Assembly (NCBI GenBank): GCA_031213475.1
Contig: JARUPZ010000006.1
Coordinates: 2,075,501-2,139,500, forward strand
DNA length: 64,000 bases
Direction: 5' to 3'
DNA from: Nereocystis luetkeana
Taxonomy: Eukaryota; Sar; Phaeophyceae; Laminariales; Laminariaceae
Part shown: positions 1 through 64,000 of the stretch, piece by piece
How positions within the stretch are numbered: position 1 is the first letter of the stretch
Layout: each line of letters starts with the position of its first letter
Notes under the pieces: generated by a model
The model's database searches: none
Told to the model about the DNA's origin: nothing
The model's input: only the letters and a program-made list of their open reading frames with translations
Made by a program: the position numbers and the translations under genes

Positions 1-203
1 TCTGCCTTTCCAACTGGCACTACGCTCTCGCTCTCAAGAAAGTGAACCCTCTCAGGCTTCATCGTCCTCCACGCCAAGAACCTGCCTGTGTTGTCTTCGT
101 CCACGTTCGGGCAAGAGGGGCCTGCTGTAAACACTTTGCGGTGAGACTAAAATATCATCCAGTATTTATTTACTGCTGTACGATATAAGTAGAATATAGA
201 CCA

Positions 204-223
204 GGTACCTGGTACCAGGTACC
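204..223. repeat. Perfect 20-bp GGTACC palindrome, unit 1
   Basis: The 20 bases from 204 are their own reverse complement and are built of overlapping GGTACC/CCAGG words. The words continue imperfectly to about 240. The element lies near the most conserved part of the unit. A related shorter form occurs near 32917-32932. Confidence 0.85.
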
Positions 224-567
224 CGGTACCAGGTACTCAGTTAATACCACTCCGTCTGGACATGTAAGGACAGTTTCGACAGGCATATTTACACTCAACG
301 TCCTTACAAGAATAGCGCCGTGTCACGATTATCAGCGAGTGCCTCGAGCTCTCGAGCTGTAGGCGTAAAACACTTTCTTTACCTGAAGTAGTAGTATTCT
401 TCTGAAGCCACGCGACCGACGATGTGCAGCAACGAGCGGAAACTGTCCTCGCGTGTGTGTCCGTGGTGTGTCGCGTGGTTGTGTCATCTTCCTGAGTCTC
501 GTGTTGCCTCTCGACTCCAGATTATCGTTGCTTCCACAAATGCTTGGTGTGAAGTGCTGTGCCGCTC

Positions 568-750
568 TTATCGCGATGATTCTGTAGTTTCACTGATAAA
601 CACCCACAACAGCAGTACAGTACAGCAGTACCTTGCTTGCTCGGCCGCGCCGCCGATGAAGATATTGCCAGGCACCAGACAGATCGGATCACCGTACAGT
701 CCATCCATGTCGGTTTCAAGTATCTGCATCATCTGTGTCATCTGTACCAT
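568..750 (-). CDS. Hypothetical small protein or exon, unit 1
   Basis: This is a 60-codon open frame with its own ATG. The N-terminus is Met/Gln-rich, followed by a Gly/Ala-rich part and a hydrophobic stretch (residues 42-52). The frame is also open in unit 3 (62761-62943) with one replacement, but not in unit 2. A plus-strand frame (422-754) and another minus frame overlap it; I prefer this one on composition only. I do not recognise the product. Confidence 0.3.
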   Translation of the reverse strand: MVQMTQMMQILETDMDGLYGDPICLVPGNIFIGGAAEQARYCCTVLLLWVFISETTESSR

Positions 751-1031
751 CTAGACAGGTTTCCACGGGGCTCATCTACAGCCTAAAACATATGTTTACA
801 CGTCGCAGTAGTGACCTTCAGGGTGTACTCTAAACATTGATATTGAATAGTCAGGTTATCATGCGTGCGGGCCCGGCTTTGTAAGCATATCGTACAGTAG
901 CAGTACGCTGATCTGGTACGATCTGTGTGATGGATACATGTTTCCACGTGATGATGTGCGAGACATACCCAGTATCTGCGGAATACATGCCATCGGAATA
1001 CATGTCATACGTCCCAGCGAAGTGATTTGTT

Positions 1032-1226
1032 TTATCTAATGGTCGATGAGAAAATGAGCGGGATAATAAAAATCGATTCGGCACGTTTTGCGAGTAGCTT
1101 AGTGTCCTTCCTTGCAACTTTCATACACCCGTCCGCGAGACCGCCTAGTACAGAAGTTTTTCGCTGTATCCCCACTCCCCACATCACGATATTTTGCAGA
1201 TATGCCAGAGCAGATATGTTCATGAG
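1032..1226 (-). CDS. Candidate terminal exon, membrane-like, unit 1
   Basis: The exon follows a good acceptor (a pyrimidine-rich run then CAG, cut at 1226/1227) in phase 0 and reads 64 codons to a stop. It encodes a mixed hydrophobic/basic protein part with a hydrophobic C-terminal segment (IFIIPLIFSS). In unit 2 the left inversion breakpoint falls inside it, so it is split there. In unit 3 a TA-rich length change alters the frame. Likely the end of the same minus-strand gene as the exon at 1488-1823; no family recognised. Confidence 0.42.
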   Translation of the reverse strand, partial: LMNISALAYLQNIVMWGVGIQRKTSVLGGLADGCMKVARKDTKLLAKRAESIFIIPLIFSSTIR

Positions 1227-1937
1227 CTGTAAGGCCAACCCAATGTTGCCGGGTTCACCGTAGGGCGGTATGATTCGAATGTATGTACAAGTATTACTAA
1301 AGTAGCTAGTAGTTCCTCGGTTGGATCTTTGCTACACCTTACAGTCCTTATTGTTCTGTCAACATATACCCAGCGCAATATTTTATTATGTCAGCGATGT
1401 GAAAGTAATGTGCTGTAGATGATACACCCCATTTAGTAGATCGTGATCTGGCCTGCATGTATGCGTAGTTTGATTTTCTCTCTTCTTTCAAACTTTATGG
1501 GAAGAGGAGCGCCTGGAAAGGAGCATTATGAGGATGCGACGTGTTATCTTCTCGGCGGCTACCGGTGTTATTCTCTTCGGCGTGGGGCCTACCACATCGA
1601 CTCCTGCCGCTTCGTGGGAAAAAGCAAACCACACGTGAGTAACCTGCCCGAGTTCGTCAATTTCACGTTTCTTTGAAAAACGAAAGAGTTGTTCAAGTGT
1701 GCGCGTAGTACCTGGGATGACAAACACTGTGAATCGTATGGCATGTTGTGCACTGACTAAGTCTGCAATAATGCCAATAGCTGATAACGTGCGAGAAACG
1801 TAGATTTCATACATTGGACACATAGCCGATCCCCACCTTGTGATCTACTGTATAGGTCTTTAGAGGGGGGTAAATGCCTGATCTCTACGCACTGTATGAC
1901 CTTCCGAATTGGTGGGTGGGAGCCGCACAGTCTACAG
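1126..1937 (+). other. Segment that is inverted in unit 2 (reference orientation)
   Basis: This ~812-bp stretch is found reverse-complemented at 34830-35645. Unit 3 has it in this orientation, so unit 2 carries the rearranged form. It holds the 111-codon exon and part of the 1032-1226 exon. Confidence 0.9.
1488..1823 (-). CDS. Candidate exon, 111 codons, unit 1
   Basis: This frame is open in all three units and reads like protein throughout: a hydrophobic start, then a charged middle (FRFSKKREIDELGQ), then HVWFAFSHEAAGVDVVGPT and a basic tail. The frame opens just after a TAG that could serve as an acceptor, so the ATG at 1823 may be internal. It is on the plus strand in unit 2 because of the inversion. 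By eye about ten differences between units 1 and 2 change amino acids and one is silent, so no constraint between these copies is evident. Function unknown. Confidence 0.5.
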   Translation of the reverse strand: MCPMYEIYVSRTLSAIGIIADLVSAQHAIRFTVFVIPGTTRTLEQLFRFSKKREIDELGQVTHVWFAFSHEAAGVDVVGPTPKRITPVAAEKITRRILIMLLSRRSSSHKV

Positions 1938-3140
1938 GATCTAGGTGTCTTTTCTCTGGGCTGGATATATACTAAAATATCAAGATCTCACACAACATGA
2001 CATAATGTCAGGTGACGATTAATTAGTGTTAACAAATGATCTGCAGTAGTAAAGCACACTGTGACCTATCCGGCGCAAGGAAACCCAATGTAACAATATC
2101 GCCAGGCGGCATCACCCCGTTACCATCACTCTGCTACCGTCACCACCACCCTGCCACCGTTACCATCATTATGTCACCGTGACCCAGTCAACATCACTCC
2201 GCTACATTCCCTTCATCATCGTCACCTCTTCGGCACCACGTAACCCTGTTGCCGCCATGCTGTCACGGCATCAGCGTCATCGTGCCGCACAGTATCGATT
2301 GACCGTAGCGAACCACGGAACGGAACTAACTGGCCGAATCTGGATCCGAGTCCAAACCAGTAGCTCTGTGCTTTCACGAAAGATACGCACCGCCTGAACC
2401 ACCTTGCGCAGCTATTAACGACGGAATGCTAACTCTCGCACGGATGATACTGACAGGCTTGAAAATCATGACATCGAGGAATAGGCTTCGCCCTTTATCT
2501 ACTGTAGTTCTTGCAATATCGGCATGCCTGGTCTAAAGGAGGACTGGGGTTTCGCACTGTACCTGCAGTACTCTGGCCCCGATCATTCCACACGCAGCCG
2601 AAATGTTCAGCTTAGAACTCGCTACTGTGCAGCGGTAATACCCACGCGGATAGATCAGACTGCCCCTTCTTGATCAACAGTATATATCTTCCGAGGAAGA
2701 CAGCTCCCTGCTCTATGCCATCATTGCACGATATAGCGCGCGAGCACCGGGGTATGTCTGCACAAGCTGGCGCCTACACACGGGAGGAGTCGTACGGTCT
2801 GCACGATCTAGATTTTGATTGGGAGAGGGGGGGGGGGTGTACGATTAAGATCAACATCCCGCACACCATTTATCCAATTTAAGAGCCCTACGATACAACC
2901 CTCACGTACATGTTTGTCGGGGCGACAGGCGTGTGATACCACTCCTGCGTACATACCAGTACCTGCCTGGCGGTTTGGTCTAATACGACAGCATCTGGAC
3001 ATTAAGTTGTGCATGGGTAATCTGCTGTAGACACATCGGAAGTAGATATCCGCTTTACGGACTCTTTCTATTGTACTAACCTGCTTGTCCATGATAGCAC
3101 TCACGACGCGTTGAAACCAGCCCAAGAGCTTGTATCACAC
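1938..3140. other. Largely non-coding stretch with a CACC minisatellite
   Basis: No convincing exon over most of this stretch. From about 2107 to 2215 it holds a degenerate minisatellite of ACCGTCAC/ACCATCAC words. A possible minus-strand exon end lies near 3082-3125 (a good CAG|GTTAGT donor at 3081). A run of ten or more G lies near 2827. The unit 2 counterpart is 35646-36840. Confidence 0.5.
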
Positions 3141-3172
3141 GCACAGCTCAACCATGGTCCCTACACCACACC

Positions 3173-3355
3173 TTGGTGAATCGCAAGGTAGCACGAGCAC
3201 GCGCTCGTTTAACATTACATGACGTCGGGAGGGAAATGCTCCAATATCTGGTAGAACTGCAGCCAGCCGCGTATCGTTCTACGCCGCATCCAGACCGTGG
3301 ATTAAACTGTGGACCCGAGAGTTTTCTTCTAATGTTACGAGTGCGCATGAGTTGA
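3173..3355 (+). CDS. Candidate exon, basic N-terminus, unit 1
   Basis: This is a 60-codon open frame with protein-like composition: Arg/Ala-rich start, then REMLQYLVELQPAAY, then a Pro/Asp/Cys part. It is conserved in unit 2 (36871-37053) with about five replacements. An upstream Kozak-like ACCATGG at 3152 could begin the gene in another frame through splicing. An overlapping minus frame is also open. Unknown function. Confidence 0.35.
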   Translation: MVNRKVARARARLTLHDVGREMLQYLVELQPAAYRSTPHPDRGLNCGPESFLLMLRVRMS

Positions 3356-3522
3356 TGGGAAGTATATTGTGCATTGTGCAGGCACGAGAGGGACATTCAT
3401 AACGTTTACAGTTCTGGGTTATTTTTAGCTGGCTTAGTTTGCCCTGTGACAATAGGCATCCCACTGTACTGCTACACAGCATACCACTGTAGTAGTCGCT
3501 ACTGGAGAAGAGCCTAAATTCG

Positions 3523-3909
3523 TTGGATGAACACGACAACGTCCCGCAGAACCTGCTGGGTTTCTACGGTTGTGTATCGTCTATCCTACTATCAATACCT
3601 GACTCACACGCCTTCTGCTTTGTGGAGGCTGTGCGAACATCACGCACATTCCATTTGCCCATCATCGTACACTTTCTGACGACATGGCACATGTATCGGC
3701 ACTGGCCTTTTGAAGACCCCCTGCAAGCACCTCCTGACACGCGTATTGTGGATTGTATATGGTATCGTTTGTCCGAGTCGAGGGAGAGACAGACACTTCT
3801 CGCCACGAACAGATGCATGGATAGCAGCCTCCTGCGAGTTCTTCTCAGTATCCCACCGCCATTTGTTTCCCTGGCTCTCTTTCTCCCTGTTCCCAAGGTT
3901 CCTAACTAA
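3523..3909 (+). CDS. Competing 128-codon frame, unit 1
   Basis: This open plus-strand frame overlaps the tail of the preceding minus frame. It is protein-like (hydrophobic and His/Trp-bearing segments) and is longer in unit 2 (37220-37672, 150 codons). However all eleven differences I counted between the units change amino acids. Only one of the two overlapping frames is likely real; I cannot decide which. Confidence 0.28.
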   Translation: MDEHDNVPQNLLGFYGCVSSILLSIPDSHAFCFVEAVRTSRTFHLPIIVHFLTTWHMYRHWPFEDPLQAPPDTRIVDCIWYRLSESRERQTLLATNRCMDSSLLRVLLSIPPPFVSLALFLPVPKVPN

Positions 3910-4223
3910 CAGCACCAACCGTAGAGGTGTCTCTGTAAGGTATGCTGTGGTTCCATTCCACTCCCCCAGATCGTAATGTCCAACTGCAAAAAAACGGAAC
4001 CATGGAGCATACGTAACCCCGGCTATCTGGAAGTGTTCCCCCTCAAACGAAAAGAGGGTAGAAGGGATGGAAAGGAATTCGCGCTCACAAACGTCGATTG
4101 GTTGAGTAACCCTTGGTAGGGCTGATCTCGAATGCTGTCTATCCATGCGTAGGTGATGAACGATGAACACGATGACACTAACAAATCTGGGACGATGCGC
4201 CCTTTCATGTACACGCCCCCCAA
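3640..4223 (-). pseudogene. Hypothetical gene, frame not continuous, unit 1
   Basis: This is the unit 1 counterpart of the 176-codon frame at 37390-37920. The credible part is the first ~90 codons (a run like SFEGEHFQIAGVTYAPWFRF). Here that part lies in two different frames because of a one-base length difference near 4151 relative to unit 2. The tail (below ~3960) lies in low-confidence sequence that also holds an open plus-strand frame. Unknown function; it lies just downstream of gene D in the same direction. Confidence 0.4.
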
Positions 4224-4540
4224 TACATCCCGCCAGTCACTACACCATCAGTCGCCGCGCTTGTCACTAACCAATCTCGCTCGTCGTCCATTGCACGCCT
4301 CGTTGTTATGTCAAAACTTCTTCGTCATGCATATCTTCGCCGTGCTTAAACTGAATCCTTGACAAGAATGCCCAGGCAAAGAGGGTTTATGGCAGGAAAC
4401 ACGAACGAAATCTTCGCCTCAGTCGACAACACGTGGGCAAGAACAACTCCGACCCCGTCTTCTACTACTACTGTTTCCGAGTATCACCAATTCGTGCTTG
4501 TCGGCATTCAAGGAGGGACCGCCAATGATCAGGGGAAACG

Positions 4541-5156
4541 TCAGCGATGCACCGACCTGAAACACGTCTGGAACCTACCGCTCATACAGGTCAAGATATC
4601 AACTAACGCCGCCATGTAATTATAAAGATATAGTATAGGTGTCGAAAGGAACTCGCTCAGAAATATGTTTGAAACTGTCGTCAGAATGTGTGGGTTGGTG
4701 GAAGGTTCCACGAAAGTGATCAGAATTTCATCGTAGAGTTCGGCGATCGTGCATAATATTGAAAACCAAGTGAAAAACACCCTCAGTCAGCCAGCCTGCC
4801 AGAGACAAAGGAACCCCTGTGAGTGCGGTCGGTCCCCTGCCGATCCAAAACTTGCATTCGCTGGAAATAATGTTTCGTCTTGGAAGTTGAGGATATCGCG
4901 TCGCTGTGGGTTCTGGTTGGCTGGAATCATTAAAAAAATAGTCGTATCGCAGTTGGAGAAACAGATCGTGGTGGGGGATTTGACCTTGAACATCGTTAAA
5001 AACAAATAGATCGCTTGAGTTTTGCCCGTTGATCAGGGTTATTTCTGTTTCCTTGTGATAATGGTTTCCCGGGTGTGGATCGTATGAGATTCTTGAAGAT
5101 GACCTGGTCATAATATTTGTCGATTTGGTTCGCCGATTGGCCCTGAGCGTTTTCAT
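4541..5156 (-). CDS. Gene D: two-exon hypothetical protein, unit 1
   Basis: Exon 1 is 5156-4781 (ATG, 125 codons plus one base) and exon 2 is 4674-4541 (two bases plus 44 codons ending TGA). The 106-nt intron starts GTG and ends CAG, and phases match, giving 169 aa. Residues 1-20 are basic; the middle is polar with a His-Tyr-rich part (PGNHYHKETEITLINGQ), then hydrophobic and aromatic segments near the C-terminus. The same model holds in unit 2 with no break. It is divergent from gene A, with only 80 bp between the two start codons, suggesting a shared promoter. Without the intron the two halves lie in different frames. No family recognised. Confidence 0.6.
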
Positions 5157-5236
5157 TTATGTTTTCTTAACGTATCGCGTGGATTACAAATGATACTTTA
5201 GTGATATATTAGTCGGTTACTGACCTGTTCACGGCG
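5157..5236. promoter_or_regulatory. 80-bp space between divergent genes D and A, unit 1
   Basis: The ATGs of gene D (minus) and gene A (plus) face away from each other across 80 bp of A/T-rich sequence (with GATATATT near the middle). A bidirectional promoter is the simple reading; no canonical TATA box is clear. Unit 2 keeps the same spacing (38853-38932). Confidence 0.35.
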
Positions 5237-6385
5237 ATGCCGCCCCAGGTGTTACCGGGGTTCTCGCTCGACGTCGACGTTGAACAAGACCATAGCGAAA
5301 GAGGGCGGTGGACAAGATTTGCGTGGGAGCCACCTATACCACCAGACCAGTTCATGATAAAATTCTTGAATGTACTCCTCTACGTGTTCTACATCATCCG
5401 CTCGAACCACTTTCATGCCTTCCTGTTCGGGAGGAGACATCGCCGCCGCCGCTACTACATCAACCCCAACAGCACGAGAGGTCGCCGTTATCGCAGGATT
5501 TCGCGGGCAAAGGCCGACATGTCCCGGAGTCTGCGCAGCTTCTGGGCGCAGGTTCAGGCTGTTCCATCGTCCCCTGCAGCGAAGAGAAAAGCGCTTAGGG
5601 CGACCGACAGACCCATTCCTGCGAGGGCTAGTCTACAGGCGGCTGCTCCTACAGCCCGGCTACCCCTCGTGTCGCCACCTGTGCTGTCGACCCCGTTGGA
5701 GGTAGAGGGTCTGGCGGCTGCGTCGCCTTCCCTGAGCCTTGTTTGCCAGGTCGTTGCTACCGTCTCACCGTGGCCCCTTCACCACTCGACGACGCCGCTA
5801 TGGATGCCCGATGCAGCAGTGACTGGCTCACTGTGTGCCGACAAGACGTGGTTGAGTGTGCCGCCACAAACCGTCGCCGTGGCTGAACTGTGCCGGTCCG
5901 GCCGTGTCGTGACTGCGGGTGCGTGGAATTGTGCTATCCAGCCTGGCGTGGACGGACTGTGGATTGTGGGAAGAGGAACCAATATTCACTCCCGACCTGG
6001 TTATATCAAGGTGAATCGCCCCCCGTTTGATCCGCGTGGAAGCATGCATGTGTGCAAAGGGAACACCCAGCCGTCGCCACGGTCTCAGCGTGCGCGGTAA
6101 CGCCCTCAAGGCACGAGAGGATGTCACCAGCGGCCCCCGGCAGTGTCCCTACGGGCATAGTACGTGCACAGCCTGCTGCTGTAGGCATTGGTGAAACGTA
6201 GAGTGACTACGCCAAACGATATCAACGTCGCGAAATATAATTCTCGGGCTGTCACGCCGTGTGTGTCGAGCGAATACACTGTCCGAACTCACGAAACATT
6301 TACAACTAGTGTTCCTGAGGTGCTGCACTGCCCTTCAACGACGAATGTGTATAATACAGTGCAATCGACAGAGGTTGGTGTATAG
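5237..6385 (+). CDS. Gene A: Arg-rich domain protein, paralogue of gene B, unit 1
   Basis: An ATG at 5237 opens a 287-codon frame (to 6100). Residues ~23-110 hold a domain shared with gene B: RWTRF then PPDQF, a hydrophobic helix (LNVLLYVFYIIRSNHFHAFLFGR), an Arg-rich block (RRHRRRRYY...RGRRYRRISR) and a helix starting near SRSLRSFWAQV. The first codons also align (M-x-P-Q-V in both). The rest is Pro/Ala/Ser/Val-rich without the 56-aa repeats of gene B. Possible splice: AAG|GTGAAT at 6010 to TAG|GCA at 6185 would swap the last 29 codons for a 66-codon exon (NDINVAKYNSRAVTPC...), giving 324 aa. Nuclear or nucleic-acid binding is an inference from the Arg block only. Confidence 0.62.
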
Positions 6386-6622
6386 CAGATGATCATACCG
6401 GCGGCCGAGTCGATCAGCGTCATGTATACTCCAACAAACACCCTGTAGCACCCCACGCACACCCCGTCCCGACTCCACTTTCTTATCGGTTAGTGAGAGC
6501 CACTTCGGCGATCCTTATCGTCCTTTGGCGATGATGGGCTTGCATATATCGATGTGTATGTTATGAAAACCGGAGCCCATCCGCTCTGGCACCAACGCTT
6601 GAACGTATGGTTTAATTGCTAG

Positions 6623-6911
6623 CTCCCTCCTCCAAGTGACCCCTCGCCTGTTTGACGACGATGCCGTAAACCAGGAATCCGACGCTATGCTCACGGACTC
6701 ACTGCATGCCCGGGATTCGCCGGGTCTGGCACAATGCCCCACAGTGATTGACTGGACCCAGTCGGGCGGCATCTCGCGAAAGGATAGCTGCTCGAGTGAC
6801 GCTGTTCGAGCTTATATGGCTTGGTCGCTATTTGTCTCTTGCATGAAACGAGTGGATGCAATGTGCAGTATGGTGCCGACCGTCGCGCTAAACCCCGACA
6901 GCGGCTATCAG
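6623..6911 (+). CDS. Candidate internal exon, unit 1
   Basis: It is bounded by TAG at 6620-6622 and a strong CAG|GTAGGT donor at 6912. After one leading base it reads 96 codons, acidic then mixed (RLFDDDAVNQESDAM..., ending NPDSGYQ). Its end phase (0) fits the next exon at 7509. Of eight differences from unit 2 that I scored, four are silent, which supports coding on this strand over the open minus frame opposite. Confidence 0.5.
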
Positions 6912-7508
6912 GTAGGTCGGCTTGTGTTCGACTCACGCGATATGTGGACACATATACGATAGGGGTTCTGCCTGCGAGTAACTTTATTGGTTAAGCCCGC
7001 TATCATGCAACGTGTGTTGTCCCTCTGCCACTCGCGGGAATAGGCTATGGCATCAGTGTCTTGAGCACGTTGATTGTGTTATCATCGTGGTAGTGCAGAA
7101 CTGACTGCAGTGATCCCGATGATGCGACCACATGGCTATATCTTCTGTATCACTTACCCTCGAATAAAAGTATTCATGGTGCCGACCTCGGTACATTAAC
7201 CGTGCCAGCACATGAAACATTACAAGTTGCAGGCTGCCGCACTTCCCGCCACGAATATCGAACGACCATCGTTTGTGTTTGTGTACGCAACAAGAGTCCG
7301 TCGGTTTGGCAAAGACAAGGAACTCTTACTTGAATCATTCAAATCTTGGATCAGTTCCATGTTACTTGCATGATATCCCTGACAACATGTTATACCGCGC
7401 GTCGATGTCGTTGGAGCGATTCCATTGAGGTTGGCAATGCGTAGTAGCGTGGGAAACATAAACGGAAAACGCAGAGCCACTGCCGTTACTCGCCTCCCGT
7501 AATCTCAG
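6912..7508. other. Long intron or spacer, unit 1
   Basis: Sequence between a strong donor at 6912 and a CAG acceptor at 7508. About 205 bp of it (near 6918-7122) has no counterpart in unit 2. A minus frame (7220-7480) is open but has no splice support. No further feature seen. Confidence 0.4.
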
Positions 7509-8348
7509 AATGCTAAAAGAAGTGTATTTGACGTGACTCTTGACCAATTACGCGAGGTGTTTCCTCCCTGTGATGTGTACCAGGCCGGCGGCCTTCCCAA
7601 CCTTCCATCGGTCTTGATTGTTGCTCTGCGACCTTTGTCGATCGTCAAGATGCATGCGCACGACAACCACCGACTCACGAATACGCACACATTGTTTATG
7701 GCTTTTTCACTGCTTGACGCCCACGCTTCGATGAGTACCGTCGAACGGTTCTCCTTGTCCCAACACAATATGATCTTGTCTTCTTGTGCGTTGGGCCTTT
7801 CGACCATACCGTCCGACCCCTGGCGTATACGTATGTAGGGTGTGTGCATTCAGCAGCAGGTGATGATTTACATCGCGGACGGGATCACGACTTGCTTTGA
7901 TCAGGTCGGCGGGCACGCGTCCATCTTTTGTGGCGGCCTCGTCATCGGCCACCAGGCTTCGGCATCTTCGCTGGCATGGCCGGTTGTCCCGTCAGTTTTC
8001 CTGCGTACATCGAATCCCGCTATTGAAGAATGGGGGCTTGTCACTCACTTCGAAAACGTCGTGGGGCCATGCCCCCTTGCGCGTGTGGCGCGAACGCTGC
8101 ACGGAGGGCCCGAGGTGGTGGTGATTTCAGCACTGGATGCCTCGGCTTGGTCGTCCCAACCACAAACCTTCACCCTGTTGGACGAGACCCAGTCCGACAG
8201 CAGGACCCTGGCCAGAGATGGATGGAAGGGCGCCATACAAACCGGGTTTAGTAGGTGGTCTGCCGCCCGTCCCATGGAGCTGGTAGACTTGCGTTGGAGT
8301 ATGGCGAAATCCGTCACACCACGTCGCTCGTGCAATGGCAATGACCAG
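7509..8348 (+). CDS. Candidate exon with one in-frame TAG, unit 1
   Basis: The frame opens in phase 0 after TCTCAG and closes in phase 0 at a CAG|GTAGGT donor (8349). Within it one TAG (7836-7838) divides a 109-codon and a 169-codon part; the same TAG occurs in unit 2. The second part is clearly protein-like (GGHASIFCGGLVIGHQ; PEVVVISALDASAW), so either the TAG belongs to a tiny intron (a CATTCAG lies at 7847-7853) or the gene ends there and a new exon begins. Two indels near 7613-7690 shift and then restore the frame relative to unit 2. Sequence style suggests a secreted or surface protein; family unknown. Confidence 0.5.
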
Positions 8349-8609
8349 GTAGGTCAGCCGTTTTTATTCGTGCGATAAATTGTGTATCGGTACGGCTGAC
8401 TTGTACATTTGTAATCGCCGTCATCACGCTCAGCCGATGTCGACAAAACCAATATTAGCAGGCAGCGAAAGTCTTGGTGCAGAGCGTGTGCGAGGGCTGA
8501 ACTGACAAACTTCCTCCCATCGCTGCAGCCCCGAATCACCTACAGATAGCTACGTTTCCACGTCATGTTGAGCGTTGTTCTGCAGTGGCTCACCTCTTCA
8601 TTACAATAG

Positions 8610-8885
8610 GTCGACCCCCTGGACGACCGGTTGTACGTGAAACCCCAAGAGCATGCCTTGTTGTTTTTCGATTACCCAACGACCATCTTATATACCAGTA
8701 CGATATATACGCGTGTATGGCCATCACCCCACACTTGCACCGAAGGATTGTACAGTACGTTCATATCCTGCACTCGACGGATTTGTCTTACTCCAGAATA
8801 CTACAGTACTTATCTTTCCAACGGCGCTCGACCCCTGTGTTATGATTTGCTGGCTATCGTCAATGCCGCACGACTGCTTCAATAA
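8610..8885 (+). CDS. Candidate exon, Tyr/Cys-rich, unit 1
   Basis: The exon opens in phase 0 after ACAATAG and reads 91 codons to TAA: DDRLYVKPQEHALLFFDY, then a Tyr/Thr/Ser/Cys-rich part typical of extracellular segments. Its start phase fits the donor at 8349. A second frame (from a CTGCAG acceptor at 8584) is also open. In unit 2 the 65-bp insertion at 42159 interrupts it. Confidence 0.42.
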   Translation, partial: VDPLDDRLYVKPQEHALLFFDYPTTILYTSTIYTRVWPSPHTCTEGLYSTFISCTRRICLTPEYYSTYLSNGARPLCYDLLAIVNAARLLQ

Positions 8886-8897
8886 CGTTCATGCAGG

Positions 8898-9319
8898 GCG
8901 CACGGAATCAGGCAAGCCAGAACACGCAGGGGGGGGACGCTGCTACGTCCGAGGAGCGCGATCGGCACCAATCAATGTCATTGGCCTACTTCATGGAGAC
9001 CTACCCCGTTGTGGTTTCCGTGCTCGCTTTGTTGCTTTATGTCTCTGCGGTTCGGTTGCAGGGCCTATTTCTTTAATCGTTGACCAACATGTGCGCGTCA
9101 AGACTGTTGTTCATGTCGGGGTTGCATATCGTGTACGATGCTGTAGCCTCTATACGGCATCAACAGATCGGGGTTAGTGATGATCCTTGTAGTCTGCAGG
9201 ACCGATCGTGTTTGCAGATGACCTGCCCACTACAACACACCACACCACACCACACCTTGGGTTATATGCTTACTGCCAGTGGTACGGGATACCACAAGGG
9301 CGCTGGAGGGCGACGTTGA
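8898..9319 (+). CDS. Two overlapping candidate exons, unit 1
   Basis: After TGCAG at 8897 one frame gives 59 codons ending in a likely transmembrane helix (YPVVVSVLALLLYVSAVRLQG, stop at 9076). A second frame gives a Cys-rich chain (CYVRGARSAPINV..., CLCGSVAGP) that, in unit 2, stays open to the counterpart of 9319. G-run length differences (8 G here, 10 G in unit 2) switch which frame follows. A membrane anchor and an alternative Cys-rich tail are both possible; I cannot choose. Confidence 0.4.
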
Positions 9320-9756
9320 TCCTACTGTAGGCAATCCATACATAGAGCGTTGTTCAGCATCGTAACGTACACTTCGCATTTCAATTAACACCGGTGGCGC
9401 ATACGGTTGATCTAACGGACGCGTCAGACGTGAAGGCTGGCCATGAACCCCGTCAAGTAAATCTTGGACAGAGTGAGCGCTGGGAACTGGCAAGTCATGT
9501 ATAAGAGCCAAGAGATAGGGACAGGGGGGTACCCTCAAGATTTGGAGGGATTTCCCCCCGTTTCGCGAAGGGCGTTAGTCCCTCAAGCGTCAAGTGTAAG
9601 ACAGTGTGGATGCTACAACTATAGGTCGGTTCAAGTAGAACATCATTGAATGCCGACTGGTGGAGAAACATACGTGTCATATTATTGTTAAATACATTGC
9701 CTCTCGGGGGTGTTTAACCGTGGGTGCTACTACCATCAGGTGACGGGCTTCACTAG

Positions 9757-10034
9757 TTGCAATATTACGTTGTTACATCGCCGTTTGCGGTGCTCGTGTG
9801 ACTCTCCAGGGAAATATCCCCTGCAGGACAGGTCTACCACATACGGGCGACACCCCCACTGCTTGCCTACTGTACAGTACAGTAGATATATCAGGTGTCT
9901 CCGAAGTTTCACAAGGCAGCGCCTACACCATCGTCGAACGTAGCCGCGAAAACCTGCGTCACCACAAACAGTACATTGCCATTGGACGCTGCGCTACCCC
10001 GCATCAAGTACTGCTTCGAGATACTCTACTGTAG
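9757..10034 (+). CDS. Candidate exon, Cys-containing, unit 1
   Basis: After CACTAG the frame reads 91 codons to TAG: a Val/Cys-rich beginning (CYIAVCGARVTLQGNIPC), a beta-strand-like middle (STVDISGVSEVSQGSAYTIV) and a basic end. It is open over the same length in unit 2 (43272-43549), with mostly replacement differences. The alternation of strands suggests an extracellular beta-sandwich; this is inference. Confidence 0.45.
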
Positions 10035-10253
10035 GACTGAAGAGTAGGCTCGTAGAGCGGGTTCGGGCTACACTCTTGTCGGGAGGAAACTCTCGCGGCT
10101 CACGCACATCTTGGTACAAGATGCCCACACTATGCATGTTGGAGCTCCGACCTCCAGGTTGTTTGATAGGCACACTCTCCTAGCGCAAAGTCGCACCAAT
10201 TGAACTCGGGCATGTACCGTGGACACTACTGTAGTCCTCGACCGTATCGATAG

Positions 10254-10372
10254 TTACTACAAATAACAGTATCCCCACCTGAAACGAAGCCTGAGCTTTC
10301 CAGAGATACGAAAACAACGGCGGCGGTTGAGCTGGAGATTGTGTGGAACACACCTCTTTCTGAAACCAAAAG
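10254..10372 (+). CDS. Candidate short internal exon, unit 1
   Basis: This 119-nt exon lies between CGATAG and AAAAG|GTTAGT. It reads LLQITVSPPETKPELSRD then an alternating strand-like stretch (AAVELEIVWNTPLSETK) reminiscent of a fibronectin-III-type beta sandwich. In unit 2 (about 43768-43887) the acceptor dinucleotide and the frame are both lost. A minus frame (10180-10389) is open opposite. Confidence 0.35.
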
Positions 10373-10534
10373 GTTAGTCGAGGCGACAATGCCGGTTTAT
10401 TACTAGATTGCCGCGGGAAGGTAAAACTGCCTTGAGGGATCGCGTCGAATGGAGACCGGCCTTAAGGATGGATTCAATCTGGGGATGGGTTTTATGCGAG
10501 CTGCATAGGGAACGGGGGGGGGGCGGCGGCTACC

Positions 10535-10782
10535 ATGGCCATGTATGAATGGTTGCGGGTCAAACACACCTCCCCTTTAGAGACGGTGTTGCAGCACCGG
10601 ATACCCCAGTTACTTGATAGAGAAAATCTTTCCGTGCAGGGAGCAAGGTGATTGGAAACGCGTTCTGGATATTTGTTTCGGAGCTCCGGTTTGTTGCGGA
10701 GGTTTGATACCAGATAGGCGTATTTCCTTACAGGGGAAGTCGAACGGGGTCCTTGACGCCTGCGGGAAATATCCAACTCTAA
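10535..10782 (+). CDS. Small two-exon gene with strong Kozak, unit 1
   Basis: The ATG at 10535 sits in GCTACCATGG. Exon 1 (10535-10647) gives 37 codons plus two bases and ends at AAG|GTGATT. An 86-nt intron ends TTCCTTACAG, and exon 2 (10734-10782) reads on in phase to TAA, 53 aa in all (MAMYEWLRVK...). Unit 2 keeps the ATG context, both splice sites and the frame (44052-44300). Only replacement differences were noticed. The exon may be the first of a longer plus-strand transcript. Unknown function. Confidence 0.45.
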
Positions 10783-11124
10783 TCAACAGCATTTTGTCCC
10801 CACGCGTGTGGCTGCGGTTCTGACTGAGTAGGGAGTAGGGAGTAGGGATGCGTTTCCATGTTTGCTGGTTGTTTAGGGTGGTGCACATCGTAGTCATGAA
10901 CGTCTGCGGTCAATACTAGTGCATTTTATTTGCGTGCATTAGATTTATCATGGGTTGGGGTCGGGAACGGAACGGTTGCTCGTTCGCTTAAACCGTGCCG
11001 TTTTGCATTCCTACGTGCCTTCATTTAGACTTGGTACGTGTATGCTATGCAGTCCTGATGCCAATAATCGGGTGCTGTTTGTTTTATTGTGCTTGTGCTC
11101 GTTATTCCCGTCGTTCCTATACAG

Positions 11125-11250
11125 CGTGTCGGGGGTGTAGTTGTGCATGCTTTGCTAACGTTTGCTTCGCTGTTATCGGAGCAGCCCGCCCAAGGAACGC
11201 CGCAAATTCTATATCAACTTCGTGGCGACGTGATGCATTTGTTCGTTTAA
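11125..11250 (+). CDS. Candidate 41-aa terminal exon, unit 1
   Basis: It follows a good acceptor (pyrimidine-rich, CCTATACAG) and reads in phase 0 to TAA: a hydrophobic start (VGGVVVHALLTFASLL) then QLRGDVMHLFV. Two of four differences in unit 2 (44623-44748) are silent. Probably the end of an upstream plus-strand gene. Confidence 0.42.
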   Translation, partial: RVGGVVVHALLTFASLLSEQPAQGTPQILYQLRGDVMHLFV

Positions 11251-11496
11251 ATCGCGCTGGGAAAATGAAACGAAGACCGCCTGCGAACCTGCCCATTATA
11301 CAAACACAGTGACCCCTTGATCGCGATTGACAACACTTACACGATCATGCCGAGGTATCGTAATTGCTGTAAGGTATCTTGAGGTCTACAACAGTATCAG
11401 TAGTGTTCCCATTTTGCTCGCGATTTTGACGATACATTCATGTGATGAGTGAAGCATTCGAGGCATGCCGTTGCTGCAAGGCGTGCGCAACCGGAG

Positions 11497-11676
11497 CGCT
11501 ATGATAAGCCTCCTGCCCCCCCTCGTGTTTTATTCTGGAATGAAGATTGTGATATAAGCCCGGCGGTTCTGCTGGAGCTGTTGAACGGCGTTTGGCTGTT
11601 CTCATTCGGGTCTGGGATGCGCCTGGGTTCGCCAAACACGCCATATTGTTGGGAACGTTACGGTGGGTTCCTGTAA
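11497..11676 (+). CDS. Candidate 59-aa terminal exon, unit 1
   Basis: It opens in phase 0 after an AG and reads 59 codons to TAA (PPRVLFWNEDCDIS, LLELLNGVWLFSFGSG, PNTPYCWERYGG). Unit 2 (44995-45174) is open over the same length, with a TAG acceptor, but all differences I counted (about nine) change amino acids. A minus frame overlaps. Unknown function. Confidence 0.38.
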   Translation, partial: RYDKPPAPPRVLFWNEDCDISPAVLLELLNGVWLFSFGSGMRLGSPNTPYCWERYGGFL

Positions 11677-11679
11677 TCA

Positions 11680-12085
11680 AGACCTGGATCGTTTACTTCG
11701 CCCCACTAGTTTACATGTTGAATGGAGATACATTCTTTAGCGCGGTATGAGTAGAACGTATTGCTTCTAGGCTTAAGTCGGGAAAAAAACGCATCTGCTA
11801 ATCAAAGTTCGCTTGATTTATCTGATCTTGTCCACAACTCAATGTCAGCACTCCTGTGTCACTGTTCCGATTTAGCATGATATGCCGAACGATTTAGCAT
11901 GAGATGCCGAACGAGGAAGAATTTTACGTCGTAGGTGATGATGCACTGCTGTCTGATTTGTATTATCGTGCCAATGGTACACTGGAGGAAACCAATTAAT
12001 TCCGTATTGCGAAACAAATTTCCCGCTGAAACGAACTGTCTCCGGTCCGAGTCATTTCTCGAAAAGCCACAAAATACACATCATC
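11680..12085. other. A/T-rich spacer, no gene seen, unit 1
   Basis: This stretch is strongly diverged between the units and I see no exon in it. It contains a short direct repeat of the words ATTTAGCATGA and ATGCCGAACGA around 11871-11913. It would be the upstream region of gene C. Confidence 0.4.
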
Positions 12086-12231
12086 CCACCTAAATAAAGC
12101 GGTTGTGAAGTGGCAATACAGAAAGCATTCCCTCTACTTCGCTGGTCGACGGCCACGACCAAACACGATCCATCCAAAAGACAACCCAAACATGGTGACT
12201 GAACAAGTTGGAGTGCAATAGGATTACCGCT

Positions 12232-12829
12232 ATGTCCGTGAAAAAGTTCGATCCGTTCGAGTATTCGAATTTAGAGCACATTCCTTGCTTTTTCGGACTG
12301 CAAGTCGCATACATACCTGGGATGTTCTCATGGTGACCAATAAATCCCATTGACACTACCCCCACAATCCTCTAGCCGGGGCCTGGAGTACTGCACACCA
12401 TTATGACCGAAAATGAAATACCCATTTAGACATTGGTGTCCATCAACACCAGACGGGTACAATTTTCCCGGCCACATTTATACGCGACTGCTGCATGCAT
12501 GTGTGCCCTGAAGCTGGAAAACAGAATTGGCGCAAACTTTTGTTTCGCCGTGTTGGTGGTGCTACTGTTGTTGTGTACATGAAAAACAAAGCACCAGCCA
12601 ACATATGCGGAGAGATGACTGCAGTGCATGGAACGACATATTTGCGGGGCAGAGAAGGGCCAGACACTGCATTTGCGGACATGATACATGTTGCATGAAG
12701 TACACCACCTACCGTAATACTGCAGGGTCCCTTTTTATAAACCGCTTCTATAATGTAATACTTAAAACCAAAGCTATTCAATCGGGTTATGCGTTGCATG
12801 ATCGGCATATATATGAATATGCTCATTAG
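12232..12829 (+). pseudogene. Gene C, broken copy in unit 1
   Basis: This aligns to gene C of unit 2. The ATG (12232) and the first 31 codons are kept, with silent and replacement differences mixed, but about 44 bp of exon 1 is missing, the donor is GTGACC, and exon 2 is divided between frames. The TATA-like site upstream is also changed. Likely not expressed as a full protein. Confidence 0.55.
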
Positions 12830-13359
12830 TTAGTTGCTCCAGTGAACCGGATATATAAAAAAATACGCCGGGTGCCAGGTAAGAGTTAATGGATTGCGCG
12901 GAAGGCTCTTGCATTCGGAAGGCCACACTATTACGCACAATCGATTTGTTTGCACCCCTGTCTCATTTGCCGGAACATGTGCGAGGTGATAATGCATAAA
13001 TGTTTTGAAACGTCATTTGCACCCCCCCCCTCTCTGTAAACCAATTTCGCGTAGATCAGTCGGAAGGACCACCCCATGCATCACGCTTCACGCTCGTCGG
13101 GGAAACTTTCTCATATCGCTAGGAAAAAAGCACAAGATACAAACGCCTGGCAATCATACGTCGCTGGGCAAACCGCGCAGCACCCATCTCATACAAATAC
13201 CCCGGAGATACGCCCAAGGCTGATTTCCCTCTCATGCGCGTACATACCATTCCCCTATATCGAAGCAATACCCATATTTCGAACGTATATGTGCAACAAG
13301 AATAACATGCGCTATCCGATCCTCAGCATCCACTATCAGAAACGTATCCACATAATATG

Positions 13360-14031
13360 AGCAGTTAGCAACCTCGAGCAGTCCTACAGACAGAAAGAAA
13401 CGGTATTGTGCTGCGGAAAATGATAGAGCAGAACTACACCTCTCTGGACCGACATGTAAATATCGGAATACCTGAAAGTACATACCAATCAACACATTTC
13501 CGTTCATAGGGTGGTATTCTCTTCGGCACAAACCAAACGCTAGTATACAGTGCAACCCTAAAACGTGGCGCACGAAACTACTGCGTACCCCCCCCCCCCA
13601 CATAATAGAACGAACTCACGGCTGAACGTATAAGTTTGAAACCATGTTGACGCGCCACTTATATATAACGCCCGTCGATCTTATGACGGAACCATGTTAA
13701 ACTGAGGCATGAAGTATTCCACTACACCGGTGACCCAGTAGCGGGATATACGTCATCACCGACCCGACCCCACTCGTGCCAACACCGATCGTTAGACTAA
13801 ACACGGGGCATCGGAGACCTTATGATTTGACCCTCGCGGGGGGGGGAGAGAGCGGGGGTGTGGATCCGGTTAAACCTTTGGTTGGTGTGTGTCTGGTTCA
13901 ACTCCCAGGAGAAAATGAGGGGCGGGGGAGGGGGGGGTCAAGGGAATCCGAGGAGTTTCAACACCCGTATAGGGCGGATCCTTCTCTTTAACCATAATCT
14001 CTTTGCTACACTGTGGGCATGATCCTTACAG
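13360..14031. other. Spacer rich in G and C runs, unit 1
   Basis: Holds a C run at about 13591-13600 and several G runs at 13838-13935, and no convincing exon. An open frame at 13776-13991 reads through the G runs and is probably chance. The unit 2 counterpart is about 46970-47575, where every one of these runs has a different length. Confidence 0.4.
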
Positions 14032-14307
14032 GACAGGGTCGTTCTCGAGGTAGGTGCCCTTGAACCCTCCAATGAATACAACTTCACGCTGAACTTCATG
14101 TCTAGGGTCGTGAATAAGAACACCTGTTACATATACCACATACCTCAGGACACGAAAGGTAAAATGAAAATATGGGCCGACAATCCTGTGCAAACGTTAA
14201 CCGCACAGAGCTCAACGCTACCTACGATCCACGACAGCGTATACAAGTTCTCAGGGCTACGTCGTGGAAAGGAATCGAACGGCATGCGTTCTTACAGTAC
14301 CCGCTAA
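14032..14307 (+). CDS. Beta-sandwich-like candidate exon, unit 1
   Basis: It opens in phase 0 after a strong acceptor (CCTTACAG) and reads 91 codons. The start (DRVVLEVGALEPSNEYNFTL) has the L-x-P-x-x-x-Y-x-F-x-L pattern typical of the F-G region of fibronectin-III, PKD or REJ-type beta sandwiches, with an N-glycosylation site (NFT). Differences in unit 2 (47576-47851) are mostly replacements. Assignment to a specific family is not possible by eye. Confidence 0.48.
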   Translation, partial: DRVVLEVGALEPSNEYNFTLNFMSRVVNKNTCYIYHIPQDTKGKMKIWADNPVQTLTAQSSTLPTIHDSVYKFSGLRRGKESNGMRSYSTR

Positions 14308-14359
14308 GAAGCAGGTACATAGCCGCGAGGCATAGATACAAGCTACGCATGATATGTAG

Positions 14360-14599
14360 AAACGCAACGAAATGAAATCCATGGTTTCAACAAAATCACA
14401 CCACCCTAAGTATTACAATTGGTGGCACAACATACAACAGCCAGTCTTCAGGCATGCGATTGTACTTTTAGGGCGAAAACCCAAACACACGCACTCAGAT
14501 TGCATCGTTATTGCTACCGATCACCGCCTGATCACAGGACTTTTAATGACGGTCAGAACAACCGCACTGTGCCGAATACTGCAGCTGTGTAGCCAGTAA
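14360..14599 (+). CDS. Candidate exon, His/Lys-rich start, unit 1
   Basis: Phase 0 after GATATGTAG, 79 codons to TAA (KSHHPKYYNWWHNIQQ, then hydrophobic, then CRILQLCSQ). Open over the same length in unit 2 (47898-48143). It probably follows the previous exon on the plus strand. Unknown function. Confidence 0.42.
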   Translation, partial: KRNEMKSMVSTKSHHPKYYNWWHNIQQPVFRHAIVLLGRKPKHTHSDCIVIATDHRLITGLLMTVRTTALCRILQLCSQ

Positions 14600-15115
14600 C
14601 AAAGGAGCCCAGGTCCATGGGCGCGTGTCTCGCCAGGTCGTCCAAGCTCCTCGTCGTCTGGCCGGCGGAGAAAGGCCTTGCATGTATGCAGATATCCTAT
14701 AAATGCACCCGATATACGTCAAGTTGAGATTCCATGGAGAGAGGGCCGCAAGCGAGACATCGAGGAGAAGGCAGAGAGGCGTTGAAAGGTGGTATTCATG
14801 GCAACTGCACGTATTTTCGATTGGCGCATACAAACATTGTCCGATCGCAGACATAATGATATCGATACTACAGTCATCATATGTGTACGAGTGTACCAGG
14901 TGCAATACACAGACCAGACCCGAAACAGTGGAGGCACCTGATTAAAATACCGATACGTTCATTCACGCCCATTCAAGCCCATAGTTAATTCATTTCACTT
15001 TTTCGAATGACTCAGGGGACCACCTGCAGCAATATCGAAGTAGTAGTGGCTCTATTCTAGGTAGTCTGTTACCTCTGTTTCTTCTCTGCTGCACTAAAAT
15101 TGACTTTGTTTTTAG
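14600..15115. other. Spacer with several short open frames, unit 1
   Basis: All three plus frames and one minus frame (14543-14905) have sizeable open stretches, so none can be singled out. A CCTATAAATG motif near 14696 resembles a TATA box. A pyrimidine-rich run leads to the acceptor at 15115. Confidence 0.35.
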
Positions 15116-15590
15116 CTTTACGGTAATTACCAAAATCAACTGTAATAATACTGATGACGTAGTTAGATGCTTCGAGTGGAGAGACGTGCAGATATATGAT
15201 GGTGACCGCGACGTTTACTCGCGTTGCTATTTAAAATAATTCCCCGTGTCTCACCGAGGTGGCGTCCATGTTTCTCTTGCATTCAGTTTCGGCGACGACC
15301 AGCAAGCTGTGCATCACCCAGAGCGACACCGTGGGGCCGTTGTTGCCCGTCTCCAGCGCCTTCTCGATCAGGGAGTGCACCACCTCATTGGGCAGCCCCC
15401 GGCACGTGCAAAGACTGCCGACAGCGCTGGCAACAAACACGGCGGGAGCGCGACACAGCACAGGAGGTTGGGTTGGTTCGTGAAGCGTCGTCTCGAGAGA
15501 ATTCATTCGGAAGCCAGGGAGGGGACATGGAATTTGAATGTTTGTACTACGGTACATGACCCATACTATTACGTATTTAAACATGGTTGA
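15116..15590 (+). CDS. Candidate terminal exon, interrupted, unit 1
   Basis: After TTTTTAG the frame reads FTVITKINCNNTDDVVRC... to a stop at 15237. It continues in the same frame from 15246 as a His/Arg-rich segment (QQAVHHPERHRGAVVARLQRLLDQ). Unit 2 has no stop between (48663-49128). Overlapping minus frame 15231-15584 is open too, but copy comparison favours plus: by eye half of ten differences are silent in this frame and only two in the minus frame. Confidence 0.5.
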
Positions 15591-15639
15591 AAAGGCCTAA
15601 ACATTTCGGATGTTGTTTCAACCATTTTGCGGATGAGAA

Positions 15640-16020
15640 CTATTTAAACTCGAAACGTTGGTTTATCAATGGTAGGAGAAATGGCTGAATCACGACATTG
15701 GTTGACAGACCCCCTGTCTTACACGTGATGGAGTCAACACAATAGCGCGCTTGCCAAGCACGATGATGGTGAATAACGGTTATCATTTCGCAAAACAAAA
15801 CAGATGTAGGGCTTTGGAATATTCTGTAGAGCCTACTCAGCATACTGATAGCGGACGAGCGTAACCCATCAAGGAGGTCGAGCATATTTAGTTGTTTTAA
15901 CACATTCACACATTCACAGAAAACGTCTTCTCTGACATGCCAAATGAAACATAACTCGAACGTATTGAATGTTATCGACAAAGCTATCCATCCTGGTAAA
16001 ACCGTTCGTTGCCATGACAC
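15640..16020 (-). CDS. Candidate terminal exon, Leu-rich, unit 1
   Basis: The frame opens after CTTATTTAG in phase 0 (no ATG; the first codon is GTG) and reads 126 codons to a stop. It contains helical Leu-rich segments (LKQLNMLDLLDGLRSSAISML) and HHHRAWQARYC. In unit 2 only the last 89 codons (49187-49456) stay in this frame because an 8-base length difference falls upstream. Convergent with the plus-strand exon at 15116-15590. Confidence 0.45.
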   Translation of the reverse strand: MSWQRTVLPGWIALSITFNTFELCFIWHVREDVFCECVNVLKQLNMLDLLDGLRSSAISMLSRLYRIFQSPTSVLFCEMITVIHHHRAWQARYCVDSITCKTGGLSTNVVIQPFLLPLINQRFEFK

Positions 16021-16109
16021 CTAAATAAGAACCGAAGTCGGCATACACAATCGGAACGCAATGCGACCACTGCGCTCACCTCACGAATATCTCAGCATAA
16101 AGGGCGTCC

Positions 16110-16469
16110 ATGGTTTCATCCTCTAACCAGACGTGCGTTGTCGGAGACTGCCTTCGCAACACCTCTGATGAGTGCCTTATACCCTGGGTAATTCAACGAC
16201 AAAAAAGAAATGTGCGCATTGCATTGATCAAAAGCTGTGAGCTGTACGCGACTCCTTGTGGGCCAGAAGAGAGGTTGCTTCACTACAAGCTGATAATGAC
16301 ATGTTACCGCCTACGTAGTTTGAAACACGTGGGGCTACATCGCACCCCAATCGATGCAGGTCCGCACGAGAAACACAGATGGGTACTAAGGGAAAGGTAC
16401 ATCGCCAAGTATCGCAGCGAGGTGGGTTTGGGACCATACCATCACCAGAACCTTGCGTTTTTTAAATAA
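16110..16469 (+). CDS. Hypothetical 119-aa protein, unit 1
   Basis: ATG at 16110, open to TAA at 16469. Basic and His-rich in the second half (LHYKLIMTCYRLRSLKHVGL; AGPHEKHRWVLRERYIAKY). In unit 2 a two-base length difference in an A run near 49740 splits the frame. Of seven differences scored, three are silent. Its 3' end overlaps the last exon of gene E (minus) by 28 bp. Unknown function. Confidence 0.48.
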   Translation: MVSSSNQTCVVGDCLRNTSDECLIPWVIQRQKRNVRIALIKSCELYATPCGPEERLLHYKLIMTCYRLRSLKHVGLHRTPIDAGPHEKHRWVLRERYIAKYRSEVGLGPYHHQNLAFFK

Positions 16470-16954
16470 TGTCTTGCCGTGTACTTGTGGATACAAGCCA
16501 GGTATGGTGAGGGGACCCGTGTGCAAGCTAATAGCACAGCAACAGGAAAGGTGGGGACACCATGAACGCACTACAGCACCGAGAACATACACAAGGGATG
16601 AGGGGGGGGGGGGGGCATGCTCTAGTGCTTGTTTGATTTTTTATACCTTCTCGAGCAGAACTGGCTGTCCGTCCATCGTAGATCTCTGAAACCAGGCTGC
16701 GGGAGACGCCCACTGCACGAACACGTTTAGCGCTGCTTTCTTCCCTCCTCGTACTCTTCGGTAAATTGCCCGTGCGGCGTGGTAAAAGCCCTGCAAATGC
16801 GTGATGAGAGGATGTCAAGTCATTGGTTTTTACGTACCAGATTTGCGGTATACGGCGAGAAATAGGGTGTGTGCTTTGTGCCTCGTTTCTGCTTCAATGG
16901 ATTACGCATAAGTGCATTGCAAACACAAACGTTTGCTTTGTCACTGTACTTCAG
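16442..16954 (-). CDS. Gene E: three consecutive exons, unit 1
   Basis: Exon a 16954-16838 (39 codons, acceptor TTCATTCAG), 47-nt intron (GTACGT...CAG), exon b 16790-16647 (48 codons, AAG|GTATAA), 76-nt intron ending CTGTAG, exon c 16570-16442 (42 codons, TGA). All junctions are phase 0, giving 129 aa with no ATG at the start, so an earlier exon is expected. The 3' end of gene B lies ~100 bp upstream on the same strand, so these may be its last exons. Exon b is basic/aromatic (FYHAARAIYRGVRGGKKAAL); exon c is Pro/Val/Cys-rich. In exon c four of five scored differences from unit 2 are silent. Family unknown. Confidence 0.58.
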
Positions 16955-17051
16955 CTGAATGAATACAAACGGTAAGAAAACTGCGCAGAGTATATGCGAT
17001 ATGAGACTATGTAATCAACGTAAGGACTGGTATCGGTGGCTTGGAAGCCAA

Positions 17052-20000
17052 TCATCTACCACGACGTATGCCCTCAGGAACCCAACGTCTCGCCAGACAA
17101 TATGATTTCATTAAAAGAAGAGTGAGTGCGGCAACAATCTGATGAACAGTGGCTCCAGTGGAGCCTCGGTACAAAACGATAAATACTGCGTAGGACAGAT
17201 AAACAATTCCAACAATACAATGGTTGCGCAGCCCACAAAATGAAAATCCAGTCAGCCACACTTTCTTCATCAGAGGGAAAATGTCAAGCCCCCAATTTGC
17301 ATACAGCACATGGCATAGATATGGAAGGGCCTCACCTGTGCATAGCCGGTACACGGGGAAAGCTCCACCGCCTCCGTTAATTTCCACAGAAGAGCTGCCC
17401 GCTCTAAAGGACACGCTTCGACCGAAAATCGGTCAACGTCGGCCTTGATGACGTACCCCCACCCTCGCTTTGGCCTGGCCATGCAGTAGGACTCGTCCAT
17501 GTCCATCACTGCGATCGTCTTCGCGACCCTCGCCCAATTAAAGGCATGCAACGTATCCACTGCATCCGACGGAACAATAGCTCTCCCCTCCTCAGACTCC
17601 CAGAGACGCGGCGCCACCGCAAGCGCAGGGGGGAACCATGGTCCCGCCGGAAGTCTGCCCAGACGAATGCCGACACCGAGGGTAGATGCCTGAGGGAAGG
17701 GAACCAGGCCAGGCCACAGGGCCGATGAAGCTTGAAAAAGAACAGGCTCCATCGCCGATCCAGGTTTCCAGCGAAATGGCGGAAATAAATGGGCAGGGAT
17801 GATCACTGGTGCCGCACGTATTCGCTTCTGGAGAAACACGGGTCCGAGGGCAACTTCGAGAGAGAAGGCGCTTGTGACAGGCCACGAGCCCTCCGGGGCC
17901 TGGTATGGAACTACTTCCATGGCCGCCCCAGGCTCCCAGAGAAACAGCGCAGGGACGATCACCGGTGCCGCAGGAGGATGCCCCAGCGGAACTACGACTC
18001 CGAGCCTAGCTGCCGAAGGAAAGGAGTCCAGGGAAGGCCATGACACGGTGGCGGTGGATTGACCAGGAACTAGTTCCGTCGCTTCGCCGTGTTCCCAGGG
18101 AACTGGGGCAACCTGAAGCGCAGGGGTGACCAACAGTGTAGCATGAAGGTGCTCCAACGGCAGCACGGCTCCGAGCGCAGCTCCCATAGGAAAGAGGTTC
18201 GGGGCAGGCCACAGTGTCGTCGAAGCTCTGTGAATAGTTAAATACATGGTCAACCCAGGCTCCGAACGAAGTGGCGCAAGAGGAAGGGCAGGGGCGATCG
18301 ATGGTTCCAGCGCGTGTTGTTCAAGCGGAATATCCGATCCAATCACAGCTTCTTGAGATGAGGAGTCCAGAGAAAGAAACAGGGCCGCCGGTGTTTGGCA
18401 AAAAATTATGCCCATCGTCGCCCCATTATCCCCGAGATGAGGCGCAAGCGCAAGTGCAGAGGCGAGCAACGGTGCTGCAGAAAGGTTCCCCAGTGAAATG
18501 TCAAGTCCAAGCGCCGCCGCCGGAGGTAAGCGGTCCAGGGTAGGCCACGGGGTCGCCGGCATTTGGTAGCAAACGTTTTTCATCACCGGGCCATGCTCCC
18601 AGGAAAACGGCGCATCCGGAAGCGCAGGGGTGATCAACGGTGCCACTTGAGTTTGCTCCAGGGGACCCATGGCTCCGAGTGCAGCTGCAAGCGAAACGGA
18701 GTTCAGGGCAGGAAACGGGGCCGCCGGGGCTCGGTAGGGAACCAGTTCCATAGCCGCTCCAGGTTCCCAGCGAAGTGGCGCAGCCGGAAGAAGGAAATGG
18801 TCGATGAACAGTGCCACAGAACCTTGCTCCAGCGGAATGACAGCTCCGAGCAAAGCCCCCGTAGGGAAGGAGTCCAGAGCAGGACATGGGGTTGCCGGGG
18901 CGTGGTAAGGGACGATGTCCATCGCCGCTCCAGGTTCCCAGAGAAACGGCGCAGGGACGATCACTGGTGCCGCAGGAGGATGCCCCAGCGGAATTACGGC
19001 TCCGAGCCTAGCAGCCGGAGGAAAGGAGTCCAGGGAAGGCCATGACGCGGTGGCGGTGGATTGACTAGGAACTAGTTCCATCGCTTCGCCTTGTTCCCAG
19101 CGAACTGGCGCAACCTGAAGCGCAGGGTTGATCAACAGTGCAGCAGGAAGGTGCTCCAACGGCAGCACGGCTCCGAGCGCAGCTCCCATAGGAAAGAGGT
19201 TCGGGGCAGGCCACAGTGTCGTCGAAGCTCTGTGAATAGTTAAATACATGGTCAACCCAGGCTCCGAACGAAGTGGCGCAAGAGGAAGGGCAGGGGCGAT
19301 CGATGGTTCCAGCGCGTGTTGTTCAAGCGGAATATCCGATCCAATCACAGCTTCTTGAGATGAGGAGTCCAGAGAAAGAAACAGGGCCGCCGGTGTTTGG
19401 CAAAAAATTATGCCCATCGTCGCCCCATTATCCCCGAGATGAGGCGCAAGCGCAAGTGCAGAGGCGAGCAACGGTGCTGCAGAAAGGTTCCCCAGTGAAA
19501 TGTCAAGTCCAAGCGCCGCCGCCGGAGGTAAGCGGTCCAGGGTAGGCCACGGGGTCGCCGGCATTTGGTAGCAAACGTTTTTCATCACCGGGCCATGCTC
19601 CCAGGAACACGGCGCATCCGGAAGCGCAGGGGTGATCAACGGTGCCACTTGAGTTTGCTCCAGGGGACCCATGGCTCCGAGTGCAGCTGCAAGCGAAACG
19701 GAGTTCAGGGCAGGAAACGGGGCCGCCGGGGCTCGGTAGGGAACCAGTTCCATAGCCGCTCCAGGTTCCCAGCGAAGTGGCGCAGCCGGAAGAAGGAAAT
19801 GGTCGATGAACAGTGCCACAGAACCTTGCTCCAGCGGAATAACAGCTCCGAGCATAGCCCCCGTAGGGAAGGAGTCCAGAGCAGAACATGGGGTTGCCGG
19901 GGCGTGGTATGGGACGATGTCCATCGCCGCTCCAGGTTCCCAGAGAAACGGCGCAGGGACGATCACTGGTGCCGCAGGAGGATGCCCCAGCGGAATTACG

Positions 20001-23000
20001 GCTCCGAGCCTAGCAGCCGGAGGAAAGGAGTCCAGGGAAGGCCATGACGCGGTGGCGGTGGATTGACTAGGAACTAGTTCCATCGCTTCGCCTTGTTCCC
20101 AGCGAACTGGCGCAACCTGAAGCGCAGGGTTGATCAACAGTGCAGCAGGAAGGTGCTCCAACGGCAGCACGGCTCCGAGCGCAGCTCCCATAGGAAAGAG
20201 GTTCGGGGCAGGCCACAGTGTCGTCGAAGCTCTGTGAATAGTTAAATACATGGTCAACCCAGGCTCCGAACGAAGTGGCGCAAGAGGAAGGGCAGGGGCG
20301 ATCGATGGTTCCAGCGCGTGTTGTTCAAGCGGAATATCCGATCCAATCACAGCTTCTTGAGATGAGGAGTCCAGAGAAAGAAACAGGGCCGCCGGTGTTT
20401 GGCAAAAAATTATGCCCATCGTCGCCCCATTATCCCCGAGATGAGGCGCAAGCGCAAGTGCAGAGGCGAGCAACGGTGCTGCAGAAAGGTTCCCCAGTGA
20501 AATGTCAAGTCCAAGCGCCGCCGCCGGAGGTAAGCGGTCCAGGGTAGGCCACGGGGTCGCCGGCATTTGGTAGCAAACGTTTTTCATCACCGGGCCATGC
20601 TCCCAGGAACACGGCGCATCCGGAAGCGCAGGGGTGATCAACGGTGCCACTTGAGTTTGCTCCAGGGGACCCATGGCTCCGAGTGCAGCTGCAAGCGAAA
20701 CGGAGTTCAGGGCAGGAAACGGGGCCGCCGGGGCTCGGTAGGGAACCAGTTCCATAGCCGCTCCAGGTTCCCAGCGAAGTGGCGCAGCCGGAAGAAGGAA
20801 ATGGTCGATGAACAGTGCCACAGAACCTTGCTCCAGCGGAATAACAGCTCCGAGCATAGCCCCCGTAGGGAAGGAGTCCAGAGCAGAACATGGGGTTGCC
20901 GGGGCGTGGTATGGGACGATGTCCATCGCCGCTCCAGGTTCCCAGAGAAACGGCGCAGGGACGATCACTGGTGCCGCAGGAAGATGCCCCAGCGGAATTA
21001 CGACTCCGAGCCTAGCTGCCGGAGGAAAGGAGTCCAGGGAAGGCCATGACGCGGTGGCGGTGGATTGACCAGGAACTAGTTCCATCGCTTCGCCTTGTTC
21101 CCAGCGAACTGGCGCAACCTGAAGCGCAGGGTTGATCAACAGTGCAGCAGGAAGGTGCTCCAACGGCAGCACGGCTCCGAGCGCAGCTCCCATAGGAAAG
21201 AGGTTCGGGGCAGGCCACAGTGTCGTCGAAGCTCTGTGAATAGTTAAATACATGGTCAACCCAGGCTCCGAACGAAGTGGCGCAAGAGGAAGGGCAGAAG
21301 CGATCGATGGTTCCCGCGGGCGTTGTTCAAGCGAAATATCCGCTCCAACCGCAGCTCCTTGAGATGAGGAGTCCAGAGAAAGAAACAGGGCCGCCGGTGT
21401 TTGGTATACAATTATGCTCATCGCCGCCCCAGTATCGCCGAGATGAGGCGCAAGCGCAAGTGCAGAGGCGAGCAACGGTGCTGCAGAAAGGTTCTCCAGT
21501 GGAATGTCAAGTCCAAGCGCCGCCGCCGGAGGTAAGCGGTCCAGGGTAGGCCACGGGGTCGCCGGGATTTGGTAGCAAACGTTTTTCATCACCGCGCCAT
21601 GCTCCCAGGAAAACGGCGCATCCGGAAGCGCAGGGGTGATCAACGGTGCCACTTGAGTTTGCTCCAGGGGACCCATGGCTCCGAGTGCAGCTGCAAGCGA
21701 AACGGAGTTCAGGGCAGGAAACGGGGCCGCCGGGGCTCGGTAGGGAACCAGTTCCATAGCCGCTCCAGGTTCCCAGCGAAGTGGCGCAGCCGGAAGAAGG
21801 AAATGGTCGATGAACAGTGCCACAGAACCTTGCTCCAGCGGAATGACAGCTCCGAGCAAAGCCCCCGTAGGGAAGGAGTCCAGAGCAGGACATGGGGTTG
21901 CCGGGGCGTGGTATGGGACGATGTCCATCGCCGCTCCAGGTTCCCAGAGAAACGGCGCAGGGACGATCACTGGTGCCGCAGGAAGATGCCCCAGCGGAAT
22001 TACGACTCCGAGCCTAGCTGCCGGAGGAAAGGAGTCCAGGGAAGGCCATGACGCGGTGGCGGTGGATTGACTAGGAACTAGTTCCATCGCTTCGCCTTGT
22101 TCCCAGCGAACTGGCGCAACCTGAAGCGCAGGGTTGATCAACAGTGCAGCAGGAAGGTGCTCCAACGGCAGCACGGCTCCGAGCGCAGCTCCCATAGGAA
22201 AGAGGTTCGGGGCAGGCCACAGTGTCGTCGAAGCTCTGTGAATAGTTAAATACATGGTCAACCCAGGCTCCGAACGAAGTGGCGCAAGAGGAAGGGCAGA
22301 AGCGATCGATGGTTCCCGCGGGCGTTGTTCAAGCGAAATATCCGCTCCAACCGCAGCTCCTTGAGATGAGGAGTCCAGAGAAAGAAACAGGGCCGCCGGT
22401 GTTTGGTATACAATTATGCTCATCGCCGCCCCAGTATCGCCGAGATGAGGCGCAAGCGCAAGTGCAGAGGCGAGCAACGGTGCTGCAGAAAGGTTCCCCA
22501 GTGAAATGTCAAGTCCAAGCGCCGCCGCCGGAGGTAAGCGGTCCAGGGTAGGCCACGGGGTCGCCGGCATTTGGTAGAAAACGTTTTTCATCACCGGGCC
22601 ATGCTCCCAGGAAAACGGCGCATCCGGAAGCGCAGGGGTGATCAACGGTGCCACTTGAGTTTGCTCCAGGGGACCCATGGCTCCGAGTGCAGCTGCAAGC
22701 GAAACGGAGTTCAGGGCAGGAAACGGGGCCGCCGGGGCTCGGTAGGGAACCAGTTCCATAGCCGCTCCAGGTTCCCAGCGAAGTGGCGCAGCCGGAAGAA
22801 GGAAATGGTCGATGAACAGTGCCACAGAACCTTGCTCCAGCGGAATGACAGCTCCGAGCATAGCCCCCGTAGGGAAGGAGTCCAGAGCAGAACATGGGGT
22901 TGCCGGGGCGTGGTATGGGACGATGTCCATCGCCGCTTCAGGTTCCCAGAGAAACGGCGCAGGGACGATCACTGGTGCCGCAGGAAGATGCCCCAGCGGA

Positions 23001-24622
23001 ATTACGACTCCGAGCCTAGCTGCCGGAGGAAAGGAGTCCAGGGAAGGCCATGACGCGGTGGCGGTGGATTGACCAGGAACTAGTTCCATCGCTTCGCCTT
23101 GTTCCCAGCGAACTGGCGCAACCTGAAGCACAGGGTTGATCAACAGTGCAGCAGGAAGGTGCTCCAACGGCAGCACGGCTCCGAGCGCAGCTCCCATAGG
23201 AAAGAGGTTCGGGGCAGGCCACAGTGTCGTCGAAGCTCTGTGAATAGTTAAATACATGGTCAACCCAGGCTCCGAACGAAGTGGCGCAAGAGGAAGGGCA
23301 GAAGCGATCGATGGTTCCCGCGGGCGTTGTTCAAGCGAAATATCCGCTCCAACCGCAGCTCCTTGAGATGAGGAGTCCAGAGAAAGAAACAGGGCCGCCG
23401 GTGTTTGGTATACAATTATGCTCATCGCCGCCCCAGTATCGCCGAGATGAGGCGCAAGCGCAAGTGCAGAGGCGAGCAACGGTGCTGCAGAAAGGTTCCC
23501 CAGTGAAATGTCAAGTCCAAGCGCCGCCGCCGGAGGTAAGCGGTCCAGGGTAGGCCACGGGGTCGCCGGCATTTGGTAGCAAACGTTTTTCATCACCGGG
23601 CCATGCTCCCAGGAAAACAGCGCATCCGGAAGCGCAGGGGTGATCAACGGTGCCACTTGAGTTTGCTCCAGGGGACCCATGGCTCCGAGTGCAGCTGCAA
23701 GCGAAACGGAGTCCAGGGCAGGAAACGGGGCCGCCGGGGCTCGGTAGGGAACCAGTTCCATAGCCGCTCCAGGTTCCCAGCGAAGTGGCGCAGCCGGAAG
23801 AAGGAAATGGTCGATGAACAGTGCCACAGAACCTTGCTCCAGCGGAATGACAGCTCCGAGCATAGCCCCCGTAGGGAAGGAGTCCAGAGCAGGACATGGG
23901 GTTGCCGGGGCGTGGTAAGGGACGATGTCCATCGCCGCTCCAGGTTCCCAGAGAAACGGCGCAACCGGGGGCGCAGGGGCCATCAACGGGGACTGAGAAA
24001 GGTGCACCGGCGGAAGGGTGGCCGTGGGTGCTGCTGCCGGGGGCAAGTGTCTTAGAGTAGTCCATGGTTCCGGAGGCGTTTCCAAGGGTGTCAGGACGCT
24101 CACGGAGGAAGCAGGAGCCAAGTTGACACCTACATTGGCCATCGGGGGCCAGCGCGCCACAGACACCGCAGGAGCAGCAATGATTGCGACCTCCGTCGGG
24201 TTCAGAATCAGTGGTGCTGTATCCCCAACTGCGCCCTTTTCCTGCTCATCTCCGCACAATGTCCAAGCAAAGCACATAACCTGTGTCCAGGCGTCCCACA
24301 ACATCTGGTCAAGGTCGGTATTTACTCGCGAGATGCGGCGGAGACGGCGATTTCTCTTGCTGTTCAAGTTTATACGGCGGTAGCGGCGGCGGCGGCGGCG
24401 GCGGTTTCTTCCTCGCTTCCTTCCGTAGAGCAAAGCGTGTATGTGGTCCGCGTTGATGACGTGGGCAGCGTACAGGAGAGCGATGAAGAATCGGTCCACG
24501 AACTGCTCCAGGGGGGCGGGAGTCTTCCGGTCGAATTTCGTCCATCGAAACTCTTCGTCTTGATCGTCATCTGGAGGTTGTTGGAAATCGCCCGCAAGAT
24601 ATGTCGACACCTGGGGCGGGAT
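17052..24622 (-). CDS. Gene B: giant repeat protein, unit 1 (2457 codons)
   Basis: Exon 1 runs from about 24622 to 17336 (2429 codons, donor CAG|GTGAGG); a 197-nt intron; exon 2 is 17138-17052 (phase 0, hydrophobic IVAALTLLLMKSYCLARRW, stop). The N-terminal ~110 residues are the domain shared with gene A: helix FIALLYAAHVINADHIHALL followed by an Arg-rich block with a run of seven Arg. Then come 36 repeats of ~56 aa arranged as six 334-aa blocks, three diverged repeats, and a unique C-terminal part (FNWARVAKTIAVMDMD..., KRGWGYVIKADVDRFS). The codon aligned with the unit 2 ATG is ATC, so the start is uncertain: another exon or a loss. No similar family recognised. Confidence 0.72.
17951..23962 (-). 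repeat. Six tandem 1002-bp coding repeats in gene B, unit 1
   Basis: Exact 1002-bp period, in frame, six copies (boundaries 22961, 21959, 20957, 19955, 18953, 17951). Copies are nearly identical. Two types can be told apart at the fourth 56-aa repeat: copies 1-3 (N-terminal) read DTGAAMSIIVYQ, copies 4-6 read DNGATMGIIFCQ. Each block is 57+56+56+56+56+53 residues. Confidence 0.95.
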
Positions 24623-25203
24623 TAGAGAGTAGTTGTCAAAAACCGGTGTTAACAGTAGTTCTATGTGTTTTAAAGTTAAGGCTGAGACCCTTGCTGTTTG
24701 TCTTACTTCGACAGTGTACGTCTTCCTATGCTGGGGTGCTAACCTTCGGAGCTAGTGACAACGAATCAAGACTACGCCAGGAACGGGATTCGCGGGGTTC
24801 GCTTTCTTTCCCCCGCTCCAACATACCTTTCTCATTCTTCGTGAAATGATCTACTCTAACGCGATGATTACGACTTCGGCACACTATGTTTTTCGGTAGC
24901 TGTTAGCATTGTGACTTGCTCTACAGAAGTTGTATGTCCTTCCTTCGTTGGTTGTTCGGACCTACCTGGTACAGTAGAACGGGACTAGCGATTTTCGCTT
25001 CATCTCTCACCGCGCCTACACGTTTTTGTCGCTCTTCGAACAACCATCAACTGAGAGGTGGTGTGTTCATCGTTGACGACCATACGGGATATAGATTGTA
25101 GCTATTTGACTGTGACTTGCTCTATTCTAGTTGTATATCGTTATTCATCTGCTTTCGTTTTGGTACGGGGCGCCCGGCGCTCCCAGAGTATGCTTCAGCG
25201 GCC
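24623..25203. other. Upstream region of gene B, unit 1
   Basis: No clear gene. A minus-strand donor (CAG|GTAGGT near 24974) follows a short open stretch (LFEERQKRVGAVRDEAKI), suggesting one small exon. Divergence from unit 2 (53147-53726) is about 3% up to ~25.14 kb and then drops to about 1%. Confidence 0.4.
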
Positions 25204-25656
25204 TCAAATTAGGGCTGCCCATACCTCTCCAGCAGTTGTGACAGGAGTGGCAATGCCAGTGTAGGCACCGCTTGACGCTCTTCCTAGGCCGTTGCCGGCC
25301 ATGAGTTGCGGCAGGACGGCGAATCTATCGTACATGCCCAGGGATGTCTCGATACTGTTTTCTTGAACGTCGGCGAGGACGGAGACAGCAGACACGCCTG
25401 CGGTCGGAATAGATCTGGTAGCAGCGGCCCAAAACCCAGTCCTCACGTTGCACGTCTTGGCGCCGCCGGCATCATAAGGGTAGTTGACCTCGTTTTGCTC
25501 GTTTCGTTTGAATCTCCTTGTCAGCGATCGGCAAGCAACACGGTAGAAATAAGGTCGTATCGCCCAGACATTCTGCGGTGGCGGACAGGCGATGTTTGTA
25601 CGAGATGATTCAAGCGTATTTCCCCAAACTGTGTCCGCCACGAATGTCCCAAGCAA
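25204..25656 (-). CDS. Conserved 150-codon exon, unit 1
   Basis: The frame opens just after a TAG (no ATG) and runs to TGA. It is protein-like throughout: an aromatic/basic part (WAIRPYFYRVACRSLTRRFK), then a Gly/Ala/Thr-rich part (AATRSIPTAGVSAVSVLADV; GNGLGRASSGAYTGIATP). Unit 2 (53727-54179) differs by two replacements in the whole frame. Likely the last exon of a minus-strand gene. Family not recognised. Confidence 0.52.
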   Translation of the reverse strand: MLGTFVADTVWGNTLESSRTNIACPPPQNVWAIRPYFYRVACRSLTRRFKRNEQNEVNYPYDAGGAKTCNVRTGFWAAATRSIPTAGVSAVSVLADVQENSIETSLGMYDRFAVLPQLMAGNGLGRASSGAYTGIATPVTTAGEVWAALI

Positions 25657-25750
25657 TAATAGCTACTCCAATGCCACAAAGTAGGCATCATGCTGATCCC
25701 CATGAACAGCAGAAGTGTTTGTGATACGCAGTCCCTTCGTTAAGGGCTAG

Positions 25751-26120
25751 CGGCGAAACTGTGTCCCGAGTAACCGCAGACCACATGAAAGGACAAGCGC
25801 AGGCATGGATTCCCGTGATGAAAGGAAACCAGTTTTCTCTGTATTGTTCTGAACCAGCCGGCTCAACTGTATCTGCTCCATGTCATTTCCATGGTGCATT
25901 TCGCGACAAAAATGAAAACAAGACTGGGTACGGTCAACCTCAAGTGTATTGCGACGCTAAGAATCGATCCTACACCGAAGCTGAGACAGACGAAGGAGCC
26001 GGTTCTCCTGCAGATACTCCATGGTATATAGTCAGCACGTTTCGCATGAAAAATACGAAGATGGACTACAGTACGTCAGGCCGACTGCACGTGGACTATC
26101 GCGATAACAAACGTTCCTAA
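25751..26120 (+). CDS. Ig-like candidate exon, unit 1
   Basis: After GGGCTAG, one base then 122 codons to TAA. GETVSRVTADHMKGQAQAWI is followed by GNQFSLYCSEPAG and, later, PQVYCDAKNRSYTEA: two Cys in a strand-rich setting, as in Ig-like or other two-sheet domains, ending in a basic tail. Unit 2 (54274-54643) is near identical but interrupted about a third of the way in. Direction is opposite to the 25204-25656 exon. Confidence 0.5.
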
Positions 26121-26329
26121 TCTGAAACTTAGATCATATACTAAGTATCGCATTACTAGTAAACGGCAATTACGTACGCAAAACACGTTTCGGATATTGT
26201 TTTCCGCACTAAATACCAGCGCGATTCCGGTACAATTTGTGCAATGCATCTATTACAGATCTATTGCTGCAGTATGGAACTCGGATGTATGAAAAAAAAC
26301 ACACCTTGGACAACGTGACACTAAACGTT

Positions 26330-26995
26330 CTATGTTAATGTTACGCGCCAGCAAAAACAAACACGTAACATTTCGTTAATGCGTCAATTACTTTCTGCAT
26401 TTTCTGACCACATAGGGTTAGTGCGTTGTGATATTTGCGGGCGATATCCTAGTGTTATGTTCGAGTGTTGCCTTGATCCCGTACTGGCCGCAGTGGGTGT
26501 TACGATGTTAGGGTAGGCATCACATAGCGAGTAACACGATGTTAGCGTGTTAGCGAATTTCCTTGTCGCTATCGTAACGCACGTTGAAGGGATAACGTAG
26601 ACGGCCAATTAAACGTTAACATTATGCCATCGCGATAGCGATATCAGCCCGTAGCGAGTAACGTTATGTTAGTGTGTTAGCGGGATTGTTACTTGCTACC
26701 GTAATACCCTGTAGACGGATAACGTACACGGCCATATAAACACGTACCCAACATCACCATGATAGGGTATTAGATAGTGAAATACCTTGTGGCTATCGTA
26801 GCAAACGTTAGAGATATGACGTAGATGGTCAATACAACGTTAACATTGTGCTACCGTATCATTCGCAGGAGCGGTCCGTATCGAGCAACGTTAGTTATTT
26901 GAGGGTGTTAACGGAAGGCTTGCTCCCAATAACATACATCAAACGAATTACGTATACGAGGTATGATCAAATACACATTAGCATCATATTAATGT
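26330..26995 (+). repeat. TAACGTTA-rich degenerate tandem repeat, unit 1
   Basis: Recurrent words GTTAGCGTGTTAGCG, GATAACGTAGACGGCCA and AAACGTTAACATT recur at irregular ~95-145 bp spacing (for example at 26591, 26718 and 26813). No exon. Traces continue at 27450-27600 and 28850-29060. The unit 2 counterpart is 54850-55500. Confidence 0.7.
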
Positions 26996-27067
26996 TTAGG
27001 CCTTGTATGCAATGTATGTAGTGAGGGTGTGTCTCAACCCCCCCCAGAGAGCATGGGAACGGATCGA

Positions 27068-27437
27068 ATGGAATATTATTTGCCACATGAATTGGTGTTG
27101 ATTGGTTGTGGGAAACGAATAGATTCCGTGCAGCCCGAGAAAAACAGTATATATATCTAAGAAGAGGAAGAAGAAGTGTTGCACCCACTTTTCTTGTTTG
27201 GAAGGACCGAACGGCCCTATCGAACGGGAACAAATAACAGATTATTTGATGTAGATGGACACTACCGAAGATGGATGCGGACACCAAATCTTCTTTGTCA
27301 TGTGCAAAGGATACCGTTCGTCCCGATTCGGCTGGCGAGGCCCGGGATTCTGCATGAATGACCACGAAGAGCCTCGTTCCGTTCCGCTCGTTCCATGCTC
27401 TTTAGTGGGAGTTGAGTTAAGACATACCCTGACACAA
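27068..27437 (+). CDS. Candidate exons, in-frame TAG or acceptor, unit 1
   Basis: The well supported part is 27255-27437: 61 codons in phase 0 between GATGTAG and CAA|GTAAGC, Cys/Gly-rich (DTTEDGCGHQIFFVMCKGYR; GWRGPGFCMNDHEEP), identical in unit 2. Upstream from the ATG at 27068 a second segment (MEYYLPHELVL...) lies in the same frame in unit 2 but is shifted here because the TATATA run is two bases shorter. The TAG at 27252 is either the end of an intron or a stop. Confidence 0.5.
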
Positions 27438-27955
27438 GTAAGCAGATAACGTACACCCCCAATCAATCTAACATCAGCAATATGTTACCGCCCTATTAGC
27501 TCGTATGTGCGAGTATGCCGACTACGTTTTAGATAGATAACGTAGGTTACGGTACAGATGGATAATGTACTGTGATGTAGATGGATAACGGGAGGGGTGA
27601 AAAAACACGGTACAGTTGACGCCAGCCATCTTATAAACAAAATGGATGAAATAACGCGAACGGCGGGAGCCATCCTCCAATAAAATCGCTGTATTATCGG
27701 GAATCACGTCGCACACAAACAAGGTGAAGAAAGACACAGCTCGCTGCTCGCACACCCACAGTCACGCGACGATTGACCTTCGATCTCGACATGTAATCCA
27801 CCCATGGTCAACGAGCTTCGTGCCGGGCAAGGCTAATGAGTGATAATTATGGCCTCGGAGGTATCATTGGTATCCGTGGTCTAGGGGGCGAGAGGTTGGC
27901 CGCGGCGTCCTACGCTCTTCGTCAAAACTTTCAAAAAGTTCTGTTTTATGCCAAC

Positions 27956-28393
27956 GGAGAGGAATCGAGAGTTTTTATCGTCTGAATTCCACACACCAGC
28001 TGCCAAATCTGTTTTAAGCAGACGCCTGGCCCACCCACGCCACATATCACCGGCCGAAGTGTGAGAACTGTGACACTAGTAGTGTGAATCGGAGCCTCTA
28101 ATGAGCGCGCTTCATTCAGAGTTCGTGGCGTAATCGTTGGGTGTGTCGATCAACGGCAAACCTGAAAAATGGTCGATATCTTGGCATCGGAGAGGGGTCG
28201 AGATTTTTTTGTCGTCTGTCTTATACAGACCAGCGCCAAATGTTATTTTATCAGACGCCTGGTCAGCCCACGCCACATATCGCCGACCGAACTGTGAGCA
28301 CTGTGACACTAGGGTGGATCGGAGACCTTAACGAGCGCATTACGTTCAGATTTCAGGACGGTGTCGTTGGTTTTTGTCTATCGATGTCTGTCA
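27956..28393 (+). repeat. Imperfect 233-bp direct duplication, unit 1
   Basis: Copy one starts at 27956 (GGAGAGGAATCGAGA) and ends ~28155; copy two starts at 28189 (GGAGAGGGGTCGAGA) and ends ~28393. Both contain CAGACGCCTGG, CCACGCCACATATC and CTGTGACACTAG. An open frame (28137-28331) spans the second copy but has no splice or copy support. Unit 2: 56478-56912. Confidence 0.8.
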
Positions 28394-28534
28394 AGGACTC
28401 CCATAAAAGTTGGTTTATATAAGGTGTCAATGGGAATGACTCTAGTGCCTTCCAGAACAACAGGGGTTTTTTATACATTACACGGCGCGCAATTCAAGCC
28501 TGCGTGAGCTGTCCTGTGACGTTAAAAAATTGCC

Positions 28535-28831
28535 ATGGATAACGTACTGGTGCGGTTCCCAGAAAATCATGAGGCGTTTTTTTGCGGGGATCCCTCATCA
28601 ACATCCCCTGTTTAGGGGGTTGAAAATATGGAGGCGTTTTTCGAGAATGCCATGCTATCTTCCGCTCCGGGAATATTTTTTAAGGTATCCCCTACTGGAA
28701 TGTCAGCTAAATTGGATAACACGGCTACGTTACGTTACTGCCACACGCTGCTTTTTGAAGGGATCACGTATGGGCCGGCTAAAACTGCAACGTATCTAAT
28801 GTACGTTAAGAGTTACGTTATCCGAGCCTAA
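28535..28831 (+). CDS. Two adjacent short ORFs (26 and 67 codons), unit 1
   Basis: ATG at 28535 in TGCCATGG opens a 26-codon frame (stop 28613-28615). Twelve bases later an ATG at 28628 opens a 67-codon frame ending at TAA 28831. The reading frames share the words GAGGCGTTTTT, so both carry E-A-F-F near the same place, suggesting a short local duplication. The longer product has a polar, strand-like middle (FKVSPTGMSAKLDNTATLRY) and basic end. Unit 2 (57049-57350) keeps both starts and stops. An upstream-ORF/main-ORF arrangement is possible. Confidence 0.4.
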
Positions 28832-29399
28832 GGCAATCGGATGGGGGGTCCAAATGAGGTGGTGTTAGTAGTGCTGGCGAGTATGGTAACCTTCTTTTAG
28901 GGTGTTATGTGTAACACTCCTCCTAAGTAAGGGTAACAAGATGGTGGTGTGTTATGTCTTACGCAGCGTAGACAGTAACATTATGTTATCGTGTTAGTAA
29001 AGACGCGAATATCGATCTGGGCAAGTTAAGCGTGTGCACGCTCGTGAGTTTCCAGGTGACACTGTGTTGCCGCGGTACCGTGATCGCTCCTCCAGTGCTA
29101 AGACTATGTAACTGCGTTTGAACGTACCCGTGTTAGGCGTAGATAAGTTTTACCCGAGGCGTGAAGAAACCGCAACAGGCATTGGTACGAGTAACACCTA
29201 CAGGTGTAACATACGAATCCTTTTTGTTTTGTTTGCCGTATACGGACAACACTCCACACATACATCGGACGGGCCATGCTCTTTCTATTTTTTTTACCTA
29301 CTGTAGCTCGTACAGACCAGTGTGTTCTGTCATGTGTAGGCGTGTAAGTCATGTATATTCTCCATACTATCCCGCGGAAAAGTGTACAGACCAAACAGA

Positions 29400-31920
29400 T
29401 CCACAAGGATAGACCTGCGCGGATTGTATCAGATCAGAGTACAACATGCTAACAAACCCCGGCCGACGGAGAACTTTTAATAACATACCCACCCTCTCAG
29501 ATTGCTACCACCGCGGGAACCCATCCAGATCATTCAGATCGTTCAGACGAGCCCGGTATAATCCTGCACATGCCTCGTTTGATCCAGATCCGATACATAA
29601 GATATGTGTGTTGCGAACAGATACTATTATATTGTCCGTCGAATACTTACGACGGTCCACACATTATTGGAGAGATCCCGATCCATACATAAACAAATTA
29701 GTTCCTACAGTTTCCGTGTCTTACTCATACGAGCTATCTTCACTGTGTGCACATAATGTGCACGTAAACCAGGAATCTGTCTGCCCCGAAACGTTCAGAT
29801 CATGAAGAGAGGATCGATAATCTGTCCGATACAGCATGTGAACGTTCCACACCTCGGACACGTCAGATCCCCTCTAGATTATTAAATGTATAAAAATAGG
29901 TACGATTGATAAGCACGATCCGCGGAATCTACATCATTGTTGCTTTGTTGGGATCAATATTTCACTGATGGGATTTGTATGATCAATATCTTACACTACC
30001 AGGGTACACATTACACACGTTTTTCCTAGCATGATCCGCATACGTTGGATGTCGTTCACTTTGTGGGATCTGTATGACCTGCATAATCTGTTAATTGCTC
30101 GCGGGTGATTGTACACCAGTCAGTGCCTGTAAAAACATGCCTACTACAGCAACTCACCCGCATTGTATACACATCGGAACCGTTCGGTACAGGCTGGGAG
30201 CTACGTTAGGGACATGGCAGCTCACCGAGCAAGGTGGTTGCAGCCACCCATTTTTCTCCCCTTCACAAGTAGACTACATACCATGTCACCTCGAGCGTCA
30301 AGCATCGCGGGTATCGAGGGCAGCAGCAGCAGCAGCAGCAGCTCTTCTAGTGGCTCTGCGGTTGCAGATGACCTCGGGTGGGGCCAAACCAGCATATATA
30401 TATATCCTGTAGAGCAGTCTAGGCTGGTCTACTGTGGTCGCGTAGGATATATATGCCGACAATGCTGTTGGCAGAGTCTAGGTGGGTGTTGTACTTTCGC
30501 TTTACCTTTAAGATTGCCACTCAAGTAGTGGCACCACTCTCGCGAAGTGGGAATTTTACGTTTTGGGTGGAAACGACAATGACCTCTACAAAGTGCTGGT
30601 TTATGTTGGGCTTTGGTTGTGTTGGAGTTTCCAAGAAGGATATTCTCCTGAGTTTTATCTTATAGCAACACGTTGCCGCCATTCATCTTACAACCTACCG
30701 GTACGATGCAAGAGCATATTACGTACTCGACATATCTACGGACGGGGTGAGTGCATTACGGAGGGCTTTGAAACGCACAACTCTAATTTTCAGTGTGTAA
30801 GCTGTAAGATCGTACTGGTACTTGTTTTTACACACACGATTGCTCGGGTCAAACCTGCACGATCTATACAGCTCTTGCACTCACAAGGTGAGATCTGCGT
30901 GATCTAGTTCATCATCATACGTTTTTGTTTTGTTTTCTAGTGTGCGTGATCCGTATGGTGATCTGTATGGTTCCCAGGAGCTGAATCAGGTTTGCTCCAA
31001 GGGAACTATACGATATACACTTGATCTTACGCACGCGTTAACCTGGGTGGGTTGTGGCTGACCTGCATGATCTGCCCATATTTTTGCCGAGTGTGATTCG
31101 TATGATCTGTGTGATCTAGACAATGCCTACCTAGGTCCTGGTGAGTACTATACGGTCTAAATCTTATATACACTTTTTGTCTTTGGTGGGATCTGTGTTA
31201 CCTGCATGATCCGCATTTTTTTTCGCCATGTATGTATGTGGGGCTTGTATGATCTGCGTAATCTAGACAACATTCACCTGAGGATATCTGTACAATCTAG
31301 ATGTTATACCCAACATTTCCAAATCGGCCAAGGTCTAGATCACTAAAATATATTTCGGTTAATATCGGTATGTTATGCGTAAGATCTAGGGTCCACAGAT
31401 ATCTACGGGTAAGTATGCAACAGATCGGCCGTTCACACAGATCCCGTCCGGCAAAATATGCGAATATCACGCAGATCATGCAGAATCTGATCCCACCGGG
31501 GCAAACGTGTGGGTCAGATCTAGATCAAACAATTCCTATCAGGTACGCATTGCCTACTGCAGATCGCTTAGATCATCCAGATGGCACCGATGCAAACGCC
31601 TGAATACCTTGATAATCATACACATCATACTCACACTAAAATGGACCGGTATGTAAGAGCTGGGTCATTCAGATCCCACTACTGTACAGTGGGTCTCCCA
31701 TGTATGTGTGGAAAATCTGATCATACATAATATATCTGATTGCGGGTAAGAGTTGCCACTACTCTAGATTGTACATATCCCACACAGCGACCATGATCTA
31801 GACCCCGCAGGTCACATTTGAACAGGGGTGTATCTACCCATCCATCCAGAAGGGTCTACCTCATGCAGCGCAGGTCTGATCTATCTGTCTGACTTGTTGA
31901 ATATTTAAATCTCAAGCCAA
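29400..31920 (+). repeat. GATC-rich degenerate repeat tract, unit 1
   Basis: Very dense in GATCTG, GATCC and GATCTAGAC words. In 30940-31320 a ~150-bp imperfect tandem period is visible (GATCTGTGTGATCTAGAC at ~31104, GATCTGCGTAATCTAGAC at ~31251, a related block at ~30945). Open frames here (29446-29805, 30163-30528) follow the repeats and are probably chance. No gene supported. Confidence 0.6.
30321..30342 (+). repeat. CAG trinucleotide run, 7 copies, unit 1
   Basis: Seven CAG units; unit 2 has six at 58835-58853. An (AT)n run follows 60 bp downstream and also differs in length. Confidence 0.85.
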
Positions 31921-32191
31921 CCTGAAGTTGAAATACAGCAGTCAGCTAAGCTCACTCACGTGTCGTTCGCCTGGTCGCCTGATGTACCAGACGTTGATGT
32001 GGTGAGTACCGTCCCGAGGAGGAAGAGCAGTACCGAGGAAGACGCCGACTTTGGTGCTTTCATAAACCTCATGACACCTTCGTTCCAGAAAAAACACAAC
32101 AAAAAATGGCATGTTTGATACCAGATTCTGGTATATTTATGGGAAGAAGACTATTAATAATATGATGCAGATGATCGGAACAGCGGGACAG

Positions 32192-32199
32192 TATAAATA
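32192..32199 (+). promoter_or_regulatory. TATA-box-like element, unit 1
   Basis: TATAAATA preceded by GGGACAG and followed about 30 bp later by GAGAGCGTGAGTCGG; the block is conserved in unit 2 (60684-60691). An open frame follows (32257-32547) but is not kept in unit 2, so the transcript, if any, may be spliced or non-coding. Confidence 0.3.
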
Positions 32200-32599
32200 T
32201 ACGCATGGCCGAGAGTACGAGAGCGTGAGTCGGCAAAATTCAATGCAAATCGAGCTGTGCAGTGGAGTTCGAGCGCTGAATTGAGCCCACTGCCCAATCC
32301 AAACGAAAGCACGCAGACAAGAAACGGTACCTACTACCTATCACCTGTGACTACAGCAGTGCGGCTTGTACAGGACGCCGCTGAGGGTGCTGAAAGCAGA
32401 TCGTCCCACGTTTTTAACGAGCTGCGAGCTGACAGCGCTGGAAAGTTAGCGTTGGTTTACAAACAATCGTGCTTAAGAAAAAAAAAACTAAACTGCTCGT
32501 GTGGCCGGCGAAAGAGAGATAAAACCAATCGTATTAAGTATATTTGACCCTCCTTAGATATATATATACGGACACCCATATATATTTTGTATTAATTGC

Positions 32600-33707
32600 A
32601 TGAAGAGAGAAATTGCTACCATCCAGTATTAATAGGCGAAACGTGCCTCAAACCTTTTTTTTTTGTTCCTGTCCACGGCCAAGCGCGGGATAATTTATGT
32701 GCCAAACTACTACTACTACTGCTGTATAACTATCCGGCGCGGGGAGAGCGGCAACGTCGGACATCAGACAGGGGTGGGAACGATACTGAGGGTCTGACTG
32801 AGATGGGAGGCGACACCATGACGAGACGACCAGCACACAGAACAGGCTGACAACAAATTTGGGAAAGACACCCATAAATAATACCGGTATTGCGGTGTGT
32901 GTTGTGTGATACTGATACCAGGTACCAGGTGAAATAAATACACGGCAGCTACAGCCGCAGCAATCCGGAACAACTTGCCGCGCTGTTCTAGGTACGCCTC
33001 TACAATACTCACGTGGGTTCGTCTATACAGCACGTGCTCACGAACACGCTGCGAGACGGCACAACCGCGAACGAACAAGAACGAGCTAGAGGAGTGTACA
33101 CATCGCTCTTGGGACGGCGGGACGTTTGGCGGCAAATCTCATTCCGTGTAGTATTGCTGATATTCTCACCTGTTTGAAGTCTGTCCGAAGTCGCAGCGTG
33201 TCGTCGAGGAAGACGGGGGGCGTAAAGCGCGGGCTGGTGCCAAGATCTTGAGGCCGGTCGCACAGTCAAAGGGTCACAGATCCAACGGAGTCACTCGTTG
33301 GGAAATAGAGGGCAGATGATGGGCTTGAACTTTCTCGTGAACACCGAATCGAACGAAAACGGGTTTTTGTTGTGAGTGCGGTTGTGGTTGTGAGGTTGTG
33401 AGGAAGGTGGGAGGTGCCTCGGGTTTGCTGAACCAGCGCGCCGGGACTGTCACCTTCTCGCTTACAGCCGGGACTGTCACCCTTTCGCTACATAAGAACT
33501 TGCCGAGGCTCTTCCTGCTTTGAGGATCTGCCGAGTACTTGGCGGATTGACGAGGATGCTCCGCCTGTTTTTGAAAGCTTGCATTCAAGATTCGGCGTTT
33601 TTTTGTAAGGGGGACCCGGCTCGGCAATAATAATCAAACTTACGCCGCACATCCATCCTCGCTCGCTCGCCGGCCCGCCCACCAGAAGCACGAGAAACCG
33701 ATATTGA
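32600..33707 (-). other. Region with weak minus-strand exons, unit 1
   Basis: A strong minus-strand donor (AACAG|GTGAGA near 33170) ends a plausible short exon (RFTPPVFLDDTLRLRTDFKQ). Farther up, a Pro/Gln-rich frame (33274-33627) includes a direct repeat of a GGGACTGTCACC word encoding RVTVPAVSEKVTVPA. The frame 32764-33135 is hydrophobic in part. Copies in unit 2 (61100-62190) are near identical, so copy comparison gives little help. No gene is assigned. Confidence 0.3.
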
Positions 33708-33910
33708 TCTGCCTTTCCAACTGGCACTACGCTCTCGCTCTCAAGAAAGTGAGCCCTCTCAGGCTTCATCGTCCTCTACGCCAAGAACCTGCCTGTGTTG
33801 TCTTCGTCCACGTTCGGGCAAGAGGGGCCTGCTGTAAACACTTTGCGGTGAGACTAAAATATAATCCAGTATTTATTTACTGCTGTACGATATAAGCATA
33901 ATATTGACCA

Positions 33911-33930
33911 GGTACCTGGTACCAGGTACC
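33911..33930. repeat. Perfect 20-bp GGTACC palindrome, unit 2
   Basis: This is the same self-complementary 20 bases as in unit 1, unchanged although flanking bases differ. Confidence 0.85.
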
Positions 33931-34829
33931 CGGTACCAGGTACTCAGTTAATACCACTCCGTCTGGACATGTAAGGACAGTTTCGACAGGCATATTTACA
34001 CTCAACGTCCTTACAATAATAGCGCCGTGTCACGATTATCAGCGAGTGCCTCGAGCTCTCGAGCTGTAAGCGTAAAACACTTTCTTTACCTGAATTAGTA
34101 GTAGTATTCTTCTGAAGCCACGCGACCGACGATGTGCAGCAACGAGCGGAAACTGTCCTCGCGTGTGTGTCCGTGGTGTGTCGCGTGGTTGTGTCATCTT
34201 CCTGAGTCTCGTGTTGCCTCTCGACTCGAGATTGTCGTTGCTTCCACAAATGCTTGGTGTGAAGTGCTGTTCCGCTCTTATCGCGATGATTCTGTAGTTT
34301 CACTGATAAACACCCACAACAGCAGTAAGTACAGTACAGCAGTACCTCGCTTGCTCGGCCGCGCCGCCGATGAAGATATTGCCAGGCACCAGACAGATCG
34401 GATCACCGTACAGTCCATCCATGTCGGTTTCAAGTATCTGCATCATCTGTGTCATCTGTACCATCTAGACAGGTTTCCACGGGGCTCATCTACAGCCTAA
34501 AACATATGTTTACACGTCGCAGTAGTGACCTTCAGGGTGTACTCTAAACATTGATATTGAATAGTCAGGTTATCATGCGTGCGGGCCCGGCTTTGTAAGC
34601 ATATCGTACAGTAGTAGCAGTACGCTGATCTGGTACGATCTGTGTGATGGATACATGTTTCCACGTGATGATGTGCGAGACATACCCAGTATCTGCGGAA
34701 TACATGCCATCGGAATACATGTCATACGTCCCAACGAAGTGATTTGTTTTATCTAATGGTCGATGAGAAAATGAGCGGGATAATAAAAATCGATTCGGCA
34801 CGTTTTGCGAGTAGCTTAGTGTCCTTCCT

Positions 34830-35645
34830 CTGTAGACTGTGCGGCTCCCACCCACCAATACGGAAGGTCATACAGGGCGTAGAGATCAGGCATATAACCC
34901 CCTCTAAAGACCTATACAGTAGATCACAAGGTGGGGATCGGCTATGTGTCCAATGTATGAAATCTACGTTTCTAGCACGTTATCAGCTATTATTGGCATT
35001 GTTACAGACTTAGTCAGTGCACAACATGCCATACGATTCACAGTGTTTGTCATCCCAGGTACTACGTGCACACTTGAACAAGTCTTTCGTTTTTCAAAGA
35101 AACGTGAAATTGACGAACACGGGCAGCTTACTCACGTGTGGTTTGTTTTTTCCCACGAAGCGGCAGGAGTCGATGTGGTAGGCCCCACACCGAAGAGAAA
35201 AACACCGGTAGCCGCCGAGAAGATAACACGTCGCATCCTCATAATGCTCCTTTCCAGGCGCTCCTCTTCCAAAAAAGTTTGAAAGAAGAGAGAAAATCAA
35301 ACTACGCATACATGCAGGCCAGATCACGATCTACTAAATGGGGTGTATCATCTACAGCACATTACTTTCACATCGCTGACATAATAAAATATTGCGCTGG
35401 GTATATGTTGACAGAACAATAAGGACTGTAAGGTATAGCAAATATCCAACCGAGGAACTACTAGCTACTTTAGTAATACTTGTACATACATTCGAATCAT
35501 ACCGCCCTACGGTGAACCCGGCAACATTGGGTTGGCCTTACAGCTCATGAACATATCTGCTCTGGCATATCTGCAAAATATCGTGATGTGGGGAGTGGGG
35601 ATACAGCGAAAAACTTCAATACTAGGCGGTCTCGCGGACGGGTGT
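34830..35645 (-). other. Inverted ~0.8-kb segment in unit 2
   Basis: This is the reverse complement of 1126-1937. The right junction shares the word GGTGT with the unit 1 sequence; at the left junction about a dozen bases of the unit 1 form are missing. That suits a small cut-and-flip repair event rather than an element moving. Confidence 0.9.
34944..35282 (+). CDS. Same 111-codon exon, inverted copy in unit 2
   Basis: This is the homologue of 1488-1823, lying in the opposite orientation because the surrounding 0.8 kb is inverted in unit 2. The frame is intact and one codon longer. If the exon belongs to a longer minus-strand gene, it is cut off from the other exons in this unit. Confidence 0.5.
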   Translation: MCPMYEIYVSSTLSAIIGIVTDLVSAQHAIRFTVFVIPGTTCTLEQVFRFSKKREIDEHGQLTHVWFVFSHEAAGVDVVGPTPKRKTPVAAEKITRRILIMLLSRRSSSKKV

Positions 35646-35805
35646 ATTTTCTCTGGGCTGGATACATACTAAAATATCAAGATCTCACACAACATGACAT
35701 AACGTCAGGTGACGATTAATTAGTGTTAACAAATGATCTGCAGTAGTAAAGTACATTGCGGCCTATCCGGCGCAAGGAAACCCAATGTAACAATATCGTC
35801 AGGCG

Positions 35806-35910
35806 GCATCACCCCGTTACCGTCACCATGCTACCGTCACCACCACCCTGCCACCGTTACCATCGTTATGTCACCGTGACCCAGTCAACATCACTCCGCT
35901 ACATTCCCCT
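35806..35910 (+). repeat. CACC/ACCGTCAC minisatellite, unit 2
   Basis: This is the counterpart of the unit 1 minisatellite near 2107-2215. It consists of degenerate ACCGTCACC, ACCACCCTG and ACCGTTACC words in tandem, with point differences between units. Confidence 0.6.
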
Positions 35911-36870
35911 CATCATCGTCACCAGTTCGGCACCACGTAACCCTGTTGCCGCCATGCTGTCACGGCATCAGCGTCATCGTGCCGCACAGTATCGATTGAC
36001 CGAAGCGAACCACGGAACGGAACTAACTGGCCGAATCTGGATCCGAGTCCAAACCAGTAGCTCTGTGTTTTCACGAAAGATACGCCCCGCCTGAACCACC
36101 TTGCGCAGCTATTAAGGACGGAATGCTAACTCTCGCACGGATGATACTGACAGGCTTGAAAATCATGACATCGAGGAATAGGCTTCGCCCTTTATCTACT
36201 GTAGTTCTTGGAATATCAGCATGCCTGGTCTAATGGAGGACTGGGGTTTCGCACTGTCCCTGCAGTACTCTGGCCCCGATCATTCCACACGCAGCCGAAA
36301 TGTTCAGGTTAAAACTCGCTACTGTGCAGCGGTAATACCCACGCGGATAGATCAGACTGCCCCTTCTTGATCGACAGTATATATCTTTCGAGGAAGACAG
36401 CTCCCTGCTCTATGCCATCATTGCACGATATAGCGCGCGAGCACCGGGGTATGTCTGCACAAGCTGGCGCCTACACACGGGAGGAGTCGTACGGTCTGCA
36501 CGATCTAGATTTTGATTGGGAGAGGGGGGGGGGGGTGTACGATTAAGATCAACATCCCGCACACCATTTATCCAATTTGAGAGCCCTACGATACAACCCT
36601 CACGCACATGTTTCTCGGGGCGACAGGCGTGTGATACCACTCCTGCGTACATACCGGTACCTGCCTGGCGGTTTGGTCTAATACGACAGCATCTGGACAT
36701 TAAGTTGTGCATGGGTAATCTGCTGTAGACACATCGGAAGTAGATATCCGCTTTACGGACTCTTTCTATTGTACTAACCTGCTTGTCCATGATAGCACTC
36801 ACGACGCGTTGAAACCAGCCCGAGAGCTTGTATCACACGCACAGCTCAACCATGGTCCCCACACCACACC

Positions 36871-37053
36871 TTGATGCATCGCAAAGTAGCACGAGCACGC
36901 GTTCGTTTAACATTACATGAGGTCGTGAGGGAAATGCTCCAATATCTGGTAGAACTGCAGCCAGCCGCGTATCGTTCTACGCCGCATCCAGACCGTGGAT
37001 TAAACTGTGGACCCGAGAGTTTTCTTCTAATGTTACGAGTGCGCATGAGTTGA
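36871..37053 (+). CDS. Candidate exon, basic N-terminus, unit 2
   Basis: This is the counterpart of 3173-3355, same length, last two thirds identical. Unknown function. Confidence 0.35.
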   Translation: MMHRKVARARVRLTLHEVVREMLQYLVELQPAAYRSTPHPDRGLNCGPESFLLMLRVRMS

Positions 37054-37389
37054 TGGGAACTATATTGTGCATTGTGCAGGCACGAGATGGACATTCATAA
37101 CGTTTACAGTTCTGGGTTTCTTTAGCTGGCTTAGTTTGCCCTGTGACAATAGGCATCCCACTGTGATGCTACACAGCATACCACTGTAGTAGTCGCTACT
37201 GGAGAAGAGCCTAAATTCGTTGGATGAACACGACAACACCCCGCAGAACCTGCTGGGTTTCTACGGTTGTGTATCGTCTATCCTACTATCAATACCTGAC
37301 TCACACGCCTTCTGCTTTGTGGAGGCTGTGCGAACATCATGCACATTCCATTTGTCCATCATCGTACACTTTCTGACGACATGGCACAT

Positions 37390-37920
37390 CTATCGGCACT
37401 GGCCTTTTGCAGACCTCCTGCAAGCACCTCCTGACACGCGTATGGTGGATTGTATATGGTATCGTTTGTTCGAGTCGAGGGAGAGACAGAAACTTCTCGC
37501 CCCGAACAGATACATGGATAGCAGCCTCCTGCGAGTTCTTCTCAGTATCCCACCGCCATTTGTTTCCCTGGCTCTCTTTCTCCCTGTCCCAAGGTTCCTA
37601 ACTAACAGCACCAACCGCTCAGTTGTCTCTGCAAGGTATGCTGTGGTTCCATTCCACTCCCCCAGATCGTAATGTCCAACTGCAAAAAAACGGAACCATG
37701 GAGCATACGTAACCCCGGCTGTCTGGAAGTGTTCCCCCTCAAACGATAAGAGGGTGGAAGGGATGGAAAGGAATTCGCGCTCACAAACGTCGATTGGTAG
37801 AGTAACCCTTGGTAGGGCTGATCTCGAATGCTGTCTATCCATGCGTACGGTGATGAACGATGAACACGATGACACTAACAAATCTGGGACGATGCGCCCT
37901 TTCATGTGCACGCCCCCCAA
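37390..37920 (-). CDS. Hypothetical 176-codon frame, unit 2
   Basis: The frame opens with an ATG at 37920 and stays open for 176 codons. Residues ~28-95 are the most protein-like, with an aromatic segment (APWFRFFAVGHYDLGEWNG). After about residue 100 it becomes Arg-rich and differs in frame from unit 1, so the true 3' end may be spliced. It is transcribed with gene D. No family recognised. Confidence 0.42.
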   Translation of the reverse strand: MGGVHMKGRIVPDLLVSSCSSFITVRMDRQHSRSALPRVTLPIDVCEREFLSIPSTLLSFEGEHFQTAGVTYAPWFRFFAVGHYDLGEWNGTTAYLAETTERLVLLVRNLGTGRKRARETNGGGILRRTRRRLLSMYLFGARSFCLSLDSNKRYHIQSTIRVSGGACRRSAKGQCR

Positions 37921-38236
37921 TACATCCCGCCAGTCACTACACTATCAGTCGCCGCGCTTGTCACTAACCAATCTCGCTCGTCGTCCATTGCACGCCTCGT
38001 TGTTACGTCAAACGTTCTTCGTCATGATATCTTCGCCGTTCTTCAACTGAATCCTTGACAAGAATGCCCAGGCAAAGAGGGTTTATGGCAGGAAACACGA
38101 ACGAAATCTTCGCCTCAGTCGACAACACGTGGGCAAGAACAACTCCGACCCCATCTTCTACTACTACTGTTTTCCAGTATCACCAATTCGTGCTTGTCGG
38201 CATTCAAGGAGGGACCGCCAATGATCACGGGAAACG

Positions 38237-38852
38237 TCAGCGATGCACCGACCTGAAACACGTCTGGAACCTACCGCTCATACAGGTCAAGATATCAACT
38301 AACGCCGCCATGTAATTATAAAGATATGGTATAGGTGTCGAAAGGAACTCGCTCAGAAATATGTTTGAAACTGTCGTCAGAATGTGTGCGTTGGTGGAAG
38401 GTTCCACGAAAGTGATCAGAATTTCATCGTAGAGTTCGGCGATCGTGCATAATATTGAAAACGAAGTGAAAAACACCCTCAGTCAGCCAGCCTGCCAGAG
38501 ACAAAGGAACCCCTGTGAGTGCGGTCGGTCCCCTGCCGATCCAAAACTTGCATTCGCTGGAAATAATGTTTCGTCTTGGAAGTTGAGGATATCGCGTCGC
38601 TGTGGGTTCTGGTTGGCTGGAATCATTCAGAAAATGGTCGTATTGCAATTGGAGAAACAGAGCGTGGTGGGGGATTTGACCTTGAACAACGTCGGACAAA
38701 AATAGATCGCTTGAGTTTTGCCCGTTGATCAGGGTTATTTCTGTTTCCTTGTGATAATGGTTTCCCGGGTGTGGATCGTATGAGATTCTTGAAGATGACC
38801 TGGTCATAATATTTGTCGATTTGGTTGGCCGATTGGCCCTGAGCGTTTTCAT
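38237..38852 (-). CDS. Gene D, unit 2 copy
   Basis: Same two-exon model as unit 1: exon 1 38852-38477, exon 2 38370-38237, 106-nt intron, 169 aa, no break. About ten replacements from the unit 1 copy, several clustered around residues 51-56. Divergent from gene A at 38933. Confidence 0.6.
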
Positions 38853-38932
38853 TTCTGTTTTCCTAACGTATCGCGTGGATTACAAATGATACGTTAGTGA
38901 TATATTAGTCGGTTACTGACCTGTTCACGGCG

Positions 38933-40081
38933 ATGCCGCCCCAGGTGTTACCGGGGTTCTCGCTCGACGTCGACGTTGAACAAGACCATAGCGAAAGAGG
39001 GCGGTGGACAAGATTTGCGTGGGAGCCACCTATACCACCGGACCAGTTCATGATACGATTCTTGAATGTACTCCTCTACGTGTTCCACATCATCCGCTCG
39101 AACCACTTTCATGCCTTCCTGTTCGGGAGGAGACATCGCCGTCGCCGCTACTACATCAACCCCAACAGCACGAGAGGTCGCCGTTATCGCAGGATTTCGC
39201 GGGCAAAGGCCGACATGTCCCGGAGTCTGCGCAGCTTCTGGGCGCAGGTTCAGGCTGTTTCATCGTCCCCTGCAGCGAAGAGAAAAGCGCTCAGGGCGAC
39301 CGACAGACCCATTCCTGCGAGGGCTAGTCTACAGGCGGCTGCTCCTACAGCCCGGCTACCCCTCGTGTCGCCACCTGTGCTGTCGACCCCGTTGGAGGTA
39401 GAGGGTCTGGCGGCTGCATCGCCTTCCCTGAGCCTTGTTTGCCAGGTCGTTGCTACCGTCTCACCGTGGCCCCTTCACCACTCGACGACGCCGCTATGGA
39501 TGCCCGATGCAGCAGTGACTGGCTCACTGTGTGCTGACAAGACGTGGTGGAGTGTGCCGCCACAAACCGTCGCCGTGACGGAACTGTGCCAGTCCGGCCG
39601 TGTCGTGACTGCGGGTGGGTGGAAATGTGCCGTCCAACCTGGCGTGGACGGACTGTGGGTTGTGGGAAGAGGAACCAATATTCACTCCCGACCTGGTTAT
39701 ATCAAGGTGAATCGACCCCCATTTGATCCGCGTGGAAGCATGCATGTGTGCAAAGGGAACACCCAGCCGTCGCCACGGTCTCAGCGTGCGCGGTAACGCC
39801 CTCAAGGCACGAGAGGATGTCACCAGCGGCCCCCGGCAGTGTCCCTACGGGCATAGTACGTGCATAGCCTGCTGCTGTAGGCATTTGTAAAACGGAGAGT
39901 GACTACGCCAAACGATATCAACGTCGCGAAATATAATTCTCGGGCTGTCACGCCGTGTGTGTCGAGCGAATACACTGTCCGAACTCCCGAAACATTTACA
40001 ACTAGTGTTCCTGAGGTGCTGCACTGCCCTTCAACGACGAATGTGTATAATACAGTGCAATCGACAGAGGTTGGTGTATAG
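38933..40081 (+). CDS. Gene A, unit 2 copy
   Basis: The frame 38933-39796 is intact, 287 codons, with the same domain layout. The alternative second exon (39881-40081) is also open. Replacements from unit 1 cluster after residue ~205, while the N-terminal domain is almost unchanged (K/R and Y/H only), which suggests the Arg-rich domain is the constrained part. Confidence 0.62.
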
Positions 40082-40318
40082 CAGATGATCATACCGGCGG
40101 CCGAGTCGATCAGCGTCATGTATACTCCAACAAACACCCTGTAGCACCCCACGCACACCCCGTCCCGGCTCCACTTTCTTATCGGTTAGTGAGATCCACT
40201 CCGGCGATGCTAACCTTCCTTTGGCGATGATGGGCTTGCATATATCGATGTGTATGTTATGAAAACCGGAGCCCATCCGCTCTGGCACCAACGCTTGAAC
40301 GTATGGCTTAATTACTAG

Positions 40319-40607
40319 CTCCCTCCTCCAACTGACCCCTCGCCTGTTTGACGACGATGCCGTGCACCAGGAATCCGACGCTATGCTCACCGACTCACTG
40401 CATGCCCGGGATTCGGCGGGATTGGCACAATGCCTCACAGTGATGGACTGGACCCAGTCGGGCGGCATCTCGCGAAAGGATAGCTGCTCGAGTGACGCCG
40501 TTCGAGCTTATATGGCTTGGTCGCTATTTGTCTCTTGCATGAAACGAGTGGATGCAATGTGCAGTATGGTGCCGACCGTCGCGCTAAACCCCGACAGCGG
40601 CTGTCAG
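40319..40607 (+). CDS. Candidate internal exon, unit 2
   Basis: Counterpart of 6623-6911. Acceptor and donor (CAG|GTACGT) are kept and the frame is open. The intron that follows is shorter here because ~205 bp present in unit 1 is missing. Confidence 0.5.
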
Positions 40608-40987
40608 GTACGTTGATGCGACTACATGGCTATATCTTCTGTATAAACCTATTCATGGTGCCAACCTCGGTACATTAACCGTGCCAGCACATGAAACATT
40701 ACAAGTTGCAGGCTGCCGCACTTCCCGCCACGAATATCGAACGACCATCGTTTGTGTTTGTGTACGTAACAATAGTCCGTCGGTTTGGCAAAGACATGGA
40801 ACTCTTACATAAATCATTCAAATCTTGGATCAGTTCTATGTTACATGCATGATATCCCTGACAACATGTTATACCGCGCGCCGATGTCGTTGGAGCGATT
40901 CCATTGAGGTTGGCAATGCGTAGTAGCGTGGGAAACCTAAACAGATAACGCAGAGCCACTGCCGTTACTCGCCTCCCGTAATTTCAG

Positions 40988-41824
40988 AATGCTAAAATAA
41001 GTGTATTTGACGTGACTTTTGACCAATTACGTGAGGAGTTTCCTCCCTGTGATGTGTACCGGGCCGGCGGCCTTCCCAACCATCCATCAGTCTTCGACTG
41101 TTGCTCTGCGACCTTTGCCGATCGTCAAGATGCATGCGTACGACAACCGACGACCAATACGCACACATTGTTTATGGCTTTTTTACTGTTTGACGCCCAC
41201 GCTTCAATGAGTACCGTCGAACGGTCCTCCTTGTCCCAACGAAATATGATCTTGTCTTCTTGTGCGTCGGGCGTTTCGACGGTACCGTCTGACCCCTGGC
41301 GTATACGTATGTAGGGTGTGTGCATTCAGCAGCAGGTGATGATTTACACCGCGGACGGGATCACGACTTGCTTGCATCAGGTCGGCGGGCACGCGTCCAT
41401 CTTTTTTGGCGGCCTCGTCATCGGCCACCAGGCTTCGGCATCTTCGCTGGCATTGCCGGTTGTCCCGTCAGTTTTCCTGCGTATATCGAATCCCGCAATT
41501 GAAGAATGGGGGCTTGTCACTCGGTTCGAAAACGTCGTGGGGCCATGCCCCCCTGCTCCTGTGGCGCGAACGCTGCACGGAGGGCCCGAGGTGGTGGTGA
41601 TTTCAGCACTGGATGCCTCGGCTTGGTCGTGCCAAGCACAAACCTTCACCCTGTTGGACGAGACCCAGTCCGACAGCAAGACCCTGGCCAGAGATGGATG
41701 GAAGGGCGCCATACAAACCGGGTTTAGTAGGTGGTCTGCCGCCTGTCCCATGGAGCTGGTAGACTTGCGGTGGAGTATGGCGAAATCCGTCACACCACGT
41801 CGCTCGTGCAATGGCAATGACCAG
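40988..41824 (+). CDS. Candidate exon with one in-frame TAG, unit 2
   Basis: Counterpart of 7509-8348, 837 nt, same acceptor and donor, same single TAG (41312-41314). In the stretch where the frame differs from unit 1 this copy encodes a Cys-bearing run (SVFDCCSATFADRQDACV) that looks more natural than the unit 1 version. In the second half roughly thirteen of sixteen differences from unit 1 are replacements. Confidence 0.5.
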
Positions 41825-42158
41825 GTAGGTCAGCCGTTTTTAGTAGTGTGATGAATTGTGTATCGGTACGGCTGACTTGTACATTTGTAATCGCCGTCAT
41901 CGCGCTCAGCGGATGTCGACAAAACCAAGATTTGCAGGCAGCGAAAGTCTTGGTGCAGAGCGTGTGCGAGGGCTGAACTGACAAACTTCCTCCCATCGCT
42001 GCAGCGCCGAGTCATCTACAGATAGCTACGTTTTCACGTCATGTTGAGCGTTGTTTTGCAGGGGCTCACCTCTTCATTACAATAGGTCGACCCCCTGAAC
42101 GACCGGTTGTACGTGAAACCCCAAGAGCATGCCTTGTTGTTTTTCGATTACCCAACGA

Positions 42159-42223
42159 TTCACCTGATCCCCGGGCCGTTGCGGCAGGCCCGTCTTATCT
42201 TTCTTTTGTTCACCGATCACTGA
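42159..42223 (+). other. 65-bp insertion private to unit 2
   Basis: Unit 1 reads CCCAACGA followed directly by CCATCTT; here 65 bases lie between. The insert contains a short perfect hairpin (CGGGCC, 9-nt loop, GGCCCG, 42172-42192) and a CT-rich run. No obvious target-site duplication beyond two bases. It lies inside the exon matching 8610-8885. Confidence 0.75.
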
Positions 42224-42257
42224 CCATCTTATATACCAGTACGATATATTCGCGTGT

Positions 42258-42854
42258 ATGGCCATCACCCCACACTTACACCGAAGAATTGTACAGTACG
42301 TTCATATCCTGCACTCGACGGATTTGCCTTACTGCAGAACACTACAGTACTTATCTTCCCAACGGCGCTCGACCCCTGTGTTATGTTTTGCTCGCTATCG
42401 TCAATGCCGCACGACTGCTTCAATAACGTTCATGCAGGGCGCACGGAATCAGGCAAGCCAGAACACGCAGGGGGGGGGGAACTGCTACGTCCGAGGAGCG
42501 CGATCGGCACCAATCAATGTCACTTGCCTACCTCATGGAGACCTACCCCTTTGTGGTTTCCGTGTTCGCTTTGTTTCTTTATGTCTCTGCGGTTCGGTTG
42601 CAGGGCCATTTCGTTTAATCGTTGACCAACATGTGCGCGTCAAGACTGTTGTTCATGCTGGGTTGCATAGCGTGTACGATGCTGTAGCGTCAATACGGTA
42701 TCAACAGTTCGGGGTGAGTGATGATACTTGTCGTCTGCAGGACCGATCGTGTTTGCAGATGACCTGCCCACCACACCACACCACACGACACCTTGGGTTA
42801 TATTCTTACTGCAGTGGTACGGGATACCACGAGGGCGCTGGAGGGCGACGTTGA
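42258..42854 (+). CDS. Cys-rich candidate exon(s), unit 2
   Basis: This is a 198-codon open frame. The credible part begins about 42432 and is Cys-rich with a possible N-glycosylation site (INVTC) and the runs LIVDQHVRVKTVVHAGLHSV and SDDTCRLQDRSCLQMTC. In unit 1 the corresponding sequence is spread over two frames. The membrane-helix frame of unit 1 is present here in a shifted frame. Confidence 0.42.
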   Translation: MAITPHLHRRIVQYVHILHSTDLPYCRTLQYLSSQRRSTPVLCFARYRQCRTTASITFMQGARNQASQNTQGGGNCYVRGARSAPINVTCLPHGDLPLCGFRVRFVSLCLCGSVAGPFRLIVDQHVRVKTVVHAGLHSVYDAVASIRYQQFGVSDDTCRLQDRSCLQMTCPPHHTTRHLGLYSYCSGTGYHEGAGGRR

Positions 42855-43271
42855 TCCTACTGTAGGCAATCCATACGTAGAGCGCTGTTCAGCATCGTAA
42901 CGTACACTTCGCATTTCAATTAACACCGGTGGCGCATACGGTTGATATAACGGACGCCTCATACGTAAAGGGTGGCCATATATACTGCCAAGGAAATCTT
43001 GGACAGAGTGAACGCTGGGAGCTGGCTAGCCATGTGTAAGAACCAAGAGATAGGGTTTGGAGGGATTTCCCCTCATTTCGCGAAGGGCGTTAGTCCCTCA
43101 AGCGTCAAGTGTAAGACATTGTGGATGCCAAAAGTATAGGTCGGTTCAAGTAGAACATCATTGAATGCCGACTGGCGGAGAAACATACGTGTCATATTAT
43201 TGTTAAATACATTGCCTCTCGGGGGTGTTCAACCGTGGGTGCTACTACCATCAGGTGACGGGCTTCACTAG

Positions 43272-43549
43272 TTGCAATATTATATTGTTACATCGCCGTT
43301 CGCGGTGCTCGTGTGACTCTCCAGGGAAATATCCCCTGCAGGACAGGTCTACCACGTACGGACGACACCCCCACTGCTTGCCTACTGTACAGTACAGTAG
43401 ATATATCAGGTGTCTCCGAAGTTTCACAAGGCAGAGCCTACACCATCGTCGAACGTAGCCGCGAAAACCTGCATCGCCACAAACAGTACATCGCCATTGG
43501 ACGCTGCGCTACCCCGCATCAAGAACTGCTTCGAGATACTCTATTGTAG
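43272..43549 (+). CDS. Candidate exon, Cys-containing, unit 2
   Basis: Counterpart of 9757-10034, open, same boundaries. About eight replacements and one silent difference. Confidence 0.45.
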
Positions 43550-44051
43550 GACTGAAGAGTAGGCTCGTATAGCGGGTTCGGGCTACACCCTTGTCGGGAG
43601 GAAACTATCGCGGCTCACGCGCATCTTGGTACAAGATGCCTACACTATGCATGTTGGAGCTCCGACCACCAGGTTGTTTGATAGACACACTCTCCTAGCG
43701 CAAAGTCGCATCAATTGAACTTGGGCATGTACCGTGGATACTACTGTAGTACTCGACCGTATCGATATTTACTACAAATAACAGTATCCTCTCGTGAAAC
43801 AAAGCCTGAGGTTTCCAGAGATACGAAAACAACGGCGGCGGTTGAGCTGTAGATTGTGTGGAACACACCTCTTTCTGAAACCAACAGGTTAGTCGAGGCG
43901 ACAATGCCAGTTTATTACTAGTTTGCCGCAGGAAGGTAAACCTTCCTTGAGGGATCGCGTCGAATGGAGACCGGCCTTAAGGATTGATTCAATCTGGGGA
44001 TGGGTTTCCATGCGAGTTGCATAGGGAACGGGGGGGGGGGGGGCGGCTACC

Positions 44052-44300
44052 ATGGCCATGTGTGAATGGTTGCGGGTCAAACACACCTCCCCTTTAGGGA
44101 CGGTGTTGCAGCACCGGACACCCCAGTTACTTGATAGAGGAGATATTTCCGTGCAGGGAGCAAGGTGATCAGAGACTCGTTCTAGATATTTATTTCGAAG
44201 CTCCGGTTGTTTCCGGAGGTTTGATACCAGATAGGCATTTGTTTCTTGCAGGGGAAGTCGAACGGAGTCTTTGACGCCTGCGGGAAACATCCAACACTAA
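44052..44300 (+). CDS. Small two-exon gene with strong Kozak, unit 2
   Basis: Same model as in unit 1: ATG at 44052, donor after 44164, 87-nt intron, exon 2 from 44252 to TAA at 44300. A long G run precedes the start in both units. Confidence 0.45.
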
Positions 44301-44622
44301 TTAACATCATTTTGTCCCCACGCGTGTGGCTGTGGTTCTGACGGAGTAGGGAGTAGGGATGGGTTTACATGTTTGTTGGTTGTTTAGGGTGGTGCACATC
44401 GTAGTCATGAACGTCTGCGGTCAATACTAGTGCATTTTATTTGCGTGCATTAGATTTATCATGGGTTGGGGTCGGGAACGTTCGCTTTAACCGTGCGGTT
44501 TTGCATTCCTACGTGCCTTCATCTAGACTTGGTGTGTGTATGCTATACAGCCCTGATGCGAAAAATCGGGTGCTGTTTGTTTTTTTGTGCTTGTGATCGT
44601 TATTCTCGTTGTTCCTATAAAG

Positions 44623-44748
44623 CGTGTCGGGGGTGTAGTTGTGCATGCTTCGCTAACATTTGCTTCGCTGTTATCGGAGCAGCCCGCCCAAGGAACGCCG
44701 CAACTTCTATATCAACTTCGTGGCGACGTGATGCATTTGTTTGTTTAA
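44623..44748 (+). CDS. Candidate 41-aa terminal exon, unit 2
   Basis: Counterpart of 11125-11250. The acceptor is AAG instead of CAG; the frame is intact. Confidence 0.4.
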   Translation, partial: RVGGVVVHASLTFASLLSEQPAQGTPQLLYQLRGDVMHLFV

Positions 44749-44994
44749 ATCGCGCTGGGAAAGTGAAACGAAGACCGCCTGCGCACCTGTCCATTATACA
44801 AACACAGTGGCCCCTTGAGCGCGATTGACAACACTTACATGATCATGCCGAGGTATCGTAATTCCTGTAAGGTATCTTGATGTCTACAACAGTATCAGTA
44901 GTGTTACCATTTTGCTCGCGATTTTGACGATACATTCATGTGATGAGTGAAGCATTCGAGGCATGCCGTTGCTGCAAAGCGTGCCCAACCGTAG

Positions 44995-45174
44995 CGCTAT
45001 GATAAGTCTCCTGCCCCCCCTCGTGTTTTATTCTGGGATGAATATTGTGATATAAGCCGGGCGGTTCTGCTGGAGATGTTGAACGGCGTTTGTCTGTTCT
45101 CATTCGGGTCTGGGATGCGCCTGCTTTCGCCAAACACGCCATATTGTTGGGAACTTTACGGTGGGTTCCGGTAG
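44995..45174 (+). CDS. Candidate 59-aa terminal exon, unit 2
   Basis: Counterpart of 11497-11676 with a CGTAG acceptor and open frame. Confidence 0.38.
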   Translation, partial: RYDKSPAPPRVLFWDEYCDISRAVLLEMLNGVCLFSFGSGMRLLSPNTPYCWELYGGFR

Positions 45175-45598
45175 TCGAGACATGGATCGTTAACTTCGCA
45201 GCACTAGTTTAAAGGTTTAAAGATTAGAGGGAGATACGTTCTTTAGCGCGATATGAGTAGAACGCATTGCTTTTAGGCTTGAATCGGGAACAACCTCTTC
45301 TGTGTTCATAAAAATTGACGTCGATTTCTCTGATCTTGTTCACGACTCAATGTCAGCACTCCTGTGTTACATTTTTGATTTAGCATGAAATGTTGAACGA
45401 TTTAGCATGAGATGCCGAACGAGGGAGAAAGTTACGTCGTAGGTGATGATGCACTGCTGTCTAATTTGTGTTATCGTGCCAATGGTATACTGGAGGAAAC
45501 CAATTAAATCCGTATTGCGAAACAAATTTCCCGCTGAAAGAAACAATCTCCGATCCGAGTCGTTTATCGAAAAGCCACAAAATACACATCGTCCCACC

Positions 45599-45606
45599 TA
45601 TATAAA
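45599..45606 (+). promoter_or_regulatory. TATA box of gene C, unit 2
   Basis: TATATAAA lies 134 bp before the gene C ATG at 45740, the right range for a TATA box plus 5' leader. A short upstream frame (ATGGTGACTGAA..., nine codons) lies in the leader. In unit 1 the equivalent is TAAATAAA, a weaker match. Confidence 0.45.
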
Positions 45607-45739
45607 GCGGTTGTGAAGTGGCAATACAGAAAGCATTCCCTCTACTTCGCTGGTCGACGGCCACGACCAAACACGATCCATCCAAAGGACAAACCAAACA
45701 TGGTGACTGAACAAGTTGGAGTGCAATAGGATTACAGCT

Positions 45740-46373
45740 ATGTCCGTGGAAAAGTACGACCCGTTCGATTATTCAAATTTAAGGCACATTCCTTGCTTTT
45801 TCGGACTGCAAGTGGCATACATTAATACTATAGAAACTAAGGCGAAACTACCTATATTTGTTTTGTACCTGGGATATTCTCATGGTGAGCAATATATCCC
45901 ATTGACACTACCTCCACAATCCTCCAGCCGGGGCCAGGAGTACTACACACCATTATGACCGAAAATGTAATCCCCATTTAGGGATTGGTGTCCATCAACA
46001 CCAGACGGGTACAATTTTCCCGGCCAAATTTATACGCGACTGCTGCATGCACGTATGCCATGAAGCTGGAAAACAGAAGTGGCCCAAACGTTTTTTTCGC
46101 CGTGTTGTTGCTGCTACTGTTGTTGTGGTGTACATGGAAAACAAAGCACCAGCCAACAGATGCGGAGAGATGACTGCACTGCATGGAACGAAATATTTGC
46201 GGGCTAGACACTGCATTTGCGGACATGATACATGTTGCATGAAGTACACCACCTACCATAGTACTGCAGGGTCCTTATTTATAGACCGGTTCTATGTTGT
46301 AATACTGAAAACCGAAGCTATTCAATCGGTTTATGCGTCCCATCTTAGATATATTTATGAATATGCTCATTAG
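45740..46373 (+). CDS. Gene C: two-exon Cys/His-rich protein, intact in unit 2
   Basis: Exon 1 is 45740-45884 (ATG, 48 codons plus one base, donor CATG|GTGAGC); the 97-nt intron ends ATTTAG; exon 2 is 45982-46373. Phases match, giving 178 aa. Exon 1 starts MSVEKYDPFDYSNL; exon 2 is basic and Cys/His-rich (RDCCMHVCHEAGK near its start, ARHCICGHDTCCMK in the middle), which could bind metal, with a hydrophobic run between (VVAATVVVVYM). Unit 1 is broken: it lacks ~44 bp of exon 1 and its exon 2 is split between frames. I do not recognise the family. Confidence 0.58.
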
Positions 46374-46377
46374 TTAG

Positions 46378-46738
46378 TTGCTCCAGTGAATCGGATATAT
46401 CAAAATATACGCCGGGTGCCAGGAAAGAGTTAATGGCTTGCTGCGCGGAAGGCTCTTGCATTCGGAAGGCCACACTATTACGCCCAATCGATTTGTTTGC
46501 ACCCCTGTCAGATTGCTGGAACATGTGCGAGGTGATAATGCATAAATGTTCTGAAACGTCATATGCATCCCCCCCCTCTGTAAAAACAGTTCGCGTAGAT
46601 CAGTCGGAAGGACCACACGATGCATTACGCTTCACGCTCGTCGGGGAAACTTTCTCAGAACGCTACGATTCAAGCACACGATACAAACGACTGGCAATCA
46701 TACGTCGCTGGGCATACCGCGCAGAACCCATCTCATAA
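46378..46738 (+). CDS. Candidate Cys-rich exon after gene C, unit 2
   Basis: After TTAG the frame reads one base plus 120 codons to TAA; an internal ATG (46433) gives 101 aa. The first half is Cys-rich (LMACCAEGSCIRKA; SDCWNMCEVIMHKC), the second half strand-like (SVKTVRVDQSEGPHDALRF) then basic. It lies 4 bp after the gene C stop on the same strand, so it could be an alternative last exon. In unit 1 (about 12838-13200) the frame is broken early. Confidence 0.45.
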
Positions 46739-47575
46739 AAAGACCCCGAAGATACGCCTAAGGCTCATTCCCCTCTCACGCGCCTACATACCATTTTCCT
46801 ATCACGAAGCAAAATCTATATTCCGAACGTACGTGTGTTACAGGATTGGCCGGCGCTATCCGATCCTCAGCATCCACCATCAAAACAATATCCACATATT
46901 TTTAGCACTTAGCAAACTCGAGCAGTCCCACTGGCAGAAACGCTGTTGTCCTGCGGAAAAATGCTAGAGTAGACCTACATCTCTCTGGACCGACACGTAA
47001 GGATCGGAATGCATCAAAGTACAGAACGATCAGGTAATTTCCGTTCATAGGGTGGCATTCACTTCGGCACAAACCAAACGCTAATGTACAGTGCACCCCC
47101 CTTGACGTGGCGTACGATATTACTGTGTACCCCCCCCCCCCCCCCATATAATAGAACGAAAGCACAGGTGAACGTACAAGTTCGAAACCATGTTGACGCG
47201 CCACTTATATATATATAACGCCCATCGATCTTGTAAAGGAACCATGTTAAACTGAGGCATGGAGTATTCCACTACACCGGTGACCCAGTAGCGGGATATA
47301 CGTCATCATCGACCCGACCCCACTCGTGCCAACACCGATCGCTAGACTACACACGAGGCATCGGAGACCCTATGATTTGAACCTCGCGGGGGGGGGGAGA
47401 GCGGAGGGTGTGGATCCGGTTAAACCTTTGGTGAAGGGGTGTGTGGTTCACCTCTCAGGAGAAAAGGAGGGGAGGGGGGGGTCAAGGGAATCCGGGGAGT
47501 TTCAACACCCGTATAGGGCGGACACTTCTCTTTAACCATAACCTCTTTGCTACACTGTGAGTATGATCCTTACAG

Positions 47576-47851
47576 GACAGGGTCGTTCTCGAGGTAGGTG
47601 CCCTTGAACCCTCCAATGAATACAACATCACGCTGAACTTCATGTCTAGCGTCGTGAATAAGAACACCTGTTACATATACCACATACCTCAGGACACGAA
47701 AGGTAAAATGAAAATATGGGCCGACAATCCTGTGCACACGTTAACTGCACAGAGCTCAACGCTACCTACGATCCACGACAGCGTATACAAGTTCTCAGGG
47801 GTACGTCGTGGAAAGGAATCGAACGACATGCGTTCTTACAGTACCCGCTAA
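47576..47851 (+). CDS. Beta-sandwich-like candidate exon, unit 2
   Basis: Counterpart of 14032-14307, same acceptor and length; N-glycosylation site changed (F to I). Confidence 0.48.
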   Translation, partial: DRVVLEVGALEPSNEYNITLNFMSSVVNKNTCYIYHIPQDTKGKMKIWADNPVHTLTAQSSTLPTIHDSVYKFSGVRRGKESNDMRSYSTR

Positions 47852-47897
47852 GAAGCAGGAACATAGCCGCGAGGCATAGATACAAGCTACGCATGAT

Positions 47898-48143
47898 ATG
47901 AAGAAACGCAACGAAATGAAATCCATGGTTTCATCAAAATCACACCACCCTAAGTATTACAATTGGTGGCACAACATAAAACAGCCAGTCTTCAGGTGTG
48001 CGATTGTACGTTTAGGGCGGAAACCCGAACACACGCACTCAGATTGCATCGTTACTGCTACCGGTTACCGCCTGATCACAGGACTTTTAATGACGGTCAG
48101 AACAACCGCACTCTGCCGAACACTGCAGCTGTGTAGCCAGTAA
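47898..48143 (+). CDS. Candidate exon, His/Lys-rich start, unit 2
   Basis: Counterpart of 14360-14599. The TAG before it is AAG here, so the frame extends two codons upstream to an ATG. Confidence 0.4.
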   Translation: MKKRNEMKSMVSSKSHHPKYYNWWHNIKQPVFRCAIVRLGRKPEHTHSDCIVTATGYRLITGLLMTVRTTALCRTLQLCSQ

Positions 48144-48662
48144 CAAAGGAGCCCAGGTCCATGGGCGCGTGTCTCGCCAGGTCGTCGAAGCTCCTCGTCG
48201 TCTGGCCAGCGGAGAAAAGCCTTTCCCGTATGCAGATATCCTATAAATGCACCAGATATACGTCAAGTTGAGATTCCATGGAGAGAGGGCCGCAAGCGAG
48301 ACATCGAGGAGAAGGCAGAGAGGCGTTGAAAGGGGGTATTTATGGCAACTGCACGTATTTTCGATTGGCGCATACAAACATTGTCCGATTGCAGAGATAA
48401 TGATATCGATACTACAGTCATCATAATATGTGTACGAATATACCAGGTGCAATATACAGACCAGACCCGAAACAGTGGAGGCACCTGCTTAAAATACCGA
48501 TACGTTCATTCACACTCATTCAAGCCCATAGTTAATTCATTTCACTTTTTCGAATGACTCAGGGAACAACCTGCAGCAATATCGAAGTAGTAGTGCCTCT
48601 ATTCTAGGTAGTCTTATCCCTCTGTTTCTTCTCTGCTGCACTAAAATTGACTTTGTTTTTAG

Positions 48663-49128
48663 CTTTACGGTAAATAACAAAATCAACTGCAATAATACTG
48701 ATGACGTAGTTAGAGGCTTCGAGTGGAGAGACGTGCAGATAGATGATGGTGACCGCGACGTTTACTCGCGTTGCTATTTAAAATACGCCCCCGTGTCTCA
48801 CCGAGGTGGCGTCCATGTTTCTCTTGCATTCAGTTTCGGCGACGGCCAGCAAGCTGTGCATCACCCAGAGCGACACCGCGGGGCCGTTGTTGCCCGCCTC
48901 CAGCGTCTTCTCGATCAGGGAGTGCACCACCTCATTGGGCAGCCCCTGGCACGTGCAAAGACAGCCGACAGCGCTGGCAACAAATACGGCGGGAGCGCGA
49001 CACAGCACGGGAGGTTGGGTTGGTTCGTGAAGCGTCGTCTCGAAAAAATTCATTCGGAAGCCAGGGAGGGGACATGGAATTTGAATGTTTGTACCACGGT
49101 ACATGACCCATACTATTACGTATTGTAA
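48663..49128 (+). CDS. Candidate terminal exon, 154 aa, unit 2
   Basis: Strong acceptor (TTGTTTTTAG), one base then 154 codons to TAA. It begins FTVNNKINCNNTDD, is acidic/aromatic at first, then His/Arg-rich with a likely amphipathic helix (RGAVVARLQRLLDQGVHHLI), and ends with an aromatic tail (VHDPYYYVL). The silent-to-replacement pattern against unit 1 is the best coding signal among the plus-strand exons. No family recognised. Confidence 0.55.
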
Positions 49129-49186
49129 CATGGTTGAAAAGCCCTAAACATGTCGGATGTTGTTTCAACCATTTTGCGGATGAGAA

Positions 49187-49456
49187 CTAGTTAAACTCGA
49201 AACGTTGGTTTATCAATGGTAGGAGAAATGGCTGAATCACGACATTGGTTGACAGACCCTCTGTCTTACACGTGACGGAGTCAACACAATAGCGCGCTTG
49301 CGAAGCACGATGATGGTGAGTAACGGTTATCACTTTGCAAAACAAAACAGATGTAGGGTTTTGGAATATTCTGCTGTGCCTATTAAGCATGCTGATAGCG
49401 GACGAGCGTAGCCCATCAAGGAGGTCGAGCATATTTAGTTGTTTTAACACGTTCAC
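49187..49456 (-). CDS. Candidate terminal exon, Leu-rich, unit 2 (frame shorter)
   Basis: Matches the C-terminal 89 codons of the unit 1 exon with about ten replacements. The upstream part up to ~49556 aligns in another frame, so the copy is probably broken. Confidence 0.4.
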   Translation of the reverse strand: MNVLKQLNMLDLLDGLRSSAISMLNRHSRIFQNPTSVLFCKVITVTHHHRASQARYCVDSVTCKTEGLSTNVVIQPFLLPLINQRFEFN

Positions 49457-49648
49457 AGAAAACGTCTTCTCTGACAGGCAAACTGAAACATAACTCGAAG
49501 GTATTGAATGTTATCGACAAAACAATCCATCCTGGTAAACCCCTTCGTTGACATGACACCTAAATAAGAACCGAAATCGGAATACACAATCGGAATGCAA
49601 TGCGACCACTCCGCTCACCTCACGAATATCTCAGCATATAGAGCGTCC

Positions 49649-50006
49649 ATGGTTTCATCTTCTAACCAGATGTGCGCTGTCGGAGACTGCCTTCGCAACA
49701 CCTCCCATGAGTGCCTCATACCCTGGGAAATTCAACGACAAAAAAAATGTGCGTATTGCGTCGATCAAGAGCTGTGAGCTGTACGCGACTCTTTGTGGGC
49801 CAGAAGAGAGGTTGCTTCACTACAAGCTGATAATGACATGTTACCGCCTACGTAGTTTGAAACACGTGGGGCTACATCGCACCCCAATCGATGCAGGTCC
49901 GCACGAGAAACACAGATGGGTACTAAGGAAAAGGTACATCGCCAAGTATCGCAGCGAGGCGGGTTTGGGACCATACCATCACCAGAACCTTGCGTTTTAT
50001 CAATAA
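49649..50006 (+). pseudogene. Same hypothetical gene, frame split in unit 2
   Basis: Aligns with 16110-16469; the A run near 49740 is two bases shorter, so the ATG frame ends early and the rest is open in another frame (from ~49707). The conserved C-terminal 85 codons are almost unchanged. Confidence 0.45.
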
Positions 50007-50492
50007 TGTCTTGCCGTGTATTTGTGGATACAGGCCAGGTATGGTGAGGGGACCCGTGTGCAAGCTAATAACACAGCGACAGGAAAGGTGGGGACACCAT
50101 GAACGCGCTACAGTACCGAGAAACTTCACAAGGGATGAGGGGGGGGGGGGGGCATGCTCTAGTGCTTGTTTGATTTTTCTTACCTTCTCGAGCAGAACTG
50201 GCTGTCCGTCGATCGTAGATCTCTGAAACCAGGCTGCGGGAGACGCCCACTGCACGAACACTTTTAGCGCTGCTTTCTTGTCTCCTCGTACCCCACGGTA
50301 GATTGCCCGTGCGGCGTGGTAAAAGCCCTGGAAATGCGTGACGAGAGGAGGTGAAGTCATTGGTTTGTACGTACCCTGATTTGCGGTTTACGGCGAAATA
50401 TAGGGTGTGTGCTTTGTGCCTCGTTTCTGCTTCAGTGCATTACGCATAAGTGCACTGCAAACACAAACATTTGCTTTTTAACTGTACTTCAG
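50000..50492 (-). pseudogene. Gene E, decayed copy in unit 2
   Basis: All three exons align with unit 1. Exon b (50327-50184) is open and has a better donor (GTAAGA), but exon a is interrupted and exon c ends about seven codons early. Because silent changes dominate exon c, the gene may have been constrained until recently. Confidence 0.5.
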
Positions 50493-50589
50493 CTGAAATA
50501 ATACTAACGGTAAGAAAACTGCGCAGAGTATATGGGATATGAGACTATGTAATCAACGTAAGGACTGGTATCGGTGGCTTGGAAGCCAA

Positions 50590-53146
50590 TCATCTACCAC
50601 GACGTATGCTCTCAGGAACCCAACGTCTCGCCAGACAATATGATTTAATTAAAAGAAGAGTGAGTGCGGCTACAATCTGATGAACAGTCGCTCCGGTGGA
50701 GCCTCGGTACAAAACGAAAAATACTGCGTAGGACAGATAACCAATTCAACCAAAACAATGGTTGTGCAGCCACCAAATGATAATCCAGTCAGCCACAATT
50801 TCGTTATCGGAGGGAAAATGTCAAGCCCCCGATTTGCATACAGCACATGGCATAGATATGGAAGGGCCTCACCTGTGCATAGCCGGTACACGGGTAAAGC
50901 TCCACCGCCTCCGTTAATATCCACCGCAGAGCTGCCCGCTCTGAAGGACACGCCTCAACCGAAAATCGGTCCACGTCAGCCTTGATGACGTACCCCCACC
51001 CTCGCTTGGGCCTCGCCATGCTGTCGGACTCGTTCATGTCCATCACTGCGAAAGTCTTCGCGACCCTCGCCCAATTAAAGGCATGCAACGTATCCACTGC
51101 ATCCGACGGAACAATAGCTCTCCCCTCCTCAGACTCCCAGCGACGCGGCGGCACCGCAAGCGCAGGGGGGAACCATGGTCCCGCCGGAAGTCTGCCCAAA
51201 TGAATGCCGACACCGAGGGTAGATGCCTGAGGGAAGGGATCCAGGGCAGGCCACAGGGCCGATGAAGCTTGAAAACGAACAGGCTCCGGCGCCGATCCAG
51301 GTTTCCAGCGAAACGGCGGAAATAAATGGGCAGGGATGATCACTGGTGCCGCGCGTATTCGGTTCTGGAGAAACACGGGTCCGAGCGCAGCTGCAAGAGA
51401 AAAGGCGCTTGTGACAGGCCACGAGCCCTCCGGGGCCTGGTATGGAACTATTTCCATGGCCACTCCAGGCTCCCAGAGAAACGGCGCAGGGACGATCACT
51501 GGTGCCGCAGGAGGATGCCCCAGCGGAACTACGACTCCGAGGCTAGCTGCCGGATGAAAGGAGTCCAGGGAGAGCCATGACGCGGTGGCGGTGGATTGAC
51601 CAGGAACTAGTTCCATCGCTTCGCCGTGTTCCCAGCGAACTGGCGCAACCTGAAGCGCAGGGGCGATCAACAGTGCAGCAGGAAGGTGCTCCAACGGCAG
51701 CACGGCTCCGAGCGCAGCTCCCATAGGAAAGAGGTTCGGGGCAGGCCACAGTGTCGTCGAAGCTCTGTGAATAGCTAAATCCATGGTCAACCCAGGCTCC
51801 GAACGAAGTGGCGCAAGAGGAAGGGCAGGAGCGATCGATGGTTCCAGCGGGCGTTGTTCAAGCGGAATATCCGCTCCAAAAGCAGCTCCTTGAGATGAGG
51901 AGTCCAGAGTAGGCAACAGGGCCGGTGTTTGGCAAACAATTATGCCCATCGTCGCCCCATTATCCCCGAGATGAGGCGCAAGCGCAAGTGCAGAGGCGAC
52001 CAACGGTTCTGCAGGAAGGTTCCCCAGTGAAATGTCAAGTCCAAGAGCAGGCGCCGGAGGTAAGCGGTCCCGGGTAGGCCACGGGGTCACCGGGATTTGG
52101 TAGCAAACTATTTCCATCACCGGGCCAGGCTCCCAGGTAACAGGCGCAACCGGACGCGCAGGGGTGATCAACGGTGCCACCTTAATTTGCTCCAGGGGAC
52201 CCATGGCTCCGAGTGCAGCTGCAAGAGAAAAGGAGTCCAGGGCAGGGCACGGGGCCGCCGGGGCTCGGTAGGGAACTAGTTCCATAGCCGCTCCAGGTTC
52301 CCAGCGAAGTGGCGCAGCCGGAAGAAGGAAAGGGTCGATGAACAGTGCCACAGAAACGTGCTCCAGCGGAATGGCAGCTCCGAGCACAGCCGCCGTAGAG
52401 AAGGAATCGAGAGCAGGCCATGGGGTCGCCGGGGCGTGGTAAGGGACGATGTCCATCGCCGCTCCAGGTTCCCAGAGAAACGGCGCATCCGGGGGCGCAG
52501 AGGCCATCAACGGGGGCTGAGGAAGGTGCACCGGCGGAAGGGTGGCCGTGGGTGCTGCTGCCGGGGGCAAGTGTCCTAGAGTAGTCCATGGTTCCGGAGG
52601 CGTTTCCAAGGGTGTCAGGACGCTTACGGAGGAAGCAGGAGCCAAGTTGACACCTAAATTGGCCATCGGGGGCCAGCGCGCCACAGACACCGCAGGAGCA
52701 GCAATGATTGCGACCTCCGTCGGGTTCAGATTCAGTGGTGCTGTATCCCTAACTGCGCCCTTTTCCCGCTCATCTCCGCACAATGTCCAAGCAAAGCACA
52801 TAACCTGTGTCCAGGCGTCCCACAACATCTGGTCAAGGTCGGCATTTACTCGCGAGATGCGGCGAAGACGGCGATTTCTCTTGCTGTTCAAGTTTATACG
52901 GCGGTAGCGGCGGCGGCGGCGGCGGCGGTTTCTTCCTCGCTTCCTTCCGTAGAGCAAAGCGTGTATGTGGTCCGCGTTGATGACGTGGGCAGCGTACAGG
53001 AGAGCGATGAAGAATCGGTCCACGAACTGCTCCAGGGGGGCGGGAGTCTTCCGGTCGAATCTCGTCCATCGAAACTCTTCGTCTTGATCGTCATCTGGAG
53101 TTTGTTGGAAATCGCCCGCAAGATATGTCGACACCTGGGGCGACAT
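50590..53146 (-). CDS. Gene B, unit 2 (786 aa)
   Basis: Exon 1 53146-50873 (ATG, 758 codons), exon 2 50676-50590 (28 codons), phase 0 junction. Same domain order as unit 1 but with only one 333-aa repeat block, that is six ~56-aa repeats plus three diverged ones. The first codons (M-S-P-Q-V) align with gene A (M-P-P-Q-V), supporting this ATG. Composition is Ala/Pro/Leu/Trp-rich with the core motif W-E-P-G-x-A-M-x-x-V-P-Y. Role unknown; a structural or surface repeat protein is a guess. Confidence 0.72.
51488..52486 (-). repeat. Single 999-bp coding repeat in gene B, unit 2
   Basis: One block, one codon shorter than those in unit 1. Its fourth sub-repeat (DNGATMGIIVCQ) is intermediate between the two unit 1 types, so it is close to the ancestor of both or a recombinant. 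Confidence 0.93.
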
Positions 53147-53726
53147 TAGCGGTAGTTGTCAATAGCCGGTGTTAACAGTAGTTCTATGTGTCTTAAAGTT
53201 AAGGCTGGGACCCTTGCGGTTTGTCTTACTTCGACAGTGTACGTCTTCCTATACTGGGGTGCTAACCTTCGGAGCCAGTGACAACGAACCAAGAATACGC
53301 CAGGAACGGGATTCGCGGGGTTCGCTTTCTTTCCCCCGCTCCAACATACCTTTCTCATTCTTCGTGAAATGATCTACTCTAACGCGATGATTGCAACTTC
53401 GTCACACTATTTTCGTCGGTAGCTGTTAGCATTGTGACTTGCTCTGCAGAAGTTGTATGTCCTTCCTTTGTTGGTTGTTCGGACCTACCTGGTACAGTAG
53501 AACGGGACTAGCGATTTTCGCTTCATCTCTCACCGCGCCTACACGTTTTTGTCGCTCTTCGAACAACCATCAACTGAGAGGTGGTGTGTTCAACGTTGAC
53601 GACCATACGGGATATAAATTGTAGCTATTTGACTGTGACTTCCTCTGTTCTAGTTGTATATCGTTATTCATCTGCTTTCGTTTTGGTACGGGGCGCCCGG
53701 CGCTCCCAGAGTATGCTTCAGCGGCC

Positions 53727-54179
53727 TCAAATTAGGGCTGCCCATACCTCTCCAGCAGTTGTGACAGGAGTGGCAATGCCAGTGTAGGCACCGCTTGACG
53801 CTCTTCCTAGGCCGTTGCCGGCCATGAGTTGCGGCAGGACGGCGAATCTATCGTACATGCCCAGGGATGTCTCGATCCTGTTTTCTTGAACGTCGGCGAG
53901 GACGGAGACAGCAGACACGCCTGCGGTCGGAATAGATCTGGTAGCAGCGGTCCAAAACCCAGTCCTCACGTTGCACGTCTTGGCGCCGCCGGCATCATAA
54001 GGGTAGTTGACCTCGTTTTGCTCGTTTCGTTTGAATCTCCTTGTCAGCGATCGGCAAGCAACACGGTAGAAATAAGGTCGTATCGCCCAGACATTCTGCG
54101 GTGGCGGACAGGCGATGTTTGTACGAGATGATTCAAGCGTATTTCCCCAAACTGTGTCCGCCACGAATGTCCCAAGCAA
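53727..54179 (-). CDS. Conserved 150-codon exon, unit 2
   Basis: Counterpart of 25204-25656, open, almost identical. Confidence 0.52.
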   Translation of the reverse strand: MLGTFVADTVWGNTLESSRTNIACPPPQNVWAIRPYFYRVACRSLTRRFKRNEQNEVNYPYDAGGAKTCNVRTGFWTAATRSIPTAGVSAVSVLADVQENRIETSLGMYDRFAVLPQLMAGNGLGRASSGAYTGIATPVTTAGEVWAALI

Positions 54180-54273
54180 TAATAGCTACTCCAATGCCAT
54201 AAAGTAGGCATCATGCTGATCCCCATGAACAGCAGAAGTGTTTGTGATACGCAGTCCCTTCGTTACGGCCTAG

Positions 54274-54643
54274 CGGCGAAACTGTGTCCCGAGTAACCGC
54301 AGACCACATGAAAGGACAAGCGCAGGCATGGATTTCCGTGATGAACGGAAACCAGTTTTCTCTGTATTGTTCTGAACCAGCCGGCTCAACTGTATCTGCT
54401 CCATGTCATTTCCATAGTGCATTTCGCGACTAAAATGAAAAAAAGACAGGGTACGGTCAACCTCAAGTGTATTGCGACGCTAAGAATCGATCCTACACCG
54501 AAGCTGAGACAGACGAAGGAGCCGGTTCTCCTGCAGATACTCCATGGTATATAGTCAGCACGTTTCGCATGAAAAATACGAAGATGGACTACAGTACGTC
54601 AGGCCGACTGGACGTGGACTATCGCGATAACAAACGTTCCTAA
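54274..54643 (+). pseudogene. Ig-like candidate exon, interrupted in unit 2
   Basis: Aligns over its full length with 25751-26120 at high identity; one in-frame stop replaces a Lys codon where unit 1 is open. Confidence 0.48.
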
Positions 54644-54849
54644 TCTGAAACTTAGATCATATACTAAGTATCGAATTACTAGTAAACGGCAATTACGTAC
54701 GCAAAACACGTTTCGGATATTGTTTTCCGCACTAAATACCAGCGCGATTCCAGTACAATTTGTGCAATGCATCTATTACAGATCTATTGCTGCAGTATGG
54801 AACTCGGATGTATGAAAAAAAAACACACCTTGGACAACGTGACACTAAA

Positions 54850-55500
54850 CGTTCTATGTTAATGTTACGCGCCAGCAAAAACAAACACGTAACATTTCGT
54901 TAATGCGTTAATTACTTTCTGCATTTTCTGACCACATACATAGGGTTAGTGCGTTGTGATATTTGCGGGCGATATCCTAGTGTTATGTTCAAGTGTTGCC
55001 TTGATCCCGTACTGGCCGCAGTGGGTGTTACGATGTTAGGGTAGGCATCGCATAGCAAGTAACACGATGTTAGCGTGTTAGCGAATTTCCTTGTCGCTAT
55101 CGTAACGCACGTTGAAGGGATAACGTAGACGGCCAATTAAACGTTAACATTATGCCATCGCGATAGCGATATCAGCCCGTAGCGAGTAACGTTATGTTAG
55201 TGTGTTAGCGGGATTGTTACTTGCTACCGTAATACCCTGTAGACGGATAACGTACACGGCCAAATAAACACGTACCCAACATCACCATGATAGGGTATTA
55301 TATAGTGAAATACCTTGTGGCTATCGTAGCAAACGTTAGAGATATGACGTAGATGGTCAATACAACGTTAACATTGTGCTACCGTATCATTCGCAGGAGC
55401 GGTCCGTATCGAGCAACGTTATTTGAGGGTGTTAACGGAAGGCTTGCTCCCAATAACATACATCAAACGAATTACGTATACGAGTTATGATCAAATACAC
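54850..55500 (+). repeat. TAACGTTA-rich degenerate tandem repeat, unit 2
   Basis: Same repeat as 26330-26995 with a few point changes and small indels. Confidence 0.7.
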
Positions 55501-55591
55501 ATTAGCATCATATTAATGTTTAGGCCTTGTATGCAATGTATGTAGTGAGGGTGTGTCTCAACCCCCCCCAGAGAGCATTGGAACGGATCGA

Positions 55592-55963
55592 ATGGAATAT
55601 TATTTGCCGCATGAATTGGTGTTGATGGGTTGTGGGAAACGAATAGATTCCGTGCAGCCCGAGAAAAACAGTATATATATATCTAAGAAGAGGAAGAAGA
55701 AGTGTTGCACCCACTTTTCTTGTTTGGAAGGACCGAACGGCCCTATCGAACGGGAACAAATAACAGATTATTTGATGTAGATGGACACTACCGAAGATGG
55801 ATGCGGACACCAAATCTTCTTTGTCATGTGCAAAGGATACCGTTCGTCCCGATTCGGCTGGCGAGGCCCGGGATTCTGCATGAATGACCACGAAGAGCCT
55901 CGTTCCGTTCCGCTCGTTCCATGCTCTTTAGTGGGAGTTGAGTTAAGACATACCCTGACACAA
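55592..55963 (+). CDS. Candidate exons, in-frame TAG or acceptor, unit 2
   Basis: The ATG at 55592 opens 62 codons with a Lys-rich middle (SKKRKKKCCTHFSC) up to a TAG at 55778-55780, and the same frame continues as the 61-codon segment 55781-55963 ending CAA|GTAAGC. Single gene with the TAG inside a short intron, or two exons, are both possible. Confidence 0.5.
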
Positions 55964-56477
55964 GTAAGCAGATAACGTACACCCCCACTTTATCATCAAC
56001 AATATGTTACCGCCCTATTAGCTCGTATGTGCGAGTATGCCGACTACGTTTTAGATAGATAACGTAGGTTACGGTACAGATGAATAACGTGCTGTGATGT
56101 AGATGGATAACGGGAGGTGTGAAAAAACACGGGACAGTTGACGCCAGCCATCTTATAAACAAAATGGATGAAATAACGCGAACGACGGGAGCCATCCTCC
56201 AATAAAATCGCTGTATTATCGGGAATCACGTCGCACACGAACAAGGTGAAGAAAGACACAGCTCGCTGCTCGCACACCCACAGTCACGCGACGATTGACC
56301 TTCGATCTCGACATGTAATCCACCCATGGTCAACGAGCTTCGTGCCGGGCAAGGCTAATGAGTGATAATTATGGCCTCGGAGGTATCATTGGTATCCGTG
56401 GTCTAGGGGGCGAGAGGTTGGCCGCGGCGTCCTACGCTCTTCGTCAAAACTTTCAAAAAGTTCTGTTTTATGCCAAC

Positions 56478-56912
56478 GGAGAGGAATCGAGAGTTTTTAT
56501 CGTCTGAATTCCACACACCAGCTGCCAAATCTGTTTTAAGCAGACGCCTGGCCCACCCACGCCACATATCACCGGCCGAAGTGTGAGAACTGTGACACTA
56601 GTGTGAATCAGAGCCTCTAATGAGCGCGCTTCATTCAGAGTTCGTGGCGTAATCGTTGGGTGTGTCGATCAATGGCAAACCTGAAAAATGGTCGATATCT
56701 TGGCATCGGAGAGGGGTCGAGATTTTTTTGTCGTCTGTCTTATACAGACCAGCGCCAAATGTTATTTTATCAGACGCCTGGTCAGCCCACGCCACATATC
56801 GCCGACCGAAGTGTGAGCACTGTGACACTAGGGTGGATCGGAGACCTTCACGAGCGCATTACGTTCAGATTTCAGGACGGTGTCGTTGGTTTTTGTCGAT
56901 CGATGTCTGTCA
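56478..56912 (+). repeat. Imperfect 233-bp direct duplication, unit 2
   Basis: Same duplication as in unit 1; copy starts at 56478 and 56708. The duplication therefore predates the unit duplication. Confidence 0.8.
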
Positions 56913-57053
56913 AGGACTCCCATAAAAGTTGGTTTATATAATGTGTCAATGGGAATGACTCTAGTGCCTTCCAGAACAACAGGGGTTTTATATACATTAC
57001 ACGGCGCGCAATTCAAGCCTGCGTGAGCTGTCCTGTGACGTTAAAAAATTGCC

Positions 57054-57350
57054 ATGGATAACGTACTGGTGCGGTTCCCAGAAAATCATGAGGCGTTTTT
57101 TTGCGGGGATCCCTCATCAACATCCCCTGTTTAGGGGGTTGAAAATATGGAGGCGTTTTTCGAGAATGCCATGCTATCTTCCGCTCCGGGAATATTTTTT
57201 AAGGTATCCCCTACTGGAATGTCGGCTAAATTGGATAACACGGCTACGTTACGTTACTGCCACACGCCGCTTTTTGAAGGGATCACGTATGGGCCGGCTA
57301 AAACTGCAACGTATCTAACGTACGTTAAGAGTTACGTTATCCGAGCCTAA
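57054..57350 (+). CDS. Two adjacent short ORFs, unit 2
   Basis: Counterpart of 28535-28831; one silent and two replacement changes in the longer frame. Confidence 0.4.
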
Positions 57351-57929
57351 GGCAATTGGATGGGGGGTCCAAATGAGGTGGTGTTAGTAGTGCTGGCGAG
57401 TATGGTAACCTTCTTTTAGGGTGTTATGTGTAACACTCCTCCTAAGGGTAACAAGATGGTGGTGTGTTATGTCTTACGTAGCGTAGACAGTAACATTATG
57501 TTATCGTGTTTGTAAAGACGCGAATATCGATCAAGGCAAGTTAAGCGTGTGCACGCTCGTGAGTTTCCAGGTGACACTGCGTTGCCGCGTTAGCGTGATC
57601 GCTCCTCCAGTGCTAAGACTATGTAACTGCGTTTGAACGTACCCGTGTTAGGCGTAGATAAGTTTTACCCGAGGCGTGAAGAAACCGCGACAGGCATTGG
57701 TACGAGTAACACCTACAGGTGTAACATACGAATCCTTTTTGTTTTGTTTGCCTTATACGGACAACACTCCACACATACATCGGACGGGCCATGCTCTTTC
57801 TATTTTTTGTACCTACTGTAGCTCGTACAGACCAGTGTGTTATGTCATGTGTAGGCGTGTAAGTCATGTATATTCTCCATACTATCCCGCGGAAAAGTGT
57901 ACAGATCAAACAGATCCACAAGGATAGAC

Positions 57930-60420
57930 CTGCGCGGATTGTATGAGATCAGAGTACAACATGCTAACAAACCCCGGCAGACGGAGCACTTTTAATAACA
58001 TACCCACCCTCTTAGATTGCTACCACCGCGGGAACCCATCCAGATCATTCAGATCGTTCAGACGAGCCCGGCATAATCCTGCACATGCCTCGTTTGATCC
58101 AGATCCGATACATAAGATATGTGTGTTGCGAACAGATACTATTATATTGTCCGTCGAATACTTACGACGGTCCACACATTATTGGAGAGATCCCGATCCA
58201 TACATAAACAAATTAGTTCCTACAGTTTTCGTGTCTTACTCATACGAGCTATCTTCACTGTGTGCACATATTGTGCACGTAAACCAGGAATCTGTCTGCC
58301 CCGAAACGTTCAGATCATGAAGAGAGGATCGATAATCTGTCCGATACAGCATGTGAACGTTCCACACCTCGGACACGTCAGATCCCCTTTAGATTATTAA
58401 ATGTATACAAATAGGTACGATTGATAAGCACGATCCGCGGGATCTACATCATTGTTGCTTTGTCGGGATCAATATTTTACTGATGGGATTTGTATGATCA
58501 ATATCTTACACTACCAGGGTACACATTACACACGTTTTTCCTAGCATGATCCGCATGCGTTGGATGTCGTTCACTTTGTGGGATCTGTATGACCTGCATC
58601 ATCTGTTAATTGCTCGCGGGTGATTGTACACCAGTCAGTGCCTGTTAAACATGCCTACTACAGCAACTCACCCGCATTGTATACACATCGGAACCGTTCG
58701 GTACAGGCTGGGAGCTACGTTAGGGACATGGCAGCTCACCGAGCAAGGTGGTTGCAGCCACCCATTCTGCTCCCCTTCACAAGTAGACTACATACCATGT
58801 CACCTCGAGCGTCAAGCATCGCGGGTATCGAGGGCAGCAGCAGCAGCAGCAGCTCTTCTAGTGGCTCTGCGGTTGCAGATGACCTCGGGTGGGGCCAAAC
58901 CAGCATATATATATATATCCTGTAGAGCAGTCTAGGCTGGTCTACTGTGGTCGCGTAGGATATGCCGACAATGCTGTTAGCAGAGTCTAGGTGGGTGTTG
59001 TACTTTCGCTTTACCTTTAAGATTGCCACTCAAGTAGTGGCACCACTCTCGCGAAGTGGGAATTATACGTGTTGGGTGGAAACGACAATGACCTCTACAA
59101 AGTGCTGATTTTGTTGGGCTTTGGTTGTGTTGGAGTTTCCAAGAAGGATATTCTCCTGAGTTTTATCTTATAGCAACACGCTGCCGCCATTCATCTTACA
59201 ACCTACCGGTACGAGGCAAGAGCATATTACGTACTCGACATATCTACGGACGGGGTGAGTGCATTACGGAGGGCTTTGAAACGCACAACTCTAATTTTCA
59301 GCGTGTAAGCTGTAAGATCGTACTGGTACTTGTTTTTGCACACACGATTGCTCGGGTCAAACCTGCACGATCTATATAGCTCTTGCACTCACAAGGTGAG
59401 ATCTGCGTGATCTAGTTCATCATCATACGTTTTTGTTTTGTTTTCTAGTGTGCGTGATCCGTATGGTGATCCGTATGGTTCCCAGGAGCTGAATCAGGTT
59501 TGCTCCAAGGGAACTATACGATATACACTTGATTTTACGCACGCGTTAACCTGGGTGGGTTGTGGCTGACCTGCATGATCTGCCCATATTTGCCGAGTGT
59601 GATTCGTATGATCTGTGTGATCTAGACAATGCCTACCTGGTGAGTACTGTACGGTCTAAATCTTATATACACTTTTTGTCTTTGGTGGGATCTGTGTTAC
59701 TTGCATGATCCGCATTTTTTTTCGCCATGTATGTGGGGCTTGTATGATCTGCGTAATCTAGACAACATTCACCTGAGGATATCTGTACAATCTAGATGTT
59801 ATACCCAACATTTCCAAATCGGCCAAGGTCTAGATCACTCAAATATATTTCGGTTAATATCGGTATGTTATGCGTAAGATCTGGTGTCCACAGATATCTA
59901 CGGGTAAGTATGCAACAGATCGGCAGTTCACACAGAATCTAGATCCCGTCCGGCAAAATATGCGAATATCACGCAGATCATGCAGAATCTGATCCCACCG
60001 GGGCAAACGTGTGGGTCAGATCTAGATCAAACAATTCCTATCAGGTACGCATTGCCTAATGCAGATCGCTTAGATCATCCAGATGGCACCGATGCAAACG
60101 CCTGAATACCTTGATAATCATACACATCATACTCACACTAAAATGGACCGGTATGTAAGAGCTGGGTCATTCAGATCCCACTACTGTACAACAGTGGGTC
60201 TCCCATGTGCGGAAAATCTGATCATACAGATATCTGATTGCGGGTAAGAGTTGCCACTACTCTAGATTGTACATATCCCACACAGCGACCATGATCTAGA
60301 CCCCGCAGGTCACATTTGAACAGGGGTGTATCTACCCATCCATCCAGAAGGGCCTACCTCATGCAGCGCAGGTCTGACTTGTCTGACTTGTGGAATGTTT
60401 AAATCTCAAGCCAACCTGAA
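57930..60420 (+). repeat. GATC-rich degenerate repeat tract, unit 2
   Basis: Same tract as in unit 1, ~99% alike, with small length changes in TA and CAG runs. Confidence 0.6.
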
Positions 60421-60683
60421 GTTGAAATACAGCAGTCAGCTAAGCTCACTCACGTGTCATTCGCCTGGTCGCCTGATGTACCAGACGTTGATGTGGTGAG
60501 TACCGTCCCGAGGAGGAAGAGCAGTACCGAGGAAGACGCCGACTTTGGTGCTTTCATAAACCTCATGACACCTTCGTTCCAGAAAAACACACAACAAAAA
60601 ATGGCATGTTAGATACCAGATTCTGGTATATTTATGGGAAGACTATTAATAATATGATGCAGATGATCCGAACAGCGGGACAG

Positions 60684-60691
60684 TATAAATA
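60684..60691 (+). promoter_or_regulatory. TATA-box-like element, unit 2
   Basis: Same element and flanks as 32192-32199. Confidence 0.3.
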
Positions 60692-62396
60692 TACGCATGC
60701 CCGAGAGTACGAGAGCGTGAGTCGGCAAAATTCAATGCAAATCGAGCTGTGCAGTGGAGTGCGAGCGCTGAATTGAGCCCACTGCCCAATCCAAACGAAA
60801 GCACGCAGACAAGAAACGATACCTACTACCTATGACCTGTGACTACAGCAGTGCGGCTTGTACAGGACGCCGCTGAGGGTGCTGAAAGCAGATCGTCCCA
60901 CGTTTTTCACGAGCTGCGAGCTGACAGCGCTGGACAGTTAGCGTTGGTTTACAAACAATCGTGCTTAAGAAAAAAAAAAACTAAACTGCTCGTGTGGCCG
61001 GCGAAAGAGAGATAAAACCAATCGTATTAAGTATATTTGACCCTCCTTAGGTATACGGACACCCATATATATTTTGTATTAATTGCATGGAGAGAGAAAT
61101 TGCTACCATCCAGTAGGCGAAACGTGCCTCAATCCTATTTTTTCGTTCTTTTCCACGGCCAAGCGCGGGATAATTTAGGTGCCAAACTACTACTACTGCT
61201 GAAAACTATCCGGCGCGGGGAGAGCGGCAACGTCAGACATCAGACAGGGGTGGGAACGATACTGAGGGTCTGACTGAGATGGGCGGCGACATCATGACGA
61301 GACGACCAGCACACAGAACAGGCTGACAACAATTTTTGGAAAGACACCCATAAATAATACCGGTATTGCGGTGTGTGTTGTGTGATACTGATACCAGATA
61401 CCAGGTGAAATAAATACACGGCAGCTACAGCCGGAGCAATCCGGAACAACTTGCCGCGCTGTTCTAGGTGCGCCTCTACAATACTCACGTGGGTTCGTCT
61501 ATACAGCACGTGCTCAAAAACACACTGCGAGACGGCACAACCGCGAACGAACAAGAACGAGCTAGAGGAGTGTACACATCGCTCTTGGGACGGCGGGACG
61601 TTTGGCGGCAAATCTCATTCCGTGTATTATTGCTGATATTCTCACCTGTTTGAAGTCTGTCCGAAGTCGCAGCGTGTCGTCGAGGAAGACGGGGGGCGTA
61701 AAGCGCGGGCTGGTGCCAAGATCTTGAGGCCGGTCGCACAGTCAAAGGGTCACAGATCCAACGGAGTCACTCGTTGGGAAATAGAGGGCAGATGATGGGC
61801 TTGAACTTTCTCGTGAACACCGAATCGAACGAAGACGGGTTTTTGTTGTGAGTGCGGTTGTGGTTGTGAGGTTGTGAGGAAGGTGGGAGGTGCCTTGGGT
61901 TTGCTGAACCAGCGCGCCGGGACTGTCACCTTCTCGCTTACAGTCGGGACTGTCACCCTTTCGCTACATAATACCTGGTAAGAACTTGCCGAGGCTCTTC
62001 CTGCTTTGAGGATCTGCCGAGTACTTGGCGGATTGACGAGGATGCTCCGCCTGTTTTTGAAAGCTTGCATTCAAGATTCGGCGTTTTTTTGTAAGGGGGA
62101 CCCGGCTCGGCAATAATAATCAAAGTTACGCCGCACATCCAACCTCGCTCGCTCGCCGGCCCGCCCACCAGAAGCACGAGAAACCGATATTGATCTGCCT
62201 TTCCAACTGGCATTACGCTCTCGCTCTCAAGAAAGTGAGCCCTCTCAGGCTTCATCGTCCTCTACGCCAAGAACCTGCCTGTGTTGTCTTCGTCCACGTT
62301 CGAGCAAGAGGGGCCTGCTGTAAACACTTTGCGGTGAGACTAAAATATCATCCAGTATTTATTTACTGCTGTACGATATAAGTAGAATATAGACCA

Positions 62397-62416
62397 GGTA
62401 CCTGGTACCAGGTACC
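62397..62416. repeat. Perfect 20-bp GGTACC palindrome, unit 3
   Basis: This is the third copy of the palindrome, again without a change, embedded in a GGTACC-rich stretch. Confidence 0.85.
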
Positions 62417-62760
62417 CGGTACCAGGTACTCAGTTAATACCACTCCGTCTGGACATGTAAGGACAGTTTCGACAGGCATATTTACACTCAACGTCCTGAC
62501 AATAATAGCGCCGTGTCACGATTATCAGCGAGTGCCTCGAGCTCTCGAGATGTAGGCGTAAAACACTTTCTTTACCTGAAGTAGTAGTATTCTTCTGAAG
62601 CCACGCGACCGACGATGTGCAGCAACGAGCGGAAACTGTCCTCGCGTGTGTGTCCGTGGTGTGTCGCGTGGTTGTGTCATCTTCCTGAGTCTCGTGTTGC
62701 CTCTCGACTCCAGATTGTCGTTGCTTCCACAAATGCTTGGTGTGAAGTGCTGTGCCGCTC

Positions 62761-62943
62761 TTATCGCGATGATTCTGTAGTTTCACTGATAAACACCCAC
62801 AACAGCAGTACAGTACAGCAGTACCTCGCTTGCTCGGCCGCGCCGCCGATGAAGATATTGCCAGGCACCAGACAGATCGGATCACCGTACAGTCCATCCA
62901 TGTCGGTTTCAAGTTTCTGCATCATCTGTGTCATCTGTACCAT
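62761..62943 (-). CDS. Hypothetical small protein, unit 3 copy
   Basis: This is the unit 3 counterpart of the 568-750 frame: same length and start, with one amino-acid change near residue 11. No recognised domain. Confidence 0.3.
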   Translation of the reverse strand: MVQMTQMMQKLETDMDGLYGDPICLVPGNIFIGGAAEQARYCCTVLLLWVFISETTESSR

Positions 62944-63686
62944 CTAGACCGGTTTCCACGGGGCTCATCTACAGCCTAAAACATATGTTTACACGTCGCA
63001 GTAGTGACCTTCAGGGTGTACTCTAAACATTGATATTGAATAGTCAGGTTATCATGCGTGCGGGCCCGGCTTTGTAAGCATATCGTACAGTAGCAGTCCG
63101 CTGATCTGGTACGATCTGTGTGATGGATACATGTTTCCACGTGATGATGTGCGAGACATACCCAGTATCTGCGGAATACATGCCATCGGAATAAATGTCA
63201 TACGTCCCAACGAAGTGATTTGTTTTATCTAATGGTCGATGAGAAAATGAGCGGGATAATAAAAATCGATTCGGCACGTTCTGCGAGTAGCTTAGTGTCC
63301 TTCCTTGCAACTTTCATACACCCGTCCGCGAGACCGCCTAGTACAGAAGTTTTTCGCTGTATCCCCACTCCCCACATCACGATATTTTGCAGATATATAT
63401 GCCAGAGCAGATATGTTCATGAGCTGTAAGGCCAACCCAATGTTGCCGGGTTCACCGTAGGGCGGTATGATTCGAATGTATGTACAAGTATTACTAAAGT
63501 AGCTAGTAGTTCCTCGGTTGGATCTTTGCTATACCTTACAGTCCTTATTGTTCTGTCAACATATACCCAGCGCAATATTTTATTATGTCAGCGATGTGAA
63601 AGTAATGTGCTGTAGATGACACACCCCATTTAGTAGATCGTGATCTGGCCTGCATGTATGCGTAGTTTAAAATTTTCTCTCTTCTT

Positions 63687-64000
63687 TCAAACTTTATTGG
63701 AAGAGGAGCGCCTCGAAAGGAGCATTATGAGGATGCGACGTGTTATCTTCTCGGCGGCTACCGGTGTTCTTCTCTTCGGTGTGGGGCCTACCACATCGAC
63801 TCCTGCCGCTTCGTGGGAAAAAACAAACCACACGTGAGTAAGCTGCCGGAGTTCGTCAATTTCACGTTTCGTTGAAAAACGAAAGACTTGTTCAAGTGTG
63901 CACGTAGTACCTGGGATGACAAACACTGTGAATCGTATGGCATGTTGTGCACTGACTAAGTCTGTAACAATGCCAATAGCTGATAACGTGCTAGAAACGT
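63687..64000 (-). CDS. Same exon, unit 3, cut by window end
   Basis: The frame is open from the stop at 63687 to the edge of the window and matches the unit 1 and 2 copies. Its orientation is as in unit 1. Confidence 0.5.
   Translation of the reverse strand, partial: VSSTLSAIGIVTDLVSAQHAIRFTVFVIPGTTCTLEQVFRFSTKREIDELRQLTHVWFVFSHEAAGVDVVGPTPKRRTPVAAEKITRRILIMLLSRRSSSNKV

What the first reader, a model, noticed from the sequence alone, without database searches (positions are those of the whole stretch)
1..64000. Head-to-tail array of a ~28.5-kb, gene-rich unit with no recognisable mobility or rDNA genes
Positions 1, 33708 and 62194 start the same colinear sequence. A multi-gene unit this large repeated head to tail is unusual: it is not rDNA, histone or any standard element I can name, and the proteins match no family known to me. 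It could be an amplified locus, the concatemer of a circular molecule, or a giant element.
Basis: partly seen in the sequence, partly recalled or inferred. Interest (0 to 1): 0.85.

Follow-up and report, generated by a model that had tools for sequence, protein, structure and literature searches.

The report
Giant gene-bearing tandem array, brown alga
One chromosome of what is almost certainly a brown alga carries about nineteen head-to-tail copies of a roughly 31-kb block holding two related genes of unknown function, and exchange between copies appears to keep them alike while a repeat inside one of the genes keeps changing in number.

Summary
The repeat is real and larger than reported. Window positions 1, 33708 and 62194 start the same unit (91.8-98.0% identical). 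In the window's own 465-Mb genome it continues as 18 units counted by exon E1 plus a partial one, head to tail, over about 0.59 Mb of the 13.4-Mb contig C6. Diverged, partly inverted, mostly broken copies lie beyond the ends. The host is almost certainly a brown alga (TTAGGG telomere, light-harvesting and EsV-1-7 genes). The unit is not gene-rich: two convergent genes are supported, A (+, three exons found) and B (-, one long exon), paralogues sharing an Arg-rich N-domain and a C-module. Their exons show constraint (pooled dN/dS 0.60, p=0.0003, 0 nonsense variants against 7.6 expected), though the N-end of B alone does not (0.94). B holds 56-aa repeats in a 1002-bp in-frame block present about one to six times per unit, which explains most of 33.7 against 28.5 kb. 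Best reading: a coding macrosatellite kept alike by unequal crossing-over and gene conversion, decaying at its edges. Circular concatemer, allele join or mobile element is not supported. Protein function is unknown.

The parts
1..33707 (+). Unit 1 of the array in the window (C6:2075501-2109207), 33,707 bp
   Evidence: Self-BLAST; unit map
33708..62193 (+). Unit 2 (C6:2109208-2137693), 28,486 bp; reference unit of the analysis
   Evidence: Self-BLAST; unit map
62194..64000 (+). Start of the next unit, which continues beyond the window
   Evidence: 98.0% identical to 1-1801; continues in L016-L018
5237..6010 (+). Gene A exon E1, unit 1 (N-domain plus C-module); the exon may really begin after the CAG at 5248
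   Evidence: donor mapped from unit 2
38933..39706 (+). Gene A exon E1, unit 2; donor AAG|GTGAAT at 39706/39707
   Evidence: dN/dS 0.58, p=0.033; donor in 6 of 6 other copies covered
6623..6911 (+). Gene A exon E2, unit 1 (C-module); start uncertain
   Evidence: Profile match; tblastn
40319..40607 (+). Gene A exon E2, unit 2 (C-module); start uncertain, acceptor at 40319 (5 of 6 copies) or 40371 (6 of 6, phase 0)
   Evidence: dN/dS 0.47, p=0.047; GT donor in 5 of 6 other copies covered, GC in one
7839..8348 (+). Gene A exon E3, unit 1 (linker plus C-module)
41315..41824 (+). Gene A exon E3, unit 2; donor CAG|GTAGGT; several possible acceptors (41315, 41330, 41333, 41336)
   Evidence: dN/dS 0.55, p=0.038; donor in 7 of 7 other copies; acceptors; relatives on C3
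17339..24610 (-). Gene B long exon, unit 1: N-domain, 38 monomers of 53-57 aa (six 334-aa blocks plus two), C-module
50873..53146 (-). Gene B long exon, unit 2: N-domain, 8 monomers, C-module, donor CAG|GTGAGG; probably begins after the CAG at 53135 rather than at the ATG at 53146
   Evidence: C-end dN/dS 0.46, p=0.029, N-end 0.94, p=0.49
51146..52480 (-). Monomer array inside gene B, unit 2 (8 monomers of about 56 aa)
   Evidence: alignment
34830..35640 (.). About 0.8 kb inverted in unit 2 relative to 6 of 6 other copies covering it; no inverted repeats found at its ends

Best explanation
A coding macrosatellite: one chromosomal locus of a brown alga amplified into about 19 head-to-tail units of about 31 kb, each carrying two convergent, paralogous, probably multi-exon genes of a family not found in the libraries searched. 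SHOWN: the array, its place, orientation and divergence; pooled constraint on the exons of the two genes; the in-frame block repeat; the mosaic pattern and the broken edge copies. INFERRED: unequal crossing-over between sister chromatids or homologues, with gene conversion, adds, removes and homogenises units; the same kind of exchange on a smaller scale adds or removes 1002-bp (334-aa) blocks in gene B without breaking its frame; copies at the edges escape exchange and decay; the genes stay open because their products are needed, perhaps in high dose or in many length variants. From composition alone I guess that the products are Arg-rich, nucleic-acid- or membrane-associated proteins with a variable Pro/Ala-rich repeat stalk.
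For: 18 plus-strand E1 copies, spacing 28.3-41.6 kb, mean 31.5; 19 gene B copies, 19 of 19 without a stop, in frames of 783-2545 codons. A 1.5-kb spacer probe matches C6 only, apart from two matches of 42 and 60 bp. The nearest unit changes along the length of each of the 8 copies compared. Copies at C6 2.08, 2.34 and 2.43 Mb are 99.5-99.9% identical over about 4 kb at two places, while other pairs of those sets are at 96.8-97.8%; copies at 2.04 and 2.54 Mb share one small inversion. Edge copies: E1 free of stops in 1 of 4 against 17 of 18 inside; gene B whole and free of stops in 1 of 5 against 19 of 19. Pooled exon dN/dS 0.60, p=0.0003, 0 nonsense against 7.6 expected; other two frames 1.26 and 1.19 with 13 and 6 nonsense.
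Against: No expression data. Each exon alone reaches only p=0.03-0.05, and the gene B N-end shows none (0.94, p=0.49). In the first blind scan of 290 open segments E1 and E3 ranked 6th and 7th, behind five segments without other support, so the scan alone would not have picked them. The gene B repeat region looks near neutral (monomers 0.70 in frame against 0.76-0.97 in other frames). First exons and gene ends were not found. Copy-number variation among individuals could not be tested. Only 7 of the other copies, whole or partial, were compared base by base.
Confidence: 0.75

Rival explanations
1. A neutral or selfish satellite: the unit spreads and is homogenised by exchange, and its open frames are relics of a decaying orphan family, carried along rather than selected.
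For: Most of the unit is not coding by the tests used. Gene B N-end dN/dS is 0.94 and its repeats are near neutral. Homogenisation alone keeps copies similar. No expression data.
Against: Pooled exons have dN/dS 0.60 and no nonsense variant against 7.6 expected, while control frames have the expected number or more. Gene B is open in 19 of 19 central copies and its length changes go by in-frame blocks. E1 relatives on C3 and C11 stay open, with dN/dS of about 0.5-0.65 against C6 and each other across chromosomes.
Confidence: 0.17
2. A mobile or viral entity: concatemer of a circular molecule, a giant transposon or an integrated virus.
For: Large head-to-tail repeat with proteins unknown to the libraries; an endogenous viral element is known in Ectocarpus (PMC11541908, passage seen).
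Against: No mobility, capsid or replication domain above cut-off in the window ORFs scanned, none in PHROGs for three proteins; no relative of two proteins in IMG/VR. Splice-donor-like exon ends. Diverged relatives form small clusters in both orientations on other chromosomes. Units are diverged, not identical.
Confidence: 0.04
3. An assembly artefact: two alleles or collapsed reads joined head to tail.
For: Reads were not available; tandem arrays are hard to assemble.
Against: About 19 units, each with its own differences, about 4% from unit 2 for the 7 compared; no N in the 259,500 bases held; one unit has its own retrotransposon insertion.
Confidence: 0.04

Closest known systems
Human coding macrosatellites (D4Z4/DUX4, CT47, PRR20/FLJ40296, RNU2)
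   Same: Large units in tandem at one or a few places, arrays up to hundreds of kb, in some cases one gene per unit; one (PRR20/FLJ40296) encodes a proline-rich protein (PMC3599962, passages).
   Different: Unit about 31 kb against 4.8 kb (CT47) and 6.1 kb (RNU2) in those passages; two convergent paralogous genes per unit; a coding block repeat nested inside one gene. Variation among individuals not tested here.
Alpha-satellite-like higher-order repeats (recalled, no call)
   Same: Diverged monomers grouped into a homogenised multi-monomer block (six monomers of 53-57 aa make 334 aa).
   Different: Here the monomers lie in an open reading frame inside one exon, and no centromere role was tested. 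Putative Ectocarpus centromeres are retrotransposon-rich and tandem repeats make up only 3.5% of them (PMC11541908, passages).
Ampliconic sex-chromosome gene arrays such as mouse Slx/Sly (recalled, no call)
   Same: Head-to-tail amplification of a multi-gene block with gene conversion.
   Different: Sex linkage of C6 and germline expression are untested; the gene families are unrelated as far as was searched.

Membership tests
Macrosatellite | Kilobase-scale units in a tandem array of hundreds of kb | tested here: met
   18 E1 copies, mean spacing 31.5 kb, about 0.59 Mb
Macrosatellite | Confined to one or a few chromosomal places | tested here: met
   A 1-kb and a 1.5-kb probe match C6 2.0-2.95 Mb, elsewhere only stretches under 100 bp
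Macrosatellite | Units kept alike by exchange | tested here: met
   Mosaic nearest neighbours, near-identical distant copies, broken edges
Macrosatellite | Copy number differs between individuals | not testable with these tools
   One assembly only
Macrosatellite, coding type | A gene in every unit | tested here: inconclusive
   Frames open in 17 of 18 (E1) and 19 of 19 (gene B) central copies and pooled constraint, but no transcript seen
rDNA or other RNA-gene array | Known RNA genes in the unit | tested here: not met
   No Rfam match at gathering score, no tRNA
Transposon, provirus or giant element | Mobility, capsid or replication genes | tested here: not met
   None above cut-off in the 20 window ORFs scanned with Pfam, nor in PHROGs for three of them; not every ORF was scanned
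Sex-linked ampliconic array | Lies on a sex chromosome, germline expression | not tested
   No sex-linkage or expression data at hand
Centromeric satellite | Lies at the functional centromere | not tested
   No centromere map of this genome was available

The most novel reading that the evidence does not exclude
A fast-changing protein locus of brown algae in which array exchange makes new variants at two nested scales, whole 31-kb units and 334-aa blocks inside gene B, used in a genetic conflict such as gamete recognition, virus resistance or biased transmission.
Probability: 0.15. Interest if true: 0.8.

Novelty: new variant of a known kind. Interest (0 to 1): 0.5.

Why it matters
Gene-bearing arrays with units this large are easily missed: the tandem-repeat search used for Ectocarpus was set to monomers of up to 2 kb (PMC11541908, passage). 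If the genes are expressed, this is a natural system in which both the number of gene copies and the number of repeats inside a protein vary by the same exchange process, in a lineage that evolved multicellularity on its own. It also defines a gene family that can now be looked for in other brown-algal genomes.

Tried and rejected
Assembly join of alleles: rejected, about 19 mosaic diverged units. Circular concatemer, provirus or transposon: no such domain above cut-off in the ORFs scanned, no relative in IMG/VR for the two proteins tried (in one search two stretches matched a pattern but neither was confirmed). rDNA or tRNA array: none. Other ORFs of the unit as genes: 12 of 12 tested have dN/dS 0.73-2.82; ten of them also have frame-breaking or other indels or nonsense variants, two (150 aa and 117 aa, both minus strand) have neither but no constraint. 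A fourth exon of gene A near 42089-42220 was considered: in many units only about its first 31 codons match and some copies have an extra stop, so it is left open. The query of E2 plus that exon found no relative on C3. AlphaFold2 of exon E1 (mean pLDDT 37) and of the C-module (34) is uninformative, so no fold search was run. Sequence search of the PDB gave nothing for gene A's ORF and one match at E=0.54 for gene B's, taken as chance. NCBIfam and PHROGs: nothing for three proteins. PADLOC was not searched. The SSU rRNA search failed twice with a machine error, so no species name was sought that way. Nine paper searches listed no report of this array or family among the hits shown; this covers one open-licence library and capped lists only.
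Full report
WHAT WAS CHECKED. Identity of the matching pieces is 91.8-98.0%. The units are unequal: unit 1 is 5.2 kb longer, mainly because the long minus-strand ORF has five more 1002-bp blocks.

WHERE IT LIES. The window is C6:2075501-2139500 of a 465,085,209-base genome in 1987 contigs. C6 (13,408,998 bases) and C1 (21,869,845 bases) begin with CCCTAA repeats, that is TTAGGG telomeres; these two ends are the only ones read. The genome has 68 matches to the light-harvesting family PF00504 and at least 150 to the EsV-1-7 motif PF19114 (150 scored of 1711 candidates, 0 of 14 control genomes). Ectocarpus telomeres are TTAGGG (PMC11541908, passages), and the EsV-1-7 family is expanded in brown algae (PMC7457493, one passage; the same passage says that the domain also occurs patchily elsewhere). 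So the host is almost certainly a brown alga; the species was not determined.

SIZE OF THE ARRAY. Exon E1 of gene A has 18 plus-strand copies from C6:2049283 to 2584285, spacing 28.3-41.6 kb, mean 31.5 kb. E2 has 18. E3 has 19, one of them split between frames. Gene B has 19 minus-strand copies. The 41.6-kb spacing holds an insertion of about 9.1 kb (2201585-2210712) with an integrase core domain (PF00665, E=9e-10) and 441-bp terminal repeats that are 100% identical, that is a recent retrotransposon. A 1.5-kb spacer probe matches C6 only, apart from two matches of 60 and 42 bp on C12 and C5. The tool warns that its counts are lower bounds.

WHAT IS IN A UNIT. Unit 2 was compared with seven other whole or partial copies, giving 2727 variants. 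Two genes are supported. Gene A on the plus strand: E1 38933-39706, E2 from about 40319 or 40371 to 40607, E3 from about 41315 to 41824. Gene B on the minus strand: one long exon, 53146 or 53134 down to 50873. They converge. They are paralogues: the N-terminal parts align, with an Arg-rich stretch, and a C-module of about 80 aa occurs four times per unit (end of E1, E2, E3 and the gene B exon). Each C-module ends at the same point in a donor-like AG|GT, kept in 6 of 6 other copies covered for E1, 5 of 6 for E2 (one has GC), 7 of 7 for E3 and 7 of 7 for gene B. The only nonsense variant of the gene B frame in these copies lies beyond the donor, at codon 780 against an exon of 758 codons. All four donors cut after a whole codon; the acceptors are not settled.

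CODING EVIDENCE AND ITS LIMITS. Per exon: E1 0.58 (p=0.033), E2 0.47 (p=0.047), E3 0.55 (p=0.038), gene B C-end 0.46 (p=0.029), gene B N-end 0.94 (p=0.49). Pooled: 0.60, p=0.0003, 0 nonsense variants against 7.6 expected; the same stretches in the two other frames of their strand give 1.26 and 1.19, with 13 and 6 nonsense variants. The exons were chosen by homology and open frame, but E1 and E3 had already been seen in a blind scan of 290 segments, where they ranked 6th and 7th behind segments without other support, so the pooled p is somewhat optimistic. E1 against its relatives on C3 and C11, and C3 against C11, has dN/dS of about 0.48-0.65; two C3 copies have 0.71 against each other. The gene B repeat region is near neutral (monomers 0.70 in frame, 0.76-0.97 in five other frames): there the frame is kept, the residues hardly. 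The ATG at 53146 is in unit 2 but not in 7 of 7 aligned copies, nor in 8 of the 9 other gene B loci looked at; the ninth did not match the search string. The others read CCCGCCCCAG and then GTG, which looks like a splice acceptor, and E1 of gene A has the similar GCCGCCCCAG|GTG, with an ATG just before it in the copies looked at. So upstream first exons are probably missing from this model.

REPEAT INSIDE A REPEAT. The gene B exon holds monomers of 53-57 aa. In unit 1 six of them (57, 56, 56, 56, 56, 53 aa) make a 334-aa, 1002-bp block; unit 2 has 8 monomers and unit 1 has 38. Over the 19 central copies the stop-to-stop frame runs from 783 to 2545 codons, in steps of roughly 334 with some spread from where the upstream stop lies, equal to about one to six blocks, and 19 of 19 have no stop inside the match.

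HOW IT EVOLVES. The closest copy changes along the length of each of the 8 copies compared. Copies at C6 2.08, 2.34 and 2.43 Mb are 99.5-99.9% identical over about 4 kb at two places, while the other pairs of those sets are at 96.8-97.8%. Copies at 2.04 and 2.54 Mb, 502 kb apart, share one small inversion. Beyond the ends the copies are mostly broken: E1 is free of stops in 1 of 4 edge copies against 17 of 18 inside. Gene B is whole and free of stops in 1 of 5 against 19 of 19; three of the five have stops, and the left one at 2.018 Mb is truncated, its only stop lying beyond the donor. This is what unequal crossing-over and gene conversion predict, namely a homogenised centre and decaying edges; the mechanism itself is inferred.

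RELATIVES. E1 relatives lie on C3 (5 copies, 21-23 kb apart, two plus then three minus), C11, C26 and C9. On C3, 5 of 5 have an E3 relative about 0.9 kb downstream on the same strand, at 34-36% identity. Further E3 relatives lie at C6 4.27 Mb and on C11. So the gene pair of exons is older than this array and forms small clusters elsewhere. Pfam, PHROGs, NCBIfam, PDB sequences and IMG/VR gave no relative beyond chance for the proteins tried. Structure models were too poor to use.

VERDICT. An amplified locus is supported; a circular concatemer or giant element is not; 'gene-rich' is overstated. It works like a coding macrosatellite, and differs from the ones read about here (PMC3599962, passages) in unit size, in carrying two convergent paralogues, and in the coding block repeat nested inside one of them. 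Copy-number variation, the trait that made macrosatellites known, was not testable. Function is unknown; an Arg-rich, repeat-stalked protein under dosage or length variation is a guess.

Noticed in passing
L022/L023 (C6:2201585-2210712): A retrotransposon of about 9.1 kb with an integrase core domain and 441-bp terminal repeats, 100% identical, sits in one unit of the array: a recent insertion.
   Followed up: partly
window 56477-56905: A 230-bp segment duplicated in tandem (1.9 copies, 78% matches) in the non-coding part of unit 2; the BLAST map shows the same cross-match in the other copies.
   Followed up: no
C6:2040396-2040619 and 2542474-2542697: The same segment of about 220 bp is inverted in two units 502 kb apart; a different segment of about 0.8 kb is inverted in window unit 2 (34830-35640). 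Small inversions recur in this array without obvious flanking inverted repeats in the one case looked at.
   Followed up: partly
C3:10660478-10751551: A second cluster of the same family: five copies 21-23 kb apart, two on plus and then three on minus, each with an E3 relative; a smaller, inverted relative of the window array.
   Followed up: partly
C32:5191488-5290931 and C31:3294234-4024918: Light-harvesting (PF00504) exon matches are clustered on C32 (about 100 kb) and spread over C31, with several identical scores, which suggests further tandem gene clusters in this genome.
   Followed up: no
L009 (C6:2010001-2016509): The left flank of the array is 60% GC and shares no match with the unit; its six-frame translation shows short repeated peptides of its own.
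   Followed up: no
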